From Bacteroides luhongzhouii (GTDB lineage Bacteria; Bacteroidota; Bacteroidia; Bacteroidales; Bacteroidaceae): a stretch of DNA of 64,000 bases. Shown piece by piece: positions 1 through 64,000 of the stretch. The stretch's first letter is position 1. Each line of letters opens with the position of its first letter. The stretch spans positions 4,216,001 to 4,280,000 of the forward strand of contig NZ_CP059973.1 of assembly GCF_009193295.2 (NCBI RefSeq). Reading direction: 5' to 3'. The notes beneath the pieces were generated by a model, which saw nothing but the letters and a program-made list of their open reading frames with translations, was not told where the DNA came from and searched no databases. The translations under genes were made by a program, and so were the position numbers.

Positions 1-1593
1 CCATTTGACAATCTTGTCATACACTCCTTGCGTCTTGTCATAAGCCTTATTGAAACCCTTGTATATAAAGAAGTTAGAAGGTTTACTCTTTTCAAGAAAC
101 AACGCACAGAGCGCAGGGGTCAATGTCAACGAATTAAAACCACTCAACACGGTAGAAGCAGCAATAGTCAATGCAAACTGCTTATACAACTGTCCCGAAA
201 TTCCACTAATCATCATCGTCGGAATAAACACAGCCAGCAGTACAAGCACTACCCCGACAATCGGACCTGTAATCTCTCCCATCGCTTTCGTCACTGCTTC
301 GCGAGGTGAGTATTGCCCGGTTTCCAGTAACCTCGAAGCATTCTCCACCACCACTATCGCATCATCTACCACAATGGCAACTGCCAGAATCAGCCCAAAC
401 AACGTCAGTGTGTTGATAGAGAAACCAAATGCCGCCATCACGGCAAATGTACCAATCAACGATACCGGGATGGTAATACAAGGAATAATCACAGCCCTCC
501 AATTCTGCAGGAACAGGAAAATAACGAGAATCACCAGCAAAGTCGTTTCAAAGAATGTGACCATCACTTCATCAATAGAAGCATGAATCACGTCGGTCGT
601 ATCCAAAGTGACATTATACGAAACTCCTTTCGGGAAACTTGCCGCCAATTCCTCCATTTTAGCCTTCACTCCTTTGGAGACATCCAGCGAATTGGAACCC
701 GGTTGCTGGTAAATAGCAATAGCTGCCGTAGGTTTTCCATTCAATCGCGACACTACGCTATATGACGCAGAACCCAAATCGATGCGTGCAATATCCTTCA
801 GGCGAAGCATCGCTCCGTTTTGTTCGCGACGAATAATAATATTGCCGAACTGTTCCGGAGATTTCAATCGCCCCTGGACATTCAATGTATACTGAAAAGC
901 ATTATTATTATCCTGCCCGATAGGTTGACCGATATATCCGGCAGATACTTCCACATTCTGCGACTGGATAGATTGATAAACCTGTTGCGGTGAAATATTC
1001 CGTATACGCATAGCCTCCGGATCGAGCCAGATGCGCATCGAATAGTCCCCCGCTCCCATAACATTCACAGCACCCACTCCAGGGACACGTGTCAGTTGGT
1101 CTACTAAATTCAGTTTGGCATAATTAGTCAGATACAGACTGTTATATACAGAATCCTGCGAAGTCATTGTCAGGAACATCACAATATTTGAAGACTGTTT
1201 CTGCACAGTGACTCCTTGCACTACTACCGGTTCCGGCAGTGATGATTGCGCGATACTTACCCTGTTTTGTACCTGCACAGTTGCCATATCGATGTCCGTA
1301 CCGACAGCGAATGTAATGGTCAGAGAATATGCTCCCGAAGAAGAAGAATTGGAAGACATATAAAGCATACCGTCTACGCCATTCACCTGCTGTTCGATAG
1401 GAATACCCACTGTTTGAGCAACAGTTTCAGCATTTGCTCCGGGATAAACGGCAGAGACCTGCACCGTTGGCGGCGTGATCTCCGGAAATTGCGCCACAGG
1501 CAATATATTGAGTGTAATCAGACCGGCTACTACAATAAGCAGGGCAAGAACAGTAGCAAATATCGGTCGGTTGATAAAAAACTTAGAAAACAT
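1..1593 (-). CDS. RND efflux pump inner-membrane transporter (HAE1/AcrB type), N-terminal part
   Basis: Open reading frame starting MFSKFFINRP and running off the left edge, so about 531 of the usual ~1040 residues are visible. The start has the hallmark first membrane helix (IFATVLALLIVVAGL) followed by the conserved PVAQFPEITPP stretch of proton-driven AcrB-family pumps. A VDDAIVVVENA segment falls at residues 409-419; its paired aspartates sit where AcrB has the proton-relay pair in TM4. It would export drugs or other amphiphiles across both membranes with the adaptor and channel encoded just upstream in the same operon. The 141-bp gap to the adaptor gene contains a CCTCTC/GAGAGG hairpin (1615-1643) that may tune expression. 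Substrate cannot be read from sequence. Confidence 0.95.
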   Translation of the reverse strand, partial: MFSKFFINRPIFATVLALLIVVAGLITLNILPVAQFPEITPPTVQVSAVYPGANAETVAQTVGIPIEQQVNGVDGMLYMSSNSSSSGAYSLTITFAVGTDIDMATVQVQNRVSIAQSSLPEPVVVQGVTVQKQSSNIVMFLTMTSQDSVYNSLYLTNYAKLNLVDQLTRVPGVGAVNVMGAGDYSMRIWLDPEAMRIRNISPQQVYQSIQSQNVEVSAGYIGQPIGQDNNNAFQYTLNVQGRLKSPEQFGNIIIRREQNGAMLRLKDIARIDLGSASYSVVSRLNGKPTAAIAIYQQPGSNSLDVSKGVKAKMEELAASFPKGVSYNVTLDTTDVIHASIDEVMVTFFETTLLVILVIFLFLQNWRAVIIPCITIPVSLIGTFAVMAAFGFSINTLTLFGLILAVAIVVDDAIVVVENASRLLETGQYSPREAVTKAMGEITGPIVGVVLVLLAVFIPTMMISGISGQLYKQFALTIAASTVLSGFNSLTLTPALCALFLEKSKPSNFFIYKGFNKAYDKTQGVYDKIVKW

Positions 1594-1734
1594 AATATAT
1601 AGGTTTAAAAGCAGCCTCTCCACAACCTTCTCCCAAAGAGAGGGAACAAGAAAGTTACTTTTGTTAATTAATCGGTTTTAAGTACATCACCTTTATTGAT
1701 TTCATTTGTTAGTCAATCAGTTACCAAAGAGACT

Positions 1735-2868
1735 CTACTTCTCTCTTTTGGGGAGAGAATCAGGGAGAGGCTTTATCTTCATTCCGTCTCTGACTTTCAT
1801 CAAAGCCTCTGTGACATACTGTTCTTGTGGAGAAAGTCCCCCCACTACCTGCCGTAAAGTGCCGTCGACCAACTGCCCTATTTCAATATGCCGGTAATGA
1901 ACTATATTCGAATCATTTACAACATATAAATATTTGCCTAACTGATCGGTCCCGATAGAACCATCTTTCACCAGCACTGCATTTTTAGCTTCTCCATAAG
2001 GTAAAGTAATGCTTACATACAACCCACTCTTCAATATCCCTTTCGGATTATTAAAATTGGCACGAACCGTCAGCGTACCTGTATTCAAATCTACATTGGG
2101 TGAAAGATAGTCGAGGGCAGCCGGATAAGTTTCAGTTCCCTCCTTTCCCAGTTGAACCATTATTTTCTGCGGAAGATTGACCGGTAATTGCTGGTTATCC
2201 ATAGCCATCGTCAACCACTGATTATCAGCTACATTGAAGTAAGCATACATCTGATTATCCTTATAAATAGTGGCCAATGTGACCGGCTGCAACGAGCCGC
2301 CTACATAACTTCCTACGTCCACCGTCGCTTTACTGATAGTGCCATCAAACGGCGCACGAACATAGCAATATCCCAAGTTTGTACGGGCAGTGCTCAAAGC
2401 TGCTTCCGCATTACTGACAGCCGCAACCCCTTCCGCCACAGACGATTCCGCCTGAAGCACCTGTATCTGACTGACAGCATCACTCTTTACAGCCTCTTTC
2501 ATACGGCTATAATTATTACGGGCATATTCCAGTTGCGCCTGGGCGGTTTTCAGTTCTGCTTCTGCCTGCTCCACCTTATCTTTATACAAGGTAGGTTCAA
2601 TGACAAACAACAGTTGCCCCTGTTTCACCCGTCCTCCGGGGACATATGAGGTAGACTGCAAAGTTCCGTTCACTCGAGCCACAAGATTCACCGTTTTTTC
2701 AGTTGTCAGATAACCCGGGTAATCTTTCGTCAAAGTAATATCCTCCACTATGGGTTTGGTCACGCTAATTTCCGGAGTTGGCATACCTCCCATCGCTCCT
2801 GTACTTTTCTTCTCCTTGCAACCCGTCAATATAGGCAGTGCAAGAAAGATATACATCAGTTTTTTCAT
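1735..2868 (-). CDS. RND efflux periplasmic adaptor (membrane fusion) lipoprotein
   Basis: 377 residues. An N-terminal lipoprotein signal (MKKLMYIFLALPILTGC) places Cys17 as the lipidated residue. Then follow the split biotinyl/lipoyl half-motifs (VARVNGTL and VRAPFDGTIS), a central alpha-hairpin rich in Ala/Glu (about residues 95-165), and beta-barrel and membrane-proximal domains. This is the HlyD/MexA-type adaptor that links the inner-membrane pump to the outer-membrane channel. It lies 32 bp after the channel gene and 141 bp before the pump gene, so all three are one transcription unit. ATG start confirmed by reading. Confidence 0.95.
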   Translation of the reverse strand: MKKLMYIFLALPILTGCKEKKSTGAMGGMPTPEISVTKPIVEDITLTKDYPGYLTTEKTVNLVARVNGTLQSTSYVPGGRVKQGQLLFVIEPTLYKDKVEQAEAELKTAQAQLEYARNNYSRMKEAVKSDAVSQIQVLQAESSVAEGVAAVSNAEAALSTARTNLGYCYVRAPFDGTISKATVDVGSYVGGSLQPVTLATIYKDNQMYAYFNVADNQWLTMAMDNQQLPVNLPQKIMVQLGKEGTETYPAALDYLSPNVDLNTGTLTVRANFNNPKGILKSGLYVSITLPYGEAKNAVLVKDGSIGTDQLGKYLYVVNDSNIVHYRHIEIGQLVDGTLRQVVGGLSPQEQYVTEALMKVRDGMKIKPLPDSLPKREK

Positions 2869-2900
2869 ATCTGTTAGGTTATATATTTATTGATTGATTT

Positions 2901-4298
2901 TTATTCTCTCCAACCGCCTCCCAAAGCCTTGTAAAGGGCTATCAGTTGCAAAAGTGAACTCCCTTGTGCCTGCACCAGCTGATTCTCATAAGATAACAGA
3001 GAACGTTGCGCATCGAGTACGTTTTGGAAAGGCGAGAGCCCCTGCTTGTACAGTTCCAGTGAAAGTTTCAATGTCTCAATTCCTTGATTACGCACTTCCC
3101 GCAGGGCGACAATCTGTTTGATTGAATTCCGGTAAGCATTCATAGCGTTGTCAGTCTCCTGTACGGCAGTCAAAACCGTCTGGTTAAACTGATTGATCGC
3201 TTCATCCAGTTGCGTTTTTGCCAGTCGGGTTGCATTCACCAATTGTCCTCCGCTGAAAATAGTCCAGTTCAATGACGGAGCGATTTCATAAGTCATACTT
3301 TTACTTTTGGTGAGATCCTTCAAATCACGGGCGGCATATCCAAATGATCCTTTCAAGAAAACTTTCGGCAACCAATCCGCTTTCGAGGCTCCGAGCAATG
3401 CTGCCTGTGCATTCACGCTCAATTCCGCACCTCGTACATCAGGCCGTCTCAATAACAAATCAACAGGCAGCCCCACTCCAATCGGTTCCATGTAATCGGG
3501 CAGCGTTCCGCCGGATTCGAGAACCGGGCGAATATCCTGCGGATACATTCCCAACAAAACGGCCAATGTCGTTATATACTGATTGATACCCGCTTCCAGT
3601 TGAGGAATGGAGGCTTTCGTGCTATACAACACAGATTTAGCCTGTGCCACATCGAGCTTGGCAACAAGCCCGGTATTATAACGTACTTCCGTGATTTTCA
3701 AGACTTCTTCCTGCGAAGCACTATTTTTCTTCACTACTTCAAGCTCTTGTTGCAATTCCCTTAGATTGATATAGGCTGAGGCTACCTCCGCAGCCAACGA
3801 AACCATAACGCCCGTGTACTCTTCCTTACTGGCGGCAAAATTCTCTTTCTGTGCTTTTACCCGCTTACGGATACTGCCGAAGATATCCAGCTCCCAACTC
3901 ATACTTAGCGAAGCATCATAATAATGATCCGTTGTTTGAGGCAGCGAACTGGTATTTCCACTTGTTTCCTGACGAGTCCACCCAGCATTCAGTCCGATGG
4001 AAGGAAAGAAATTACTGCGTTCTATCCAAAGATTGGCACGGGCGGCGGCTATACGGTTAATTGCCATCGCAACGGAATAATTACGATCTACTGCCAGAGC
4101 TATCAAAGAGTCCAGTTTGGCGTCTTGGAATGACTTCCACCAATGGTCATCCACCGGAAGTATCTGTTGAAACACTTCCCCGCTCTCTTCCCAATCGTTA
4201 GGGAGCGGAGCTTTCAAATAACGGTTTGCAGTCTGTCCAACCGCAGTTACAGTCGAAAGAAACATAAGGAGCGATGTGCCCCACATTCGTATACTCAT
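2901..4298 (-). CDS. RND efflux outer-membrane channel (TolC/OprM, NodT family)
   Basis: 465 residues with an N-terminal signal peptide (LLMFLSTVTAVGQT) and the two long helical repeats typical of the outer membrane efflux protein family; examples are the ERSNFFPSIGLNAGW strand motif, SWELDIFGSIRKR and the LLLRRPDVRGAE segment that mark the NodT/OprM branch. It forms the trimeric exit duct of the pump. It is the first gene of the three-gene operon. There is no lipobox Cys at the expected site, so the protein is probably not lipidated, unlike OprM itself. A TATCTTTT sequence on the minus strand just upstream could be a weak -7 box. Confidence 0.94.
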   Translation of the reverse strand: MSIRMWGTSLLMFLSTVTAVGQTANRYLKAPLPNDWEESGEVFQQILPVDDHWWKSFQDAKLDSLIALAVDRNYSVAMAINRIAAARANLWIERSNFFPSIGLNAGWTRQETSGNTSSLPQTTDHYYDASLSMSWELDIFGSIRKRVKAQKENFAASKEEYTGVMVSLAAEVASAYINLRELQQELEVVKKNSASQEEVLKITEVRYNTGLVAKLDVAQAKSVLYSTKASIPQLEAGINQYITTLAVLLGMYPQDIRPVLESGGTLPDYMEPIGVGLPVDLLLRRPDVRGAELSVNAQAALLGASKADWLPKVFLKGSFGYAARDLKDLTKSKSMTYEIAPSLNWTIFSGGQLVNATRLAKTQLDEAINQFNQTVLTAVQETDNAMNAYRNSIKQIVALREVRNQGIETLKLSLELYKQGLSPFQNVLDAQRSLLSYENQLVQAQGSSLLQLIALYKALGGGWRE

Positions 4299-4390
4299 AT
4301 CAGTTCAGGTTTTTATGAAATGAAAAGATAACAACTAAAGGGTAAGTTTGTTTACCGGATTCGATTCCCCATATGGGCACTTGCTAAAAC

Positions 4391-4418
4391 AAAAAAGCCC
4401 CGCATTGCTGCAGGGCTT
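4391..4418 (-). terminator. Rho-independent terminator after the zinc-ribbon gene
   Basis: Read on the minus strand, a GC stem (AAGCCCTGCA paired with a GGGGCTT arm) is followed directly by six T. It ends the nif3-like / zinc-ribbon transcript and insulates the efflux operon. Confidence 0.8.
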
Positions 4419-4466
4419 ACTTTATATATCAAAATAGTAACTTTACTTACTACTTAACCGCTTTCT

Positions 4467-5297
4467 TTATTCAGCAGTTTTTCTTCTGATAGCTCTTTTG
4501 GTAGTAGTTGCCGGAGCTTCTTCCACCTTGTGCTCGATTTGTACACCAGCCAATTCCGGGTCAATCATAATACGTCCACAATATTCGCAAACGATTACTT
4601 TCTTACGAGAACGGATATCCAGCTGTCTCTGGGGTGGAATCTTGTTAAAGCAACCACCACATGCGTCACGTTGTACATACACAATACCCAATCCATTACG
4701 AGAGTTCTTGCGGATACGTTTGAAAGACTGCAACAGACGTGGTTCAATCTTAGTTTCCAAGTCTTTAGCTTTGTCTCTCAATTTCTCTTCTTCCTGTTTG
4801 GTCTCAGAGATAATTTCATCCAGTTCGCTCTTTTTCTGCTCCAGGTCTTTCAGCCTTTCGTTTAGAATCTGATCGTTCTTTGTCACTTCAGCTTCTTTTT
4901 CTTCTTTATCAGCAGAATATTCTTTGATTCTCTTTTCGCAAAGTTCGATTTCCAGTGTCTGGAATTCGATTTCCTTCGTCAAGAAGTCATATTCACGGTT
5001 GTTGCGAACATTGTCTTGTTGTGACTTATATTTTTCTACTGAAGCCTTTGCTGTTTCGATTTCTACTCTCTTGCCGGCAATAGCAGATTTCAGTTCATCC
5101 ACTTCAGCTTTGATCTTGTCGATACGGGTACTCAAACCAGCAATTTCATCTTCAAGGTCTTGCACTTCCAACGGAAGTTCACCTCTCAATGTCTTGATTT
5201 CATCAATCTTAGACAACATTGTTTGCAGTTGGAACAGTGTCTTCAGTTTCTGTTCTACCGTCAACTCATTCGGATCTTTTTTTGCTTCTCTAGCCAT
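4467..5297 (-). CDS. Coiled-coil zinc-ribbon protein (C4-type, DUF164-like)
   Basis: 276 residues: an N-terminal long charged coiled coil (about residues 10-190) and a C-terminal treble-clef/zinc-ribbon with CGGC and CEYC pairs at about residues 212-240. This matches the bacterial C4-type zinc-ribbon family, a putative nucleic-acid-binding protein that in Bacteroidota is commonly next to a Nif3-like gene. The gene starts 5 bp after the stop of the Nif3-like gene, so the two are co-transcribed and perhaps translationally coupled. A strong terminator follows. The molecular function of the family is not established. Confidence 0.9.
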   Translation of the reverse strand: MAREAKKDPNELTVEQKLKTLFQLQTMLSKIDEIKTLRGELPLEVQDLEDEIAGLSTRIDKIKAEVDELKSAIAGKRVEIETAKASVEKYKSQQDNVRNNREYDFLTKEIEFQTLEIELCEKRIKEYSADKEEKEAEVTKNDQILNERLKDLEQKKSELDEIISETKQEEEKLRDKAKDLETKIEPRLLQSFKRIRKNSRNGLGIVYVQRDACGGCFNKIPPQRQLDIRSRKKVIVCEYCGRIMIDPELAGVQIEHKVEEAPATTTKRAIRRKTAE

Positions 5298-5302
5298 TTT
5301 AC

Positions 5303-6397
5303 TTATAAATATTTTATGGGATTCGTATTTATTTTACTCAATTGGAGTGCAAAATTAGGAAATAAATCCCGGATTATGGAATAAAAAATTTCTTTTGTAT
5401 ATTGTTCGCTTTCGTAATGACCAATCTCTGCCATCAGAATATCTTCTTCATGGCCGAAATAATCATGATATTTAATTTCGCCGGTAATAAAAACATCTGC
5501 TCCCGACCGGATCGCCTGTGGAAGCAAAAATGCACCTGCACCACCACACAATGCTACTTTCTGTATCTCTCTTCCCATCAGCTTGTTATGACGCAGACAC
5601 CCCACTTCGAATGTCTTCTTGATGCGTCTCAAAAATTCGAGCTCTGTCTCCGATTCATCCAATTCACCGACAATTCCCGCCCCCGCCTGCGACCAATCGT
5701 TCACCAACGGATAAATGTCGAATGCCGGTTCCTCATAAGGATGGGCAGCCAATAAAGCTTTGATGGTTTCCGCCTTTTTAAAGGAAGGAAGAATCGTTTC
5801 AATCCTCACCTCCTCTTCGTGGTGCAGTTCTCCGATTGTTCCACAGAAAGGATGCGTTCCCTCTTTTGCACGGAAAGTTCCCTCTCCTTTCAGATTGTAA
5901 CTACATGAATCATAGTCACCTATATTTCCGCATCCGGCGGCAAACAATGCTTCACGTACCGCGTCTGCTTGTGCGTAAGGGACAAAAGTCACCAACTTGA
6001 CCAAGTTATTCTCTTTCGGCTCAAGCACTTTCAAATTCTTCAATCCGATTTTTTCGGCTATCTTATAATTGACCCCACCTTGTGCATTATCCAGATTCGT
6101 ATGTGCTGAATAGATTACAATATCATTCTTTATTGCTTTCAATATACAGCGTTCCACATAATCCTTGCCCGTAATGGATTTATATCCTTTAAAAATCAGC
6201 GGATGATGAGATATGACGAGATTGTATCCCAACGCAATCGCTTCATCCAACACAGCTTCAGTAACGTCAAGACACAACAAAGCCCCTGTTGCTTCCGCTT
6301 CTGTCAATCCGATTTGCAGGCCGGCATTATCAAAGCCGTCTTGCAATGGCAGAGGCGCGAATCGTTCAAGGGCGCTTACTATTTGCTTAATTTTCAT
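5303..6397 (-). CDS. Nif3-like dinuclear metal centre protein
   Basis: 364 residues, the long form of the Nif3/YbgI family with an inserted PII-like domain (about residues 125-230). Metal-site signatures are visible: SHHPLIFKG and YSAHTNLDNAQGG in the first half and FITGEIKYHDYFGHEE plus GHYESE near the C-terminus. Family members form toroidal hexamers with two metals per subunit; the enzymatic role is unresolved and the old GTP cyclohydrolase label is not well supported. First gene of a two-gene operon with the zinc-ribbon gene. Confidence 0.93.
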   Translation of the reverse strand: MKIKQIVSALERFAPLPLQDGFDNAGLQIGLTEAEATGALLCLDVTEAVLDEAIALGYNLVISHHPLIFKGYKSITGKDYVERCILKAIKNDIVIYSAHTNLDNAQGGVNYKIAEKIGLKNLKVLEPKENNLVKLVTFVPYAQADAVREALFAAGCGNIGDYDSCSYNLKGEGTFRAKEGTHPFCGTIGELHHEEEVRIETILPSFKKAETIKALLAAHPYEEPAFDIYPLVNDWSQAGAGIVGELDESETELEFLRRIKKTFEVGCLRHNKLMGREIQKVALCGGAGAFLLPQAIRSGADVFITGEIKYHDYFGHEEDILMAEIGHYESEQYTKEIFYSIIRDLFPNFALQLSKINTNPIKYL

Positions 6398-6419
6398 TAT
6401 TTGGTAGAAAATTTGGCTG

Positions 6420-6427
6420 CAAATATA
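6420..6427 (-). promoter_or_regulatory. -7 box (TATATTTG) of the nif3-like operon
   Basis: Matches the Bacteroides -7 consensus TAnnTTTG, 22 bp before the ATG. No clear -33 TTTG is visible. Confidence 0.5.
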
Positions 6428-6526
6428 ATAAATAAAAAAGGAATAATCATACTAAACGGTCGTTTTTTAGAGAATTTATCGTTATCCATTTTTTGAGACC
6501 ACCGTAAAAGATATAAAACACCACAT

Positions 6527-6667
6527 ATGAAAAGTTTAAGTTTCAGAAAAGACTTGGTAGGTGGTAAAGAGCCGTATTTTCTTCATGCGCCAGAAATTAC
6601 AGGAAGAACTGAAAGACTTCCGCTAAACTCTAACTATATCCACATCGGTTTCAGATTAAACAATTGA
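6527..6667 (+). CDS. 46-residue hypothetical protein, possibly a remnant
   Basis: A short ORF, MKSLSFRKDL to GFRLNN, that stands alone between two minus-strand genes. Its end (IHIGFRL) resembles the last strand of SUMF1/formylglycine-generating-enzyme-like domains, so it may be a decayed C-terminal piece, though the whole upstream domain is missing. A terminator-like hairpin lies 30 bp downstream on the same strand, which suggests a real transcription unit. No convincing promoter was seen. Function unknown. Confidence 0.4.
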   Translation: MKSLSFRKDLVGGKEPYFLHAPEITGRTERLPLNSNYIHIGFRLNN

Positions 6668-6697
6668 TTTCATTTTTCAGTTTTATCAATAGGTAAT

Positions 6698-6731
6698 AGG
6701 CAAAGAGAGTGTATATTCTTTTTGCCTTTTG
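6698..6731 (+). terminator. Terminator-like hairpin after the 46-residue ORF
   Basis: AGGCAAAGAG pairs with the TTCTTTTTGCCT arm (about 12 bp with one or two G-U pairs), followed by a short T run. Confidence 0.5.
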
Positions 6732-6806
6732 GCTGTTTTCATCGGGCAAATATGGATAATGTGCTCACAACCAGAGCTAAAAGCAAAGATAACCCGTTAT
6801 TTGTGT

Positions 6807-7085
6807 CTAGCTTTTGCTTTTCATCTGCACTTTGTTTTTCAGCGCATACCGTTCATCTACTACCCTGTCGGTAGGAAAGAAAGTGAAAATAAGCCGCCAC
6901 TCTCCTTCTTTATAGATAAATTTACGTCCGCTGGCTCCACGAAGAATTGCTTCGTGCTTTTCCCGCAGGAACGATTCGATATGTTCCGGCATTTCAGTGC
7001 CGGATGCCGAAAACTCCACTATTATAAAAAAATGTGGAATAGATATTTCAGCTACTTTACGGAATATCTGCTCGGCAACTGTCAT
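6807..7085 (-). CDS. Small hypothetical protein coupled to fetB
   Basis: 92 residues, no signal peptide or membrane segment, Lys-rich tail. Its ATG overlaps the stop codon of the FetB-like gene (ATGA overlap), so it is the third gene of the fetA-fetB operon and is probably translationally coupled. I do not recognise a family. A role linked to metal export is only suggested by position. Confidence 0.65.
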   Translation of the reverse strand: MTVAEQIFRKVAEISIPHFFIIVEFSASGTEMPEHIESFLREKHEAILRGASGRKFIYKEGEWRLIFTFFPTDRVVDERYALKNKVQMKSKS

Positions 7086-7876
7086 TTTCGGGGTTCTTTG
7101 GTTACCTCTAATAATTTCCCGTATGCGTCAAAAGATCGGCGTGAAGCCAATGAAATAGTTATCATCAGCGACAGCATAGATGCCGTAAAAGTAATCACCA
7201 TAATCATCATCTGATACTTGATGGCAACGTTCGGACTGCTTCCTCCCAGGATTTGTCCGATCATTGTGCCTGGAAAAGCTACCAATCCCATCACGGAAAT
7301 GTTCGCAATCAGCGGACTGAAGGATTTAATAATGGCCTGTCGGATAAATGGAGCCTGCGCTTCCTGCCTTGTTGCTCCGTTTCCCAATAAATAACGGTAC
7401 AACTGTTGCTCACGTTTCAATCCGCTATAATAAGTATTCAAAGCTATCACATTGCTCGAAAGCATATTACCCATCAGGATACCGAATATCGGAATAAAGT
7501 ATTGGGCGCTAAATATATTGTCCAATTGAAGAACAATACCGATAAAGTACAAGCCTACCAATACAACACTACAAAGAAATCCTACCGTAATAGGGATTAA
7601 TAAGATACGACGTTTCAACTGGGTACGCACCAGTGCTGTCTGTCCGGCTACGAATATCATAATTATCACCCAAAGGAAGTTGATCCAGGGATTGTTCCAT
7701 AAAAAGAGATATTTCAGATACATGCCGATAAAGAACAGTTGGATAATCATCCGTACTGTACCAATCAGGGCAGGTTTCAGTAGTCCCGTTTTAAACTTCC
7801 AAAGATAAAAGAACGGAATGGCAAGCAGAAGCAAGCCTATAAAAAGATTATAATATGATATATCAATCGTTCCCAC
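7082..7876 (-). CDS. fetB: Iron-export type ABC permease (FetB/UPF0014 family)
   Basis: 264 residues with about seven hydrophobic segments and the family signature around GNMLSSNVIALNTYYSGL and the RQAIIKSFSPLIANISVMGLVAFPGTMIGQILGGSSP block. E. coli FetB (YbbM) with FetA (YbbL) exports iron under oxidative stress; the same substrate is inferred here. It uses a GTG start 51 bp after fetA, and its stop overlaps the next small gene. Length is usual for the family. Confidence 0.92.
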   Translation of the reverse strand: MGTIDISYYNLFIGLLLLAIPFFYLWKFKTGLLKPALIGTVRMIIQLFFIGMYLKYLFLWNNPWINFLWVIIMIFVAGQTALVRTQLKRRILLIPITVGFLCSVVLVGLYFIGIVLQLDNIFSAQYFIPIFGILMGNMLSSNVIALNTYYSGLKREQQLYRYLLGNGATRQEAQAPFIRQAIIKSFSPLIANISVMGLVAFPGTMIGQILGGSSPNVAIKYQMMIMVITFTASMLSLMITISLASRRSFDAYGKLLEVTKEPRK

Positions 7877-7927
7877 AGTGTATTCTTAACAATTCTATCC
7901 GATTCGTGTTAGAGTTCTCTCCAATCG

Positions 7928-8548
7928 TTACAATTCTATTAAATAATGACAACCCGAAGCAAAGTCCTTATCATGCGATACGGTCAGCACTGCTGTTCCC
8001 CTTTCTGCCTGTCGCCGGAAGAAAGACAAGACTCTACCGGTCGAATCGGCATCCAAAGCAGAGGTCGGTTCGTCTATAATAATCAAAGGTTTATTGAGCA
8101 TAGCCGCTACAGCGAGCATGATGCGTTGACGCTGGCCGCCCGACACTTCATTCACTCTCTTGGTATATAATTCATGTTCCAGTCCCAATTCATCAAAACA
8201 AGCAAAAAGCCTTTCTTCCGAAAAAGGGGCAGAACGGTTCACTTTCAGTCCGAACGGGAGAGCTACCATCTCTTTCACCCATTCAAAAGGCAATGCCAAT
8301 TCCTGGGGAATCCATGCAATCTGCCGCCTGACTGTATCAATAGTCGATTTATCCAGTACCATTCCTCCTATCCTGATTATCCCTTCTTTCAACGGAACAA
8401 AACCCATTATCGCATTCAACAAAGAAGTTTTTCCACAGCCGGATTGCCCTACAATGCAAGCGGTTTCTCCCCTTTCCAATTTCATATTAAAACCGGAAAC
8501 AAGAACCTCTGTCCCAAAAGCAATACAAATGTTCTCAATATGTAGCAT
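7928..8548 (-). CDS. fetA: ABC transporter ATPase partner of FetB (FetA-like)
   Basis: 206 residues, a single short ATPase domain. Walker A is GQSGCGKTS (about residues 34-42), the Q-loop lies in IAWIPQELAL, the signature is VSGGQRQRI, and Walker B is PLIIIDEPTSALDAD. Short length and operon position fit FetA/YbbL. It is the first gene of the operon and diverges from the WYL regulator gene; the 155-bp space between them carries promoters for both and palindromes that could be operators. Confidence 0.92.
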   Translation of the reverse strand: MLHIENICIAFGTEVLVSGFNMKLERGETACIVGQSGCGKTSLLNAIMGFVPLKEGIIRIGGMVLDKSTIDTVRRQIAWIPQELALPFEWVKEMVALPFGLKVNRSAPFSEERLFACFDELGLEHELYTKRVNEVSGGQRQRIMLAVAAMLNKPLIIIDEPTSALDADSTGRVLSFFRRQAERGTAVLTVSHDKDFASGCHYLIEL

Positions 8549-8574
8549 TTAATCGTACCTTTTGAAAATTTCAC

Positions 8575-8582
8575 CAAAAGTA
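8575..8582 (-). promoter_or_regulatory. -7 box (TACTTTTG) of the fetA-fetB operon
   Basis: Matches TAnnTTTG; a TTTG lies 23 bp further upstream, slightly longer than the usual 19-21 bp spacing. Confidence 0.5.
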
Positions 8583-8640
8583 TAAAAAAACAAGGGCATA
8601 CGTATCAAAATCCCTTTGTTTTCTTAGAAATTTTCTTAGA

Positions 8641-8665
8641 ACGACATGTTTTGTCGTCACGTGAC
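8641..8665. promoter_or_regulatory. Two palindromes beside the WYL regulator promoter (candidate operators)
   Basis: ACGACA (8641-8646) and TGTCGT (8652-8657) form a perfect inverted repeat with a 5-bp centre, and overlap the perfect 10-bp palindrome GTCACGTGAC (8656-8665). Both sit just upstream of the regulator's -7 box in the divergent fetA/WYL spacer, a usual place for an autoregulatory operator. Confidence 0.45.
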
Positions 8666-8667
8666 AT

Positions 8668-8675
8668 TATCTTTG
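8668..8675 (+). promoter_or_regulatory. -7 box (TATCTTTG) of the WYL regulator gene
   Basis: Matches TAnnTTTG, 28 bp before the ATG; the region upstream is palindromic rather than a standard -33 box. Confidence 0.55.
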
Positions 8676-8703
8676 CTCTTGATAATTAAAATTAATACCA
8701 AAT

Positions 8704-9615
8704 ATGGGCAAGAAACGGGAAGGAATGCAACGATTGCTGGTCATTATCAATAAATTAAAAGGACCGCAACAGTATGTGCCGCGTAAAGAATTGGAGAACT
8801 ACGTGACACATCGCATGGAAGAACGAGATGGAACACCTGTAGACATAAGAACTTTGCAGCGAGACTTCAAAGATATAGAAGATCTATTTGGTATCCGCAT
8901 CTGTTTTGATAAGAAACAAAACGGTTATTATATCAATGAGGAAGACGATTTGAAAAAGGAGCAGTACGAACGGCTTCTGCTAAACTTCGACCTATTGAAT
9001 GCTTTGGACAAAACTTCCAACCTACACACCTATGTTCTTGCCGAACATCATCGACCAAACGACAGTGAATGTCTTCCGGCATTGATAAAAGCCATTAAAT
9101 TCTTTCACCCGGTAGAATTCAGTTATATTTATGTACGTGAAGGAGACAAAGTACGCAAAAAGAAAGTCTTACCTTATTATCTGAAAGAAGACCAGCAAAG
9201 ATGGTATCTCCTCGCCTATGACAACAACATATTAAAAACTTTCAATATAGACTGTATCCGCAATCTCAAAATCCTTTATGAGGAAACCTTCAAAAGGAAT
9301 ATGAATATTGATGCAAACAACTTATTTAAAGACAGCTACGGCATCTGGAATCAGACAGATATTCCAGTAGAAAATATTGAACTAAGCTATAGTGCATTAG
9401 ATGGCAGTTTCTTGAAATCGATTCCTTTGCATCATTCACAAGAAATCATTACGGACAATGAGATGGAATTTCGAATCAGATTACGCCTTCGTATTACTAA
9501 TGATTTTGTAATGGCATTGCTCTCACGTAGTAGTTCACTTACAGTAATTGAGCCGTTACATCTTCGGGAACGGATACGGAAAATTTATGAGGAAGCAATA
9601 AAAAGACATTTATAA
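8704..9615 (+). CDS. WYL-domain transcriptional regulator
   Basis: 303 residues. The N-terminal 80 or so form a winged-helix region (MQRLLVIINKL and VDIRTLQRDFKDIEDLFG, the DeoR-like HTH seen in this family). A WYL sensor domain follows, with the naming motif in RWYLLAYDNN at about residues 175-184, and then the WCX-like C-terminal extension. WYL proteins sense ligands, often nucleic acids or nucleotides, and act as repressors or activators. It is transcribed away from fetA, so it may control that operon, itself, or the small acidic gene that follows 22 bp later. Confidence 0.9.
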   Translation: MGKKREGMQRLLVIINKLKGPQQYVPRKELENYVTHRMEERDGTPVDIRTLQRDFKDIEDLFGIRICFDKKQNGYYINEEDDLKKEQYERLLLNFDLLNALDKTSNLHTYVLAEHHRPNDSECLPALIKAIKFFHPVEFSYIYVREGDKVRKKKVLPYYLKEDQQRWYLLAYDNNILKTFNIDCIRNLKILYEETFKRNMNIDANNLFKDSYGIWNQTDIPVENIELSYSALDGSFLKSIPLHHSQEIITDNEMEFRIRLRLRITNDFVMALLSRSSSLTVIEPLHLRERIRKIYEEAIKRHL

Positions 9616-9637
9616 TATAACGTTTAACATTAAAACT

Positions 9638-9877
9638 ATGAATCTATTTAAAGCATTATTTGGTAGCAGTTTTTTTCAGCAAGAAATGAAACGTAATCAA
9701 CAATATCGCGACAACTACGCCTGTTGCGATGATATTGACGTAAATATTGATCTTGCAGAAGAAATTGAAAACGAAACACAGAATGAAAAACTGGTTTTGT
9801 CTGACTATATACCTGAATCTTATTTATATGACAATGAGCATGGAGAAATGGATGATGAGATAGATTTGATAGAGTAA
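9638..9877 (+). CDS. Small acidic hypothetical protein
   Basis: 79 residues, very rich in Asp/Glu in the second half (DDIDVNIDLAEEIENE, MDDEIDLIE), no membrane segment. It starts 22 bp after the WYL regulator and is likely co-transcribed. Family not recognised. Confidence 0.7.
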   Translation: MNLFKALFGSSFFQQEMKRNQQYRDNYACCDDIDVNIDLAEEIENETQNEKLVLSDYIPESYLYDNEHGEMDDEIDLIE

Positions 9878-10207
9878 GAGATTGATTGTTAACGAAGACT
9901 ATACTTAAACCTAAAAAAAACAATACCCTAGAGTGTTATATTGCAAAATATATCTATATTTGCACTGTCATCATGAGCAATTATATGACATTACATTTTA
10001 TTAGATGAAAGTGTTTTGCTTTTATCCTTATTCGGGAAATCTGGTAAATTTCAAAAGGAACAGGGATAACAATAACACTCATCACTTGTATTTTCGTATG
10101 TGTTACCTATGCGCATATCTATACAAGTGTGGGGTATTGTTTATTTGTTCCTTAGGTTTACCAGAACCTCCCGATAGATAAACAGACGACTCCACACTTT
10201 CTTTTTT
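9878..10207. other. 330-bp gene-free stretch with flanking inverted repeat
   Basis: No plausible gene. AAACAATACCC (9918-9928) and GGGTATTGTTT (10132-10142) are perfect inverted 11-mers 225 bp apart. A TATATTTG box (9955-9962, plus strand) could be a promoter for the small genes to the right. Confidence 0.5.
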
Positions 10208-10432
10208 ATGTATAACCTCATTTTAGGGAGTCGAAATGATATTATAAATAGGATGTTTATGGAAAAAATTTCGGCAATTCCCAAACCTGAAATTGGAGTT
10301 AGAATTCTTCTTTCTCGAAAAATTGGTGTAAAAAAACATGATGAAGACTTTTTAATTCTAACAGTGCTATTCTGTTTATTCATGTTATGTTGGATATTTG
10401 CGTTTTTAAATTTTATAGGAATAGATGTCTAA
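10208..10432 (+). CDS. Possible small membrane protein
   Basis: 74-residue ORF with one strong C-terminal hydrophobic segment (ILTVLFCLFMLCWIFAFLNFIGI). An internal ATG (MFMEKIS) may be the true start. Its stop overlaps the start of the next gene by 8 bp, which favours a coupled pair, but no family is recognisable. Confidence 0.4.
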   Translation: MYNLILGSRNDIINRMFMEKISAIPKPEIGVRILLSRKIGVKKHDEDFLILTVLFCLFMLCWIFAFLNFIGIDV

Positions 10433-10898
10433 TAATATAAACTTTGATTATATGGAAAACAATAATGAAATAAAAAAGATTGATTCTTCAATGGTTGAAT
10501 GCCCCTTTTGTAGGAATGCAATAGAAGCTCCTTCTAAACCGGATGTTATATTCAAATGTCCCAAATGCGATAAAGAATTGATTACATATAATATAACCCA
10601 AAGTAATAAGACACTAAATACCAAAGATAACATGTCACTTATTTATTGTAGAGAGTGTGGTAAACAAATTTCAAGTCATGCCCAAAGCTGTCCTTTTTGT
10701 GGATATCCTCAAAATGAACAAAGCTTAAATAGTAAAGGAATCAGTTTAGGCTATTTATTTATAAGTTTTATAATTCCACTAATTGGAATAATCTTATGCT
10801 GTATTTCATGGAATAATGATGACAGAAAAGCAAAATCTGCCTTAATAGGTACATTAGTGGGAGTACTATTTACTGCTGTGATTTACTCTATTCTTTAA
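10425..10898 (+). CDS. Double zinc-ribbon membrane protein
   Basis: 157 residues. A first ribbon (CPFC and CPKC, about residues 26-45), a second (YCRECGK and CPFCGYP, about residues 78-100), then a hydrophobic hairpin (ISLGYLFISFIIPLIGIILCC and LIGTLVGVLFTAVIYSIL). This zinc-ribbon plus two-helix plan is common in uncharacterised bacterial proteins. An alternative start is the internal ATG 27 bp downstream (MENNNEI). Function unknown. Confidence 0.75.
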   Translation: MSNNINFDYMENNNEIKKIDSSMVECPFCRNAIEAPSKPDVIFKCPKCDKELITYNITQSNKTLNTKDNMSLIYCRECGKQISSHAQSCPFCGYPQNEQSLNSKGISLGYLFISFIIPLIGIILCCISWNNDDRKAKSALIGTLVGVLFTAVIYSIL

Positions 10899-10998
10899 GA
10901 ATGTATGCTCTATTCTAAAGTAAATTCAGCAACATAAATAAGACTCTCAAACTAATGAAAGGAATAAAAAAATCAAATTTGAGATAACACGAAAGCAT

Positions 10999-11544
10999 AT
11001 GGAGAATAATAAATTTAAAGAGATTGAAAATACACTTTTAGATAAAGCAAAATTTAGAGATCCTGTAAAAAGCATAGAAGATGCACCACCTTGTTTTGGC
11101 ATCTATTGTATTAGAATCAAAAATGTAGATCAACTTATCGAACCGTGTAGAATAGCACTTAAAGATAGGCAGCATGATATTATATATATTGGTATCGCCA
11201 ATAATTTACAAAAACGTTTGAAGCAAGAACTTATAGCAAAAGGTCATGGTACATTCTTCAGAAGTATTGGAGCTATTTTAGGGTTTACACCACCTAAGGG
11301 ATCTTTAAAGGATAAAAGAAACAAATATAATTATAAGTTTAAGAAGGCAGATGAAAACAAGATTATTCAATTTAATAGCGACAATTTACTAGTTAATTAT
11401 ATCATCACAAAAGAAAGAGATGAAGCCTGTGAAGAGTATTTAATAAAAAAATACCGTCCTATTATCAATATTGATAAAAATCCGGAAGTCCTGTCTATTG
11501 TTCGTGAAAAAAGAGAACTTTGTAGAGAAATCGCTAACAGATAA
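10999..11544 (+). CDS. GIY-YIG nuclease-superfamily protein
   Basis: 181 residues. The GIY half-motif is visible (CFGIYCIRI, about residue 33), the YIG half as IIYIGIANNLQKRL (about residues 61-74), followed by a conserved HGTFFRSIGA segment, a catalytic-type Glu in DEACEEYLIKKYRPIINI and the usual C-terminal PxxN motif. This layout is that of stand-alone GIY-YIG proteins. Lower-GC sequence and small hypothetical neighbours suggest an accessory patch. Substrate unknown. Confidence 0.75.
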   Translation: MENNKFKEIENTLLDKAKFRDPVKSIEDAPPCFGIYCIRIKNVDQLIEPCRIALKDRQHDIIYIGIANNLQKRLKQELIAKGHGTFFRSIGAILGFTPPKGSLKDKRNKYNYKFKKADENKIIQFNSDNLLVNYIITKERDEACEEYLIKKYRPIINIDKNPEVLSIVREKRELCREIANR

Positions 11545-11766
11545 TAAAATCAACTAAGAATAATTTTCAACTTAGTATTGAGAATATTAAGCGCATTAAT
11601 AAGCTCAATCTGTTATATATCAGGTAACTGAATAAAACATTTACAATAGACATTTACACATAAGCTATCCCCTTCATCTACCTCATAGTATAATGGAGTG
11701 ATTAGATAAACAGAATTACAGCCTCTATTTCTTTCATCATTTCGCTCCGTTTTACCAATTTTCATT

Positions 11767-11774
11767 TATCTTTG
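11767..11774 (+). promoter_or_regulatory. -7 box (TATCTTTG) of the DUF2148 gene
   Basis: Matches TAnnTTTG, 27 bp before the ATG. Confidence 0.5.
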
Positions 11775-11801
11775 CCTCACTAATTAATTCAAGAAAAGGT
11801 T

Positions 11802-12344
11802 ATGATACTGAATGAAAGAGATACCCGTCATGAGCATGTATTACAAGTAGCCCGCCAGATGATGACGGCTGCGCGTACTGCTCCGAAAGGAAAAGGAATC
11901 GATATTATCGAAGTGGCCCTAATCACGGATGAAGAGATTAAACAACTATCGGACACTATGATAGCTATGGTAGAAGAACACGGAATGAAATTTTTCCTTC
12001 GTGATGCCGACAACATCTTAAGTGCCGAATGTGTTGTATTGATAGGAACACGCGAGCAGACACAAGGCTTAAACTGCGGTCATTGCGGCTTCACCACCTG
12101 CGCCGGACGTACCGAAGGAGTTCCCTGCGCATTGAACAGCATAGACGTAGGTATCGCCATAGGTTCCGCCTGCGCTACTGCCGCCGATTTGCGTGTAGAC
12201 ACACGTGTGATGTTCTCCGCCGGGCTGGCAGCACAACGTCTGAACTGGCTGAAAGACTGCAAGATGGTAATGGCCATTCCTGTAAGTGCATCTTCTAAGA
12301 ATCCGTTCTTTGACCGGAAGCCAAAGCAGGAAACGAATTCATAA
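11802..12344 (+). CDS. DUF2148 ferredoxin-like domain protein
   Basis: 180 residues. The central LNCGHCGFTTCAGR stretch with a downstream VPCALNSIDVGIAIGSAC gives the four-cysteine pattern of the DUF2148 family, thought to bind an iron-sulfur cluster. The C-terminal DTRVMFSAGLAA is also typical. Stand-alone gene with its own promoter. The biochemical role is unknown. Confidence 0.88.
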   Translation: MILNERDTRHEHVLQVARQMMTAARTAPKGKGIDIIEVALITDEEIKQLSDTMIAMVEEHGMKFFLRDADNILSAECVVLIGTREQTQGLNCGHCGFTTCAGRTEGVPCALNSIDVGIAIGSACATAADLRVDTRVMFSAGLAAQRLNWLKDCKMVMAIPVSASSKNPFFDRKPKQETNS

Positions 12345-12503
12345 TAATACGTAATGATGCGTAACAGGCACACTGACGACTGACGCAGACAATAAACTGA
12401 TTTTATAAATAACTAAATAGATAATAGTCTAATGGGAATCATGGTTGGACTTCCCAGCCCAAGTGGCTCGGAGAAAGATTTGCAGTTGAATTTCGGCAAA
12501 AAC

Positions 12504-13547
12504 ATGACCGTGCAGGTAGAAATGAGAGCACCTCATTTGCCCGCCGAATGGCATATGCAGAGTGGTATACAGTTGACATGGCCACACGCCGGTACAGACT
12601 GGGCATACATGCTGGCAGAAGTGCAAGAGTGTTTTATAAACATAGCCAGAGAAATAGCGAAGCGAGAGTTACTACTGATTGTCACTCCCGAACCGGAAGA
12701 AGTGAAAAAACAGATAGCCGCTACCGTCAACATGAGTAATGTCCGCTTTCTGGAATGTGCCACCAATGACACATGGGCACGCGACCACGGAGCTATCACC
12801 ATGATAGACACCGGCACCCCTTCCCTGCTCGACTTTACATTCAACGGCTGGGGACTGAAATTTGCTTCCGAACTGGATAATCAAATCACCAAACAAGCGG
12901 TAGAAGCCGGAGCCTTGAAAGGCCAGTATGTAGACCACCTCGACTTCGTTCTCGAAGGAGGCTCCATCGAAAGCGACGGAATGGGCACACTGCTCACTAC
13001 CTCCGAATGTCTGCTTTCTCCCCAGCGGAACGGGCGACTGAACCAGGTAGAGATAGAAGAATACCTGAAATCAACCTTCCACCTGCAAAAGGTTCTTTGG
13101 TTAGACCACGGCTATCTTGCCGGTGACGACACCGACAGCCACATCGACACCCTGGCACGTTTCTGTTCTACCGACACCATTGCTTACGTGAAATGCGACG
13201 ACAAAGAAGACGAACACTACGAAGCATTACTTGCAATGGAGGAACAACTGAAAACATTCCGCACCTTAGCAGGAGAACCCTATCGCCTGTTAGCCTTACC
13301 GATGGCGGACAAGATCGAAGAAGACGGCGAACGCCTGCCCGCTACTTACGCCAACTTCCTGATTATGAACGAAGTTATTCTCTACCCGACATACCATCAG
13401 CCAGCGAATGACCAAAAAGCAAGAGAAGTGTTACAACAAGCATTTCCAGAACATCAGATAATCGGAATAGACTGCCGTGCCCTGATTAAGCAACACGGTT
13501 CTCTGCATTGTGTCACCATGCAATACCCATTGGGAGTTATAAAATAA
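12504..13547 (+). CDS. aguA: Agmatine deiminase (peptidylarginine deiminase-like fold)
   Basis: 347 residues from this start. Converts agmatine to N-carbamoylputrescine plus ammonia. Family landmarks: MQSGIQLTWPHAGTDW, WARDHGAITM, FVLEGGSIESDG, GYLAGDDTDSHIDTLARF and the catalytic Cys in GSLHCVTMQYP, 12 residues from the C-terminus. The ORF stays open upstream to an ATG at 12432, but that 24-residue extension does not look like the family, and similarity begins at VEMRAPHLPAEW, so 12504 is preferred. Followed 29 bp later by the next pathway enzyme. Confidence 0.92.
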   Translation: MTVQVEMRAPHLPAEWHMQSGIQLTWPHAGTDWAYMLAEVQECFINIAREIAKRELLLIVTPEPEEVKKQIAATVNMSNVRFLECATNDTWARDHGAITMIDTGTPSLLDFTFNGWGLKFASELDNQITKQAVEAGALKGQYVDHLDFVLEGGSIESDGMGTLLTTSECLLSPQRNGRLNQVEIEEYLKSTFHLQKVLWLDHGYLAGDDTDSHIDTLARFCSTDTIAYVKCDDKEDEHYEALLAMEEQLKTFRTLAGEPYRLLALPMADKIEEDGERLPATYANFLIMNEVILYPTYHQPANDQKAREVLQQAFPEHQIIGIDCRALIKQHGSLHCVTMQYPLGVIK

Positions 13548-13576
13548 CAAATGAATTAATCAAGTAATTATTCATC

Positions 13577-14461
13577 ATGAAAAAGATAAAAGTCGGAATC
13601 ATCCAACAATCCAATACCGCAGATATTCGGGTCAACCTGATGAACCTCGCAAAGAGTATCGAGGCTTGCGCTGTTCACGGTGCGCAACTGATTGTGCTTC
13701 AAGAGCTACACAATTCACTTTATTTCTGCCAGACAGAAAACACCAACCTGTTTGATCTGGCTGAACCTATTCCCGGACCATCCACAGGCTTTTATTCCGA
13801 GTTGGCAGCCGCCAATAAAGTAGTCCTTGTCACCTCTCTTTTTGAGAAACGTGCCCCCGGACTATATCATAACACCGCTGTTGTGTTCGACCGCGACGGA
13901 AGCATTGCGGGAAAATACCGGAAAATGCATATTCCCGATGATCCGGCTTACTACGAGAAATTCTATTTCACTCCCGGAGACATCGGTTTTGAACCTATTC
14001 AAACCTCTTTAGGAAAGCTGGGCGTACTGGTATGCTGGGATCAATGGTATCCGGAAGCTGCCCGCCTGATGGCACTGAAAGGTGCGGAACTTTTAATTTA
14101 TCCTACCGCCATCGGCTGGGAAAGCAGTGACACGGACGACGAAAAAGCCCGCCAACTCAACGCCTGGATTATTTCGCAGCGTGCCCACGCCGTTGCCAAT
14201 GGTCTTCCTGTCATCTCCGTCAACCGTGTAGGACACGAGCCCGATCCTTCCGGACAGACAAACGGCATCCTATTTTGGGGAAACAGTTTCGTAGCAGGAC
14301 CGCAAGGAGAATTCCTGGCACAAGCCGGAAACGATCATCCGGAAAACATTGTAGTGGAAATAGATATGGAACGCTCGGAAAACGTCCGCCGTTGGTGGCC
14401 TTTCCTCCGTGATCGCCGGATTGACGAATACGAAGGACTTACCAAACGCTTCCTCGACTAA
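13577..14461 (+). CDS. aguB: N-carbamoylputrescine amidase (nitrilase superfamily)
   Basis: 294 residues. The nitrilase Glu-Lys-Cys triad is visible: E43 in LQELHNSLYF, K116 in KYRKMHIPDD and C153 in VCWDQWYPEAARL. The HNSLYFCQTE and DQWYPE segments are characteristic of the putrescine-forming branch. It hydrolyses N-carbamoylputrescine to putrescine, CO2 and ammonia, completing the two-step arginine-decarboxylation route to putrescine with aguA directly upstream. A strong bidirectional terminator follows. Confidence 0.95.
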   Translation: MKKIKVGIIQQSNTADIRVNLMNLAKSIEACAVHGAQLIVLQELHNSLYFCQTENTNLFDLAEPIPGPSTGFYSELAAANKVVLVTSLFEKRAPGLYHNTAVVFDRDGSIAGKYRKMHIPDDPAYYEKFYFTPGDIGFEPIQTSLGKLGVLVCWDQWYPEAARLMALKGAELLIYPTAIGWESSDTDDEKARQLNAWIISQRAHAVANGLPVISVNRVGHEPDPSGQTNGILFWGNSFVAGPQGEFLAQAGNDHPENIVVEIDMERSENVRRWWPFLRDRRIDEYEGLTKRFLD

Positions 14462-14565
14462 AGTTCACTACTGAAAGTTATTGCAGAAGTTCTCTATATA
14501 AAGTTTATTACCTAAAGAAAATAAGAAAGGATATTCAGTAAATATCCCTACAATAAGAAAATAAG

Positions 14566-14609
14566 AAGGGCACAGAGTTAAAATCTAAATTAAAAACTCC
14601 GTGCCCTTC
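14566..14609. terminator. Bidirectional terminator between aguB and gtrA-like gene
   Basis: AAGGGCACAGAGTT pairs with AACTCCGTGCCCTT (one G-U pair) across a 15-nt loop between two convergent genes. Confidence 0.75.
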
Positions 14610-14634
14610 CTATATATTATATTTAATAACTATT

Positions 14635-15024
14635 TCATTGAAAAGTTATTTTCTTGTTGGCTAGGAAATTAGCTCCTCCATAAATAAACAATCCCAAGAA
14701 TTGAGCCAGATATTCATTCACGTCCAGTCCTTCTACCAATAAGATAAGAAATAAAAACTGTGCGGTGTAAGCCACGGCAAAAGCAGAACAAAAGAGCAGT
14801 ATCTGTTTCCAGATACTATTCTTTTTATTTTCTACGGGGAATATCCAGTATTTGCACCAGATAAAGTTATGGGTTTGAGCTATCAGATACGCTGTTATAT
14901 TAGCCACCATATAGTCGCCGTCAAATGACATTTCTTTCATCATTAACCATACAACCAACGCCATAATCAAAGCGTTCATTGTACCGATGACTATAAAACG
15001 GAATATGCGTACAGATTCTTTCAC
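14635..15024 (-). CDS. GtrA-like four-helix membrane protein
   Basis: 129 residues with four hydrophobic helices and the family motifs [12 protein letters not shown] near the start and [10 protein letters not shown] at the end. GtrA-like proteins are implicated in moving polyprenyl-linked sugars across the inner membrane. The start is GTG; it overlaps the aspS stop (GTGA), so it is translated with aspS. Confidence 0.88.
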
Positions 15025-16784
15025 TCGCCCTCTTTCAGATCAACGATCAAATTCAGTTCATCAAGCTGGCTCTGGTCGATTGCAGACGGTGCGTCCAACA
15101 TTACATCACGTCCGGAATTATTTTTCGGGAACGCAATGCAGTCGCGTATAGAATCCAATCCTGCAAACAAAGACACCCAGCGGTCGAGACCGTATGCCAA
15201 ACCACCGTGAGGAGGTGCACCATACTTAAAGGCATTCATCAGGAAGCCAAACTGTGCCTCTGCCTTCTCCGGAGTGAATCCAAGAATCTCGAACATCTTC
15301 GCCTGTAATTTCGCATCGTGGATACGGATAGATCCACCGCCAACTTCCACACCGTTGATTACCATATCATAAGCATCTGCACGTACAGCTGCCGGGTCAG
15401 TGTCCAACATCGGAATGTCTTCCTCTTTCGGATGAGTAAACGGATGATGCATAGCCATCAGACGGCCTTCCTCTTCGCTCCATTCGAACATCGGGAAGTC
15501 AATCACCCAAAGGCAAACAAACTTATTCTTATCACGCAATCCCAATTGAGTACCCATTTCCAGACGAAGCTCGCAAAGTTGTTTACGTGTTTTCATTGCA
15601 TCGTCGCCAGACAGAATCAAAATCAAATCACCCGGTTTAGCGCCGAATGCCTCTTTCATTTGCTGGAGCACTTCCTGTGTATAGAATTTATCTACACTCG
15701 ATTTCACCGTTCCGTCTGCTTCCACGCGGGCATAAACCATTCCTTTCGCGCCAATTTGCGGTCTCTTTACGAATTCGGTCAATGCATCCAGTTGCTTACG
15801 GGTATAAGTCGCAGCACCTTCGGCGCAGATACCACCCACATAAGCCGCATTATCGAATACAGAGAATCCGTGACCTTTCATGATATCCATCAGTTCCACG
15901 AATTTCATGCCGAAACGCAAATCCGGTTTGTCGCTACCATAATATTTCATGGCGTCTGCCCAAGACATACGTTGGAATGGTTCATTTAATTCCACGCCAC
16001 GAAGAGTCTTAAACAAATGTTTAGCCATTCCTTCAAAAGTAGTGATAATATCTTCTTGCTCAACGAAGCTCATTTCACAGTCGATCTGCGTAAATTCCGG
16101 CTGACGGTCGGCACGCAAGTCTTCGTCGCGGAAACATTTCGCAATCTGGAAGTAACGGTCGAAACCGGAAACCATCAACAACTGCTTCAAAGTCTGTGGA
16201 GATTGCGGAAGTGCGTAGAACTGTCCCGGATTCATGCGTGACGGCACCACGAAGTCGCGTGCGCCTTCAGGAGTAGAACCGATCAAAACGGGCGTTTCCA
16301 CTTCGATGAAACCCAGACTATCCAGATATTTGCGAACTTCAATTGTCATCTTATGACGCAGTTCCAGGTTGGAACGTACAGAGTTACGGCGTAAGTCCAA
16401 GTAACGGTATTTCATGCGGATATCATCACCCCCATCCGTGTTATCTTCGATAGTGAACGGAGGAGTCATGGCAGTATTTAGTACGTCCAGTTCGGAAACA
16501 ATGATTTCAATATCTCCGGTAGGAATGTTTGCATTCTTGCTGAAACGTTCATTAACCGTTCCTGTCACTTGAATGACGAACTCACGTCCCAATTTATTAG
16601 CACGTTCACAGAGTTCAGCATTAATTTCTTCATTAAAAACCAATTGGGTAATTCCGTAACGGTCGCGAAGGTCAATGAAAGTCATCCCTCCCATTTTACG
16701 GCTGCGCTGTACCCATCCGGACAGCGTGACTTGTTTGTTTACATCAGAGATTCTAAGTTCTCCACATGTGTGCGTTCTAAACAT
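15021..16784 (-). CDS. aspS: Aspartyl-tRNA synthetase
   Basis: 587 residues, the usual bacterial AspRS length. An N-terminal OB-fold anticodon domain ([24 protein letters not shown]), class II motif 2 ([18 protein letters not shown]), the bacterial GAD insertion domain (about residues 290-420), and motif 3 ([15 protein letters not shown]). Charges tRNA-Asp in the cytoplasm. Overlaps gtrA at its end. Confidence 0.98.
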
Positions 16785-16844
16785 ATATTTTTTTATTTAA
16801 ACGATTATCACTCGCGTTTTTATTTTGATCGAACCAAAACTGCG

Positions 16845-16852
16845 CAAAAGTA
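16845..16852 (-). promoter_or_regulatory. -7 box (TACTTTTG) of aspS-gtrA
   Basis: Matches TAnnTTTG, 60 bp before the aspS ATG; no clear -33 element. Confidence 0.5.
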
Positions 16853-16893
16853 CGCAATAATTTGTAATTCGCTGTCAGTAATCCGTTATTTTA

Positions 16894-17919
16894 TCAGACT
16901 TTCTTTGTCAGTTTTTTCAATATTTTCTTGTTTCTATCCGTTATATTGTCGACGATGGCTTCATTCATCAATTTGATACCATTCATATATTCCTGCGCTC
17001 TTTGGAGCACATTGGCCGCGTCTTTTTCCGATGCTCGCGGCACTACCACGCGCAATCCCCTTTGAATCAGTTGAATATTTACATTGGCATCCGTTTCCAT
17101 GGGGTCACCATCAAAATGCACGACGCCCGGAGTAGTCCGGCGGATGCACAACTGCTTGCAGCGGAAAGTCTTGATACGGCTATTCTGATCGATTGTTTTA
17201 TTGAATAATTGAAAGGCTAATGAAGGAACATCCAAAACGGTGAACGGCTCAAGAATGGTCACATCCAGCAAACCATCCGTCAGGGTAGCTTGTGGTGCGA
17301 TATAAGCGTTGTTTCCGTATTGCGACGCGTTTCCGCAGGCAATCAGGAAGGCTTTATACTTGGAGACTCCATTTTCCGTTTCCAGTTCGTACGTTTCCGG
17401 CTCATATTTAAGACTTTCCTGCAAGGTTTTCTCCAGATAAGTCAATACCCCCCGTTTACCGGCATGTGCAAACTTCAGACTGACAAACGCGTCGAATCCC
17501 ACTCCGCAAGTGCAGAAAAAATCCGTACCGTTGATCTTACCATAATCTATCACGTCCATGCAACCTTCGTTCAGCACTTCCAATGCTCTCTTCGGTTCCA
17601 TCGGTATATGCAGATGTCTCGCCAGTCCATTGCCCGATCCGCAGGGAATAATTCCCAATGCGGTATCAGTATGCACCAACGAACGAGCTATTTCATTGAT
17701 CGTTCCGTCCCCACCGATAGCCACTACTATATCTGTTTTCTCTTCGGCAGCTTTAGCAGCTATTTCTACGGCATGACCGGCTCTTTCCGTATACACTACT
17801 TCCCAAGAGTATCTCGCCTTGTCTATTTTTTCGTCCAGCAAGTTAAGAATCAATTCTTTACTTTGTGTTCCCGAAATAGGATTGACGACGAATTTTATTT
17901 TTTTCATTCTTTCGTTCAT
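16894..17919 (-). CDS. Diacylglycerol kinase-family lipid kinase
   Basis: About 341 residues from the ATG at 17919 (MNERMKKIK); the ORF can be extended to a TTG at 17946, but that codon overlaps the -7 box, so it is rejected. The catalytic domain shows IKFVVNPISGT, VAIGGDGTINEIARSL (nucleotide loop) and IIPCGSGNGLARHL, with the later FDGDPMETDA motif. These define the DAGK/YegS/sphingosine-kinase family. Next to spt, a role in sphingolipid or phosphatidate metabolism is attractive but is inference. Confidence 0.92.
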   Translation of the reverse strand: MNERMKKIKFVVNPISGTQSKELILNLLDEKIDKARYSWEVVYTERAGHAVEIAAKAAEEKTDIVVAIGGDGTINEIARSLVHTDTALGIIPCGSGNGLARHLHIPMEPKRALEVLNEGCMDVIDYGKINGTDFFCTCGVGFDAFVSLKFAHAGKRGVLTYLEKTLQESLKYEPETYELETENGVSKYKAFLIACGNASQYGNNAYIAPQATLTDGLLDVTILEPFTVLDVPSLAFQLFNKTIDQNSRIKTFRCKQLCIRRTTPGVVHFDGDPMETDANVNIQLIQRGLRVVVPRASEKDAANVLQRAQEYMNGIKLMNEAIVDNITDRNKKILKKLTKKV

Positions 17920-17943
17920 GCTATTCTTGTCGATTGTAGACGA

Positions 17944-17951
17944 CAAAAGTA
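17944..17951 (-). promoter_or_regulatory. -7 box (TACTTTTG) of the lipid kinase gene
   Basis: Matches TAnnTTTG and lies 24 bp before the chosen ATG; it helps to exclude the upstream TTG start. Confidence 0.5.
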
Positions 17952-18046
17952 ATATAAATATCTTAAATTTTAAATCTATTAGAGGTTTCTAATCACATGT
18001 GAGCAACTTTTTTCTCTTAAAAAGAACAGATAAAAGCAAATTTTGT

Positions 18047-18054
18047 TATCTTTG
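18047..18054 (+). promoter_or_regulatory. -7 box (TATCTTTG) of spt
   Basis: Matches TAnnTTTG, 85 bp upstream of the ATG, leaving a leader of about 80 nt that contains the palindromic GATCGTCAGCGAACGATC (18095-18112). Confidence 0.55.
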
Positions 18055-18139
18055 CCCCCTGTTTTTAAACACTTGTTAAGATAAAAAGATGTAAGATCGT
18101 CAGCGAACGATCTGAGTATGAGTATAAAAATTATAATTC

Positions 18140-19324
18140 ATGGGATTATTACAAGAGAAGTTAGCTAAGTACGACCTGCCACAAAAGTTTATGGCACAGG
18201 GCGTTTACCCATATTTCCGTGAGATAGAAGGAAAGCAGGGTACAGAGGTAGAAATGGGCGGACACGAAGTGTTGATGTTCGGTTCCAATGCATACACTGG
18301 CCTTACGGGAGATGAAAGAGTAATTGAAGCAGGTATCAACGCCATGCATAAATATGGTTCCGGTTGCGCAGGCTCGCGCTTCTTGAATGGTACGCTTGAC
18401 TTGCACGTTCAGTTGGAAAAAGAACTGGCTGCCTTTGTAGGCAAAGATGAAGCGCTCTGCTTCTCAACCGGTTTTACTGTGAATTCCGGAGTTATTCCTG
18501 CTTTGACAGACCGCAATGACTATATCATTTGCGATGACCGCGACCACGCATCTATCGTAGACGGCCGTCGTCTCTCCTTCTCTCAACAATTAAAATATAA
18601 GCATAACGATATGGTGGATCTGGAAAAGCAACTTCAAAAGTGCAACCCGGATTCAGTGAAACTAATCATAGTGGACGGTGTGTTCTCTATGGAAGGCGAT
18701 TTGGCAAACTTGCCCGAAATCGTACGCTTGAAACATAAATACAACGCTACTATCATGGTAGACGAGGCTCACGGCCTGGGCGTATTCGGAAAACAAGGAC
18801 GTGGTGTCTGCGACCATTTCGGTCTGACTCACGAAGTTGATTTGATTATGGGTACTTTCAGCAAATCACTGGCTTCCATCGGCGGATTTATCGCTGCTGA
18901 TTCTTCTATCATCAACTGGCTACGTCACAACGCACGTACTTATATTTTCAGCGCATCCAACACTCCGGCTGCCACTGCATCTGCTCTCGAAGCTCTCCAC
19001 ATCATCCAGAATGAACCGGAAAGACTTGAAGCATTGTGGGAAGCTACCAACTATGCATTGAAACGTTTCCGTGAAGCTGGCTTTGAAATCGGCGCAACAG
19101 AATCACCTATCATCCCTCTTTACGTACGTGACACGGAAAAGACTTTCATGGTTACTAAAATAGCTTTTGATGAGGGTGTATTCATCAATCCGGTTATTCC
19201 GCCGGCATGTGCGCCACAAGATACTTTGGTGCGTGTGGCATTGATGGCAACTCATACGAAAGACCAGATTGACCGTGCCGTAGAAAAGCTAACCAAGGCA
19301 TTTAAAGCACTGGATATTTTATAA
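18140..19324 (+). CDS. spt: Serine palmitoyltransferase (alpha-oxoamine synthase family)
   Basis: 394 residues, PLP-dependent fold type I. The PLP lysine is in GTFSKSLAS at about residue 242; VDEAHGLGVFGKQGRG, the FGSNAYTGLTGD N-terminus and the SFSQQLKYKHND block place it in the KBL/BioF/SPT family. The protein closely matches what I recall of the Bacteroides enzyme that condenses serine with a fatty acyl-CoA, the first step of sphingolipid synthesis. 2-amino-3-ketobutyrate CoA ligase is the alternative label often given by automatic annotation. Confidence 0.9.
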   Translation: MGLLQEKLAKYDLPQKFMAQGVYPYFREIEGKQGTEVEMGGHEVLMFGSNAYTGLTGDERVIEAGINAMHKYGSGCAGSRFLNGTLDLHVQLEKELAAFVGKDEALCFSTGFTVNSGVIPALTDRNDYIICDDRDHASIVDGRRLSFSQQLKYKHNDMVDLEKQLQKCNPDSVKLIIVDGVFSMEGDLANLPEIVRLKHKYNATIMVDEAHGLGVFGKQGRGVCDHFGLTHEVDLIMGTFSKSLASIGGFIAADSSIINWLRHNARTYIFSASNTPAATASALEALHIIQNEPERLEALWEATNYALKRFREAGFEIGATESPIIPLYVRDTEKTFMVTKIAFDEGVFINPVIPPACAPQDTLVRVALMATHTKDQIDRAVEKLTKAFKALDIL

Positions 19325-19364
19325 TCTACAAAGAATAGCTCACTCTTATCGGGTGAATAAAATA

Positions 19365-19399
19365 AAGCCTGACACAAATCAATGTGCCGGGCTTTTATT
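19365..19399 (+). terminator. Terminator after spt
   Basis: AAGCCTGACAC pairs with GTGCCGGGCTT (one G-U, one mismatch), followed by TTTATTTTAT. Confidence 0.75.
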
Positions 19400-19562
19400 T
19401 TATCTCCCTCTAACAGGAAATCGAACTATAAACGGAGGAGCCTCTGCTTACTTCCACCTCTTTCCCCCGATGCATCCTCTTCTTTACTAAAGAGCAGCTT
19501 CGCAAATTCTTTGGCAGAACAAACCACCGAAAGTCTCCCGAATCCTTTAACACGATGATTAA

Positions 19563-19601
19563 TCTGGGTAGCAGAGGATGATTTATCCTCTGCTACCCAG
19601 A
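19563..19601. repeat. Perfect 17-bp inverted repeat with 5-nt loop
   Basis: Arms at 19563-19579 and 19585-19601. No T-run follows on either strand, so it is not a classical terminator. The last codons of the small minus-strand ORF lie inside it. Confidence 0.7.
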
Positions 19602-19789
19602 CTATTTGTATCCGGATTTAACTCCTTAACAGCCTCTTTGACCGCTTTATGAGTCGGCTTGCGATATACCTCCGCCTGTTGAACAGGGACAATTTCATTC
19701 ACCATTCTTTCATATCCTTTTTTCTCTAACAAGTGTACTTCTTTTTCACCTGTTTCTTTTTGTTTTCTTGTTTTCATAAGGCTTTTCAT
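19583..19789 (-). CDS. Small basic hypothetical protein
   Basis: 68-residue ORF (MKSLMKTRKQKETGEK), Lys/Glu-rich, no membrane segment; a second ATG five codons in is an equal candidate start. It ends within the 17-bp inverted repeat. No family recognised; coding status is uncertain. Confidence 0.4.
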   Translation of the reverse strand: MKSLMKTRKQKETGEKEVHLLEKKGYERMVNEIVPVQQAEVYRKPTHKAVKEAVKELNPDTNSLGSRG

Positions 19790-19982
19790 TTTAAAATTCT
19801 TATTTATAAAACAGAAAACACCGAAGGAAAGTTCATACCCACAGATGATATATGTACAGGGAAACCACGCCCAAATATACCACTATAACTTGTTCATTCC
19901 TGCACTGTTTTGAATCCATTGCCACTAATGATTTCATTCGTTACTTTTAGGTAATTGCTTCCCTATTAATATCTATTTCATA

Positions 19983-20074
19983 GCCTAATGAATTTTCGTT
20001 TGACAGTTGTCGAACGAACGCTTAACTTAAGTTGAACTATCGCTTGACAGTTGTCAAACGAAAACTCATTAGGC
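19983..20074. repeat. Nested 92-bp inverted repeat
   Basis: The outer arms begin GCCTAATGA and end TCATTAGGC and stay complementary over about 20 bp with one mismatch. Inside, TTGACAGTTGTC occurs twice as a direct repeat, each copy itself near-palindromic, and AACTTAAGTT sits at the centre. MITE-like or a multi-site operator. Confidence 0.6.
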
Positions 20075-20239
20075 AATCAAAAAAATAATATAGGCAAGAA
20101 GAAAAAATAAAAGTAGCATAGTAGCGAGATATAATTAACTATAGCATAGTTTATTCATTCTCGCACGGAGATGAAACAAACTTTTAAGTCGGTTGCCCTG
20201 ATTTATGTATACCCTTTCTATAATATATAAATTAAATCA

Positions 20240-20247
20240 TATATTTG
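20240..20247 (+). promoter_or_regulatory. -7 box (TATATTTG) of the methyltransferase gene
   Basis: Matches TAnnTTTG, 32 bp before the ATG. Confidence 0.45.
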
Positions 20248-20279
20248 TGTTTTCATTCAACTTGTCCTTTTAATAAATT

Positions 20280-21032
20280 ATGAAAGAAAACAAATATAAT
20301 AACAGCCATTTTTTCAGTCAGTATTCTCAAATGTCCCGTTCGGTAGAAGGCCTGAAAGGAGCCGGAGAATGGCATATATTGCAGAAAATGCTCCCCGATT
20401 TTGCAGGGAAAAGAGTTTTGGACTTAGGCTGCGGATTCGGTTGGCATTGCGCCTATGCGATAGAACACGGAGCGACACACGTTACCAGAATTGATATTTC
20501 GGAGAAAATGCTCGAAGAAGCCCGGAAAAGAAATCCTTCTTCACTCATTGAATATCAATGCATGGCTATCGAAGACTTTGATTTCCAGCCGGATTCTTAT
20601 GACATTGTCATCAGTTCGCTAACCTTCCATTATCTCGAGTCTTTTACAGATATATGCAAAAAAATCAATAACTGCCTGACTCCGGAAGGCGCCTTCGTCT
20701 TCTCCGTAGAACATCCGGTATTTACAGCCTATGGCAATCAGGAATGGCATTACGACCAGGACGGGAAGCCTATCCATTGGCCGGTAGATCGTTATTTTAC
20801 GGAAGGCAGGCGCACGGCAGTCTTCTTGGGCGAAGAGGTTGTCAAATACCACAAGACGCTGACTACGTATATAAACGGACTCCTTCAAACCGGATTTGAG
20901 ATATGCGAACTTATAGAGCCACAACCGGACGAAAGATTGCTGGATACCATCCCGGGAATGAAAGATGAATTACGGCGTCCAATGATGCTTCTGATCTCTG
21001 CCAAGAAAAAAAGTGAAGACGCAAAGCTATGA
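20280..21032 (+). CDS. Class I SAM-dependent methyltransferase
   Basis: 250 residues. SAM motif I is RVLDLGCGFGWHCAYA (about residues 45-60), then RIDISEKMLEEARKR and DIVISSLTFHYLES. The plan is that of the Methyltransf_11/25 small-molecule methyltransferases. The substrate cannot be told. Isolated gene upstream of the tRNA-Pro pair. Confidence 0.85.
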   Translation: MKENKYNNSHFFSQYSQMSRSVEGLKGAGEWHILQKMLPDFAGKRVLDLGCGFGWHCAYAIEHGATHVTRIDISEKMLEEARKRNPSSLIEYQCMAIEDFDFQPDSYDIVISSLTFHYLESFTDICKKINNCLTPEGAFVFSVEHPVFTAYGNQEWHYDQDGKPIHWPVDRYFTEGRRTAVFLGEEVVKYHKTLTTYINGLLQTGFEICELIEPQPDERLLDTIPGMKDELRRPMMLLISAKKKSEDAKL

Positions 21033-21079
21033 GATTCAAGGCATTGAAAAATAATAGATAAAAAACATTCGTTTAGCTA

Positions 21080-21109
21080 TTGTTAATTAAAAAATACTCC
21101 CTATCTTTG
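21080..21109 (+). promoter_or_regulatory. Promoter of the tRNA-Pro pair
   Basis: TTG (21080-21082) and TATCTTTG (21102-21109) with a 19-bp spacer, a good Bacteroides promoter 38 bp before the first tRNA. Confidence 0.65.
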
Positions 21110-21146
21110 CACCGCTTTTGAAAAGAACAACCCTTCAAAAAAGTAG

Positions 21147-21221
21147 CGGGGTGTAGCGCAGTCCGGTTAGCGCACCTGCTTTGGGAGCAGGGGGTCGTGG
21201 GTTCGAATCCCGCTACCCCGA
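21147..21221 (+). tRNA. tRNA-Pro(UGG), first copy
   Basis: 75 nt without encoded CCA. Acceptor stem CGGGGTG with TACCCCG plus discriminator A, D-loop with GTCCGGTTA, anticodon loop TTTGGGA (anticodon TGG), T-arm with GGTTCGAATCC. Confidence 0.95.
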
Positions 21222-21258
21222 CTACAAAGAAAGAGGGAGTTCGATAAATAAAGCATTT

Positions 21259-21332
21259 CGGGATGTAGCGCAGTCCGGTAGCGCACCTGCTTTGGGAGCA
21301 GGGGGTCCCAGGTTCGAATCCTGGTATCCCGA
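21259..21332 (+). tRNA. tRNA-Pro(UGG), second copy, at the prophage edge
   Basis: 74 nt; acceptor CGGGATG with TATCCCG plus A, same TTTGGGA anticodon loop, T-arm CCAGGTTCGAATCCTGG. Different acceptor and T-stem from the first copy but the same isoacceptor. The integrase gene starts 123 bp downstream, so its 3' end is the likely attachment core. Confidence 0.95.
21311..21332 (+). other. Putative attL core (3' end of tRNA-Pro)
   Basis: Tyrosine recombinase prophages often insert at the T-arm/acceptor end of a tRNA and leave the gene whole. The matching attR copy is beyond the right edge, so this is inference from position. Confidence 0.4.
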
Positions 21333-21454
21333 CAAAATTAAAAGAATATCAATAAGTTACAAACATAAATGTATTCTTTTTAACTCGATCTTCAAAGTGT
21401 CTATAATTGTCTTTTAGTTGGTAAATCGTCAATATACAATTAAAAGTTATTATT

Positions 21455-22666
21455 ATGGCAAAACAAAAGTCTATTGTTATCTTACCACACCTAAAAGATT
21501 GTGGTGGCGATTTGAGTAAAACATGGTTCGTAGAGTATTCATGTCGCAATCCTCAAACAGAAGAAATGAAACGTTTCCGGGTCTATAATGGTTTTGCAAA
21601 ATTAAAGACCAAAGAAGAACGTTACGCATTCGCAGAAAAAATCATAAATGAGATTAAGGAGAAGTTCACTAAGGGGGAAATTCCATTCTTAGGAAAAGAA
21701 GTCAGCTATAACGATGAACTATTATATCAGAACATAGCTAAACGATGGGGTAATGAAAGAAAAGGTTCTATCGGAATACGTACATATCTCTCTGATTTCT
21801 TAGCAATAAAAAAAGTAGAAGTAATTCCTCACTCTTTTCAGACTTATAAATCCAAACTCCGCATATTTTGTGAATGGGTGGAGCAAATTGGTTTGGATAA
21901 ACAAAACATTTGTTTTTTCGAACAGAATTCAATATGCGAATTTCTATGCTATATTGTAGAAAAGCATGATGTAAGCCAGAGAACAGTGAAAAAGTACACT
22001 CAAATATTACATGGTTTCTTTGATTATTTACTAAAGGTAAAAAGGATTATAGATACTAATCCGGTACATGACATACCTAACATGGGGAGCATTAAAGATG
22101 AAGCAGCCAAACCAATTCCTGACCGGGAGCGTCAGTTACTATCAAAGCACATAAAGGAACATGATCCTCAATTATGGTTAGTGTGTCAAATGGAATATTA
22201 TTGTGCCATCCGTCCAAATGAGTGCAGACAACTACAAATTGGAGACATAGACTTTGACAATCACATTATAACAGTCCCCAAAGATATCAGTAAGAATCGA
22301 CAGACCGAATCGGTAAACATTCCACGCCAATTATATGACTATATATATAATATCTTGAACCTCGATACACATCCCAAGGATTTTTATATATTCTCTCATA
22401 ATGGTGTACCTGGCAAAACAATGTTGGGAAAGAATAATTTTAGATTTAGGTTTGATAAAATTCGTGATCGACTCAATATTTCAAATCAATACAAATTATA
22501 CAGTTTCAAACATACAGGAGGGGTAAAACTTGTAAATGAAGGTATTGATACTTGGGAACTACAACGGCACTTTCGTCATAAATCTATTGATACTACAGAA
22601 CGATACATTAGAAGAAACTTCGCTGTAAAAAGCGATAAAATAAGAAATGATTTTCCCGATATCTAA
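21455..22666 (+). CDS. int: Phage tyrosine recombinase (integrase)
   Basis: 403 residues. A SAM-like core-binding domain (about residues 105-210) is followed by the catalytic domain: R253 in AIRPNECRQL, a YSFKHTGG box at about residues 349-356, RHFRHKS, and the nucleophile Y384 in TTERYIR. The usual HxxR box is YxxK here; to my recollection this variant is seen in other Bacteroidota integrases. It integrates and, with an excisionase not identified here, excises the prophage. It is the only rightward prophage gene at this end and meets the lysis genes at a bidirectional terminator. Confidence 0.95.
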   Translation: MAKQKSIVILPHLKDCGGDLSKTWFVEYSCRNPQTEEMKRFRVYNGFAKLKTKEERYAFAEKIINEIKEKFTKGEIPFLGKEVSYNDELLYQNIAKRWGNERKGSIGIRTYLSDFLAIKKVEVIPHSFQTYKSKLRIFCEWVEQIGLDKQNICFFEQNSICEFLCYIVEKHDVSQRTVKKYTQILHGFFDYLLKVKRIIDTNPVHDIPNMGSIKDEAAKPIPDRERQLLSKHIKEHDPQLWLVCQMEYYCAIRPNECRQLQIGDIDFDNHIITVPKDISKNRQTESVNIPRQLYDYIYNILNLDTHPKDFYIFSHNGVPGKTMLGKNNFRFRFDKIRDRLNISNQYKLYSFKHTGGVKLVNEGIDTWELQRHFRHKSIDTTERYIRRNFAVKSDKIRNDFPDI

Positions 22667-22683
22667 CGTACAACCTACAACCT

Positions 22684-22711
22684 AAAAGAGGCAACGAACG
22701 CTGCCTCTTTT
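22684..22711. terminator. Bidirectional terminator between int and the lysis cassette
   Basis: AAAAGAGGCA and TGCCTCTTTT form a perfect 10-bp stem (12 with CT/AG) over an 8-nt loop, with a T run on both strands. Confidence 0.85.
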
Positions 22712-22714
22712 AGA

Positions 22715-23218
22715 TTATTTGTTTCGGCTATACACTCCTACTACTACAATTATCAGAGCTATAACGATATATACTTTATCTTTATGTAGTTCCCACCATG
22801 ATAACTCTACAACAGTTTCTTTCTGATTCAACATAGCATCTACTTTATAACTCAATGAATCCAATCTATTAGAGAACTGTTGCAAAGTAATAGATAATGT
22901 TTCATCAACTTCTGTTCGTTCCTGATCCTGTTTATATGCAGTAGTAGTACTTTCTTTGACCGGATGTTGTTTCCCTGTTGAATCAGGAGCAGACAAGTAA
23001 ACTGTTTTATTCTCAATCTTCAAATCACTCAATTTATCAGTAGTAACCTTCGTCTGCTTACTTACATCAACTCGTAGCGATTCAATTAAGTTTCGCAAAA
23101 ACAAAAAATCCCCTGAATAGTCTATCTGCTTTTGAGTTTCCATATTGCGAGAAGCCTTGCAGGACGTGAACCATATTGTTGACGTCAGCAATATGGTTAT
23201 ATAAATCAGAGCTTTCAT
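22715..23218 (-). CDS. Lipoprotein with C-terminal membrane helix, candidate unimolecular spanin
   Basis: 167 residues. An N-terminal lipoprotein signal ends at Cys20 in IWFTSCKA. A long polar helical middle (residues 30-140) includes a heptad-like region. A C-terminal transmembrane helix (VYIVIALIIVVVGVYS) is followed by a short basic tail. A lipid anchor at one end and a membrane helix at the other is the layout of phage u-spanins (T1 gp11 type), which span the periplasm and fuse the membranes at the last step of lysis. Start overlaps the amidase stop (ATGA). The role is inferred from topology and position. Confidence 0.7.
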   Translation of the reverse strand: MKALIYITILLTSTIWFTSCKASRNMETQKQIDYSGDFLFLRNLIESLRVDVSKQTKVTTDKLSDLKIENKTVYLSAPDSTGKQHPVKESTTTAYKQDQERTEVDETLSITLQQFSNRLDSLSYKVDAMLNQKETVVELSWWELHKDKVYIVIALIIVVVGVYSRNK

Positions 23219-23709
23219 GGCCGGATCACTGTATTACGCAAAAAGTTGGAGAACTCGAAACGTACATCAAAACAGGGGCACGCCTTGATATATTCCGCTG
23301 GTTCCACTTCCCCGCTACCGTCCAGATCGGGCGAAGTATCACGGTGTCCGAGAACCTCGATAATAGGATACTCTTTACAGAGCTTCGCGACTAATTCACG
23401 TAATGCTGCCTTTTGAGCTGAAGTACGAGTATCAGCAGGTTTTCCGGACGCATCCAGTCCGCCAATATAACACACACCAACAGAATGTTTATTATACGAA
23501 GATTCCGAAAAACCTTTGGTGTTACAATGTGCGCCGTCAATGGAAAGCGGTCGTCCATTTTCTACCATTCCGTCCAAGTCAATGACGAAGTTATAACCAA
23601 TCTGATTGAATCCCCGAACCCGGTGCATCCGATCAAGGTCTTTAGCTCGTAAATCCTGTCCGACTTTTGTAGCCGAACAATGAATAATAATAGCATCAAT
23701 AGTTTTCAT
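23215..23709 (-). CDS. Endolysin, N-acetylmuramoyl-L-alanine amidase
   Basis: 164 residues, Amidase_2/PGRP fold. Zinc ligands are visible as IIHCSATK at the start, DGAHCNTKGFSESS in the middle and VLGHRDTSPDLDG near the end. Cuts the bond between MurNAc and L-Ala in peptidoglycan. No signal peptide, so export through the holin is expected. Overlaps both neighbours by 4 bp in the lysis cassette. Confidence 0.93.
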   Translation of the reverse strand: MKTIDAIIIHCSATKVGQDLRAKDLDRMHRVRGFNQIGYNFVIDLDGMVENGRPLSIDGAHCNTKGFSESSYNKHSVGVCYIGGLDASGKPADTRTSAQKAALRELVAKLCKEYPIIEVLGHRDTSPDLDGSGEVEPAEYIKACPCFDVRFEFSNFLRNTVIRP

Positions 23710-24086
23710 TTCTTTTCCTCCTTATCTTTAATTATTGTAACTCTACGCGGTGGAATACGACGGCTGCATTCACTATCAGGACGGTCACAACGGTTATGCT
23801 CTGCATCCTTCAATTGCAGCTCTAACTCATGACATTTATGTATCCAAGTTAATTTGTCATTCTGCTCATTACGTAATTCAACATAGAGAGCATCTATTTT
23901 TGTATCACGTTGAGCAATACGATCCTCCAGCCAATCCACCTGTTTACGTTCATTTTCATCTTCCATAGAGTCAGCAGAAGCATCCTCCTTTCGAGCATTT
24001 GTTTTACGATTTACCCAAAAGGTTACAAGCCATGTGATTGTTGAAGTACCACCTATTGCTCCCAGTATTGCTATCCAGTTTTCCAT
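23706..24086 (-). CDS. Single-helix lysis-cassette membrane protein, candidate holin
   Basis: 126 residues. One N-terminal membrane helix (WIAILGAIGGTSTITWLVTFWV), then a charged coiled coil and a CxxxxSEC-type pair of cysteines before a basic tail. Position just before the amidase, with a 4-bp overlap, suggests a holin or holin partner, but one helix plus a long soluble tail is also compatible with an inner-membrane spanin subunit. Confidence 0.65.
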   Translation of the reverse strand: MENWIAILGAIGGTSTITWLVTFWVNRKTNARKEDASADSMEDENERKQVDWLEDRIAQRDTKIDALYVELRNEQNDKLTWIHKCHELELQLKDAEHNRCDRPDSECSRRIPPRRVTIIKDKEEKK

Positions 24087-24095
24087 AATGTTTAT

Positions 24096-26741
24096 TCACC
24101 AAGATTTTATTTCAAATAAAAAGTTTCCATCTACTATTTGAGAACAATCAGAAGTAACTATATATATTCCTGCAGAGTTTCCCATATTCCATCGCCATAA
24201 CGTAGCCTTAATACCAACTGCCTGTTGTATCTCGCTGGCTTCATCTTCTATGTCAATTCCAGTAAGCATAACATAACAATTTGTCGGATTTACTCCCTCA
24301 AGAACCCATTTACTAGGAAGAGTAATAGAGTATCTCCCTGTGCCCATTTTATAAAAAGCAGGTGCAGCCCCATCATACGAAGAACACTTCAGTGAACCAT
24401 TAGAGTTATAATAACGCCCAATACATATAATACTTGGTAAAATCCCCCATCTTCCTTGTCGCTTACTCATTAGATTAGTTTCATTAAACTTTATTCCATA
24501 TAAAGGATTACATAGTATTGCTTCAATTTTACCATTTTTATTATTTTGAAATGAAAATAGATTTTCAGAAGAAGTACCAAGAGTTAAACCATTAGCATAA
24601 TATTTAGAGACATAATTAGAATAAACTGTTCTAGCTGTAAAATTCACAAGTTGGAGCAATACATTAGTATCTTTTAGCCAAGGCGTTATATAAATTTCAT
24701 AGCTAATAAAAAGTTGGTGATATCCATCTTCCAAAGGAACCATTACAGTGTCATCTTTAAAATCAATATATGTTCCATTTTGGGATGAACCTATCTCTAA
24801 TAAATAACTGGTACTTATTAATTCGGTTTTAGCACTATCTCTATATGAATTGAGCCCTACCTTAATTCTACCAAATGAATAAACAGGATACCCAGACGTG
24901 GTATTAACAACAATATTCTGGAAAATCTGAACCTTACCCATATATAGCAAAGATACATTTCCCTGTGTTTCAAACAAGTCAGAAAGTAACACTTCTACAG
25001 TTTCTTCTGTATACCTATTATTGGAAGCAGAAATATATTGTTTGTAATTAGGGATAGTTGAAGTTAAGTTTATTGTTGGGGCTTTTACATTAAATAGGCT
25101 GTCCATCTGCATATATTCATTTCCATCAAAAACTCCTGCAATAGTTCCATCTGCCTTAAACATTTTTATATCTGAAGTTTCAGGAGCAATTTCAATACGT
25201 TTGCCATTTTCAGCACCCGTTATCACTTTCCCCCTAAAAATAGCTTCTCCTGTCTCTGCATCAATTCCAAAAGTTATTTTTCCATTTTTGATTCCGAATA
25301 ATCCAGTTTTATAGCCCCCATTCATATTCACAACTCCACGACCTAAAGCTATACCTGTTAGCATTGGTTGATCTGATGTCCCAGTATTGGTACCTGCGAA
25401 CATTTTAGGTGAAATGATATGTTCACTACCGATCTGTGTTTTATTATTGTCCCAATCTTCTATCCAGGGAAGAAGATTGGCATCTTGTCCGGGCTTTCCA
25501 TCTGTCCCTTTTGCTCTTATAGGGCCGCCCCACTCTCCAGAATCTACGCTTTCTGCCACCTTTTGAGAAATCCAAGCAACGGATGAGGTTGAATTTGTAT
25601 GCCATCCATTCTTAGTTCCATCACCTGTAGGGCGTTCAGGTTCCTTTTCACTATCATGATACGTTATATAAACACTATTCCCATCACTTCCTTTATCTCC
25701 ATCGACTACCATTAATACCCACTCTGTACCACTATAAATATATACTATACCAGTATTAGTATCACGATAAGCCCAATTTTCTTCCGGATTAGCAGGTGGA
25801 CTAACTAGTTCTCCTTTCCAGTTAATACTTAAACCATCATTACCAGGCTTACCTTTCAGATTTTCCTTAGATTCATCATCAAGGTTATTCCATCTTAAGG
25901 TTACACCTGAGCCAAGAGTTACTTTGTTTGTGGCAGGACTATACACAATGTTTCCCTTTCCAAGATTGACTGAACCATCAGGAGACAACTCATAAATAAC
26001 AGCACCTTTATCATCCACCGCTTTTACCATACCGTTGACACTGTAGAACCCTTTCAATCCATTGCCACCCGGAATATTACCTCCCATACGGACCTTTACC
26101 TTACCATCCCAGTTCTTAGAATCAAGATCAAACATCACGTCAATGGCTGGTTGTCCTGTTTCGTCGGCATGCATATAAATTGCAGACTGGCGTGCTTTAT
26201 TCTGTGAATTACCGAACTGTACCAGTTCATCACCTGCAGCGGGAACATTAAGAACATTACCGGATTCATCTTTATCAAATTCTGATAAAGACACGTGCAA
26301 GTTTTTTGTCTCTACATCAACCGATGATACTTCGACATGATAAAGTTTTGTCTTATCACCTACGAATGTCTGACAGCGTATGAAGTCATGTGCAACAATA
26401 CTCACATCTTCATCTTCCAACTCGATAAGGTATTCTGTACCATCATCAGAGATTCGGACTGATTTTACTTTCCCGTGTCCCTGTGTGATGGCTTGCGCAC
26501 CAATTATCGCTCTAACTTTGCTTATCAACATTTCAAAGACAAGCATAGTCTCACGAACTACGATTGTATCAATCTCAAATTTCCATTTACCTTTGACGTA
26601 TTCCCATATCTTCCAACCGTGCCCGGCAAATCCGGACACGAAATCTTCTGCGTACTCTTTAACACCATTCGCCAGTTTCCGCCCAGTCTCATATACAGAA
26701 CAGAGGAAGCCATAAAACTTACCGTTACTTAATATTGCCAT
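24096..26741 (-). CDS. Large tail fibre / baseplate protein with collagen-like segments
   Basis: 881 residues. The N-terminal ~180 look like a baseplate-anchoring domain. Collagen-like Gly-Xaa-Yaa runs follow (GKPGNDGLS near 300, GDKGSDGN near 350, GTDGKPGQDAN near 417), then beta-rich fibre sequence and a C-terminal domain with no recognisable fold. Such plans are typical of receptor-binding fibres. Directly upstream of the lysis genes and 10 bp downstream of the deacetylase-like fibre. Confidence 0.75.
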   Translation of the reverse strand: MAILSNGKFYGFLCSVYETGRKLANGVKEYAEDFVSGFAGHGWKIWEYVKGKWKFEIDTIVVRETMLVFEMLISKVRAIIGAQAITQGHGKVKSVRISDDGTEYLIELEDEDVSIVAHDFIRCQTFVGDKTKLYHVEVSSVDVETKNLHVSLSEFDKDESGNVLNVPAAGDELVQFGNSQNKARQSAIYMHADETGQPAIDVMFDLDSKNWDGKVKVRMGGNIPGGNGLKGFYSVNGMVKAVDDKGAVIYELSPDGSVNLGKGNIVYSPATNKVTLGSGVTLRWNNLDDESKENLKGKPGNDGLSINWKGELVSPPANPEENWAYRDTNTGIVYIYSGTEWVLMVVDGDKGSDGNSVYITYHDSEKEPERPTGDGTKNGWHTNSTSSVAWISQKVAESVDSGEWGGPIRAKGTDGKPGQDANLLPWIEDWDNNKTQIGSEHIISPKMFAGTNTGTSDQPMLTGIALGRGVVNMNGGYKTGLFGIKNGKITFGIDAETGEAIFRGKVITGAENGKRIEIAPETSDIKMFKADGTIAGVFDGNEYMQMDSLFNVKAPTINLTSTIPNYKQYISASNNRYTEETVEVLLSDLFETQGNVSLLYMGKVQIFQNIVVNTTSGYPVYSFGRIKVGLNSYRDSAKTELISTSYLLEIGSSQNGTYIDFKDDTVMVPLEDGYHQLFISYEIYITPWLKDTNVLLQLVNFTARTVYSNYVSKYYANGLTLGTSSENLFSFQNNKNGKIEAILCNPLYGIKFNETNLMSKRQGRWGILPSIICIGRYYNSNGSLKCSSYDGAAPAFYKMGTGRYSITLPSKWVLEGVNPTNCYVMLTGIDIEDEASEIQQAVGIKATLWRWNMGNSAGIYIVTSDCSQIVDGNFLFEIKSW

Positions 26742-26751
26742 ATCCTTGTTT

Positions 26752-29700
26752 TTAAGAGATCTTTTCTATCTTTATTGCATTAAAGCCTATACGTTTACTT
26801 TTTTCAGCCCACATCATAATTGCTAGTTTCCCATCATCAACCACAATATTATCAAATTCCATCCAGGTCTTATTATTCGTAAGAGAAAGAGAAGGAAGAG
26901 TTTGCTCAACCTTATTGATTTTAATGTGACCAGTAGAGGTATGGTCAGACTGTGTTGTTGATGACAGAATACTTACCTTGTACGTCCCATTAGGGACTTT
27001 CCAACCAATTATAGGATATATAATACCATTATACTTATTGGAGTATTGATACGATAAAGGGATAGAAAACATAGATGAAAGGTCTGGATTGAAAGAGCTC
27101 GCTCCAAGCCACTTATCCAATGTAGCCACATCATAATACGATATCTTTTCACTGTCGTACATGCGACACCATCCAGATAATTCGTTTCCGGTAACTGCAC
27201 TATAGATAGGTTCTCCACCAGCCGGAAAACCGTTAGTATTATTTGCATTTGCAATTGTTATGTATACATTGGCTGTCTCATCAAATAGAAATGCTTGTTT
27301 GTATTCTGCCCAAGCATATTCCGAAATAATAGCAACATCTTTTGATGATTCCGAACTGCTAATATTAACAGCTTGTATGGTAGTTATACTGCTATTATAT
27401 ATAGATGTTGCTGATATATTCGCTGTACCATTTCCAACAATGTGTAACATACCGAAACTGTCAATAGTAGCAACACTCTTATCATCACTATCCCATGTTA
27501 TGCCAGTTTGAGTTGTGTTGGCAGGTGTATAGGAGACTGATAGTTGACAGGAGTCCCCTACTTTTAAGTTATTGGTAAGTCCCATTATATTAAGCCCTGT
27601 CAATGCTATTTCGGTTGATTGTTCCTCATAAGTAATCACACTACTACGCACAACACTTTCAGATTCTGCATTTTTCATTTTCAAATAAATAGTCTTTTCA
27701 CCATAACCGGAAGACAATGTATATTGTATATTACCACCGGAATAGGAAACCAAAGACGCCCCACTTAAATCGCTACTTTCTCCAATCTTATAATGCGTGG
27801 GAGCACCTGTATAAGATGGAGTTATGGTTACATTCTGTGATATAGTTGTACTACTACCACTATTTATTGAGATTGAGTTCAAAGTTACTGCATCGGGACT
27901 AACATTCAGTCGGTCAAGATATGATTGTCTTAGTACTTCTTTCAGTTGTGCAACAATGTACAATGCGTCATTCTCCCATACTTTCTGACGGGTAGATTCA
28001 TATTTAGAGGTAAATTCCTCCGCTAGTTCTAATAGTTTCGCATCTGCATTTACATTCAACATTAACTTCCCATCTTTTACGACATAAGAAAGCCCTGTTA
28101 TCTTGTCATTAGCAACAACACCGCCGACCTGTGTTATTCCATCCAGTAACAGGGTGAAATCCGGATAGTAGAAATACTGACCTTTAGGCAAATAGATACT
28201 TAAGTGTAAAGTACTTCCGTTTAATGATTTCCGTACGATGGCGTTTTTCCTAATATTATCATATTCGTAGTATTCGTCAATCGTTGTGAACCAGATGTCA
28301 TCACTGCCATCCTTCCCATAATTATCATTGAACCAAACAAGTAAATTTACCCAATCCAAAGTAGCAGTATGACAACAGAAATGGAACCATTTACGTTGTT
28401 CTTTCGCTTTTGCATATTCAGCTATGAAATCAGTCTTTACTACATCTTGCTCCGTAGTACTTCCACTCCCGGAAGGAAAGAAGCGTGAGCCGACAGCCTT
28501 GAACAATTTAGTCGCAGAGAACGGCAGGATATCAACTGCTGGTGAATTCTCTGCCACACTCATAAGAATGTGAGGACTTTGGATAGCGGCAGTTACAAAA
28601 ACATTGTTTCCATCCGGACGGGCGAGAACCTTTATTCCACGCCCAACACGTTCGACAGCTCTTTCGCAATCAGCTTTCAAACCGGCTATTACATTATTCA
28701 CATCTTTATCGTTACCAAATTTTTCTGTACCAATATTATGATAATATATACTACAACCATATTTCAGCATCATTTTCACATCCCGCCACTGTAAGTAAGG
28801 AGTCATAAAGCGATAAGTGTTTGTTGCGGACAGATCAACGGGATTGGTTGTATCCATCATGATACTTCCATTCGCCGAACAGTATGGCCAGACAGCTACA
28901 CCATGAGTGAACCGGCGTTCATTGCCGCAGCCGTCCGTATATCCTAATGTCTTTTCTAAGGTTGTATCTATTATTGATTCAGGAATATCGCCTGCATCAA
29001 GATGATTTGCGTGATAGAATTTATTACTGATCGGACGACCGTTTACTCCCGCCCATACACGGCAAAAGGAAGAAGCATTTGCATCATCAGTCGTAAGACT
29101 GATAAGCATTTTTTTGTCATATTTGAGGGTTGGAAATTCTATATCTATGGAATCTACTGCTACTGGGTCAGATAAAGTAATATCCAGTTCTATCTTTTCC
29201 GAATAAGGTTTAATATAACGCACGTTCAAATAAGCGTTAAGATTCAGGGGCGTTGTTTCCTTACATTTTACTATAACTTTTGTAGCGTAATTATCGTCAA
29301 CGTATACTTTGGTTATTTCATACATAGAAACAAATATCTCACTCTTTAAAGCCTCTCCTGTACTGGCGATGAACGAATCTATCGCAAAATAGAGATTACA
29401 ACCTAAAGGATCATCGGATATTGTATACTCTTTTGTTGTTCCCAAGGAAGTAGGCAACTCTAATAGAACCGAGAATTGCGAGTAGATGGGATTGTCTATA
29501 ACTCCTGCACTACCAGACATCTGAAATGATCCTACCTGAATTTCTGACTCGGAGAATACAAATCCCTGTGAACTCGATAAGATTTTATCATCGACTTCTT
29601 TTTTTGAATAGACTTGTCCTGGAATTCCAGATAATTTCTGCTGTTCAGTAGTTGTATAATCGTTTGTGGATAATCCTTTGCCATCTACTTTCAAGACCTT

Positions 29701-29898
29701 TTTATTTAACTCCTCTGTTATGACTTTATTTTGCACCGGATTGGTAGAAGTGGTACTAAGTGAGGAATCAACGGTTATAGTTGTACTGCTTCCAGTATTA
29801 ACACCCTCTACAAGTTCATTAACCTTATCCTTTATGCTATTCAAGTCTTGTGCTTTTAGCACCTCGCCCGATTTAAATTCTTTTGTTAACTTATCCAT
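26752..29898 (-). CDS. Tail fibre with NodB-like domain, Ig-like domain and sugar-binding-like C-terminus
   Basis: 1048 residues. N-terminal fibre attachment region (with SLSTTSTNPVQNKVI, common in phage fibres and appendages). From about 260 to 580 the sequence resembles a polysaccharide-deacetylase (NodB) fold: LISLTTDDAN near 266, GCSIYYHNIGT, VLARPDGN near 428 and WFHFCCHT. A bacterial Ig-like (BIG2) domain covers about 766-850 (IALTGLNIMGL to GNGTANISATSI), and the last ~170 residues look like a galactose-binding/CBM-type beta-sandwich. It may deacetylate the host capsule or surface glycan during adsorption; catalysis is inferred. Confidence 0.7.
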   Translation of the reverse strand: MDKLTKEFKSGEVLKAQDLNSIKDKVNELVEGVNTGSSTTITVDSSLSTTSTNPVQNKVITEELNKKVLKVDGKGLSTNDYTTTEQQKLSGIPGQVYSKKEVDDKILSSSQGFVFSESEIQVGSFQMSGSAGVIDNPIYSQFSVLLELPTSLGTTKEYTISDDPLGCNLYFAIDSFIASTGEALKSEIFVSMYEITKVYVDDNYATKVIVKCKETTPLNLNAYLNVRYIKPYSEKIELDITLSDPVAVDSIDIEFPTLKYDKKMLISLTTDDANASSFCRVWAGVNGRPISNKFYHANHLDAGDIPESIIDTTLEKTLGYTDGCGNERRFTHGVAVWPYCSANGSIMMDTTNPVDLSATNTYRFMTPYLQWRDVKMMLKYGCSIYYHNIGTEKFGNDKDVNNVIAGLKADCERAVERVGRGIKVLARPDGNNVFVTAAIQSPHILMSVAENSPAVDILPFSATKLFKAVGSRFFPSGSGSTTEQDVVKTDFIAEYAKAKEQRKWFHFCCHTATLDWVNLLVWFNDNYGKDGSDDIWFTTIDEYYEYDNIRKNAIVRKSLNGSTLHLSIYLPKGQYFYYPDFTLLLDGITQVGGVVANDKITGLSYVVKDGKLMLNVNADAKLLELAEEFTSKYESTRQKVWENDALYIVAQLKEVLRQSYLDRLNVSPDAVTLNSISINSGSSTTISQNVTITPSYTGAPTHYKIGESSDLSGASLVSYSGGNIQYTLSSGYGEKTIYLKMKNAESESVVRSSVITYEEQSTEIALTGLNIMGLTNNLKVGDSCQLSVSYTPANTTQTGITWDSDDKSVATIDSFGMLHIVGNGTANISATSIYNSSITTIQAVNISSSESSKDVAIISEYAWAEYKQAFLFDETANVYITIANANNTNGFPAGGEPIYSAVTGNELSGWCRMYDSEKISYYDVATLDKWLGASSFNPDLSSMFSIPLSYQYSNKYNGIIYPIIGWKVPNGTYKVSILSSTTQSDHTSTGHIKINKVEQTLPSLSLTNNKTWMEFDNIVVDDGKLAIMMWAEKSKRIGFNAIKIEKIS

Positions 29899-29899
29899 A

Positions 29900-30541
29900 T
29901 CACGCTAATTTATTTACATCTAATAAACCCGTATCTAATACCAGTTCTAAAGTCACAGGAGGAGTCACTCCGCCAGAGATTGACGACACAGAGATAAACA
30001 CCCATTTACCTAATACTTTGTGAAATACAGGCATGAGCATATTATCATAATCTGTCAGAGAACTAAGTACGGGTGGAACGGCTTCCCAATTTTCCTCTTT
30101 TACAAATAAAGAACCTGGTGCAGCAGTGTCAACATCAATATTTACGTTTGTTAGTTCTCCTAATGTGTTGGCTTCCCCGCTTATATTCAATTCCTCGACT
30201 AGTGAATCTTCATCTTCTTCTATTAGAGATATTGAACTATCTTCAACTAATTCCGTCTTGCGGACAACCAAACCATTGTTAGCCTGTATTAGCTCCTCTG
30301 CGACTAACCCTTTCAAGAACGTTATGATTCCTGCAGCCCGATCATTCTCCGTTTTGCTTAGTTTCTTTTCCAGCTCCTGCGCTATCAAATCGAACAATTC
30401 ATCGACTGTCGTGAACTTACCTTCCAACTCCTGAAAGTTTATTCCAATCTTTGAAAAATTTCTTTGCAATTTGAGCCGTACATCACGTCCGGTATCATTC
30501 GCTCCGTTCCACGGGACTATATTTTCATAATTATTATCCAT
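29900..30541 (-). CDS. Phage tail-tip / fibre-network protein
   Basis: 213 residues from the ATG at 30541; the GTG one codon upstream is not needed. NIVPWNGANDTGRDVRLKLQRNFSKIG at the start is a recurring opening of Bacteroidota phage fibre-adaptor proteins, followed by a helical segment and a Val/Thr-rich C-terminus. Located between a small gene and the large fibre in the fibre operon. Function inferred from position. Confidence 0.6.
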   Translation of the reverse strand: MDNNYENIVPWNGANDTGRDVRLKLQRNFSKIGINFQELEGKFTTVDELFDLIAQELEKKLSKTENDRAAGIITFLKGLVAEELIQANNGLVVRKTELVEDSSISLIEEDEDSLVEELNISGEANTLGELTNVNIDVDTAAPGSLFVKEENWEAVPPVLSSLTDYDNMLMPVFHKVLGKWVFISVSSISGGVTPPVTLELVLDTGLLDVNKLA

Positions 30542-30547
30542 CACGCA

Positions 30548-30820
30548 CTATGTAAGTTCTAATTCATTTCCATCAAATTCTAACAATAGAATTTGCCAGC
30601 ACATTCCATATTCAAGAGTATCTGTATCTATAAAATTCAGCATATAGTCAGCAAAGCGATTTGTTTCTAAAGTGCTTTGTTTACGAAGTCGGGCATGCTC
30701 AACCTTGACTATGCCCTGACTTTTATTACGTTCATAACTATAACTCATAAAAGCAAATGAGAAAACTTCTCCCCGTTCGCTTTTCTCTTTCATTCGACGA
30801 ATTGCTTCATATATTTCCAT
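30548..30820 (-). CDS. Small phage protein, first gene of the fibre operon
   Basis: 90 residues, no membrane segment; unknown family. The late-promoter -7 box ends only 4 bp before this ATG, so either the mRNA is essentially leaderless or translation starts at the internal ATG at 30793 (MKEKSERGE). Confidence 0.6.
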   Translation of the reverse strand: MEIYEAIRRMKEKSERGEVFSFAFMSYSYERNKSQGIVKVEHARLRKQSTLETNRFADYMLNFIDTDTLEYGMCWQILLLEFDGNELELT

Positions 30821-30824
30821 ACTA

Positions 30825-30860
30825 CAAAAGTACCTTCCAGATAAGCCTTAAAAAAGGACA
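30825..30860 (-). promoter_or_regulatory. Phage late promoter P1 (fibre-lysis operon)
   Basis: On the minus strand TGTCCTTTTTTAAGG (30860-30846), 13 bp, then TACTTTTG (30832-30825). One of four sites with the identical 15-bp upstream box. Confidence 0.8.
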
Positions 30861-30863
30861 ATA

Positions 30864-30893
30864 AAAAACCCCAAGTCCTCACGGATTTTGGGG
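30864..30893 (-). terminator. Terminator of the candidate sRNA / tape-measure region
   Basis: Minus strand: CCCCAAAATCC with GGACTTGGGG and then six T. It lies between late promoters P2 and P1. Confidence 0.8.
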
Positions 30894-30970
30894 CTAGTTT
30901 CATTTAGTTTTAACTTTAAACTTGTGACAGGAAAGCGTCTCCCGACGCAAATACTCCTCTATAACAAACA
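30864..30970 (-). ncRNA. Candidate phage small RNA (~105 nt)
   Basis: Begins about 6 nt after the -7 box of promoter P2 and ends at the terminator. It holds no ORF longer than a few codons but has a stable GCGTC-GGGA-GACGC hairpin in the middle. The promoter has no other gene before the terminator. Confidence 0.5.
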
Positions 30971-30975
30971 CATTG

Positions 30976-31011
30976 CAAATATACTCTCCTTTCTTGCCTT
31001 AAAAAAGGACA
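30976..31011 (-). promoter_or_regulatory. Phage late promoter P2 (drives only a short transcript)
   Basis: Same 15-bp box (31011-30997), 13 bp, TATATTTG (30983-30976). It abuts the stop codon of the tape measure gene. Confidence 0.8.
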
Positions 31012-34000
31012 CTAACCACGACTCACATTCCTTTCCATTCTCTCTAATTTTTTAATCCCATCACGAACAGCTCGCGAATCAACAATTAAATCTTTCTCAA
31101 GAATAGATTGAAGCAAATCATTATTCGTATTCAAAAGAACGAATAGTTTACGCAACGTCTCTTCATCCATGATATGACCACTAACTGTATATCGGGAGGA
31201 AGAAGATACTGAATCATCAGAATAACCACCACTATATTTACCACTTTTAGTACGTACCTGCTCTAAAATTTGTGTAGTGTTCAACATTCGGATTGTTCCA
31301 TTCTTTTGCGCAACATTAAAAACATCAAGAAATTGGCGTACATGAGGATTCTCTACTCCCTCATGATTGGTCACGAATTCATTTTTATGAACGGGAATAA
31401 CTCCGGCAACATCATCCGGATTTCCTGTTTTAGTATATCCTTCAACATATTCATCAGAATAACCACCGGACTTCAAGCCCTTCGCTTCATCCCGTTGCTG
31501 TTTGGCTACAGCTATCTGTGCCGCACCACTAGCTACAGCTGCCGCAGCTGCAATGGCACCAAGAGCCGGACCAACAATAGGAATACCGGCCATTGCCTTA
31601 TATGCTTCCATTGCAGCAACAGCAGTACTTGCAGTAATTTGTAAAACCGATACGGCAAATTGTTTGTCTGCATACTTCCTCTTTACCTGATTTAGTGCCT
31701 CTTCTTTCTCTTCTTCTAACTTAGTTGTATCCTTTCCCGCTTTTTTGGCGGCTTTTATTTCCTTGTCATATTTATGAGTTACTTTGTTCATTTCTGCATC
31801 TTGGAATCCCTGAACAGCAGAAGAAGCACTGCTCATTATACTACTTACAGCATTGAAATACTGTTCATTTCCTTCTATCTTTTTCTGAATATATTCATTA
31901 TTGATTTTATTTTTTGCAATTTCGTATTCTTCCTCTGAAAGCAGCCCTTTTTTATGTTCCTCCTCAAGAGCTTTCAGTTTTAAATCTCTAATATCCTCGG
32001 CAGCGTCCAACTCATATTTTTGTATAACAGTAGCCCTATCCTTCGCTCCTTTTTCTTGAATTTTCCTCTTAGATTCTTCATATACAGACGTAAGAAGAGT
32101 AACATCCAACCCATTCTTTCGAGCTAGTTCTAATTGAGATTTATAAAAGGATTCCAGTGCTGCCAGTTGTTGGTCAGTGGAAGCCAAACCGTTCATCTTA
32201 TTGAACTGGTTACTGAAATTCTGAATCTGACTAGCGCTATCCCGTACGATCTTGGCGCGCTTATCGCTAATTTGTTGTTCAAGGTTGAGAATATTATCCC
32301 CGGCCTCCTTTAAGGCTTTGGCTTTGACCTCTCCATTTTGGAACTCAAGTTCAGCAACATCGTTTTTATAATCTTTTGCAATTTCGAGTCTGGAATATAA
32401 AGAGGTAATCTCAATAGCTAAAAGGCGATTTTTATAATCTTTTTCTGTCAGCTCACCACTATCATTGAGGTTAGACTGTTCAAGCAGAAGATTTTTCTCT
32501 CCGACATTAACAGTATTCAGCCTCCTGTCCCGATATTCTTTAATTAAGTTGAGACGAGTTTCTTCTGACTTTTTTAGAGTATTGTAAATTGCGCTTTGTG
32601 CCTCACTTTCCAATTTACCCAATTCAGCCAGATGTTTCTTATCTTTTTCACTTGACTGATACTTTTTGATGATTGCCAACCTTTCAACCTGAAATTCCAG
32701 TTCTTTTTGAAGAGCATCCAACTGATATTCATTCTCCGTTCTGGCTAACGCATCAGAACTCTTTTGTAGCAATAATAATTCTTCTTTGTATGCGTTTTCT
32801 GCATTTTGCAAACGAGTAGTCCAAGGCTTCTTGTCTTCGTCATCCGGTGGAGGTGGAACTCCTTCTGTATTCTTTTCTACCTCTATTTTTATCAATTTCT
32901 TACGAGATTCTTCCATGTGCGCATTTAGTAGAGCCACCTCGTTATCAATAGCTCTCACTTGATTAACACCTTTATTTATATATCTATCCAAAACATTGTC
33001 AGCCCATGAATCTGTCATTAAACCTAGAGACTGCTTAAATCCATTCAACATATTAGCAGCACCAGCCTCAATATCCTCTAAAAAAACATTATCTGGACCA
33101 TTCTTTAATATATCATTTTTTTGGTCATTCAATTCAGATACTTTCTGCTGAGTTTGTTTTATCTCCTCTAATATAAGTAAACTATCAATATAGGCATTTA
33201 CAGCAGTAGTGGCTTGCTCTGTATTTATTTTCTCTAAAGTAAGACTACCCAAATATTCAGGAGATAGTTCATTTAATCTTTTTATAACAGCCTCTCTCTC
33301 CTCTTTGCTTCTTTTCTCGTCCCTAGCTATATTTAAGAAATCCTTGACTGATACAGCTTCTTGATTCACTATCGAAACAGATCGTCTACGAATATCTTGA
33401 AGATTCTTTTCCAAACGCTCACTCTCACTTAACTGTTTATTTGTATCAATAAGTAAACCTATAAGAGATGCACCTATCGTTAGGAGTAGTCCCCATGGAT
33501 GTGCTTTTGCAACACTATATAAAGTTTTTAGCCCCATGACAATTTTACCAGTCCAAAGTACTTTAGCTTTATCTGCAATAACCGAAGCATTGACAGCAAT
33601 TGTATATCCTGCAATGGTAGATGTTGCAAGTATAATTGCATTTTTATATTTACTAAATATGGATACTATTTTAACTAATCCTTTGACTGTAAGACTACCA
33701 GTACTCACCATATATTTCATAACAGGGAGCAACCGTTCTCCAAGTTCGATCCGAATTTCCTTAAAACGCTTCTTAGCTTTATCCAGCTCTGCCTGAACCG
33801 TCGTATTTTGTACATTATACTCATTCGTAATACTGGTACCATCAATGAAAGCCTGATTAGCAGTCTCCTGTTCTTTACGGACCTTCTCAACATTGCTAGC
33901 TAATGCGCTGATAACTCCGGCCGCTTCAGCACCACTCAACTTCATTTCCTTTAAAACAGGTGCCATTTTATCCATGCCACCTAATTTCCCCAAACTAGCA

Positions 34001-35115
34001 AGGAACTGAAGAACAGCTTCATTAGCATCCGTCTCCATCAGCGTTGTGAATTGCTTAACATCCATTCGAGCTATTTTCGCGTACTTTGCAGGCTCCTGAT
34101 ATAATTTTAAGATCAATCCTTGTAAAGCAGTACTGGCCATTTCGCTACGAAGCATATTTTGATCGAGTGCCGAAGCAAAGCCCATGACATCAGTAATTGA
34201 AAGTTTTGCCTGTTTTGCCACTCCCCCCATGCGCGCACTGAATTCCACCAAATAAGGTTCAGCAGCACTAGAATTTTGTGCGACTTCGTTCACCGCACTA
34301 CCGATAGCTAACATATTTTCTTTCATTGAACGTTCGCTATCTCCAAACATATCTGCCAGCTTACCAATATTCTTGATAGCATCCTGCCCCAAATCTTCTC
34401 CAAGTGCAACATCAATCATATTGGCAGCTTCTACAAACTCCAGAACATCATTTTTCGCTGTAATACCAAGCCGCCCGGCATCTCCTGCAAGTTCATTTAA
34501 ACGTTCACGTGCTGTACGAGTATCTATCTTCTTAAACTCCTCATTTAAACCAGCGACCTGTTCACTCGTCATGCCAGTATATTTACGTACCTGGCTTTCC
34601 GCTTCCTGCATCTGTGCAAACTCATCCACACATTTACGGGCGGTCAAGGTTATTCCGGTCAACGAGGCTATAAAACTTGCACCGATGGCTCCATATTTAT
34701 TAAATCCATCAGTCAATTTTGATAAAGAGAACTTAGTAGATTCCGCTGTACCTTTTAGCTCTTTCATTCTTTGGTTAACTGCGTCCAGTTGTGCTTTATA
34801 CTGAGTGTATAGTGGACTATCACCCGGCAAATTCCGTAGAATGGCATTCAGTTCTTTTTGCCTGTTTTGGAGTTCCTTCACACTCAAACTTCCGATACCT
34901 ATCTTTTCAAAGAGTTTATCATACTCGGTCTGTAGTGCTTTAACGACTTCCTTTTGTGCTTTATACTCTGCACTATTCTCTCCAAATTTCTTTTTCAGAG
35001 AATTCAAAGTTTTATTGGCTGAACGCATTTGCTCTTCCAGCTCAATCATTTTTTGCCTCGCACTATCCTGTTGAATAACAATTTCCAGTTGTACTCTGTC
35101 TATCTTTAAACTCAT
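31012..35115 (-). CDS. Tail tape measure protein
   Basis: 1367 residues, the longest gene of the prophage. An N-terminal coiled coil (VIQQDSARQKMIELEEQM onward), then the TP901-type tape-measure core (EAESQVRKYTGMTSEQVAGL, NELAGDAGRLGITAKNDVLEF), hydrophobic segments at about 500-560, a long heptad coiled coil (about 700-1150) and a Gly/Ala-rich hydrophobic stretch (AGIPIVGPALGAIAAAAAV). It sets tail length, so a long-tailed (siphovirus or myovirus) phage is implied. Has its own late promoter. Confidence 0.93.
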   Translation of the reverse strand: MSLKIDRVQLEIVIQQDSARQKMIELEEQMRSANKTLNSLKKKFGENSAEYKAQKEVVKALQTEYDKLFEKIGIGSLSVKELQNRQKELNAILRNLPGDSPLYTQYKAQLDAVNQRMKELKGTAESTKFSLSKLTDGFNKYGAIGASFIASLTGITLTARKCVDEFAQMQEAESQVRKYTGMTSEQVAGLNEEFKKIDTRTARERLNELAGDAGRLGITAKNDVLEFVEAANMIDVALGEDLGQDAIKNIGKLADMFGDSERSMKENMLAIGSAVNEVAQNSSAAEPYLVEFSARMGGVAKQAKLSITDVMGFASALDQNMLRSEMASTALQGLILKLYQEPAKYAKIARMDVKQFTTLMETDANEAVLQFLASLGKLGGMDKMAPVLKEMKLSGAEAAGVISALASNVEKVRKEQETANQAFIDGTSITNEYNVQNTTVQAELDKAKKRFKEIRIELGERLLPVMKYMVSTGSLTVKGLVKIVSIFSKYKNAIILATSTIAGYTIAVNASVIADKAKVLWTGKIVMGLKTLYSVAKAHPWGLLLTIGASLIGLLIDTNKQLSESERLEKNLQDIRRRSVSIVNQEAVSVKDFLNIARDEKRSKEEREAVIKRLNELSPEYLGSLTLEKINTEQATTAVNAYIDSLLILEEIKQTQQKVSELNDQKNDILKNGPDNVFLEDIEAGAANMLNGFKQSLGLMTDSWADNVLDRYINKGVNQVRAIDNEVALLNAHMEESRKKLIKIEVEKNTEGVPPPPDDEDKKPWTTRLQNAENAYKEELLLLQKSSDALARTENEYQLDALQKELEFQVERLAIIKKYQSSEKDKKHLAELGKLESEAQSAIYNTLKKSEETRLNLIKEYRDRRLNTVNVGEKNLLLEQSNLNDSGELTEKDYKNRLLAIEITSLYSRLEIAKDYKNDVAELEFQNGEVKAKALKEAGDNILNLEQQISDKRAKIVRDSASQIQNFSNQFNKMNGLASTDQQLAALESFYKSQLELARKNGLDVTLLTSVYEESKRKIQEKGAKDRATVIQKYELDAAEDIRDLKLKALEEEHKKGLLSEEEYEIAKNKINNEYIQKKIEGNEQYFNAVSSIMSSASSAVQGFQDAEMNKVTHKYDKEIKAAKKAGKDTTKLEEEKEEALNQVKRKYADKQFAVSVLQITASTAVAAMEAYKAMAGIPIVGPALGAIAAAAAVASGAAQIAVAKQQRDEAKGLKSGGYSDEYVEGYTKTGNPDDVAGVIPVHKNEFVTNHEGVENPHVRQFLDVFNVAQKNGTIRMLNTTQILEQVRTKSGKYSGGYSDDSVSSSSRYTVSGHIMDEETLRKLFVLLNTNNDLLQSILEKDLIVDSRAVRDGIKKLERMERNVSRG

Positions 35116-35141
35116 AGTTTCCCAACTAATTAATTAATACA

Positions 35142-35177
35142 CAAAAGTACCCTCCAAAGAAGCCTTAAAAAAGGACA
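35142..35177 (-). promoter_or_regulatory. Phage late promoter P3 (tape measure)
   Basis: 15-bp box 35177-35163, 13-bp spacer, TACTTTTG (35149-35142); 26 bp before the tape measure ATG. Confidence 0.8.
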
Positions 35178-35210
35178 CCAAAAAGGCTCGCACTTGTATT
35201 TGCGAGCCTT
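35178..35210 (-). terminator. Terminator of the portal-tail operon
   Basis: Perfect 10-bp stem AAGGCTCGCA / TGCGAGCCTT with a TTTTT tail on the minus strand, immediately before promoter P3. Confidence 0.85.
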
Positions 35211-35215
35211 ATATT

Positions 35216-37081
35216 CTAGCCATCCAACCATCGTCCACTGTCCAGCCATGTACCGCCATCTCTCCATTTCCCATCTGTCAGAATCCACCGTTTTTCTGCT
35301 TCTACATCACTAATCCGGATCGGATAGAATGTGCCTTGCCATGCTCCAGACCTTCCATCAGCATTGATAACATCCTCTATCTCTTTACAGACATAACGTT
35401 TGTTCCGGATTTCAAATATATTCCGCGTATCATAAACGTTAACATCATAACTCTTTATCTTGATGCCGTGCTTATAATCAATATCGTACATACGTGAATA
35501 GAGCATTTTATCTAAATATGCTAAGCGCAAATTACCTGTATATGGGGTGTCCTCACAGTTAAAAGAATGAGGGTAATCAATCGTGAAAACTTTAGGGTTA
35601 AAATCCTTATCATCTTTGCGCTTTACATAAAGAGTCATCGGTGACATTCCTTTGTAGTATGATACATAAATCTTTTGTTGATTCTTATCTTTTTCCGTAG
35701 GGATGTTTTCTCCGCTTTGTATTAACTCATAAATGCCATTACTTTCATCACTGGTACCAATCTTGCTTCCGAATATTTTTGGAACTGTTACAAGTGATCG
35801 TTCAGAGTCGGGCATAAATACCGGCTCCATACCACTCTCATAAGTGATCCGTTCTATACCATAGTTCGTCATATCGGAAGGCATAATGTTTAATTTGATT
35901 TCATTTTCACTCTGCTCCCGAAGAACATCACCAAACATATTTACTTCATCTGTGTGCCATCCCCTATTCGAATCATCAGGTACCGTAATGTAGTACCGGC
36001 AACTATCATGCGTATAAAACAGATAGTTTTTAACAGCCTGGTATCCGGATGAGCTAATACTTTCTACAAATTGAGTGAATTCCAGTACTGTATCAAAATC
36101 CTTTCGGGTCGCAGAAGAAAGAATATTTTTATCTATATGCTGTGGCTTGTAATATTCACTGTCAGTCGGTTCTATCAACACATTACTTTGAGAAGGGTCT
36201 TTGTCGTTCTCCCCCTCTTCTGTTTCGTATTCATCTACAACTTGCTGAACATGGCAAACCTGTGCATTTTTAAAATATTCTGCCCTGAACAGTATAGAAA
36301 CTTCCTTCTTTCTATTATTGACAAGAAAACACAGATTAAAAAAACTCTCAAATTCCGTGATGAGTTCATTTATAGTCCATCCGGGAAACATTTTTGCATA
36401 TTGGTTGGGGTGCCCATTTTGTGGCAAATAGAGCAAATTCCACTCCGAATCTTCCAGCTGATTAGTCAAAACTGTATATCCAAGTGCTTTCATTAACTTT
36501 CTAATATAAGCGCAAAGATACGGTTGCAGATAAATATCCACTCCTGTTTCTCTCAAATAGTTGGGAGATATAGTTGGCTTTGAAGTAGTAACAACAGTTA
36601 CAGCTACCCTCCATCCATTAATCACACCCTTGTCTGTCATTACAGGAGGTATGCAATAATCCACGTCCGGATATATGCGTTTTACCAAGTTATTGATAAT
36701 GCCTGTTGGAATTTCATCTTCTCCCATATCCAATGATGATACAAGCAAATCGTTTCCAATGAAAGAATTCAATTCGGAGTTTCCCGAAGCTATTTGTATG
36801 GATACTGTTGAATCTGTCCATCCCGTTATGATTTCCGTACCATTGCAATACACTCGGTTATCAGCGACCAATACAGCTTGTCTCTTGGTCTTTAGTTCGG
36901 CAATAGAGTTCGATCTGTTCAGATGTTCATATAAGTCTGCATTAATTGAGTTACTAAGCTGAAGAGTAATATCATACGTATACTCCCCATTCTTTGTAAA
37001 GAATGGATTCTCACGTTTTACAGAAGTGCTAAAGTCGGCAGGAAGTACCACCGAAGTCCCATCAATATATAATTCAGTCAT
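35216..37081 (-). CDS. Phage structural protein, probably tail/baseplate
   Basis: 621 residues, beta-rich, beginning MTELYIDGTSVVLPADFS. No enzyme motif. The conserved opening (a short YIDG strand and a KRENPFFTKNGEYTYDI segment) resembles tail proteins seen next to tape measures in Bacteroidota prophages. Ends with a Trp/Gly-rich tail (WILTDGKWRDGGTWLD). Start overlaps the preceding gene by 8 bp. Exact role unknown. Confidence 0.6.
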   Translation of the reverse strand: MTELYIDGTSVVLPADFSTSVKRENPFFTKNGEYTYDITLQLSNSINADLYEHLNRSNSIAELKTKRQAVLVADNRVYCNGTEIITGWTDSTVSIQIASGNSELNSFIGNDLLVSSLDMGEDEIPTGIINNLVKRIYPDVDYCIPPVMTDKGVINGWRVAVTVVTTSKPTISPNYLRETGVDIYLQPYLCAYIRKLMKALGYTVLTNQLEDSEWNLLYLPQNGHPNQYAKMFPGWTINELITEFESFFNLCFLVNNRKKEVSILFRAEYFKNAQVCHVQQVVDEYETEEGENDKDPSQSNVLIEPTDSEYYKPQHIDKNILSSATRKDFDTVLEFTQFVESISSSGYQAVKNYLFYTHDSCRYYITVPDDSNRGWHTDEVNMFGDVLREQSENEIKLNIMPSDMTNYGIERITYESGMEPVFMPDSERSLVTVPKIFGSKIGTSDESNGIYELIQSGENIPTEKDKNQQKIYVSYYKGMSPMTLYVKRKDDKDFNPKVFTIDYPHSFNCEDTPYTGNLRLAYLDKMLYSRMYDIDYKHGIKIKSYDVNVYDTRNIFEIRNKRYVCKEIEDVINADGRSGAWQGTFYPIRISDVEAEKRWILTDGKWRDGGTWLDSGRWLDG

Positions 37082-37523
37082 AGTCTGCTATCGTTAATCC
37101 CAAACTCAATCCATTGAATCCTCCAAACATAGAATATTCCCATTCTGTCCGCATTTTACTTCCTACAGAAAGATAATTGCAGTATTCATCCTGCCGAATT
37201 ATTTCTTTCAATACACACATAATTCGCTGCAACTTGGCATAATGGAGCAATTCTTCCTCGTCAGTCTTACTACCGGAAGCAATCTTTTCACAAATAAAGA
37301 AGATTACCTGATTATCCTCCTGCCAGTTATCTTTGTTTTTAGAATCTCCTTCCGCATCCGGATAATTAGCACACAGAAACACGCCTGTTTTATCTTTGAG
37401 TTTCTTGACCATGTGTTCCTCTTTAACTGCTAGGAAACAACAATCAATCCTATCTTCGCTCTTCTGATTAACTTTAACCTGAAGCTCCACCATTAGTTCT
37501 CTGAACCGGATGATATCTATCAT
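37074..37523 (-). CDS. Hypothetical phage tail-region protein
   Basis: 149 residues, mixed alpha/beta, no known motif. It overlaps the next gene by 8 bp and the previous one closely; the position suggests a connector or tail-completion role. Confidence 0.55.
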   Translation of the reverse strand: MIDIIRFRELMVELQVKVNQKSEDRIDCCFLAVKEEHMVKKLKDKTGVFLCANYPDAEGDSKNKDNWQEDNQVIFFICEKIASGSKTDEEELLHYAKLQRIMCVLKEIIRQDEYCNYLSVGSKMRTEWEYSMFGGFNGLSLGLTIADYD

Positions 37524-38515
37524 AATGCAATTAAGTTATTCTGTTCAACATCTGCCATTTTAAAGGTAAACTCTATAGCTTTCAGGAGACTACGGTTAAA
37601 ACTACGTTCATAATTCTGTTTTGTCACAATAATAGGGAACCAACTATCTTCATACCAGATATCTACTTCTTGGGCATTCAACAGATTATGCCATAACTTA
37701 TAATCACTCTGCAGGAAAATAACCCCACTACTAACTGTATATTCATCCTTTGGTTTTACTCCGAATTTACGATCTACACCAAACATCTTCGCCGTATCAC
37801 TCTCATCATTGCCTTTCATAGTCATACCGCCTACGGTAGTCATTGTTTCCGGCATATCATATACGTTTTTATACCGGAAACGTTGAACCTCTTCATATCT
37901 CGTCTGATCTACCAAAAACTTAAAAACATCACTTCCTTTCACCAATTCATAACTACGGATCATTTCATTTATTTCAGGGAGAATATTTCCTATCCTTTCC
38001 ATGCCGGCATACAACGTTACAGGCATTTTTTCTCCTTTATGCACATACAACTGTCCCGTGTAAACTGCTCCGGACAAAGTACGAACATTCAATATTACTT
38101 TATCACCATCCGTAAACACACTACTTACATACTCCATTGCACCATTGCGTGTCACTTTTTCCCGGACCTCACTTAACCACCCCGGAGCCGATGCTTCTTT
38201 TTTTGTTTGTAAACGACTAAACATCACATAACTTTGTGAGTCCTGTGCTCCATTGATGAAGAAAGTAAAGGTACCTGCAGCATTTGTTTGCCAACTTGAT
38301 TCTCCTGCACACCATACCCCCCATAAGGCCAATTCGCAGAATTTACCAAGTCGCCGCACTCTTACCTGATAATTAGCGTCCGGAACATATTCCTCTTCCA
38401 ATACCGTTTTTCCTCCATATTTTACGGAGAAAGCAATGGAGGAATCCGTATCTATGATATAATCCAGCATTGTGGCACAGAACTCTTCCGGCCTGGGTCT
38501 TTGAATTACATTCAT
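37520..38515 (-). CDS. Hypothetical phage structural protein
   Basis: 331 residues with no recognised domain; beta-rich (YQVRVRRLGKFCELALWGVW, AGTFTFFINGAQDSQ). Overlaps its neighbours by 4 bp on both sides (ATGA type), so it is stoichiometrically linked to them. Likely part of the tail or neck. Confidence 0.55.
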   Translation of the reverse strand: MNVIQRPRPEEFCATMLDYIIDTDSSIAFSVKYGGKTVLEEEYVPDANYQVRVRRLGKFCELALWGVWCAGESSWQTNAAGTFTFFINGAQDSQSYVMFSRLQTKKEASAPGWLSEVREKVTRNGAMEYVSSVFTDGDKVILNVRTLSGAVYTGQLYVHKGEKMPVTLYAGMERIGNILPEINEMIRSYELVKGSDVFKFLVDQTRYEEVQRFRYKNVYDMPETMTTVGGMTMKGNDESDTAKMFGVDRKFGVKPKDEYTVSSGVIFLQSDYKLWHNLLNAQEVDIWYEDSWFPIIVTKQNYERSFNRSLLKAIEFTFKMADVEQNNLIAL

Positions 38516-39432
38516 AATCGCATATATTTGTTCTGTTTATCATTCTCCGGCAACAGGTTGTAGGTGACCGTCCCACCATCTCTTGCTTTCTTCATCTCAT
38601 CAATCCAAACCATAGCATCATCATTCATCCATTCGGATAATAACTTGATATCCTCAATAGATGCAGGATCGCTCTCCATTGCACCACTTGCAGACACATA
38701 TCCCCTGATTACTCCTGCTGGAATAATTTTCAGTTGCATACGTTTTAGGGCAATACTCATTCCCAATAACGCAACAGCTTTACAAGCTGCAAAATGCGCT
38801 TCATTATTTTCTTCCATAGTCAAAAGCGTATCCCATCCGTTTCCATACGCCTTCTTCACATGAAGTAATTGTGCCTCCTTGATGAATGGCAACAATAACA
38901 TAAAAGTACGCTCGCTCTTGTCAATAGGAAAATAGGTGTCAAAATCCGCTCCACTGCGTATCAGTAATAGCTGAGACATTTTATAAGCCCTGCTCTCTTT
39001 CCATTCCTTAATTTCGGAAGTATTGAGATAACGTATCAAAGCGTCTACTGCTTTATAATAATCTTCCATATGCCGGGCATCATCCCTATCTAATTGCCAT
39101 TCCCAAGGGAGCTTTTCACTGTTATCTGTAGCAATTTTGAATTTACGCCCATCATCTTCATGACTTAGATCATTTTTTTGGTACATACGTAATGTAGCCA
39201 ATAAAGCGATAGGCCGTTGTACTTTCTTTATAAGGTCTTGATCTGCATCCTCTTTTGTCTCTTTATACCAGCCTTCCACTTTTTTGTACAGTTCAACACC
39301 AATCAATGCGGAAATTTCCTCTGTTGCCAACTCAATATCAGTTATGATTTTATTGAAATCATTATTTGCATAATAATTCCCAGTGAGTTCCCGTAGTTCC
39401 CTACTACCATTATCATCCTTATTGAATATCAT
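38512..39432 (-). CDS. Head-tail connector-like phage protein (DUF6712-like)
   Basis: 306 residues, mostly helical. The start MIFNKDDNGSRELRELTGNYY and the two repeated halves (FNKIITDIELATEEIS / AHFAACKAVALLGMS) fit an uncharacterised family found next to portal genes in Bacteroidota phages. The DUF number is from memory and needs a profile search. Confidence 0.5.
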   Translation of the reverse strand: MIFNKDDNGSRELRELTGNYYANNDFNKIITDIELATEEISALIGVELYKKVEGWYKETKEDADQDLIKKVQRPIALLATLRMYQKNDLSHEDDGRKFKIATDNSEKLPWEWQLDRDDARHMEDYYKAVDALIRYLNTSEIKEWKESRAYKMSQLLLIRSGADFDTYFPIDKSERTFMLLLPFIKEAQLLHVKKAYGNGWDTLLTMEENNEAHFAACKAVALLGMSIALKRMQLKIIPAGVIRGYVSASGAMESDPASIEDIKLLSEWMNDDAMVWIDEMKKARDGGTVTYNLLPENDKQNKYMRL

Positions 39433-39442
39433 ACTATATCAT

Positions 39443-39751
39443 TTATTTGTTACGCTTTAATAAAGCATCTGCTTTGTATTTATCATCCAGCAACTTCATC
39501 ATTACCCGGAGTAATAATGTATCATCCGCTTTTTCTATATTTCCAAAAATTCCGGATTCTGCTACGGAAAACAGAATTCCACTCATTCCCAGACTTTGCT
39601 CCTTGGGCGTGTTCGCGTCCTGTGTTTCTTTCGTGAAGATGGATTCGAATGAAATCTCTATTCCATCAATAATAAATGTGCCTGTAAGCAAATAGTGACA
39701 GAAGAAAGCAAACCATGCATATACTCCCCACTGAACCTGCTTCGGCATCAT
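39443..39751 (-). CDS. Small hypothetical phage protein
   Basis: 102 residues with a hydrophobic segment near the start (VYAWFAFFCHYLLTGTFII). Either of two adjacent ATG codons may start it. It lies 10 bp before the connector-like gene; no family recognised. Confidence 0.55.
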   Translation of the reverse strand: MMPKQVQWGVYAWFAFFCHYLLTGTFIIDGIEISFESIFTKETQDANTPKEQSLGMSGILFSVAESGIFGNIEKADDTLLLRVMMKLLDDKYKADALLKRNK

Positions 39752-39778
39752 CCTAATCCTGTTTGAGTAGAAATTTAT

Positions 39779-40288
39779 TCATTCTTGCTTAAATTCTTCC
39801 CTGTATTTACCGTCAAAATCAGACTTTCCTATTTTTGCTCCCGGACAACGATAAAGAATACCACATAAGGCTTGCAATAAAGAAGGGTCCTGTGTATCAT
39901 TGTATCCATTCATCATCATAACCGCATTACGGAATTCCCCAAATGTCAAATCACTGCCATGAGAAAGCGGACCTTTATATTGTTTCCATTCAGGTAACAG
40001 ATTCTTTGTGCTTGAAAAGACAAGTTCAACCTCTTTCCCTTCCTTATCCTCACTCCACATCCATCCCAGCGTCAACGCTAATTCATCAATCAAAACATAA
40101 TAATCAATGCTGCTCTTTCTCCGGATGCCACGATTGGAAAGAACAAAACGGCACCACTCTCGTTTCACGTCCATTAAAGTAATTTTAGGGCGTTCAATCA
40201 ATTTCTGACGCAAGCGAAGCAAGTATAACCACTCTGCAGGAAGAACTTCCTCCCAACAATCCGGAAAATCTATCTGTTTGTTATTCAT
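39779..40288 (-). CDS. Hypothetical phage protein
   Basis: 169 residues, helical, Trp-rich start (CWEEVLPAEWLYLLRLRQKL). No recognised motif. It lies between the portal-like gene (2-bp gap) and the 102-residue gene (27-bp gap). Confidence 0.55.
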   Translation of the reverse strand: MNNKQIDFPDCWEEVLPAEWLYLLRLRQKLIERPKITLMDVKREWCRFVLSNRGIRRKSSIDYYVLIDELALTLGWMWSEDKEGKEVELVFSSTKNLLPEWKQYKGPLSHGSDLTFGEFRNAVMMMNGYNDTQDPSLLQALCGILYRCPGAKIGKSDFDGKYREEFKQE

Positions 40289-40290
40289 AA

Positions 40291-41649
40291 TTACACCTGA
40301 TTTGTTGCCCGTTTATCTGACGTTACATTATCCTCTTTATTGATAACCTTGCGATACATACCAACAAAAAGACCTTTCTTATGTGGAAAGTTTATTCGGA
40401 TTGCATCATTCAGAGCCTCCAACGCTATTTCCTCCGGGATTTGCGTATCAGCTCCATAGAAGATCTTTAATGCATATAGCATTTGGCTGCCACTGTCACC
40501 TTTGCCGTCGATGATGATGTTGGATAACGCAGGATTCAATCCAAAGCCGCTTGTAGTAGAGCTATCAGCTATCCTTGATATTTCCGCCTGTGCTGCGATG
40601 TATTTATCTACGTTCATTTCGATTGGCTCGATTTTCCATGATTGCAGGTTTCCGTCCTGATCCACAAAGTCCACACAAGTGAAGAATTTACCTGCATTCT
40701 TTTTACCGGCCATGACATCTGCAATCCTCTTGGTAAGTTCATCTCGCAAACGGTCTATTTCTTCGTATATCTGTGCTTCTCTCCATTCTTCGTGCATGGC
40801 ACGTATCATTTCTTCTTTCTGCCTCCAATACTCTTCCGGCTCATGAACAATGTATGCAGATGCAATCATATTCTCATTTAGATATTGGATTATTTCCGGA
40901 AGGGTATTAGCATCCAATAGCCAGGGAATCGAACCATGAAAACTGGAAATTGCATACATATTGCGCCCGAAACTACGCATACTATGATATTTCACAGCGG
41001 TTTCCGTAGCTGAAGGATTCCATTTATCGAAGATGCTATACAACATCATCCTCTTACTGGTATAACTGTCAAAGTCCCCAATAAGAAACTGTTTCACATC
41101 TTCCAATCTCCGGCTGTCATTCTCCGGCCATACCATCCGGCAATCTGTACTGTGAAGGGCTTCCAAACGGGTTATCCACGGTTTACCGATCCGGATTGAT
41201 TTGGCTGCATAGTATTTCACAAATACTCCTTTCATGTGATTGTACTCTACAAAAGCATTACGAATATAACTCCGATAATCCCATGTATCAAGCCATTCCT
41301 GTATCTCATTATCTATCAACCACTCTTGCACACGTTCATTGTTGACTACATTCACCCGATAAAGCATCGGACCTTGACCATACATCAAACCTGTTTTGCG
41401 ATCCAAAATGCCCGGTCCCAGATTATTCTTTTCAAGAATGTCACGTACTGTCTTCGGAAGATTATTATCAATTCCCCAGGGAACAACGCGAACTCCGGCT
41501 ATTGTCACCGGATCACCATCCCAGTTGGAGGAAGAACCATTAAAAAAACTACTTAGTTCATTGTTACCTAAACTCATATTGATGGCATAGGTACCTACTC
41601 CAGCATCAACAAACCGGAAGCCTCCAATTTTCTCCTTTATTTCAGCCAT
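40291..41649 (-). CDS. Portal-like protein
   Basis: 452 residues. The WGIDNNLPKTVRDILEKNNLGPGILDRKTGLMYGQGP opening, a long helical region with RLRDELTKRIADVMAG, and EISRIADSSTTSGFG resemble portal proteins of Bacteroidota phages (dodecameric DNA gate of the capsid). No catalytic residues to check, so the call rests on pattern, size and place at the head-to-tail transition. Confidence 0.6.
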   Translation of the reverse strand: MAEIKEKIGGFRFVDAGVGTYAINMSLGNNELSSFFNGSSSNWDGDPVTIAGVRVVPWGIDNNLPKTVRDILEKNNLGPGILDRKTGLMYGQGPMLYRVNVVNNERVQEWLIDNEIQEWLDTWDYRSYIRNAFVEYNHMKGVFVKYYAAKSIRIGKPWITRLEALHSTDCRMVWPENDSRRLEDVKQFLIGDFDSYTSKRMMLYSIFDKWNPSATETAVKYHSMRSFGRNMYAISSFHGSIPWLLDANTLPEIIQYLNENMIASAYIVHEPEEYWRQKEEMIRAMHEEWREAQIYEEIDRLRDELTKRIADVMAGKKNAGKFFTCVDFVDQDGNLQSWKIEPIEMNVDKYIAAQAEISRIADSSTTSGFGLNPALSNIIIDGKGDSGSQMLYALKIFYGADTQIPEEIALEALNDAIRINFPHKKGLFVGMYRKVINKEDNVTSDKRATNQV

Positions 41650-42085
41650 TATAATTCAATTTTCTATTTTCCAATATCCCTTTTAAGCGGGCGATTTCCG
41701 CATCACTCAAGCCATACATAACTCTCGAAATCAATCGGTTCAGCCCTCCATACATATTTTTTGCATACCATCTCGTATTTTTCTTCACCGGATTCCGGTT
41801 TGCTTTCATTCCCCAAACCGTCCGGTTTGTATCAACTTGATGCCGATTCTTCTTATTTCCCGCAATTTCAAAAGCACGACCATAAGAAAAGAAACTAACC
41901 TTTAATCCCGGATTCTCTCCGTCATGGAAAGTTTTATAATCTATGCTATCATGCAAAGCATCCGTCTGCATGAGCTCTCTTGTCTCTATAGCTTCAGTAA
42001 GTATATCACAAAGCCATTCTCCGTGCTGTGACAGTTCCTCCTCAATAAAAAGGGTCTTTAATTCCTTGCTTTCGTCACTTTCCAT
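41642..42085 (-). CDS. Hypothetical phage head/neck protein
   Basis: 147 residues, basic C-terminal half (KANRNPVKKNTRWYAKNMYGGLNRL) somewhat like minor head or tail-completion proteins. First gene after late promoter P4; overlaps the portal-like gene by 8 bp. Confidence 0.55.
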   Translation of the reverse strand: MESDESKELKTLFIEEELSQHGEWLCDILTEAIETRELMQTDALHDSIDYKTFHDGENPGLKVSFFSYGRAFEIAGNKKNRHQVDTNRTVWGMKANRNPVKKNTRWYAKNMYGGLNRLISRVMYGLSDAEIARLKGILENRKLNYNG

Positions 42086-42104
42086 TATTACACTAACTAT
42101 ATTG

Positions 42105-42140
42105 CAAAATTACATACGAGAAAGACCTTAAAAAAGGACA
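42105..42140 (-). promoter_or_regulatory. Phage late promoter P4 (portal-connector-tail operon)
   Basis: 15-bp box 42140-42126, 13-bp spacer, TAATTTTG (42112-42105), 19 bp before the ATG. Confidence 0.8.
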
Positions 42141-42141
42141 C

Positions 42142-42179
42142 AAAAAAGCCCCGACTGCACTCACAATCGGGGCTTTTTT
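42142..42179. terminator. Bidirectional terminator upstream of P4
   Basis: AAAAAAGCCCCGA pairs with TCGGGGCTTTTTT. Ends the 42193-42540 gene and isolates the accessory island from the portal operon. Confidence 0.9.
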
Positions 42180-42192
42180 ATTATTTCAAACC

Positions 42193-42540
42193 TTAGATTT
42201 GTTCAAATCCTTTCTGGGGATGAAATCTAACCGTTTCTACGAGTCCTAATTTTCCATATTCGTTCGGATCATTACCATAGTTTACAATAATCGTTATAAA
42301 ATCGTCATTGGTAACCATTCCTTCATAAGCTCGTTTTGTCTTTAAGTAGAAAGCAAGAGAACTGCATAACTTTACAAGTCCTTTCGTACTAAAGGAATGC
42401 CATAACAAGAAATTCACCTCTATTCTCATTTGCTCCAAAGCAACGGTAATGATGCCATCTTTTTCCCATTTCTGAAAAGCAATGATCTTATCAATTCCTG
42501 CTTTTTTCTGTTTTTCAAACTTTTGCTTTTTTGTAGTCAT
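42193..42540 (-). CDS. Hypothetical protein with a host-type promoter (moron-like)
   Basis: 115 residues from the ATG (MTTKKQKFEKQK); the longer frame begins with TTG inside the promoter and is rejected. Basic start, mixed alpha/beta, no family recognised. It has a textbook Bacteroides promoter and its own terminator, so it is probably expressed in the lysogen. Confidence 0.65.
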   Translation of the reverse strand: MTTKKQKFEKQKKAGIDKIIAFQKWEKDGIITVALEQMRIEVNFLLWHSFSTKGLVKLCSSLAFYLKTKRAYEGMVTNDDFITIIVNYGNDPNEYGKLGLVETVRFHPQKGFEQI

Positions 42541-42558
42541 AATGTTCTGTATATGAGA

Positions 42559-42589
42559 CAAAAGTACAAATCATTTAGCAGGAATCAAA
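42559..42589 (-). promoter_or_regulatory. Canonical Bacteroides promoter of the 42193-42540 gene
   Basis: TTTG (42589-42586), 19 bp, TACTTTTG (42566-42559); no phage late box at the -28 position. Confidence 0.75.
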
Positions 42590-42792
42590 TTTCTTTCTAT
42601 ATATACTTCCTCATTTAAATCTCCATTTTTCAGAGATTTACCATCTTTGCTACTATATTTCAGTTTTTTATCTCCGTATTTAATCACATCAGGTGTCATG
42701 CCTGTCTCTGATTTAATTTCATCAATGACTAAAAATAATTCGCGTAGGTCTTTTAAACCTGAAAGGAAATAATGTATCTCACTGTCTTTCAT
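42571..42792 (-). CDS. Tiny hypothetical protein, fourth of a coupled set
   Basis: 73 residues, acidic/basic mix (KDLRELFLVIDEIKSETG). Start overlaps the previous gene by 14 bp. Its 3' end overlaps the promoter of the next gene. Family unknown. Confidence 0.6.
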   Translation of the reverse strand: MKDSEIHYFLSGLKDLRELFLVIDEIKSETGMTPDVIKYGDKKLKYSSKDGKSLKNGDLNEEVYIERNLIPAK

Positions 42793-42988
42793 CTGAATCT
42801 CTTTTCTCGTTTACAACTATTCTTTGGTCATTCAAAGCTAAATCCAATTGATTACGAAGTTCTATTAGTTCTTCCCTAGCACAAGTGCATATATATTTAG
42901 AATATAAAGCAATAGTATATTCTTCCATGCACTTTATACCACCTGAATAACTACAGCTTTTTATAATTTTAAATATCGGATTACTCAT
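42779..42988 (-). CDS. Tiny hypothetical protein, third of a coupled set
   Basis: 69 residues with four cysteines (CSYSGGIKC, CTCAREE), possibly metal-binding; an internal ATG at 42928 (MEEYTIAL) is an alternative start. ATGA overlap with the upstream gene. Confidence 0.55.
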   Translation of the reverse strand: MSNPIFKIIKSCSYSGGIKCMEEYTIALYSKYICTCAREELIELRNQLDLALNDQRIVVNEKRDSDERQ

Positions 42989-43194
42989 AGTTTAACTCCT
43001 TTCTCTCCATTAGATTGGAGTGCATTTTGCAAACAAGCTATTAATTCAACAACTTCTTCAGCTGTCAATTCACACAATTCATAGTTACCTAGATAACTGA
43101 TATTATAGTTATATTCTCCTGATTCAGTATCAGTATGTTTACGTTCACTTGTCACAAAGATGTTTTTATTAGTTATAGATTTATCCCGTTTCAT
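42985..43194 (-). CDS. Tiny hypothetical protein, second of a coupled set
   Basis: 69 residues (MKRDKSITNKNIF). The C-terminal half ELTAEEVVELIACLQNAL is an amphipathic helix. ATGA overlaps on both sides. Confidence 0.6.
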   Translation of the reverse strand: MKRDKSITNKNIFVTSERKHTDTESGEYNYNISYLGNYELCELTAEEVVELIACLQNALQSNGEKGVKL

Positions 43195-43397
43195 AATGTA
43201 CCTCCTTTCATCATTGAAGCATTGATACGTATATTCACACGGCTATTACCCACGATGAAATTCATTTCACCGTTTTCATCTTTACTCGTCCAGACTTTAT
43301 CGTGTCCGGAAGTAATTAAATCACTAATTTCGTTGAAAAATTCTTTGACTTTCTTTGCCTCTACACATTTGGTGAGGACTTTCTTTTCTTTTTTCAT
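43191..43397 (-). CDS. Tiny hypothetical protein, first of a coupled set, start inside a hairpin
   Basis: 68 residues (MKKEKKVLTKCVEAKK). Its ATG lies at the very end of a perfect 22-bp inverted repeat in the leader, so translation is probably controlled by RNA structure. Four-gene overlapping set with the three genes downstream. Family unknown. Confidence 0.6.
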   Translation of the reverse strand: MKKEKKVLTKCVEAKKVKEFFNEISDLITSGHDKVWTSKDENGEMNFIVGNSRVNIRINASMMKGGTL

Positions 43398-43487
43398 AAT
43401 TGATGAACTGTTTTAGCGTTTTAGGCAATTTTCTTAAAACAAGAACGGTTGCCATTTCCCGAGTTCGCTAAAACAGTTCATCAATTA
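43397..43487. repeat. Perfect 22-bp inverted repeat at a start codon
   Basis: Arms 43397-43418 and 43466-43487, 47-nt centre. A second pair of complementary segments, 43446-43460 and 43512-43525, is interleaved with it, a pseudoknot-like arrangement. Confidence 0.8.
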
Positions 43488-43546
43488 ACTCCAGAGAGCA
43501 AAAGAAGATTGGGAAAGGCAACCGCCTATATCATAAGTAAGGGCAT

Positions 43547-43572
43547 AAAAAAAGCCCGCAATATTGTGAGCA
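43547..43572 (-). terminator. Leader terminator
   Basis: On the minus strand a CACAATATTGCGGGC-type stem with an upstream TGAGCA/TGCTCA helix, followed by seven T. Confidence 0.6.
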
Positions 43573-43620
43573 TTATCCGTTGCTCAATCCGGTATCATTA
43601 AGTGATAAACTGTTTTAGCA
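43547..43620 (-). ncRNA. Candidate short leader RNA / sRNA (~74 nt)
   Basis: Runs from a TTTG-N19-CATCTTTG promoter to the leader terminator. Its first 20 nt can pair with the second arm of the leader hairpin (43466-43487) and are a near-copy of the arm at the start codon. Confidence 0.45.
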
Positions 43621-43624
43621 CTGC

Positions 43625-43655
43625 AAAGATGAGGATAAAATTTGAAAATGCAAAA
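43625..43655 (-). promoter_or_regulatory. Promoter of the leader RNA
   Basis: TTTG (43655-43652), 19 bp, CATCTTTG (43632-43625); the surrounding sequence is similar to the promoter at 44318-44348. Confidence 0.6.
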
Positions 43656-43669
43656 GAAAAGTGGCATTT

Positions 43670-44083
43670 TTAAATGTAATCAATATTTAGTTTATTCAAT
43701 TCTTCTAGGAAGAAGCATATTGAAGCTTTATTGACTACAAATTGCCTTCTATTATCAAATAACAGAAATTTATCAGAACTACCCTCTAACGATGTTATTA
43801 GTAATGGCGTATGTCTTAATACATCTATATTCACATTTTTGCAGTCCATTTGCATGGAGTTTATCAATACTATCCTATCTTTGTGTTTTTCTATGGCTTC
43901 GTGGCAAATTACATATTCACCACCTTCCATATTGTTTATAACTCTATATCCATTTAAATATTCTTGAATCATATAAATATTACCTTCATCATGAGAACGA
44001 CCAATAACCAATCCTCCTCGACGGGCATCAACAACTTTTCCTTCTTTACAAAGTTGTTCAAATTCTTTTTTCGAAATAAACAT
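43670..44083 (-). CDS. Hypothetical prophage island protein
   Basis: 137 residues, alternating short strands and helices, ending in an amphipathic helix (ICFFLEELNKLNIDYI). No recognised motif. Followed by the promoter of the leader RNA and preceded by a structured leader with a terminator (44178-44234), so it may be attenuated. Confidence 0.6.
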   Translation of the reverse strand: MFISKKEFEQLCKEGKVVDARRGGLVIGRSHDEGNIYMIQEYLNGYRVINNMEGGEYVICHEAIEKHKDRIVLINSMQMDCKNVNIDVLRHTPLLITSLEGSSDKFLLFDNRRQFVVNKASICFFLEELNKLNIDYI

Positions 44084-44177
44084 CGTAAATTCGACGAATT
44101 AAATACTGCACTAAAAAATGAAGAAAATGAAATCCCGTCTTTAATACATGGTGGATATACACACTCATCACCTGTGC

Positions 44178-44234
44178 AAAAAAAATAGAGCCTGCATTTC
44201 ACAGCGGGCATGCTGCTACTCTACAAGCTCTATT
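44178..44234 (-). terminator. Large hairpin followed by T8
   Basis: AATAGAGC (44234-44227) pairs with GCTCTATT (44191-44184), with an inner GC-rich helix, and runs into TTTTTTTT on the minus strand. Confidence 0.6.
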
Positions 44235-44312
44235 AATCGCGATTATAAAAATATTCTAAATATAATGTAACCCGTATGCCCCCGTTTCACATCATATAAT
44301 CATGCAGTTATA
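44178..44312 (-). ncRNA. Candidate leader RNA / sRNA (~135 nt)
   Basis: Runs from a TTTG-N19-CATATTTG promoter to the large terminator hairpin, with no ORF. Either a free-standing RNA or the attenuated leader of the 43670-44083 gene. Confidence 0.4.
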
Positions 44313-44317
44313 CTGTA

Positions 44318-44366
44318 CAAATATGCGGATAATATCTGAAAGTGCAAAAGAAAAATATTATTTTTG
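44318..44366. promoter_or_regulatory. Overlapping divergent promoters
   Basis: Minus: TTTG (44348-44345), 19 bp, CATATTTG (44325-44318). Plus: TCTG (44335-44338), 20 bp, TATTTTTG (44359-44366). The two cannot easily fire together. Confidence 0.5.
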
Positions 44367-44384
44367 TGGAAAACATCAAGCTAT

Positions 44385-44627
44385 ATGTTCGAAATAGAGT
44401 TAGCTACTTATCACAAGAATTTAGAACGCCTTCGCGAAGAAAATCCTTTGGGTGGTTATGTCGTAATCAAAGAAAATGAGATTTTAGACGTATGGATAAA
44501 CGATCTTGATGCTCTCAAAGAGGGCGTTAAAGCGTTTGGACGCATTCAATTTATGATTAAAGACATCAATGAGAAGCCTATAAACATTAGCGCATTTGGT
44601 AGTGCCAGTAGTAAAATGAATCTATGA
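44385..44627 (+). CDS. Small hypothetical protein, only rightward gene of the island
   Basis: 80 residues from MFEIELATYHKN (an in-frame start seven codons upstream overlaps the promoter). GGYVVIKENEILDVWINDLDALKEGVKAFGRIQFMIKDI looks like a small alpha/beta family of unknown function. Own promoter and terminator; probably expressed in the lysogen. Confidence 0.65.
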   Translation: MFEIELATYHKNLERLREENPLGGYVVIKENEILDVWINDLDALKEGVKAFGRIQFMIKDINEKPINISAFGSASSKMNL

Positions 44628-44688
44628 AAAGCTAATATCTTTAATTTATGATAATATGATAAGTCCGGCTATTTACTAATAAAAAAAT

Positions 44689-44711
44689 AAAGCGGAGAAA
44701 AACTCCGCTTT
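44689..44711. terminator. Bidirectional terminator
   Basis: AAAGCGGAG / CTCCGCTTT stem between convergent genes. Confidence 0.75.
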
Positions 44712-44717
44712 AACTTA

Positions 44718-45113
44718 TCATTTCTTATGCTTTTTATCATACTCCTCTTTCGTAATGAGCCCTTCTTTCAATTGTTCATCAGAAGTGACCTTTTTCGATA
44801 ATAACCAATGGTATGTATTTTGATTACTAGCTGTTACAACATAAGCTTGTTCAAACTCCCATCCGCGCTTTCCCATATAGTTCATAGCATCTACCATAGA
44901 GTTAAACTCTAATTTTTCACCCTCATCATCAACTAAATATTGCTTGGCATCACCAGACCAATATTTAGTTTTTTGCCCGAAATCGACAGTTACAATAACT
45001 TTAGTACTCATAAACTTACCCATACCGAGTAATTCACAAAACACTTTGTATGACTCTTGAGCCATTACATTGACGCTGACAAACATCAGCATTAGAAAAA
45101 TAATCTTCTTCAT
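44718..45113 (-). CDS. Secreted hypothetical protein (lysogenic-conversion candidate)
   Basis: 131 residues with a clear signal peptide (MKKIIFLMLMFVSVNVMAQ, cleavage after the Ala or Gln) and a C-terminal EQLKEGLITKEEYDKKHKK that is SHOCT-like. Monocistronic, with a Bacteroides promoter 140 bp upstream. Not a usual virion or lysis protein; exported by the lysogen into the periplasm or outside. Function unknown. Confidence 0.75.
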   Translation of the reverse strand: MKKIIFLMLMFVSVNVMAQESYKVFCELLGMGKFMSTKVIVTVDFGQKTKYWSGDAKQYLVDDEGEKLEFNSMVDAMNYMGKRGWEFEQAYVVTASNQNTYHWLLSKKVTSDEQLKEGLITKEEYDKKHKK

Positions 45114-45250
45114 TTTTTTTAATATTTAGTTAAAAATGTGTGTCTGTATACAAGAACATCTCCTTATATTGTGCATTAACTAGAACCATCTACAACCTAA
45201 TACAGATTGCACGATCTGCAGAGATGAATCTTTTGTTTGTGCCTAGTGTA

Positions 45251-45282
45251 CAAATATCAGCATAATATTTAACAGCACCAAA
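45251..45282 (-). promoter_or_regulatory. Promoter of the secreted-protein gene
   Basis: TTTG (45282-45279), 20 bp, GATATTTG (45258-45251). Confidence 0.55.
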
Positions 45283-45314
45283 ATATAACAACAAAATGTA
45301 TATTTTAAAGAATA

Positions 45315-45346
45315 AAAAAGGGCTTCCACGGGTTGGAAGCCCTTTT
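45315..45346. terminator. Strong bidirectional terminator of the methylase cassette
   Basis: AAGGGCTTCCA / TGGAAGCCCTT stem with T runs on both strands. Confidence 0.85.
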
Positions 45347-45499
45347 ACTTGTCAAAGTTTTGTCTCATGCCAATGAAGTAAAAGTACATCTATTCCCCAA
45401 TATTAAATCTGAAAATAAAATAGGAAAAGACATAATATAATACTAAGGTAGGAATGGATCTAACTATACAATTATTATATAAAAGCTGTACAATCCAAC

Positions 45500-46354
45500 C
45501 TATTCTTCTAACAATAATGAATGTTCTGGTATAATTACATTATTAGAAAATATCATATATTCCTTTCCTTTTCCTACAGTTGATGCACTATAATTTAAAC
45601 TAAACTGCACCATCCGATAGTCTTTATATAATTCTGCTATAAAAGGTACACAATCATAAGTAACTATCCATTTTTGAGTATCAATTAGTGCAATTTCATC
45701 TCGAATATTACAATGATCATTGTCACAATAATAATTCATATAAAGTCCTTTACCCTTCACATAGTAAGGAGGATCAAAATAAAATAATGTATTAGGAGGA
45801 AGTATTCGTTTTTGTTCTTTTACTAGTTGCACAGCATCTAGATTGAATAAAACAATTTGATTAGTATATTGAGCTATTTTTTGTATTCTTTCTATTAAAT
45901 TCCTTTTATTGTATCTTGCATCTATACCATAATTACCAGTTTGATTAACTCCACCAATAATCCCTCCCTTAATAATTCCTGAACGATTTGTGCGATTTAG
46001 ATAAAATGTAGAAAAACCCAAAGTGAGTAAATCAACATTCTCTTTTGAATTTTGAATTTCCTTTTGAATCTTCCAGTTATCAACTGTTATAGGTGTCTCA
46101 TCTATTAATTGACATAATTCTTTTGTATTATAAAGCACAGAATGCCAAAATGCATATAAGGATCGATCCTTATCATTTATAACAATCCTATTCACCAAAC
46201 CTTCAAAAAGTAGGTGTAAAGCAACAGATCCTCCACCAACATAAGGTTCTACATAAGTCCCTCCCACCAAATTATTGCATCTAAATAGTTCTGCAAAAAA
46301 ATCAGCAGTTTTTCCTTTACCTCCTGGATATCTTAATGGGGAATTAAACTTCAT
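45500..46354 (-). CDS. D12-class DNA adenine-N6 methyltransferase (Dam family)
   Basis: 284 residues. SAM motif I region PLRYPGGKGKTADFF at residues 5-19, YVEPYVGGGSVALHLLFEG, and the catalytic DPPYY at about 194-198, in the order of the D12/alpha class. Methylates adenine in a short target. Third gene of a three-gene cassette after a ParB-like and a nuclease-like gene, as expected for the modification arm of a restriction-type system; a solitary phage methylase is the alternative. Markedly AT-rich compared with the late genes. Confidence 0.9.
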   Translation of the reverse strand: MKFNSPLRYPGGKGKTADFFAELFRCNNLVGGTYVEPYVGGGSVALHLLFEGLVNRIVINDKDRSLYAFWHSVLYNTKELCQLIDETPITVDNWKIQKEIQNSKENVDLLTLGFSTFYLNRTNRSGIIKGGIIGGVNQTGNYGIDARYNKRNLIERIQKIAQYTNQIVLFNLDAVQLVKEQKRILPPNTLFYFDPPYYVKGKGLYMNYYCDNDHCNIRDEIALIDTQKWIVTYDCVPFIAELYKDYRMVQFSLNYSASTVGKGKEYMIFSNNVIIPEHSLLLEE

Positions 46355-46406
46355 ATTATATTTTTAGATTGACACAAAGATAGGTATTTTTGTATATCTA
46401 ACAATA

Positions 46407-47327
46407 TTAATTTCTATATTTAGTTATCATTGAATCAACCCAAGTTTTCACTTTTATCAACAACTCCTCCGGTAAATTCTCCGGCAAATAATCCATGAAA
46501 CGACATCTATCAAATAAGATTCCAGCAATTCTTGCTGTTTCCTCCCACCTTTCCGTACACGACTCAGCTATAAAAAATAACCTTACAGGATCATGATAAG
46601 GACAACAAGTAGTATAAGATCCAAAAAAAGCAGATGGTTGTAACTGCCCCAATGCTCCATTCCAAGATGTACCAGTTTTACATTGTCCTAATCCAATAAG
46701 TTTACTTCCCCTATTATCCCTAAAAGGCTTCCAAACAACAATATCCAATTTTCCATCATTTTGTCTCCCTGTGCTTCCTATAGGTTCTTTAAAGCCACCA
46801 CCTTCATTTAATAAGCTTAATAAATATAGTATCTTATCCTTAAAAGTACCAGCCTCACGTGCAGATGTCCCAAAAACAATTGAATTAGAGTTTTCTCCAA
46901 AATACGATTTAGCAACATAGCTAGAGAGTTCCTCAAATAACAATGTCCCATCTACCTCACCAGCCATTCTTTCAGTTCCCATATTAATACGCGTTGCCAA
47001 TAAAAGATATAAATATACATAATCAAAAACTGAATCTAACCTATCCAATCTAATTTGATTGCGTTCTGTAGTAAAAGGATATCGATTATTACTTCTTCTA
47101 ATGCGTTCTTCTATCTCTTGTAATGTATCTTCAAGTCTCCTCAAAATAGCATCATCTTCAGATTCAATACCTTCGTTCCTATATTCATCAGATTCAATAG
47201 ACAACGCACTTCTTGCTGAACTTATAGAATAAAATTGTTCATCACTGAACAAGCACTTTATTTCTAGAAAATCAGCTAGTTCTGAAATGTTAGCAGAAAT
47301 ACCAGGAACTGATCCTAATTTATACAT
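46407..47327 (-). CDS. Putative PD-(D/E)XK restriction-type nuclease
   Basis: 306 residues. N-terminal helical domain (about 1-150), then a core with KLDIVVWKPF (Asp near 193) followed by IGLGQCKTGTSW (QxK near 214-216), the spacing of a D-x(n)-QxK nuclease site. Reading suggests a restriction endonuclease-like fold; no other catalytic motif is visible. Sits between the ParB-like and Dam genes with gaps of 8 and 52 bp. Confidence 0.6.
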   Translation of the reverse strand: MYKLGSVPGISANISELADFLEIKCLFSDEQFYSISSARSALSIESDEYRNEGIESEDDAILRRLEDTLQEIEERIRRSNNRYPFTTERNQIRLDRLDSVFDYVYLYLLLATRINMGTERMAGEVDGTLLFEELSSYVAKSYFGENSNSIVFGTSAREAGTFKDKILYLLSLLNEGGGFKEPIGSTGRQNDGKLDIVVWKPFRDNRGSKLIGLGQCKTGTSWNGALGQLQPSAFFGSYTTCCPYHDPVRLFFIAESCTERWEETARIAGILFDRCRFMDYLPENLPEELLIKVKTWVDSMITKYRN

Positions 47328-47335
47328 AATAAAAT

Positions 47336-48445
47336 CTATTCAGTAATTCTATTTTTAGCAGTTTTGCCTTTTTTAGCTATATTAATATTCTCCAAATTTT
47401 GATACAATGTATCCGCTGTATTAGCAATAGTTCCTGACATTTTCAGAACCTCATCCTCACCTTGATAATAAGAAATCTTAGACAATGCTTTCTGCAACGC
47501 AACTTTTGCTTCTACTAAGGCCTTATATAAAACATCAGAACCATTTAGGCTCAAATCATAAGCAATATATAAATCTCCAGTAGAGCGAAGTGCCTCTATA
47601 GCCTCCCGATTTTGCAAAACATTATTTAAATTTTTTAGATCAGGGTTCTGACTAGCAATTATAGGTTTTATATCTTGTGTCTCACTGCCAAACAACCATA
47701 GCATAACTTCTTCTAAATTCTTTAACTTTTCTGTAGGAACCGGAGAAGTTTGAGCATCATTTAATTTTATACCTAAATAATCCTGATATCCTTCGTATCC
47801 TATTGCTGTATATAAATGAGAAAAATACACCCTATTGTGATACACATCATCTATTCTAAATGCAGTATCTTTATCCGCCTGTTCTAAAACCATCAATCCT
47901 TGATACAACTTAAAAACAGTCTTATTAGCATCACCTATTTGTTCTGCAATATCATCTAATGAAATACCATAATCATTATGAACAGAAGCTATATATTGAG
48001 CTTTTGCATATGATCCCCACTTAGCAGCTCCATTTACATGTTTAAATCCGATATATCTCCAAGCTTCTTGCCTATCCTTTAAGACGATTACTGGAAGATC
48101 ATTAGAAAGTTGTCCAACCAATTCTGGGGTTATTTTATTTTTATACTTATTCATTCCCGAATTTTCAATAATATCGGGATCAAGTATAGATTTGACTGCA
48201 GCCAACCTTCTATTTCCTTCTACAACAACAAATTTTCCGTTTTCAAATACAGCATACATGGCCTCATTCTCAAAAAAACCATGTGCAAGAATCGACATAA
48301 CTATCTCATTTACGGCCATCTCAGACCAAAGAATATTTATTATATCTTTTTCAGTACTATTTTTCCCTATAGGAAACTCAACCAAACGTGGATTATTCCT
48401 ATCAAAATTTAAATCTACTGCTTTAAAACGTTCTATATTAGCCAT
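47336..48445 (-). CDS. ParB/sulfiredoxin-fold N-terminal domain protein
   Basis: 369 residues. The ParB-type core is clear: LVEFPIGKN near 21-29 and VVEGNRRLAAVKSIL at 74-88 (the GNRR phosphate-binding motif), followed by helical segments and a C-terminal helix pair. Not a chromosome-partition ParB (no parS-binding HTH is evident and there is no ParA). First gene of the cassette. Confidence 0.8.
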   Translation of the reverse strand: MANIERFKAVDLNFDRNNPRLVEFPIGKNSTEKDIINILWSEMAVNEIVMSILAHGFFENEAMYAVFENGKFVVVEGNRRLAAVKSILDPDIIENSGMNKYKNKITPELVGQLSNDLPVIVLKDRQEAWRYIGFKHVNGAAKWGSYAKAQYIASVHNDYGISLDDIAEQIGDANKTVFKLYQGLMVLEQADKDTAFRIDDVYHNRVYFSHLYTAIGYEGYQDYLGIKLNDAQTSPVPTEKLKNLEEVMLWLFGSETQDIKPIIASQNPDLKNLNNVLQNREAIEALRSTGDLYIAYDLSLNGSDVLYKALVEAKVALQKALSKISYYQGEDEVLKMSGTIANTADTLYQNLENINIAKKGKTAKNRITE

Positions 48446-48496
48446 ATATTAAATTATATCTTTGCTAAACAACCTATGATGTGATTAGAATGTTCA

Positions 48497-48504
48497 CAAA
48501 GATA
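48497..48504 (-). promoter_or_regulatory. -7 box (TATCTTTG) of the ParB-nuclease-Dam cassette
   Basis: Matches TAnnTTTG, 51 bp before the ATG; a second TATCTTTG faces the other way at 48457-48464. Confidence 0.55.
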
Positions 48505-48797
48505 GAAATAATTATTCAAATTAATTGAAACAATAAGTAATTATATGTTTTTATAGGGTATTATCTACTATCTATTAATTTCCAAATAATCAACTAAAAA
48601 AATATTATATATTCAATAAATTAATTCTTCATAACTATATATTAAGGGCGCATATAGCCATAAAAAAGAAAGATATTTATCAATCAGATTCTTTTATATT
48701 CAAACATACGGCTATTTTCTCTTCGATTTAGGGCGTTTTTTTTATATCTGGGAAGCACAAACTTATTATAAAACCCTGATTTTCAAAAATAAAACTA

Positions 48798-48821
48798 TTT
48801 GCGGTTTCTAAAAACCGCAAA
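48798..48821. repeat. Operator-like palindrome TTTGCGG/CCGCAAA
   Basis: Perfect 10-bp arms with a 4-bp centre; the half-site TTTGCG matches the half-sites of the switch operator at 63614-63636. Confidence 0.5.
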
Positions 48822-48975
48822 TGAAACGGAGTTCTGCCCGACACGCGCCGATCCCTTTTTGCGGTCGCACCCCCCTTTTGGGGTGGGAAATATGACAAAA
48901 TCCTTACAATCCCACACTATCAAATTTTCCCTAAGAAAATGCTACCTATCTGCCTGCCTCAGGCAGGTGTACATG

Positions 48976-49009
48976 AAAAAGCCCCGCTATCTTCACAGAC
49001 TGCGAGGCT
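48976..49009 (-). terminator. Terminator of the terminase operon
   Basis: AGCCTCGC / GCGGGGCT stem followed by TTTTT on the minus strand. Confidence 0.8.
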
Positions 49010-49030
49010 AACCACTCGAATAAAAACAAA

Positions 49031-50785
49031 CTATACCCTAGATGCAACAGATATATTGCGCCCAGTCTTCCATATCCGTATCCATTCCTTACGTAACATA
49101 AGATATTTAAGTGCATCCGTAAGATTGGTTGACTCTTTAGGTAACCGGTTGGTAGGTAACTTATCTCCAGTCTTTAGTTTGACTATCTCTGAACTACCAT
49201 CAGAACGGCTTACAGTCTTTGTTCCGGTTATTTCCATCTCACTCTTGAGGTTGGAACAATTATACTGGTCAAATTGAATGGTAAACAATCCCCGTTCTAA
49301 ATTGCCACTTAACAAATCCATGAAGAAACGATATTCCAAATTACTACCAATATTGCCCTGCCCTATACTCATTAACTGTACCTGCCATCCTGTCCTTGTG
49401 CCATCAGCATAGTATTCTATATTCTTTTTTATTTGAGTAGCCATGTCCGCCTTGACTTTATGATAATTATTCATCGAACGATCATAATAGAGTTTCAATA
49501 TCTTCCGTCTATGTGGTTTAAAATATTCCAAGAAATTATCAGCCAGTTCTCTGGCTGTATTAGGTGGCAACGTATAGAGTTCTTTCAATACTTTGTATTT
49601 CTTTTTGTCCTGTTGCCCAAATACCATAGATAGCATATTACCGGAGTCCATTCCGGCTTCAATGGGCCTATTCATGTCTAAATGCCTAAGTACTGTGCAA
49701 TCCTCCTTCCATCCCAACGGCTTCTGCTCTATAATCTCATTAATGAATCCATCAGCATAAAAATGCCGGATAGCCAAATTACAGTAAAACATTTGCCCGG
49801 CTTCCAATTTGGGGATAATCGAAAGGATATTGCACAGAATTCCTTCAAGCCCCTCGGAGAATTCATCACTAAACCAATCCAGCCCTAAAACGTCTGCGTT
49901 GACATAAGAGGACGAAATGAAAAAAAACGATGTACGTGAACGTGTCTTGATCCATCGTTCTTCCCACCGCTTCATATTGCGTCCTGCGAGTTCCAGTGCC
50001 CGTTGCAGTTTATTAAGACTTGAAGCTAATGATTTATCAAAGCGATATTTCTTCAGCACTTCATTATATTCCTGCAAGGTAGCTACATACGTCTTTTTCG
50101 TCTCGTTATAGACAAATCCCGCCTGGAGCATTAACAGGATTTTATCTTTATCGTTCTGTTTAGCTAGTTTCAGAATCCAGTCATATTCGCCAATATGGTT
50201 AGGATTAGGCATATCGGTAGTAAGGGTACGACTACGGTACCAAACATTCATTCCATACTTCACCCTGAAACCCCGTACAGCTTTCAACAGATTCGTAAAT
50301 TTCTCCTCCGGGAAATACTTGACTTCATCACCGAACACTCCAACATACGAACGTCCTGCACCGATAGACGGTCTGTCTAAAGAGATGAATGTGAAATTAA
50401 ATCCGGTATAGAAAACCATAGTGTTACGCCAGTCCGTACATACATTGTACATTCTTTCCTGCCATTCTTTAGGCGGCTCCTGATTAATCACATAGTGAGT
50501 GCCGATTTCCCACCCTAATAGAGAGAGTCCATCTATAAGCGAAGGAATGACATTCTTATGCAAATCTGAATATGTATCAGCTACCCATGCGAACGGTGCG
50601 CCCTGACAATCCTGTGCAACTTCTTGCACTCGTTCTGATAATACTTGCACTGTTTTAGCACTGGCACGCCCGGCAATCCAATAAAGCGCCCATGGCATCA
50701 TTATTGATATGAGCTGGGCCATCCAATTTGCGTATCGCTGTTCTACATCATCAGTCGATGTCTTTAGTTTTTGTTTCCTGGTCAT
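49031..50785 (-). CDS. Terminase large subunit
   Basis: 584 residues from the ATG at 50785; the TTG-started extension adds only four residues. The ATPase domain has a Walker A-like GRASAKT near residue 35, a Walker B VFGDEVKYF near 180 and coupling motifs; the nuclease domain has EAGMDSGNML near 390 (first metal-binding Asp) and a later DLLSGNLERG segment. Pumps DNA into the prohead and cuts it. Last gene of the terminase operon. Confidence 0.9.
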   Translation of the reverse strand: MTRKQKLKTSTDDVEQRYANWMAQLISIMMPWALYWIAGRASAKTVQVLSERVQEVAQDCQGAPFAWVADTYSDLHKNVIPSLIDGLSLLGWEIGTHYVINQEPPKEWQERMYNVCTDWRNTMVFYTGFNFTFISLDRPSIGAGRSYVGVFGDEVKYFPEEKFTNLLKAVRGFRVKYGMNVWYRSRTLTTDMPNPNHIGEYDWILKLAKQNDKDKILLMLQAGFVYNETKKTYVATLQEYNEVLKKYRFDKSLASSLNKLQRALELAGRNMKRWEERWIKTRSRTSFFFISSSYVNADVLGLDWFSDEFSEGLEGILCNILSIIPKLEAGQMFYCNLAIRHFYADGFINEIIEQKPLGWKEDCTVLRHLDMNRPIEAGMDSGNMLSMVFGQQDKKKYKVLKELYTLPPNTARELADNFLEYFKPHRRKILKLYYDRSMNNYHKVKADMATQIKKNIEYYADGTRTGWQVQLMSIGQGNIGSNLEYRFFMDLLSGNLERGLFTIQFDQYNCSNLKSEMEITGTKTVSRSDGSSEIVKLKTGDKLPTNRLPKESTNLTDALKYLMLRKEWIRIWKTGRNISVASRV

Positions 50786-50808
50786 CGAGCATTTCAATTA
50801 TATCCACA

Positions 50809-51357
50809 TCAATCACTTGCGCATCCCTCCCGCTCCGGAATATCAGGAATAGAATCAATCTGTTCAGCAAGCAATTGCCTGTTAACCTGTGGAATTCCTA
50901 CAGCCTGCGTATCAAGCATATAAATTTTTATATGCTTTTCGTTGACTTCCTTCCGTTTCTGCGGATCAGGTTTATCCAATTGTTTGATCTTAGCTGCCTG
51001 TATCATCAAGTTTCCATACACTTCCATGTCCTTAGAAGAATGTGCATTTATTAATACAACCTGTGCCGCTTTCTGCAGATTATCATACATCATATTTCGG
51101 TGAGCGTTATTTTCTACCGAATCATTCGCAAAAAACAGGTTTATAGCCTCATTATACATTTCCCTGGCCCTAGCTCTTTTTACCTGAAAAGGATCATGCA
51201 TAAGGAAAGATATTGCATTATCCTTACCATATTTCCGCTGTATGCCAATCAGGGCGTACAGCGCATTATAATAATCCATCTCATCATCCGTTAGTTCCAT
51301 TGTACAACCGGATGCCAAGTAATCCTGTAACCTGTCAAAATAAGAAGTTTCAAACAT
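50809..51357 (-). CDS. Phage packaging-region protein
   Basis: 182 residues, helical, no clear motif; between the TerS-like and TerL genes. Overlaps the TerS-like gene by 8 bp. Could be a terminase accessory protein. Confidence 0.6.
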   Translation of the reverse strand: MFETSYFDRLQDYLASGCTMELTDDEMDYYNALYALIGIQRKYGKDNAISFLMHDPFQVKRARAREMYNEAINLFFANDSVENNAHRNMMYDNLQKAAQVVLINAHSSKDMEVYGNLMIQAAKIKQLDKPDPQKRKEVNEKHIKIYMLDTQAVGIPQVNRQLLAEQIDSIPDIPEREGCASD

Positions 51358-51712
51358 TCTCTATATCTCCGAAAAAAACTTGGTTAATCGCATTCTTAAA
51401 ACCGACTTCACGACGCAGTTTATCAAGCCGCTGTGCCTGAGTTACATTATCACCAACTTCAGCACTGGCCGTCATTGATAATCCTTCCTTTGCCTGTTGT
51501 ATCAACTGTCCACGTTCATAATGGTATTTCAGTGGAGAACCTACCAAATTGAAGTACCACTCAAAATCATTCAAAGGAATATTGTAAAACATGGCTAATT
51601 GCTTAGGAGTATATCCTATAGCTGCCAGCTTTTCATATTCATCAAAGTTAATCCTGTCATACCATACCGGATTTTCTCTCCACTTAACCAATTCGTCCGC
51701 AACGAAACTCAT
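51350..51712 (-). CDS. Candidate small terminase subunit
   Basis: 120 residues. An HTH-like segment (YEKLAAIGYTPKQLAMFYNIPLNDFEWYF, about residues 26-54) near the N-terminus and a helical oligomerisation-like C-terminus, the plan of TerS proteins. Position two genes before TerL agrees. Confidence 0.6.
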   Translation of the reverse strand: MSFVADELVKWRENPVWYDRINFDEYEKLAAIGYTPKQLAMFYNIPLNDFEWYFNLVGSPLKYHYERGQLIQQAKEGLSMTASAEVGDNVTQAQRLDKLRREVGFKNAINQVFFGDIENV

Positions 51713-52244
51713 AGACTTCCTTACTTTTTAAAAATACATATTGTTCTTCCATCGCATTCTCGCCATAGTTTCCACTCCCTTCTACAACAAAAAAGCCTTT
51801 AGGCGTATCCAAACAAGTTATCTTCTTATGGCTCCACGCAAAAGACAATTCAATAACCCCATCTTGATGGAGTGCCATCAACCTTTCAAAAATCTTAGGC
51901 ATACGAAACTTTATTGTCTCGGAAATATGCAAATGAATACTCCCAATGGCCCCTTTCTCCTTCCATCGGAGCAATGCATTAATTATGCGTTCATTGGTTG
52001 AATAAGTTGCTATATACAGGTGTTCCAAATATCCAGTATGCTTGAGTAAGTAAACTATAAAAGTAAATGCCGTAAAACTTTTCCGTGTTTCTATGAAAAA
52101 GACTTCATTTTCTTTTGGAAGTCGGCCGCATAACTCTTTGAGATTATTCAATTTATATGTTTGAAGCATTTCAAACCGCTTCGAATACATTCGTGACTCA
52201 CGCAGTTCTTCACGTAGCTCGTTTAAATCAAAATAATAACTCAT
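51684..52244 (-). CDS. PLD-like phosphodiesterase-fold protein
   Basis: 186 residues. A single HKD motif: H-K-K-I-T-C-L-D (HxKx4D, near residue 138) followed after 9 residues by EGSGNYGEN (GSxxN-like). One HKD per chain implies a dimer if active. Phospholipase D-like proteins include nucleases; a DNA- or lipid-cleaving role is inference. Overlaps the TerS-like gene by 29 bp and the previous gene by 4. Confidence 0.65.
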   Translation of the reverse strand: MSYYFDLNELREELRESRMYSKRFEMLQTYKLNNLKELCGRLPKENEVFFIETRKSFTAFTFIVYLLKHTGYLEHLYIATYSTNERIINALLRWKEKGAIGSIHLHISETIKFRMPKIFERLMALHQDGVIELSFAWSHKKITCLDTPKGFFVVEGSGNYGENAMEEQYVFLKSKEVYEFRCGRIG

Positions 52245-52924
52245 TCAAGTAATCGGTTCACCTCTTCCAATTCAGCTTTGTAACCTGCCAGTCTTTCCCG
52301 TCGTTCGATATCCAAATGCGGCTTATCTCCTTTATTCAATTCGCTAGTTACCCGCCAAATATTGTTTTCTATCTGTTTTTGGCGTTTTACAAGTTCTTTT
52401 ATCGGTAGTCCCAATAGTTCTTTTCTCCTTTTAAACTCATTAAAAATCGGATGCTTCCCTAATAAAGACTTATTCTGCTGATAATAATTCAGTTCATCCC
52501 ATATCATCCGGTTTTCAATATAACTGTCTATTAATTGTCTGCTAACAGAAGTACATTGATTCAGATCAGTGCAATCGCGGAGTTGAGAATGTAATTCAAC
52601 GTATGCATGATATCGTGAAAATTTTCGGGAAGCAAGTGCCTCCAACTCCACCGGACATGATTTCTCGTTTAAAAACGAAAATTCTTCCCGAAAAGACTTG
52701 GGTTTACGGCTGAATGTTATCTCTGTTTCTTTCCAGTTTGTCGTAAAATCCTGATTAATATTGTATTTCTTGCAAAGAAATGCAACCATCATTCTCTTAT
52801 TGCCGGAAGGGTTGGAACGAACCAGACGCAACGTTAATGGAGATACGCCCGACTGTTCCATCAAGCGTATTCCTTCTTGAGCATTTGCTCCATTCTTCAG
52901 CCAAGCGATTACAATCTCTTTCAC
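52241..52924 (-). CDS. Hypothetical phage protein
   Basis: 227 residues, helical and charged, ending in a coiled coil (RLAGYKAELEEVNRLLE). GTG start, overlapping the stop of the Stealth-like gene (GTGA). No recognised family. Confidence 0.6.
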   Translation of the reverse strand: MKEIVIAWLKNGANAQEGIRLMEQSGVSPLTLRLVRSNPSGNKRMMVAFLCKKYNINQDFTTNWKETEITFSRKPKSFREEFSFLNEKSCPVELEALASRKFSRYHAYVELHSQLRDCTDLNQCTSVSRQLIDSYIENRMIWDELNYYQQNKSLLGKHPIFNEFKRRKELLGLPIKELVKRQKQIENNIWRVTSELNKGDKPHLDIERRERLAGYKAELEEVNRLLE

Positions 52925-53787
52925 TCTTCAAATTCGGATTTATCCGGGAACATTTCAAGTAAATATTTCATTAGAAAGTCAGAATATCCACTTTCTGCGT
53001 TATTCAGGAATATTTTCTTTGATACCAGTTCCTGAAATTTCTTGTGATCCGGTTGCTTGGATACGATAGACAATGCAATGTTATCGCTTTGCCAGTTCAA
53101 TTCGATAGAAGAAATAGGATCGAACTCTGGAAAGAGAGTATTAAAATAAACAGATGAGATCAAATAACCACCTGTATTCAATTCCGGGAACCTTTCAAAC
53201 ATATCTACAAGACTCTGTTTTTCGTAAACAACAGGAGTATGTGTTCCAAAATCTAATTTGGGAAAATCTGCCAGCAATGCAACTGTACGCTCCATATTAT
53301 CCCTATAAATGCCTTTATATAGTTCTGGACGCAAGATTCCTTTATTTTTAGGTACCTCAATATGAGCCAGCATTACCGGAGCTACAAGGTAGATATCATC
53401 ATTGGACCAAATAAATTTATCAGTAACTTCATCGGCAGCAATAGCCAATTTTAATTTTTCAAGTACATCAATCTGAGGATTATCTGACACACATTCATGT
53501 TCTATGACTGTAACAACATCACTCATCCATTCCTCCCGGTCGCCAATGATGACAACATTAACACCAAAACGCAGGAATTTATCAAAAGAGCGCAATGCCA
53601 TTTTCAACTCATTCCCTTGTGCTTTGTTCTTAACATAAGGAATTACCACCGTTGTATGATCCAGTATGGCTAAATTCTCTTGAGATGCCAGTCCCCCGCT
53701 TGGAGCCTGATCTTGTTCCACACTAGAAGCCTGATTATTTACTGAATCAGCTTCCACTTTTTTTCCTTCTTCCTTTTTAGTTCTCAT
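52921..53787 (-). CDS. Stealth-like / nucleotide-sugar phosphotransferase-like phage protein
   Basis: 288 residues. A low-complexity charged start (about 1-40) is followed by TTVVIPYVKN, VVIIGDREEW and KFIWSNDDIYLV, the acidic pair that in Stealth (capsular polysaccharide phosphotransferase) and related sugar-transfer folds binds metal, then DFGTHTPVVYEK. The conserved order is suggestive, but later Stealth blocks are weak, so a diverged member or a glycosyltransferase-like protein is meant. First gene of the terminase operon under promoter P5. Confidence 0.6.
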   Translation of the reverse strand: MRTKKEEGKKVEADSVNNQASSVEQDQAPSGGLASQENLAILDHTTVVIPYVKNKAQGNELKMALRSFDKFLRFGVNVVIIGDREEWMSDVVTVIEHECVSDNPQIDVLEKLKLAIAADEVTDKFIWSNDDIYLVAPVMLAHIEVPKNKGILRPELYKGIYRDNMERTVALLADFPKLDFGTHTPVVYEKQSLVDMFERFPELNTGGYLISSVYFNTLFPEFDPISSIELNWQSDNIALSIVSKQPDHKKFQELVSKKIFLNNAESGYSDFLMKYLLEMFPDKSEFEE

Positions 53788-53806
53788 ATTCTTATTTTTT
53801 GATACA

Positions 53807-53842
53807 CAAAAGTACCATTATCCCAATACAGGCAAAAGGACA
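53807..53842 (-). promoter_or_regulatory. Phage late promoter P5 (terminase operon)
   Basis: Variant upstream box ending GGACA (53828-53842, plus-strand reading), 13-bp spacer, TACTTTTG (53814-53807); 19 bp before the ATG. Confidence 0.7.
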
Positions 53843-53846
53843 CAAA

Positions 53847-53882
53847 AAGAGGTGCTATATCCAATATGGATATGCACCTCTT
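53847..53882 (-). terminator. Terminator of the capsid operon
   Basis: AAGAGGTGC / GCACCTCTT stem with an inner ATATCC/GGATAT helix and a TTTTT tail on the minus strand. Confidence 0.8.
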
Positions 53883-53905
53883 CTCAACACAACAAACAAA
53901 CTTAT

Positions 53906-54496
53906 TTATAGACCTCCTTTAGATGAGCCTGACGCACTACCAGCCAATCCTAAAATAGCATTGATTTCCTCACTGTCTGTAGCCGGAATAAGGCTCTTGG
54001 CAATATGTCCAATTGTAGCCCCACGCAGTGAACTTGCCAAGTTGATCGTATTTTTATCACCTTCTTTGTTATCCTGTGAATCTGCTTTTGTGAGTTTCAA
54101 TGGAGTACAGGGAGTACCTGCTATCTTTGCATCATCACCTGAGCAGCCAAAAACAATAGCTCCTAAATCTTCATTGATATTGTTGTTTACAAATTCATCG
54201 TGTTCAACCTCTGTTCCCGGATGCTCATAATCTACATGATGAATGAAGCCACGCGCATCGTCTTCTCCTTCGCTTGTGTGATAAATGTTAATAGTAGAGT
54301 CGGTTGCATAGACTGCAATCGGCTTTTTCCCATCTGCCAAAGCGAATTCCTTAACACATACTCCTTTTTCATCACGGTTGTATGTCTTTACATCATTCCA
54401 GCGGAAATAGACAATATACGCCTTTTTACCTTTCGGGCGTCCTGCATTCGATGTCTTCTTAGGAACCGATACAAACTGATATACTGATTCTGCCAT
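53906..54496 (-). CDS. Phage virion protein after the capsid gene
   Basis: 196 residues. Begins ESVYQFVSVPKKTSNAGRPKGKKAYIVYFRWNDV and ends in a Gly/Ser tail (GLAGSASGSSKGGL). No enzyme motif; the position right after the capsid gene suggests a head decoration or a tail-tube-like protein. A good Shine-Dalgarno (AGGAGGT) precedes it. Confidence 0.6.
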   Translation of the reverse strand: MAESVYQFVSVPKKTSNAGRPKGKKAYIVYFRWNDVKTYNRDEKGVCVKEFALADGKKPIAVYATDSTINIYHTSEGEDDARGFIHHVDYEHPGTEVEHDEFVNNNINEDLGAIVFGCSGDDAKIAGTPCTPLKLTKADSQDNKEGDKNTINLASSLRGATIGHIAKSLIPATDSEEINAILGLAGSASGSSKGGL

Positions 54497-54517
54497 AATT
54501 TTACCTCCTTTTATTTT

Positions 54518-55990
54518 TTAAAGCCCACCAGCTTCGGAGACAGACGCTCCTGACTCTGTGGGTGGAATATATGCGAAAATAGCTTCAGCAATCCAAAATC
54601 CAGTTGCTTCCCACCATTCAGCAAAAATCTTCACCTTATAGTTTTCTCCTTGCATCCAAATTTTTGTAGCTTGTGGGTCCTTACTACGCAAATGTTTGAA
54701 GTTCTCTTTTGGAGTAATAAAGAAAACTCCGGTACCACGCATACCTTCAAGTGGAGCAAATGTGAATTTAGAGAAATCGACTTTCACTTTTTCTCCATCT
54801 TCATTCTTCAACCAAGGATATTTCTTGCGATATGCTTTTCCATAGCGCGTTACAATGTCCGGATCGGCATGAATAAACATCTGTTTCTTTTTGTATAACG
54901 GTTTAACCTCTTCAACCGCCTTGTCGATCTGATCTACCAGCTGTTCATCCGACAGCTTCTCGCCATTGAGCAACCAGGTAATAGCTTTATTATTCGCTTC
55001 TTTCAATGCTACAAGTTGAGTGACATACCCATCCATAACTTCATTGGCTTCTGTTGCATCATCACCGTCTTTCACAGCTTTAGACTCTACAAACTTACCT
55101 GTAGCCAAAGCAACCTCACGCTCTTCGTCCAACTTAGGGAACACAAGTTGATTTAAGATATACTTTACAACCGGCATATCTTCCGGCTTCAAGTTCTCAT
55201 CATAAAGATATCCGATGATATCCTCCATCACATCAGATGGAACGATAGCAACGTTAATTTTACATTTGAAATTCTTAATGGTAAGCGGAGTAAATTTAGT
55301 TTTTCCTTTGGGCGTCCAATGGGGAGTAAACTGCTGTAATACCGAATCAATTGCTGCCTGTTGTGCACGAACCTCCACTTTATCGGTAGCGATGGTGGAC
55401 ATATACTGCGTAGATTCGGTCTTTCCCATCAAACTTTGCAGGATTTCAAGACGTTCACTATTTACATACTTACCAAATTCTTTTTGCAGTTCGGTAGTTT
55501 CAATAGTTGTATTGCCTGAATAAGAAGCACCGGGTCTTCCATAATAAATAGCATCAACATATTTATTATGCGACAGATTCATGTCCGGTTTAAAAGTCTT
55601 TCCCATATTATCCGCATTTGTTCCTGTTACAACCTTTCCTGCATCAGCAGTTTCTTCCTTTTCCAACTTAGCGATTATGGCATCGGCTTCCTCTTTCTCT
55701 TTTTCCAGTTTGGCAATACGTTCACGAGCCTCTTTCAACTCTTTCGCATTTTTCCCTTTCTCAACCTCCATTTCAGACAGAAGTTCTTCTGTTACCACAC
55801 TCTCTGCAGTTTTCCCCTCCTTTTCGAAATCGGCAAGATCCTTTTTGAACTCCTCGACGAATTTTTTTCCATATTTATCTTCCAGTTTAGTCTCCTGCTC
55901 TTTACTCATTGAGGATTTTCCGTCCTTGTCTTTAGCTAAAGCTGAGATTCCCAAATATCCAAATACGGCAGCAACTACTTTTTCAAACAT
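54518..55990 (-). CDS. Major capsid protein with N-terminal scaffold-like region
   Basis: 490 residues. Residues ~40-125 form a Lys/Glu coiled coil typical of a fused scaffolding (delta-like) domain; residues ~130-480 look like a capsid fold (KVEVRAQQAAIDSVLQQF, KINVAIVPSDVMEDI, MFIHADPDIVTRYGKAYRKKYPW, GMRGTGVFFITPKENF). The protease gene just upstream would remove the N-terminal part during maturation. Confidence 0.85.
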   Translation of the reverse strand: MFEKVVAAVFGYLGISALAKDKDGKSSMSKEQETKLEDKYGKKFVEEFKKDLADFEKEGKTAESVVTEELLSEMEVEKGKNAKELKEARERIAKLEKEKEEADAIIAKLEKEETADAGKVVTGTNADNMGKTFKPDMNLSHNKYVDAIYYGRPGASYSGNTTIETTELQKEFGKYVNSERLEILQSLMGKTESTQYMSTIATDKVEVRAQQAAIDSVLQQFTPHWTPKGKTKFTPLTIKNFKCKINVAIVPSDVMEDIIGYLYDENLKPEDMPVVKYILNQLVFPKLDEEREVALATGKFVESKAVKDGDDATEANEVMDGYVTQLVALKEANNKAITWLLNGEKLSDEQLVDQIDKAVEEVKPLYKKKQMFIHADPDIVTRYGKAYRKKYPWLKNEDGEKVKVDFSKFTFAPLEGMRGTGVFFITPKENFKHLRSKDPQATKIWMQGENYKVKIFAEWWEATGFWIAEAIFAYIPPTESGASVSEAGGL

Positions 55991-55992
55991 AA

Positions 55993-56907
55993 TTATGCAC
56001 TTTTTGAATTAATATATTCGTTTACATACGCATCTCTGCGCAATTCTCTCACTCTTCTCAATGCAAACTCTCTAGTACCAACCGAATCAATCAAGCCATT
56101 TTTTTTGGCGTCGTTCGCATAGAACATGCGCCCGGCAATGATCCCTTCCGTTTCGAGGTTAAGTTTACTACCTCTTCTACTTTTAACTGCTTCTTGGAAT
56201 CCTCTTGCGAGCGGATCAAGTTCTTCTGTTTTGATTGCATCATATTTTCCCTCCTTCGCCGCTTCAAACGGCGCATTTTTATAAGATGATAAATTACTAT
56301 AGATTGTATGAACCTTTATTCCATCTTTCTCATAATATTTGGCATAATCCGGAAAACTCATCATTACACCAATAGAGCCAAATTCCGAAGAGATTGTGTT
56401 AGAAGCAATAATTTCATCGCAATAACAAGCTACATAGTAGGCAGCAGATGCGCACAAATCACAATATGCAACCACACACTTCTTTTTCTTCTGTGCATAT
56501 TGGATTGCATCAATGAGTGGGGCGATAGCATCAACGCTACCGCCACCGGAATCTATGTCAAGCAAAATACCAGAAATTTTCGGGGAATCTGCAGCCTGAT
56601 TTACCATCTCTGCTACTTCAGTAGTTCCATAACTACAGTATGAACCGTATTTCAACATAGAACCTTGAAGCCCTATGACTGCCACACTATCTTGTGGTGC
56701 ATCTGAAAAATCGTGTCCGGATTTCATTTCTGTTTCGGACATCGCACATACAACTATGGGAGACTTATCTGATAGTTTGGTTATATCTTCACTCTCAACC
56801 CCTCTTTCTAAAAGAAGATTAATCAGGATTTGGTTGGCTTCCACATCCCGAAGTGAGATAAACCATTTACCTCTCAAAACAGCACTATATAAAGAAGAAA
56901 ATGCCAT
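55993..56907 (-). CDS. S49/SppA-type prohead protease
   Basis: 304 residues, ClpP/crotonase-like fold. Signature GILLDIDSGGGSVDA, catalytic Ser154 in LCASAAYYVA and Lys210 in SSYKNAPFEA, the Ser-Lys dyad of the S49 family. ISSEFGSIGVMMSF also fits. Cleaves the scaffold region of the capsid protein. First gene of the capsid operon under promoter P6. Confidence 0.92.
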   Translation of the reverse strand: MAFSSLYSAVLRGKWFISLRDVEANQILINLLLERGVESEDITKLSDKSPIVVCAMSETEMKSGHDFSDAPQDSVAVIGLQGSMLKYGSYCSYGTTEVAEMVNQAADSPKISGILLDIDSGGGSVDAIAPLIDAIQYAQKKKKCVVAYCDLCASAAYYVACYCDEIIASNTISSEFGSIGVMMSFPDYAKYYEKDGIKVHTIYSNLSSYKNAPFEAAKEGKYDAIKTEELDPLARGFQEAVKSRRGSKLNLETEGIIAGRMFYANDAKKNGLIDSVGTREFALRRVRELRRDAYVNEYINSKSA

Positions 56908-56934
56908 GTATTTTTATACTTTATTTGTTTGATA

Positions 56935-56970
56935 CAAAATTACAATGACTTACCGCCTATTAAAAGGACT
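56935..56970 (-). promoter_or_regulatory. Phage late promoter P6 (capsid operon)
   Basis: Variant box CCTATTAAAAGGACT (56956-56970, plus strand), 13-bp spacer, TAATTTTG (56942-56935). It overlaps the end of the preceding gene. Confidence 0.7.
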
Positions 56971-57376
56971 TTAGGAACTTTGAGAACTCGGCACTAGAAC
57001 GTTTTATTGATAGAGTGATGGCTGCTGGGGAACCGCTTCTCTCAATAGAGAGCTGTACCGGGTTTTTATCTGTTCCAACCACTTTCCTCTCACCATTAGA
57101 GTAATCAATACGAAGTAGCCCATATCCACCACATTGTTCCCTAATAAATGATTCATTCGCCTCACTTGAATCTGTACAAGTAGCGCTCAATTCTTGTTGT
57201 ACCAATTCTCCCGGAGCAGACCTAGTTTCTTTTAGCTCACATTTGGATATATTAAAATCGATCCAATTGCCGGAAACGGAGATGGAACTAACGCCCAAAC
57301 AATCATCAATATCCGCATCGTCTATTGAAAGATAGAACATTGCGCTAATTTGTGCTCTTTTATCATCTAAACTCAT
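56960..57376 (-). CDS. Hypothetical phage protein before the capsid operon
   Basis: 138 residues, beta-rich, Asp/Ser-rich (SIDDADIDDCLGVSSISVSG), ends KFLKSF. No recognised family. Its 3' end overlaps promoter P6. Confidence 0.55.
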   Translation of the reverse strand: MSLDDKRAQISAMFYLSIDDADIDDCLGVSSISVSGNWIDFNISKCELKETRSAPGELVQQELSATCTDSSEANESFIREQCGGYGLLRIDYSNGERKVVGTDKNPVQLSIERSGSPAAITLSIKRSSAEFSKFLKSF

Positions 57377-57423
57377 AGCTTATATATCTAATAATGAATA
57401 AATTGCTTAAAAGTATAAGTATA

Positions 57424-57446
57424 AAAAAGATAAAAAATATCTTTTT
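57424..57446. terminator. AT-only hairpin between two phage genes
   Basis: AAAAAGATA / TATCTTTTT stem with a 5-nt A loop; weak, so termination is uncertain. Confidence 0.35.
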
Positions 57447-57480
57447 ACTTATAGATTAATCGTAAAAAAAACACAATCAC

Positions 57481-57975
57481 TTAGAAAAGAGACAGTTGTA
57501 TTTCCTTATTTACCTCTTTTATCATCTTTTTCCGATTTCGATAGTCATACTTCTTTATCGCATCATAGTTTATTGCGTTATTTTTAATGTTATATGCCAT
57601 CAAAAACGCTTTTATAATCTTATCCTGCTTGAATCCCTTCTCATATCCCGCAACAAAATATTCGCGAATACGAAGACGGAAAGATGCTTCAATGTAATCC
57701 TGCAACATCCTTTGTTTCCATTCAGGAATATACAGAAAGTTTTCATTTAAAATGAAATGATTCCATTCCTGTGTTGGCAAATATAATGTAATTGGATTCT
57801 CTTTCAAAGGAAGACGTGGCGGGCGGTCTTTTATTGTCACCATTGCTTGAATCATTTTTCCGAGATCATTAGTGGTTGCTACCATTACCCCACCTTCTTT
57901 TCTACACCCAAACTCATGATATAAGTAATCATGTAAATAGGGTGCTAGTTCTATTGTTACACTTGGTTTTTCCAT
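57481..57975 (-). CDS. Hypothetical phage protein beside the iteron region
   Basis: 164 residues, basic C-terminus (KKYDYRNRKKMIKEVNKEIQ), aromatic-rich middle. The opening PSVTIELAPYLHDYLYHEFGC recalls small Bacteroides phage/element proteins of unknown function. Located between the iteron array and the capsid operon, a place where a late regulator could be encoded; this is speculation. Confidence 0.6.
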   Translation of the reverse strand: MEKPSVTIELAPYLHDYLYHEFGCRKEGGVMVATTNDLGKMIQAMVTIKDRPPRLPLKENPITLYLPTQEWNHFILNENFLYIPEWKQRMLQDYIEASFRLRIREYFVAGYEKGFKQDKIIKAFLMAYNIKNNAINYDAIKKYDYRNRKKMIKEVNKEIQLSLF

Positions 57976-58288
57976 ATTACTTGTTTTTTTAAATAATTTC
58001 CCATACTAGCTTACAACCTACAACTAACAATCAAAGCATTGTATATAAGCACATTACATCTAGTCTACCGGTTGTAACCACTTATATGGTTGTAAGTGGT
58101 TGTAAGTAGGTTGTAAGTGAATAACAAACTATGCACTTACAACCTTTTCATATCTGATTATCAACATATTAAAACACATATATTATAAAGGTTGTAAGGT
58201 TGTAACCACATTTTCAATTATTTTTCTCTTAAATAGTTTTTTATATATTAGACCTTATGATCTAATATACATATATACAAATATCTGA
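57976..58288. repeat. Iteron array, candidate replication origin
   Basis: 313 bp with no gene. GGTTGTAA occurs about seven times: three tandem copies at 58088-58119 (GGTTGTAAGTG/A, spaced 10-11 bp), inverted copies at 58009-58018 and 58134-58144, one at 58070-58078, and two overlapping at 58190-58207. AT-rich flanks. Directly follows the VapE-like gene. Confidence 0.6.
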
Positions 58289-59527
58289 TTAATAGAGTTG
58301 TACTACCTTATATCCATAACGTGTACCCATTCCCGGCAATTTCTTACCTATACGTTCATAGCCTAACTGGCGCAATGCCTGCCCGATAGTAATATCGTCA
58401 ATGCGGGTCATTGAGCTAGTTATCTTTCGTGCAGCTTTCAGTTCCCGAACGATGTCCATCGGCATGCGGAACAAAGACTCTTCATCTTCTTCCGGCTTCC
58501 GGTACCATTCCTTCACCAATTTATATGCGGTGGATTCAATCACATACTTTGCGTTATATTCTTGGAAATCATCATAATCTTTTCGATTAAAGGTATAATC
58601 AAAAGTTCCATTATACAAGGTCATAGCTTCCGCCCAAAGCTGATCCACGTCCACGGCTTCTCTGTAATCCCCGATCTCGTCAATCTCAATAGCGGCTATT
58701 CTACGGAGAAGACCGGAATCTGAATTAAACAGAAACCCTCCCATCTCCTGTGTCTTATTACTTGTGAAAGCACAGGAAGCAATACGTTGCATCTTTGTGG
58801 TGAAACTTTCTCCTGGCAACTTGATATCCACCATGAGCCGGCTCATATTATTTTTAAAACTGTTCTCTGTTGACTTTGTTATTCCAACAAACTCATCAAA
58901 GTTGATAATAAAGCGGGAAACAAAACACTCTGTCATTCTGAATATACGTTCGTCTTTATCCGAAACAACGTAATACTCTTCCAAACATCGTGGTACCAAA
59001 AATTCAATCAGTGTCGTCTTGCCTATTCCGCCTTGAGCATTAACAAATCCAATTGCTACATCATTCTGCCTCTTACCATATACTTGTGCAACTACAGCTA
59101 CCAACCACTTTTTTATTAGGTATTTCATCCGGTTTTGATAAAATTCCGTATCATCTTTATCTTTAAAGTCGTGTGCCCGGAGAAAGCTGCAATACAAATC
59201 TATTTGGCTGACACCGTTCCATTTGTTTTGTAAACCATCAAAATACTCTGTAACCGGATTATATGCTGTCATCTGATTAGGAGAAGTCAATATAGCCTTT
59301 AATAACGACTTGCTACAGGCCAAACCATCATCAATCATATGCATATAGATATCATTTTCTGTGATTGATGTAGTGTATTCACGTTCCTTACTCTCAATAT
59401 ACGATTTTGAGTGGTCGAATATATTAATCTTAATTTCATAGTTCATATCCAACCACTCCTTTACCGCTTGTACTTTTCCAGCAGCTTTGGCAGCCGAAGA
59501 AGTTTTTGCCAATTCTCTCTTAGCCAT
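58289..59527 (-). CDS. VapE-like replication ATPase
   Basis: 412 residues. N-terminal ~60 residues helical; VapE core with Walker A VNAQGGIGKTTLIEFL near 172-186, IINFDEFVGITKS (Walker B-like), CAFTSNKTQE (sensor-like) and a C-terminal winged-helix-like tail. Proteins of this family are helicases of prophages and satellites. Overlaps the helicase-loader gene by 8 bp and is followed by the iterons. Confidence 0.88.
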   Translation of the reverse strand: MAKRELAKTSSAAKAAGKVQAVKEWLDMNYEIKINIFDHSKSYIESKEREYTTSITENDIYMHMIDDGLACSKSLLKAILTSPNQMTAYNPVTEYFDGLQNKWNGVSQIDLYCSFLRAHDFKDKDDTEFYQNRMKYLIKKWLVAVVAQVYGKRQNDVAIGFVNAQGGIGKTTLIEFLVPRCLEEYYVVSDKDERIFRMTECFVSRFIINFDEFVGITKSTENSFKNNMSRLMVDIKLPGESFTTKMQRIASCAFTSNKTQEMGGFLFNSDSGLLRRIAAIEIDEIGDYREAVDVDQLWAEAMTLYNGTFDYTFNRKDYDDFQEYNAKYVIESTAYKLVKEWYRKPEEDEESLFRMPMDIVRELKAARKITSSMTRIDDITIGQALRQLGYERIGKKLPGMGTRYGYKVVQLY

Positions 59528-60230
59528 TATTTCCCCATCTCAATCGGCGGTTTTCTCCTGGAAGCTCCACCACGTTAAACATTTCGTCCATTCTCGTCCG
59601 GATGAAATTACCATATCTTTGCGCAGTAATCTTGCCCTTTACATCTCTTGCAGCTTCAAGTGTGTCAAGTGTAAAGTTAGAAGTAGCATAAGTCCTACCG
59701 CCATATTCATACCTGATAGCAAACAAGTCTATAACGGGCTTGACTACATTACCATAGTCCTTCATCTCTAAATTTTCACGTCCCAATTCATCAATAAACA
59801 ACGGCCTTTCTCTTAATCCAGTGATTCCACCTTCCGATTGAAGTAATTCTATCAGTTGTTTCGCATGAATAGTTTCGGTTATCTTGCGAGTGAGATAATC
59901 CTGTACTGATAAATAAGAATACATCAATAAAGACTTACCACATCCAACTTTTCCCATCAAATATATTCCTTTATGCACATTCCATCTACAATTCCTCACA
60001 TCTCCAGTCAGATAATAATATAACTGACGAATAGTGTCCTTATTGTATTGATCCACAATGAACGCTGATTTAATACCTCTTTGCATCATGATGGCTTCTG
60101 CTTTGGCTTTCAATAGCTTCCAAAACTCGATATCGGAAATATGGGAATAATGAAAAGCCCATAGTTCTTGGTCAAGTTCCTGCTGCCTTTGTTTACAGGT
60201 ATTTATGAAGTCATTAAAAGTCGCTGTCAT
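59520..60230 (-). CDS. DnaC/IstB-like helicase-loader ATPase
   Basis: 236 residues. Walker A LMGKVGCGKSLLMYSYL near 90-106, Walker B RPLFIDELGREN, and YEYGGRTYATSNF as a sensor motif, in a small AAA+ domain. Likely loads the replicative helicase at the phage origin. Overlaps the next gene by 8 bp and the previous by 17. Confidence 0.85.
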   Translation of the reverse strand: MTATFNDFINTCKQRQQELDQELWAFHYSHISDIEFWKLLKAKAEAIMMQRGIKSAFIVDQYNKDTIRQLYYYLTGDVRNCRWNVHKGIYLMGKVGCGKSLLMYSYLSVQDYLTRKITETIHAKQLIELLQSEGGITGLRERPLFIDELGRENLEMKDYGNVVKPVIDLFAIRYEYGGRTYATSNFTLDTLEAARDVKGKITAQRYGNFIRTRMDEMFNVVELPGENRRLRWGNNG

Positions 60231-60672
60231 GAGTGATCTCTTTAGGTGGGTTAGTATAACTGTTATCAGTCACTTTAAAAAACTTTGGATAACTACCAGC
60301 CATAGCGAAGTTCAAATATCTAATTGCCGTATCCGGACTTCCTTCACTTATATCATCAAGATAATCCAAAACTTTCTGTTCTTCCCTGCTTTTATATGTC
60401 TTACCAAACGTCTCCAAACGGTATTCCTTCCAATATTGCCAAGTCTGCTGGAACTCCTCTTCTTCAAAAGGTAATTTGATATCAACAGGTTCTATCGGAT
60501 TCTGCATTAGTTCATCAAACTTCATAGCCTGTTCTTTCAGCCTATCCCATTCTTTAATAAACTTCACTATTTTTTGTTGTGCGATAACAGGAATACCGCC
60601 ATCAATATAAGTATTAAACTCATTAGTGGCACATTCGAACTGTTTCCATAATATATTCCAAACTTTCTGCAT
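60214..60672 (-). CDS. Hypothetical replication-region protein
   Basis: 152 residues, helical, acidic middle (PFEEEEFQQTWQYWKEYRL). It overlaps the helicase-loader gene by 17 bp; probably a replication accessory protein. A terminator-like hairpin lies just upstream of it in the transcript. Confidence 0.6.
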   Translation of the reverse strand: MQKVWNILWKQFECATNEFNTYIDGGIPVIAQQKIVKFIKEWDRLKEQAMKFDELMQNPIEPVDIKLPFEEEEFQQTWQYWKEYRLETFGKTYKSREEQKVLDYLDDISEGSPDTAIRYLNFAMAGSYPKFFKVTDNSYTNPPKEITHDSDF

Positions 60673-60702
60673 ATCTTCAGCTATTTAAGTTATTCTAAAA
60701 AA

Positions 60703-60723
60703 GACCGGGAATTTCACCCGGTC
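60703..60723 (-). terminator. Terminator after the phage Dam gene
   Basis: GACCGGG / CCCGGTC stem followed by TTTTTT on the minus strand, 31 bp before the next ATG, so it could attenuate the replication genes. Confidence 0.7.
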
Positions 60724-60824
60724 CAATGAACAAACCCAGATGGGGCTGGTACCCAACAGCTCTCCTTAAAGCTGGCATATTAAATTAGTTATTCATCAGT
60801 AGCTCCTAGAGGGGCCTTTTTAAT

Positions 60825-61365
60825 TTGTTTTACTCTAATTAATAATTTGATAATGAGATGTACTTACCAGGTAAATTACAGTTTTGAAGAAGTTTATCAC
60901 ATTCTTTACCGTAAGCAATCAAGACGGAACCGCATCCTGGACGATCCCCCCTTGTACCATCTAGACGAAGAAAGTAAATACGATCGCAAAGAAATTTGAT
61001 AGAGGCTGCTCGATTGAAGACGTCTTCAAAGAACATCTTATTATCACATCGAGCATAAAGAAGAGCAATCCCATTATCATGATCGGCCAATCGATGAACA
61101 AAATACTTAATAATAGGATTGGTGTAAGGAGGGTTAAGGAATACCCGCCCTTCCCAATCTTTCGACAATCCATCAATATCTTTTGTGAAACATCTGTTAG
61201 CAGTATGCCAATCAGTTTTAGGCGCACATGGATCTAAATCAAATTTTCCACCTAAAGATTCGATTATATATTCCGGGGTATACCATTCGGTTGTAGCAGA
61301 TTTGCCACCCTTTTCCGCTGTTTGAAAATTGACATTCATTTCTTTCTTTGTTTTACTCTAATTAA
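60825..61365. repeat. Direct repeats flanking the phage Dam gene
   Basis: A near-identical stretch containing TTTACTCTAATTAA occurs at about 60825-60842 and 61347-61365, on both sides of the methylase gene. Confidence 0.6.
60839..61339 (-). CDS. Phage N6-adenine DNA methyltransferase (DNMT/Dam type)
   Basis: 166 residues. Short phage-type enzyme: EWYTPEYIIESLG start, FDLDPCAPKTDW (SAM motif), catalytic NPPYTNPIIKYFV, and RIYFLRLDGTRGDRPGCGSVLIAYG at the end. Likely protects phage DNA from host restriction. Flanked by direct repeats. It is a different class from the island methylase at 45500-46354. Confidence 0.92.
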   Translation of the reverse strand: MNVNFQTAEKGGKSATTEWYTPEYIIESLGGKFDLDPCAPKTDWHTANRCFTKDIDGLSKDWEGRVFLNPPYTNPIIKYFVHRLADHDNGIALLYARCDNKMFFEDVFNRAASIKFLCDRIYFLRLDGTRGDRPGCGSVLIAYGKECDKLLQNCNLPGKYISLSNY

Positions 61366-61583
61366 AATGCACCTCCATCACAGGAGTTAAGAATAGTTTC
61401 TACTATTCTATCACTTTTCATTCTTCCATTTTCGCCCACTCCATCATTATCATCCTTATCAAGTTTCAAGATGTTTAAATTTCCATCAGCAAAGAGAGTT
61501 AGATTCTTAGGTTTCTTTCGGATTAACTTCTTCAGCTCCTTAATCCACTCCTCTTCTTTCTTCGTTAGTTTGATTATTTTCAT
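61362..61583 (-). CDS. Small hypothetical early protein
   Basis: 73 residues from ATG 61583 (MKIIKLTKKEEE), which has a clear AGAAAGGAAC ribosome-binding site; a longer frame to 61649 would overlap the upstream gene. Lys-rich. Function unknown. Confidence 0.65.
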   Translation of the reverse strand: MKIIKLTKKEEEWIKELKKLIRKKPKNLTLFADGNLNILKLDKDDNDGVGENGRMKSDRIVETILNSCDGGAF

Positions 61584-61602
61584 AATGTTCCTTTCTATTT
61601 TG

Positions 61603-61845
61603 TTATTTTGAATAATTTTTTCTGTCTCTACATATTCCAAGATTCTCAAACCCTAGAGGACAACCATCGCAATAAACATTGTCCCCTTTTTGATAACAGG
61701 GACGATTATGGAGAATTTCTTCTTTTAGTTTGGAAATAATATCATCATCCTGAGCTATTACTTCTTGCAAACTCTCAACGACCTTTTCATGGACTTCCTT
61801 TTTTATTAAGGAATTATATTCGTCCTCTGATAATATAAACATCAT
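61603..61845 (-). CDS. Small early protein with four-cysteine cluster
   Basis: 80 residues; a helical start, then CYQKGDNVYCDGCPLGFENLGIC (four Cys) which may bind a metal. The leader repeats the 13-bp AATAGAAAGGAAC sequence also found before the next gene. Confidence 0.65.
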   Translation of the reverse strand: MMFILSEDEYNSLIKKEVHEKVVESLQEVIAQDDDIISKLKEEILHNRPCYQKGDNVYCDGCPLGFENLGICRDRKNYSK

Positions 61846-61859
61846 ACTGTAGTTCCTTT

Positions 61860-62063
61860 CTATTCCGTTATCGTTTTATCTCCTATCTCAAATAAATTGT
61901 TTTGTAAGTCATAACCAAAACTTTTAATTCCACCTTCCCGCCTAATACTTCGTTTACCATCCTCTGGCAGAATGACAATCTTTACTTCATCATTAATTTG
62001 GTATCCATCTTTCCTTAGGCGATACCGAAGATTGTTAAGCTTTCTCCGTTTTTTCTTTTCCAT
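61860..62063 (-). CDS. Small basic early protein
   Basis: 67 residues from the ATG at 62063 (a TTG one codon upstream is ignored). Very basic start (MEKKKRRKLNNLRYRLRK), suggesting nucleic-acid binding. Overlaps the end of the upstream gene. Confidence 0.6.
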   Translation of the reverse strand: MEKKKRRKLNNLRYRLRKDGYQINDEVKIVILPEDGKRSIRREGGIKSFGYDLQNNLFEIGDKTITE

Positions 62064-62397
62064 CAAAATCTATTTTTTGTTCTCCTTCCCATTTTAATAA
62101 GATATAGTAGAAATCAGCCTGCAGAACATCAGGAACTTTATTCATATACATTCGCTTCACCATATTGACAAATGCCCCAGGTTCATATCCTGTATCAAGA
62201 AAACTTATAAATTCATTCACTCGATTAAGTTTCATGATGCGCATACCTTTAATTGTAGCTGTTCCAATATATTGCCCTTTCAATTCAATTCGATATGTCC
62301 TATTGATTTGATATTTGGAAGTGGCGAGGCGAAAAGTAGTGAAGCATTTACACTTTAACTTTCCATTCCAACCATCCGAGAACCTAATAACTTCCAT
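62035..62397 (-). CDS. Hypothetical early protein
   Basis: 120 residues from ATG 62397 (MEVIRFSDGWNG), preceded by GGGGAAAGGGG as ribosome-binding site; the longer frame to 62481 overlaps the previous gene. Beta-rich N-terminal half. Function unknown. Confidence 0.65.
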   Translation of the reverse strand: MEVIRFSDGWNGKLKCKCFTTFRLATSKYQINRTYRIELKGQYIGTATIKGMRIMKLNRVNEFISFLDTGYEPGAFVNMVKRMYMNKVPDVLQADFYYILLKWEGEQKIDFDGKEKTEKA

Positions 62398-62398
62398 A

Positions 62399-62731
62399 TT
62401 ATTCCCCTTTCCCCTGATAAATAGTCTCTGTTGGCATAGCTTGCTCAACATATTGAAATAAGAGCCGTGGAATATCCTCAATAATCCTAGTTAAGCTATT
62501 CTCCTCAATTAATTTGATAGCCACTGTACTCATGCACTCATCTATTGATGAAACATTTTTCACTTCCACATAAGATAGATTGTTTAGCGCATCAACAAAT
62601 GTAAGATACCTCATTACATCAAAAGCGGCTACACAATTTAATACATCATTAAAGGTTGGTTTCGGAATCCAAAATACATCTTCATCATTCTGATTCTGAA
62701 GTGTCACAAACGGCTTGTTTTTTGCGTCCAT
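62399..62731 (-). CDS. Hypothetical early protein
   Basis: 110 residues, acidic, helical. Ends one base before the start of the next gene. No motif recognised. Confidence 0.6.
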   Translation of the reverse strand: MDAKNKPFVTLQNQNDEDVFWIPKPTFNDVLNCVAAFDVMRYLTFVDALNNLSYVEVKNVSSIDECMSTVAIKLIEENSLTRIIEDIPRLLFQYVEQAMPTETIYQGKGE

Positions 62732-62769
62732 AATAATAAGTTTATTAGTTAGTAAATCGTCGTTCGAAT

Positions 62770-62786
62770 CCGGGAATCGAACCCGG
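62770..62786 (-). other. tRNA T-arm-like hairpin
   Basis: On the minus strand CCGGG-TTCGATT-CCCGG is a perfect 5-bp T-arm with a canonical T-loop, but no acceptor, D or anticodon arm fits around it, so no complete tRNA. Confidence 0.5.
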
Positions 62787-62794
62787 AAATGCTT

Positions 62795-63355
62795 TTATTG
62801 TAAGTTGTTAGCATGCCAGTAGGAGATCATCTCTCCCACGTTCCTGGCTCCGATTTTAGCTTTAATATTTTCACGATGCCGATTAACAGTCAGAATAGAA
62901 ATAGATAGTTCAGAAGCTATATCTTCTGCTGTCAGATGGTCAACTATTAATCGAAAAACTTCCATCTCTCTTTCGGATAATTTAGTAGAGAGCTTAGGTT
63001 TACAAATAACTCCCTCAAAAATACATTCCCCTCTTAACGGACATTTCACCTCTTCGAATTGAAGTCTACCTAAATAATCAATATCATATTTATTTTGATC
63101 GTATTCTCCGAAATTACAACGAACAAACCGATGTGCTACCTTATATTCATAAAATGATTTGTTTCTACTGCTTTTTGAATATAACTCCATTAAGGCCGCA
63201 TGAGCATCAGGATATCTATCGCGAATAATTGTAAGTAGCCAAGCCACTATTTCATTATCAGTTTCCTCAAAAAGACGGGCGGCTTTCCCTTCCTCTTTCA
63301 ACATAACATCCCCCTCGGGAGTGTTATAAAATTCAATATTAGTAAATTGTTTCAT
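62795..63355 (-). CDS. LuxR/GerE-type HTH regulator
   Basis: 186 residues. N-terminal ~120 residues of unknown fold with two Cys pairs (CPLRGECIFEGVIC), then the GerE HTH: LSEREMEVFRLIVDHLTAEDIASELSISILTVNRHRENIKAKIG (about 131-175). A DNA-binding activator of early or late phage genes is likely; it is the best visible candidate activator for the late promoters. Overlaps the Cro-like gene (ATGA). Confidence 0.85.
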   Translation of the reverse strand: MKQFTNIEFYNTPEGDVMLKEEGKAARLFEETDNEIVAWLLTIIRDRYPDAHAALMELYSKSSRNKSFYEYKVAHRFVRCNFGEYDQNKYDIDYLGRLQFEEVKCPLRGECIFEGVICKPKLSTKLSEREMEVFRLIVDHLTAEDIASELSISILTVNRHRENIKAKIGARNVGEMISYWHANNLQ

Positions 63356-63567
63356 GCCTTATCGTTAATAGATTCGTTTAAAAGACGCTTGAGTAAACTT
63401 ACTTCAAGAGGTCTAAATGAATTTCCTGACATTTTATTGTAGAAAGATGGTAGAGACACACCACTCTGACGAAGAAATTCATCTCGTAACTCTATTTTCT
63501 TCTCTCTCGATAAGAGATCATAATGGCTTTTAAATACCATTTTTGGTTGTTTTTCTCCTTTTCTCAT
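63352..63567 (-). CDS. Cro-like small DNA-binding protein
   Basis: 71 residues from ATG 63567 (MRKGEKQPKM); an ATG at 63540 (MVFKSHYD) is also possible. The IELRDEFLRQSGVSLPSFYNKMSG segment reads as an HTH. First gene leftward from the switch; overlaps the LuxR-like gene by 4 bp. Confidence 0.65.
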   Translation of the reverse strand: MRKGEKQPKMVFKSHYDLLSREKKIELRDEFLRQSGVSLPSFYNKMSGNSFRPLEVSLLKRLLNESINDKA

Positions 63568-63601
63568 TATTATTATAATTTTTATTCTCATTTTTATAGC
63601 G

Positions 63602-63633
63602 CAAATCTACCACTTATTTGCGATTACCGCAAA
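63602..63633 (-). promoter_or_regulatory. Early leftward promoter of the switch
   Basis: TTTG (63633-63630), 20 bp, TAGATTTG (63609-63602). The palindromic operator lies between the two boxes. Confidence 0.65.
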
Positions 63634-63636
63634 TAA
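63614..63636. promoter_or_regulatory. Switch operator 1
   Basis: TTATTTGCG / CGCAAATAA, perfect 9-bp arms with a 5-bp centre, lying between the -33 and -7 boxes of the leftward promoter. Confidence 0.65.
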
Positions 63637-63641
63637 ACAAT

Positions 63642-63673
63642 GAGATATTCGCAATTTTAATTGCGAATATCTC
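63642..63673. promoter_or_regulatory. Switch operator 2
   Basis: Perfect 14-bp arms (GAGATATTCGCAAT and its complement) with a TTTA centre, upstream of the CI-like gene. Confidence 0.65.
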
Positions 63674-63704
63674 AAATTACCAGTTAGGATTTTAGTTTAA
63701 CTTT

Positions 63705-64000
63705 ATGAATATGAATGTAATAGAGAATATTAAGCAATTAAGGGCCGAAAAGGGTATTCCGCAAAAGAATTTGGCGGATGCATTAAACGTTGACATTTCT
63801 GTCATTAGCAATATTGAAAATGGGAAACGTGAATTAAAGGTTAGTGAACTTGAGATTATCGCAAATTGCCTTGAAGTAAGAGTTATTGATTTATTCACAT
63901 ATCCACAAAAATATGTTATTAGTAACAAGAATTGCGAGGAGCCTATTGAAGCCGTATTGCAAATAAAATTGGGAAAAGATAAAAAAGATCAAGTACTACG
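63705..64000 (+). CDS. CI-like XRE repressor, N-terminal part
   Basis: Starts MNMNVIENIKQLRAEKGIPQ (63705, or 63711 at the second Met) and runs off the right edge. A classical XRE HTH: QKNLADALNVDISVISNIENGKRELKVSELEIIANCLEV. Divergent from the Cro-like gene, with two operators between them, so it is the likely lysogeny repressor. Confidence 0.85.
   Translation, partial: MNMNVIENIKQLRAEKGIPQKNLADALNVDISVISNIENGKRELKVSELEIIANCLEVRVIDLFTYPQKYVISNKNCEEPIEAVLQIKLGKDKKDQVL

Follow-up and report, generated by a model that had tools for sequence, protein, structure and literature searches.

A GTCC-box class of promoter-like sites before late operons of a Bacteroides prophage and related siphophages, with a candidate activator

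The prophage and its six box sites

The window analysed here, 64,000 nucleotides of Bacteroides luhongzhouii (contig NZ_CP059973.1), holds a prophage whose features are collected in Table 1. The repressor-like gene listed there would, on our reading of its sequence, be of the XRE type.

Table 1. Features of the prophage in window coordinates; promoters are putative, and the basis of an entry is given in brackets
Feature	Position	Strand	Remarks
Late promoter 1	30825..30860	-	box GTCCTTTT, N19, TACTTTTG; GTCC at -27; hairpin before it in fold; ATG of 90-aa gene 4 nt past TTTG
Late promoter 2	30976..31011	-	overlaps end of tape-measure gene; no ORF directly downstream
Late promoter 3	35142..35177	-	ahead of tape-measure gene (sequence)
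Terminator-like hairpin	35183..35210	-	directly before promoter 3 (scan)
Late promoter 4	42105..42140	-	ahead of 147-aa gene 41642-42085 (sequence)
Terminator-like hairpin	42140..42181	-	directly before promoter 4 (scan)
Late promoter 5 (variant)	53807..53842	-	ahead of gene 52921-53787 (sequence)
Late promoter 6 (variant)	56935..56970	-	ahead of head-protease gene; no terminator seen before it
Candidate late RNA, ~110 nt	30861..30972	-	between promoters 2 and 1 (sequence and fold)
90-aa late gene	30548..30820	-	PHROG 26140 (unknown); relatives in 15 of 24 box genomes
Tail tape measure protein	31012..35115	-	
Head maturation protease	55993..56907	-	PHROG 53
P0002, 164 aa	57481..57975	-	proposed late activator for GTCC box (family distribution)
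LuxR/GerE-HTH protein	62795..63355	-	four-Cys motif; PHROG 10300; early regulator, perhaps upstream in cascade
Repressor-like gene	63705..64000	+	divergent from lytic genes; runs past window end; family found in other genomes
Tyrosine integrase	21455..22666	+	prophage left end; adjoins two tRNA-Pro genes

The six sites that a first-pass annotation had placed on the minus strand were recovered letter for letter at its coordinates, the 15-mer TGTCCTTTTTTAAGG being identical at four of them and represented by variants at the other two, and the distance from the 15-mer to the element TAnnTTTG being 13 bp at all six. The unit common to them is GTCCTTTT-N19-TAnnTTTG, which stands before the late operons of the prophage. 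Five sites lie directly before genes (ATG at 30820, 35115, 42085, 53787 and 56907), as had been claimed; the site at 31011-30976 is without a gene directly behind it, which corrects the picture for the sixth. A hairpin followed by a T-run does precede four sites (35177, 42140, 30860 and 53842): those at 35177 and 42140 were also picked up by a terminator scan, from which the hairpin at 30860, taken from an RNA fold, and that at 53842, recognised by eye only, are absent.

Sigma-ABfr promoters of Bacteroides are described in PMC7366714 as a -33 TTTG and a -7 TAnnTTTG separated by a spacer of variable length. The -7 element is present at all six sites, and the -33 TTTG is absent from them, TTTT or other letters standing instead. 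The conserved part, judged from the sites and a logo, is GTCC, upstream of the -33 place. The 15-mer that had been offered as the box is real within the window; it is a local elaboration, the wider unit being T-GTC[C/T]TT(T) with a spacer of 18-19 bp. A dyad, CCTTttttAAGG, was rejected as a class feature, as it lies inside the 15-mer at four window sites and not in the class.

Searched alone with up to three mismatches, the 15-mer gives 4 matches against 3.47 expected, the two variants not being among the 4. By itself it is not unusual; what goes beyond chance is the core together with its spacing. The prophage's late strand has 6 copies of the pattern GTCCTTTT-N19-TAnnTTTG; its opposite strand has none, and none is present on either strand of window positions 1-21300 or in any of 200 sequences resampled from the late strand under a Markov-1 model. 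When all 8-mers at all offsets before TTTG were ranked within the prophage without naming the box, GTCCTTTT at -27 came first. The first-pass annotation had proposed comparing the box with its rate at random places: the 5.76-Mb genome holds 8 exact matches, 6 of which are these sites, and the other two fall within open frames of 346 and 413 codons. Exact matches number 28 across 148 further genomes of the order, against 46 for a reversed control, and therefore no host regulon is visible. The suggestion that the box replaces the usual -33 TTTG, and so implies an activator or an altered sigma contact, fits these observations: the box sits at the -33 position of what would be a phage late promoter family, host use is not visible in the own genome or the 148 others, and a phage-encoded factor is therefore the natural reading.

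The promoter at 31011-30976 would give a candidate RNA of about 110 nt, ending in the hairpin before site 30860. The stretch 30861-30972 folds at -29.9 kcal/mol (z -2.55) with a terminator-like hairpin at its end. An Rfam search of it returned no family at gathering score; BTnc231, whose gathering score is 80.4, was rejected at 19 bits, and the genome's true copy of that RNA lies elsewhere (G000:C1:2595310, 133 bits).

The box in other Bacteroidota phages

The view of the sites as a six-member family of one prophage proved too narrow, as diverse siphophages of Bacteroidota show this architecture too. In the scan of related phages that had been proposed, GTCC was found at -27 from TAnnTTTG 80 times and at six other offsets, pooled, twice, in 25 genomes of which 23 had been chosen for at least one box. 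Judged from such sequences, the class T-GTC[C/T]TT(T)-N18/19-TAnnTTTG appears common to a large siphophage lineage that would take in phages of Bacteroides and its relatives, a Flavobacterium Unahavirus and others. Site maps of 14 genomes show the box several times in each phage, ahead of late operons and on the late strand, apart from a few sites that stand on the opposite strand or have no ATG close by, and in some relatives the -7 element is degenerate. GTC[C/T]TT precedes 37 of 38 unique upstream sequences of head-protease orthologs, as against 3/46, 0/41 and 0/45 (3/132 in total) for three internal genes of the same operons. A logo was drawn from 196 sites, and only its free columns inform, the search pattern having fixed some letters. 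In the Flavobacterium phage FPSV-D35 there are five CATGTCTTAAA sites, 18 nt ahead of a -7-like element, and this diverged box occurs alongside a diverged P0002 homolog, 17% identical.

A pattern scan of IMG/VR yielded at least 120 loci, a figure from which no rate is derivable; a crude rule sorted the 126 matches listed into 47 promoter-like, 38 coding and 41 ambiguous. From the matches listed, a box set of 50 loci in 49 records and a control set of 44 records with chance-like matches, mostly from other host groups, were chosen by hand. One control record (G029, locus L095) carries P0002 and has a match that reads like a real promoter; the sorting therefore misfiled at least one. In a comparison with nine anchor genes, four were without an ortholog in the stretches and are uninformative.

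Candidate readers of the box

The best candidate reader of the box is P0002. Among the matches listed, its family occurs in 34 of the 49 box records (30 of 31 records of at least 28.9 kb and 4 of 18 shorter ones) and in 1 of the 44 control records, chosen mostly from other host groups. One box record of 42 kb, G090, has box sites and a LuxR-like gene and gave no P0002 match. When 41 prophage genes were compared with 24 box genomes, a set that left out the fetched records G077, G079, G083 and G084 (20.7-28.2 kb, without P0002), P0002 was the only one of eight early-side genes present in 24/24. Five late genes (37520, 38512, 40291, 49031 and 53906) are also present in all 24, and the presence of P0002 may reflect inheritance with a shared late module. 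In 23 of 25 genomes the TAnnTTTG-class sites have P0002 upstream of them; the order differs in G047 and G072, perhaps because linear records are permuted.

The association also appears when the box is disregarded. Twelve host-genome loci chosen by P0002 have, downstream of it, 21 GTCC at -27, against a mean of 0.51 and a maximum of 4 at other offsets and against 2 at -27 on the antisense strand. These 12 are part of 21 P0002 matches in host genomes, the window's own, G171, G144, G145 (two), G115 (two), G100 and G143 having been left out on grounds of contig ends or weak or second matches. A further 59 loci found by P0002 only, after 13 of 72 on box-selected contigs were left out, have 27 GTCC at -27 and a mean of 0.92 at other offsets; one of them, L238, is near-identical to a box-selected record and supplies 2 of the 27. 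Under a strict TTTG test, 30 of the 59 loci are without a site within about 10 kb. The box was not found in phage laban6-1, which has a P0002 homolog, and a second homolog in the own genome (G000:C1:4025131-4025619) lacks a correctly spaced box downstream.

P0002 has no match in Pfam, PHROG or NCBIfam, and a recognisable DNA-binding domain was not found in it. Its family was aligned over 67 sequences, and it has an invariant Arg, R146. Kinship with Mu C or Mor (hhalign probability 0.1, no Pfam match) and with RinA (0.3) was rejected, and its likeness by sequence to solved structures was nil or meaningless. Two other candidate readers were set aside. Proteins with sigma70 region 4 match in 19 of 49 box records at E 0.01 among the matches listed, with one passing the cut-off, and the LuxR-like gene is itself the top hit in 14 of these 19 records; a protein with two HTH-like parts beside the primase occurs in 6 of 32 genomes with weak Pfam matches only.

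In the sequences, the sites form a promoter-like class defined by position, spacing, conservation and a link to the P0002 gene. We consider it fairly probable that they are phage late promoters of one class, served at the -33 contact by a phage activator for which P0002 is the best candidate. Host RNA polymerase with its primary sigma factor would read the -7 element TAnnTTTG, and transcription would initiate at the sites; the GTCC box would sit where sigma region 4 normally touches DNA, and an activator on it would replace or assist the -33 contact. P0002, encoded at the end of the early operon, would be that activator, binding DNA and acting through sigma or polymerase as we infer. Lytic induction would then switch on the early operon, hence P0002, and through it the head, tail and lysis operons, the terminator directly before four of the six promoters serving to insulate them.

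The first-pass annotation had suggested testing activation by the LuxR-like protein, which might act on the late promoters directly. It bears a GerE HTH (Pfam), and among the matches listed its family occurs in 19 of 49 box records, some of which may be fragments, and in 0 of 44 chance-like records from different host groups; the gene is present in G090 without P0002 and also in FPSV-D35, so that the changed box there leaves room for a LuxR-like reader. Against this, only 18 of the 31 listed box records of at least 28.9 kb have the family and 13 lack it, a profile search at E up to 5 gave no match in the fetched stretches of G046, G048, G051, G053, G056, G058, G068, G072 and G074, and phage Versailles has the gene, while the 50 kb read of its 58 kb contain no box. 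The HTHs of the family vary widely, though P0002 varies equally. Judged from this distribution, the LuxR-like protein is probably not the box reader, its direct action on the late promoters is quite unlikely, and as an early regulator it perhaps stands upstream in the cascade.

P0002 proteins are 13-69% identical to that of the window and the box is nearly constant, which a conserved host reader would fit too. A host sigma variant or conserved host activator exploited by phages alone would moreover suit a -7 element that is the host's own; we regard this as unlikely, given that no host regulon is visible in the 148 genomes and that the box is altered in the Flavobacterium phage. That another phage protein, late or too diverged to recognise, reads the box is improbable: the five late genes found in all 24 genomes are candidates by presence, but each is situated in the late region, after the first late promoter, and therefore could hardly start the switch. 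Finally, a T-run stands directly upstream of the box at 72 of 196 sites, as might be expected if GTCC were a terminator, processing or packaging signal that falls before operons by chance; yet 124 of the 196 have none, the 18-19 bp spacing to the -7 element is kept, and the box precedes operon-leading genes and not internal ones, which makes such a signal scarcely credible. Beyond P0002 as the likely activator in this prophage, we advance with more reserve, at somewhat short of even chances, that it founds a new family of phage late activators that usurp the -33 contact made by the unusual primary sigma factor of Bacteroidota, with the single box GTC[C/T]TT being kept though many activators share only 13-20% identity, and that this is a general late switch of the siphophage lineage.

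Relation to known systems

Among the papers listed by searches of the open-licence part of PubMed Central, none on this promoter class was found. If the proposal is true, its consensus could be used to predict late operons across a widespread Bacteroidota phage group, a protein family outside Pfam, PHROG and NCBIfam would gain a role, and laboratory Bacteroides would have a promoter and an activator that might work together as an orthogonal switch; the phages also give access to the question of what can stand in for the -33 contact made by the Bacteroidota primary sigma, and how.

Mu C, Mor and staphylococcal RinA are late activators whose genes lie between the early and the late ones. P0002 is likewise small, its gene comes just ahead of the late genes, and it is proposed here to switch on several late operons; no sequence similarity to them was found, and the box differs. 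In the sigma appropriation of T4 by MotA and AsiA, the -10 element is retained and the -35 contact gives way to a phage box near -30, a layout of box and kept core element like the present one, although no MotA-like or AsiA-like protein was identified here. The crAss-like phages of Bacteroidota have their own RNA polymerase and staged transcription; in the same host phylum, no phage polymerase is proposed for the present phages, which would use the host -7 element. As to LuxR-type regulators (PHROG 10300, Pfam GerE), they are an early gene in many of these phages, and their presence does not track the box. A further comparison is with the sigma-ABfr promoters, as PMC7366714 presents them: the -7 element is the same and the distance similar, whereas in the phages the box has TTTT at the place of TTTG, GTC[C/T]TT(T) stands for the -33 TTTG, and the spacer is 18-19 bp.

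Predicted late promoters of the prophage

The window lies within a 5.76-Mb genome (G000:C1:4216001-4280000), and its prophage, bordered at its start by two tRNA-Pro genes and an integrase, ends beyond the window, past a repressor-like gene. The prophage minus strand carries the LuxR-like gene, which the first-pass annotation had suggested as a candidate activator, together with replication-type genes, the head protease, the tape measure and other late genes. The coordinates which that annotation gave for six late promoters matched exactly on re-check. Their pattern, GTCCTTTT-N19-TAnnTTTG, occurs six times on the late strand of the prophage and never on the other strand, across the window's 21.3 kb of host DNA or in 200 Markov-1 resamples; exact matches in the whole genome number eight, the two outside the prophage set lying within open frames. 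When all 8-mers were counted at all offsets before TTTG, GTCCTTTT at -27 ranked top in the prophage, and it did so again in the 'Microcystis' phage Mea-Yong924-1, where four copies are ACACGCTGTCCTTTT. The sites almost certainly constitute a phage late promoter class.

Features of the prophage and its host genome (window positions unless stated)
Feature	Position	Strand	Remark
P0002 gene	57481-57975	-	164 aa
LuxR-like gene	62795-63355	-	C80, C105, C111, C118
Promoter lacking an ORF behind it	31011-30976	-	
Stretch behind that promoter	30861-30976	-	about 110 nt; fold z -2.55
Promoter and ATG of the 90-aa late gene	30820-30860		ATG 4 nt past TTTG
Gene whose orthologs have spacer palindromes	52921-53787		
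Second, distant P0002 homolog	G000:C1:4025131-4025619	-	no boxes downstream

The promoter lacking an ORF would give an RNA with a terminator-like hairpin end, a candidate late small RNA.

The box in other phages and in host genomes

A pattern scan of IMG/VR returned at least 120 loci, and among the matches listed many follow a T-run and lie 10-30 nt 5' of a start codon. In 49 promoter-like records, each selected for at least one site, 180 sites with at most one mismatch were found against 50 for the reversed pattern (summed). Most or all of the sequence was retrieved for 27 of these records, and one structural module is common to them and to Flavobacterium phages of Duneviridae. Mea-Yong924-1 (L138, MZ447863) has the module, P0002 and the box in common with Bacteroidota phages, and its stated host may be wrong. 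Across 25 genomes, 23 of them selected by the box, 80 copies of GTCC lie at -27 relative to TAnnTTTG, against a pooled two at six other offsets; GTCT is found at -27 a further 13 times. Four genomes (G056, G062, G065, G091) carry a site of the form GTACTTTT/GTACTTTC-N19-TAnnTTTG at 3.0-3.7 kb upstream of the gene for P0002, possibly a separate middle-promoter class; the sole other GTAC site is downstream of that gene in G092.

Over 149 genomes from the order to which the window belongs, exact matches to the pattern number 36 and are spread over 20 genomes: eight belong to the window's own genome and 28 to the remaining 148. The reversed control gave 46. Judged from sequence counts, the pattern is not a visible host promoter.

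Candidate readers of the box

From the window prophage, 41 genes were compared with 24 box genomes by iterative profile search. P0002, alone of eight tested genes in 57481-63355, was present in 24/24, as were five further genes, every one located among the late genes; the LuxR-like gene was present in 12, or 13 with a copy in G088 outside the stretch compared. This test left out four shorter fetched records without P0002, and because of that selection the 49 whole records were searched. P0002 was found in 34 (30/31 of at least 28.9 kb and 4/18 shorter), the LuxR-like gene in 19 (18/31 of the longer), and a 42-kb record with box sites, G090, gave no P0002 match. Among 44 control records with chance-like matches, P0002 occurred in one and the LuxR-like gene in none; that one, G029, also has a promoter-like match.

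Two blind tests started from P0002 itself. In 12 loci picked irrespective of the box, the late strand has 21 copies of GTCC at -27 of nAnnTTTG (61 other offsets: mean 0.51, maximum 4) and the antisense strand has two; with GTC[C/T] and nAnn[T/A]TTG, 10/12 loci have sense sites (28 sites) and 4/12 antisense sites (five). In 59 further loci, located through P0002 alone, unique sites number 27 at -27 and 10 at -26, with a mean of 0.92 at other offsets and counter-counts of five upstream of P0002 and five antisense; 29 loci have at least one site. GTCC occurs in 31/38 unique upstreams of head-protease orthologs (GTC[C/T]TT 37/38) and 14/30 of the 288-aa gene (18/30), as compared with 5/46, 1/41 and 0/45 (3/46, 0/41 and 0/45) for three operon-internal genes.

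Covariation was also considered. Flavobacterium phage FPSV-D35 retains a P0002 homolog of 17% identity and has no GTCCTTTT; instead CATGTCTTAAA occupies five late-strand places, 18 nt 5' of TATACTTG, TAAACTTG, TACTTTTG, TAATTTAG or AATATTTG, three of them following a terminator-like hairpin by eye. GTCTTAAA alone has one further copy on the late strand and one on the opposite strand, 1.6 being expected for each. Phage laban6-1, in which a P0002 homolog is present and no such box was found, counts against this reading. FPSV-D35 also retains a LuxR-like gene and thus does not by itself separate P0002 from it.

P0002 fits the reader role by distribution and position, and has no recognisable DNA-binding fold and no match in Pfam, PHROG or NCBIfam. 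Among the best 120 of 182 relatives, two are named 'transcriptional regulator' at source and the rest are hypothetical or uncharacterised; an alignment of two distant subfamilies spans 143 columns (E 2.7e-5). Relatives occur in 17/149 genomes of the order, and Bacteroides sp. GM023 has a 98%-identical copy of the gene, pointing to Bacteroides as the likely host. P0002 is somewhat favoured as the reader of the class. The second homolog in the window's genome is probably a phage remnant. The LuxR-like family (alignment A1) has a four-Cys pattern that is largely conserved, possibly a metal or Fe-S site. Six genomes (G046, G047, G048, G051, G059, G078), several lacking the LuxR-like gene, encode a small two-HTH-like protein, which in G046, G048 and G051 immediately precedes the primase.

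Composition of the box and relation to known promoters

The consensus draws on 196 distinct N19 sites that have an ORF no more than 60 nt away; the search pattern itself fixes some of the columns. T precedes GTC in 77%, the fourth letter is C in 87%, T follows GTCCTT in 91% and then 70%, the first -7 letter is T in 84%, and a T-run of four or more lies directly upstream of 72. The distance to ATG peaks at 16-22 nt; 23 sites have exactly 4 nt, as does the 90-aa late gene, which suggests a nearly leaderless late mRNA. GTC[C/T] is the constant part. The letters after GTCC differ from phage to phage (GTCCCA and GTCCCT in G213, GTCCTAC and GTCCACA in G241), the -7 element may begin with C or G (G190, G227, G095), and sites at -26 correspond to a variant with an N18 spacer that precedes the head gene. 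The deepest relatives keep the box after a terminator, with a degenerate -7. Upstream of orthologs of the gene at 52921-53787 a palindrome, TTGCAATTGCAA or GGTAATTACC, is frequent in the spacer and may be the operator of another regulator, and in several leaders (e.g., G080 36915, minus strand) an inverted repeat of the -7 region lies just 5' of ATG (CTTGTAATTTTG...AGTTACAAGTATG).

A phage activator that binds at the box and is encoded at the distal end of the early operon is the simplest account. A search of open-licence PubMed Central found no paper on such promoters. In the primary sigma promoter, as described in PMC7366714, TTTG at -33 is an element; the box covers about that place, and the TTTT at 19 bp might nonetheless make a weak contact with sigma.
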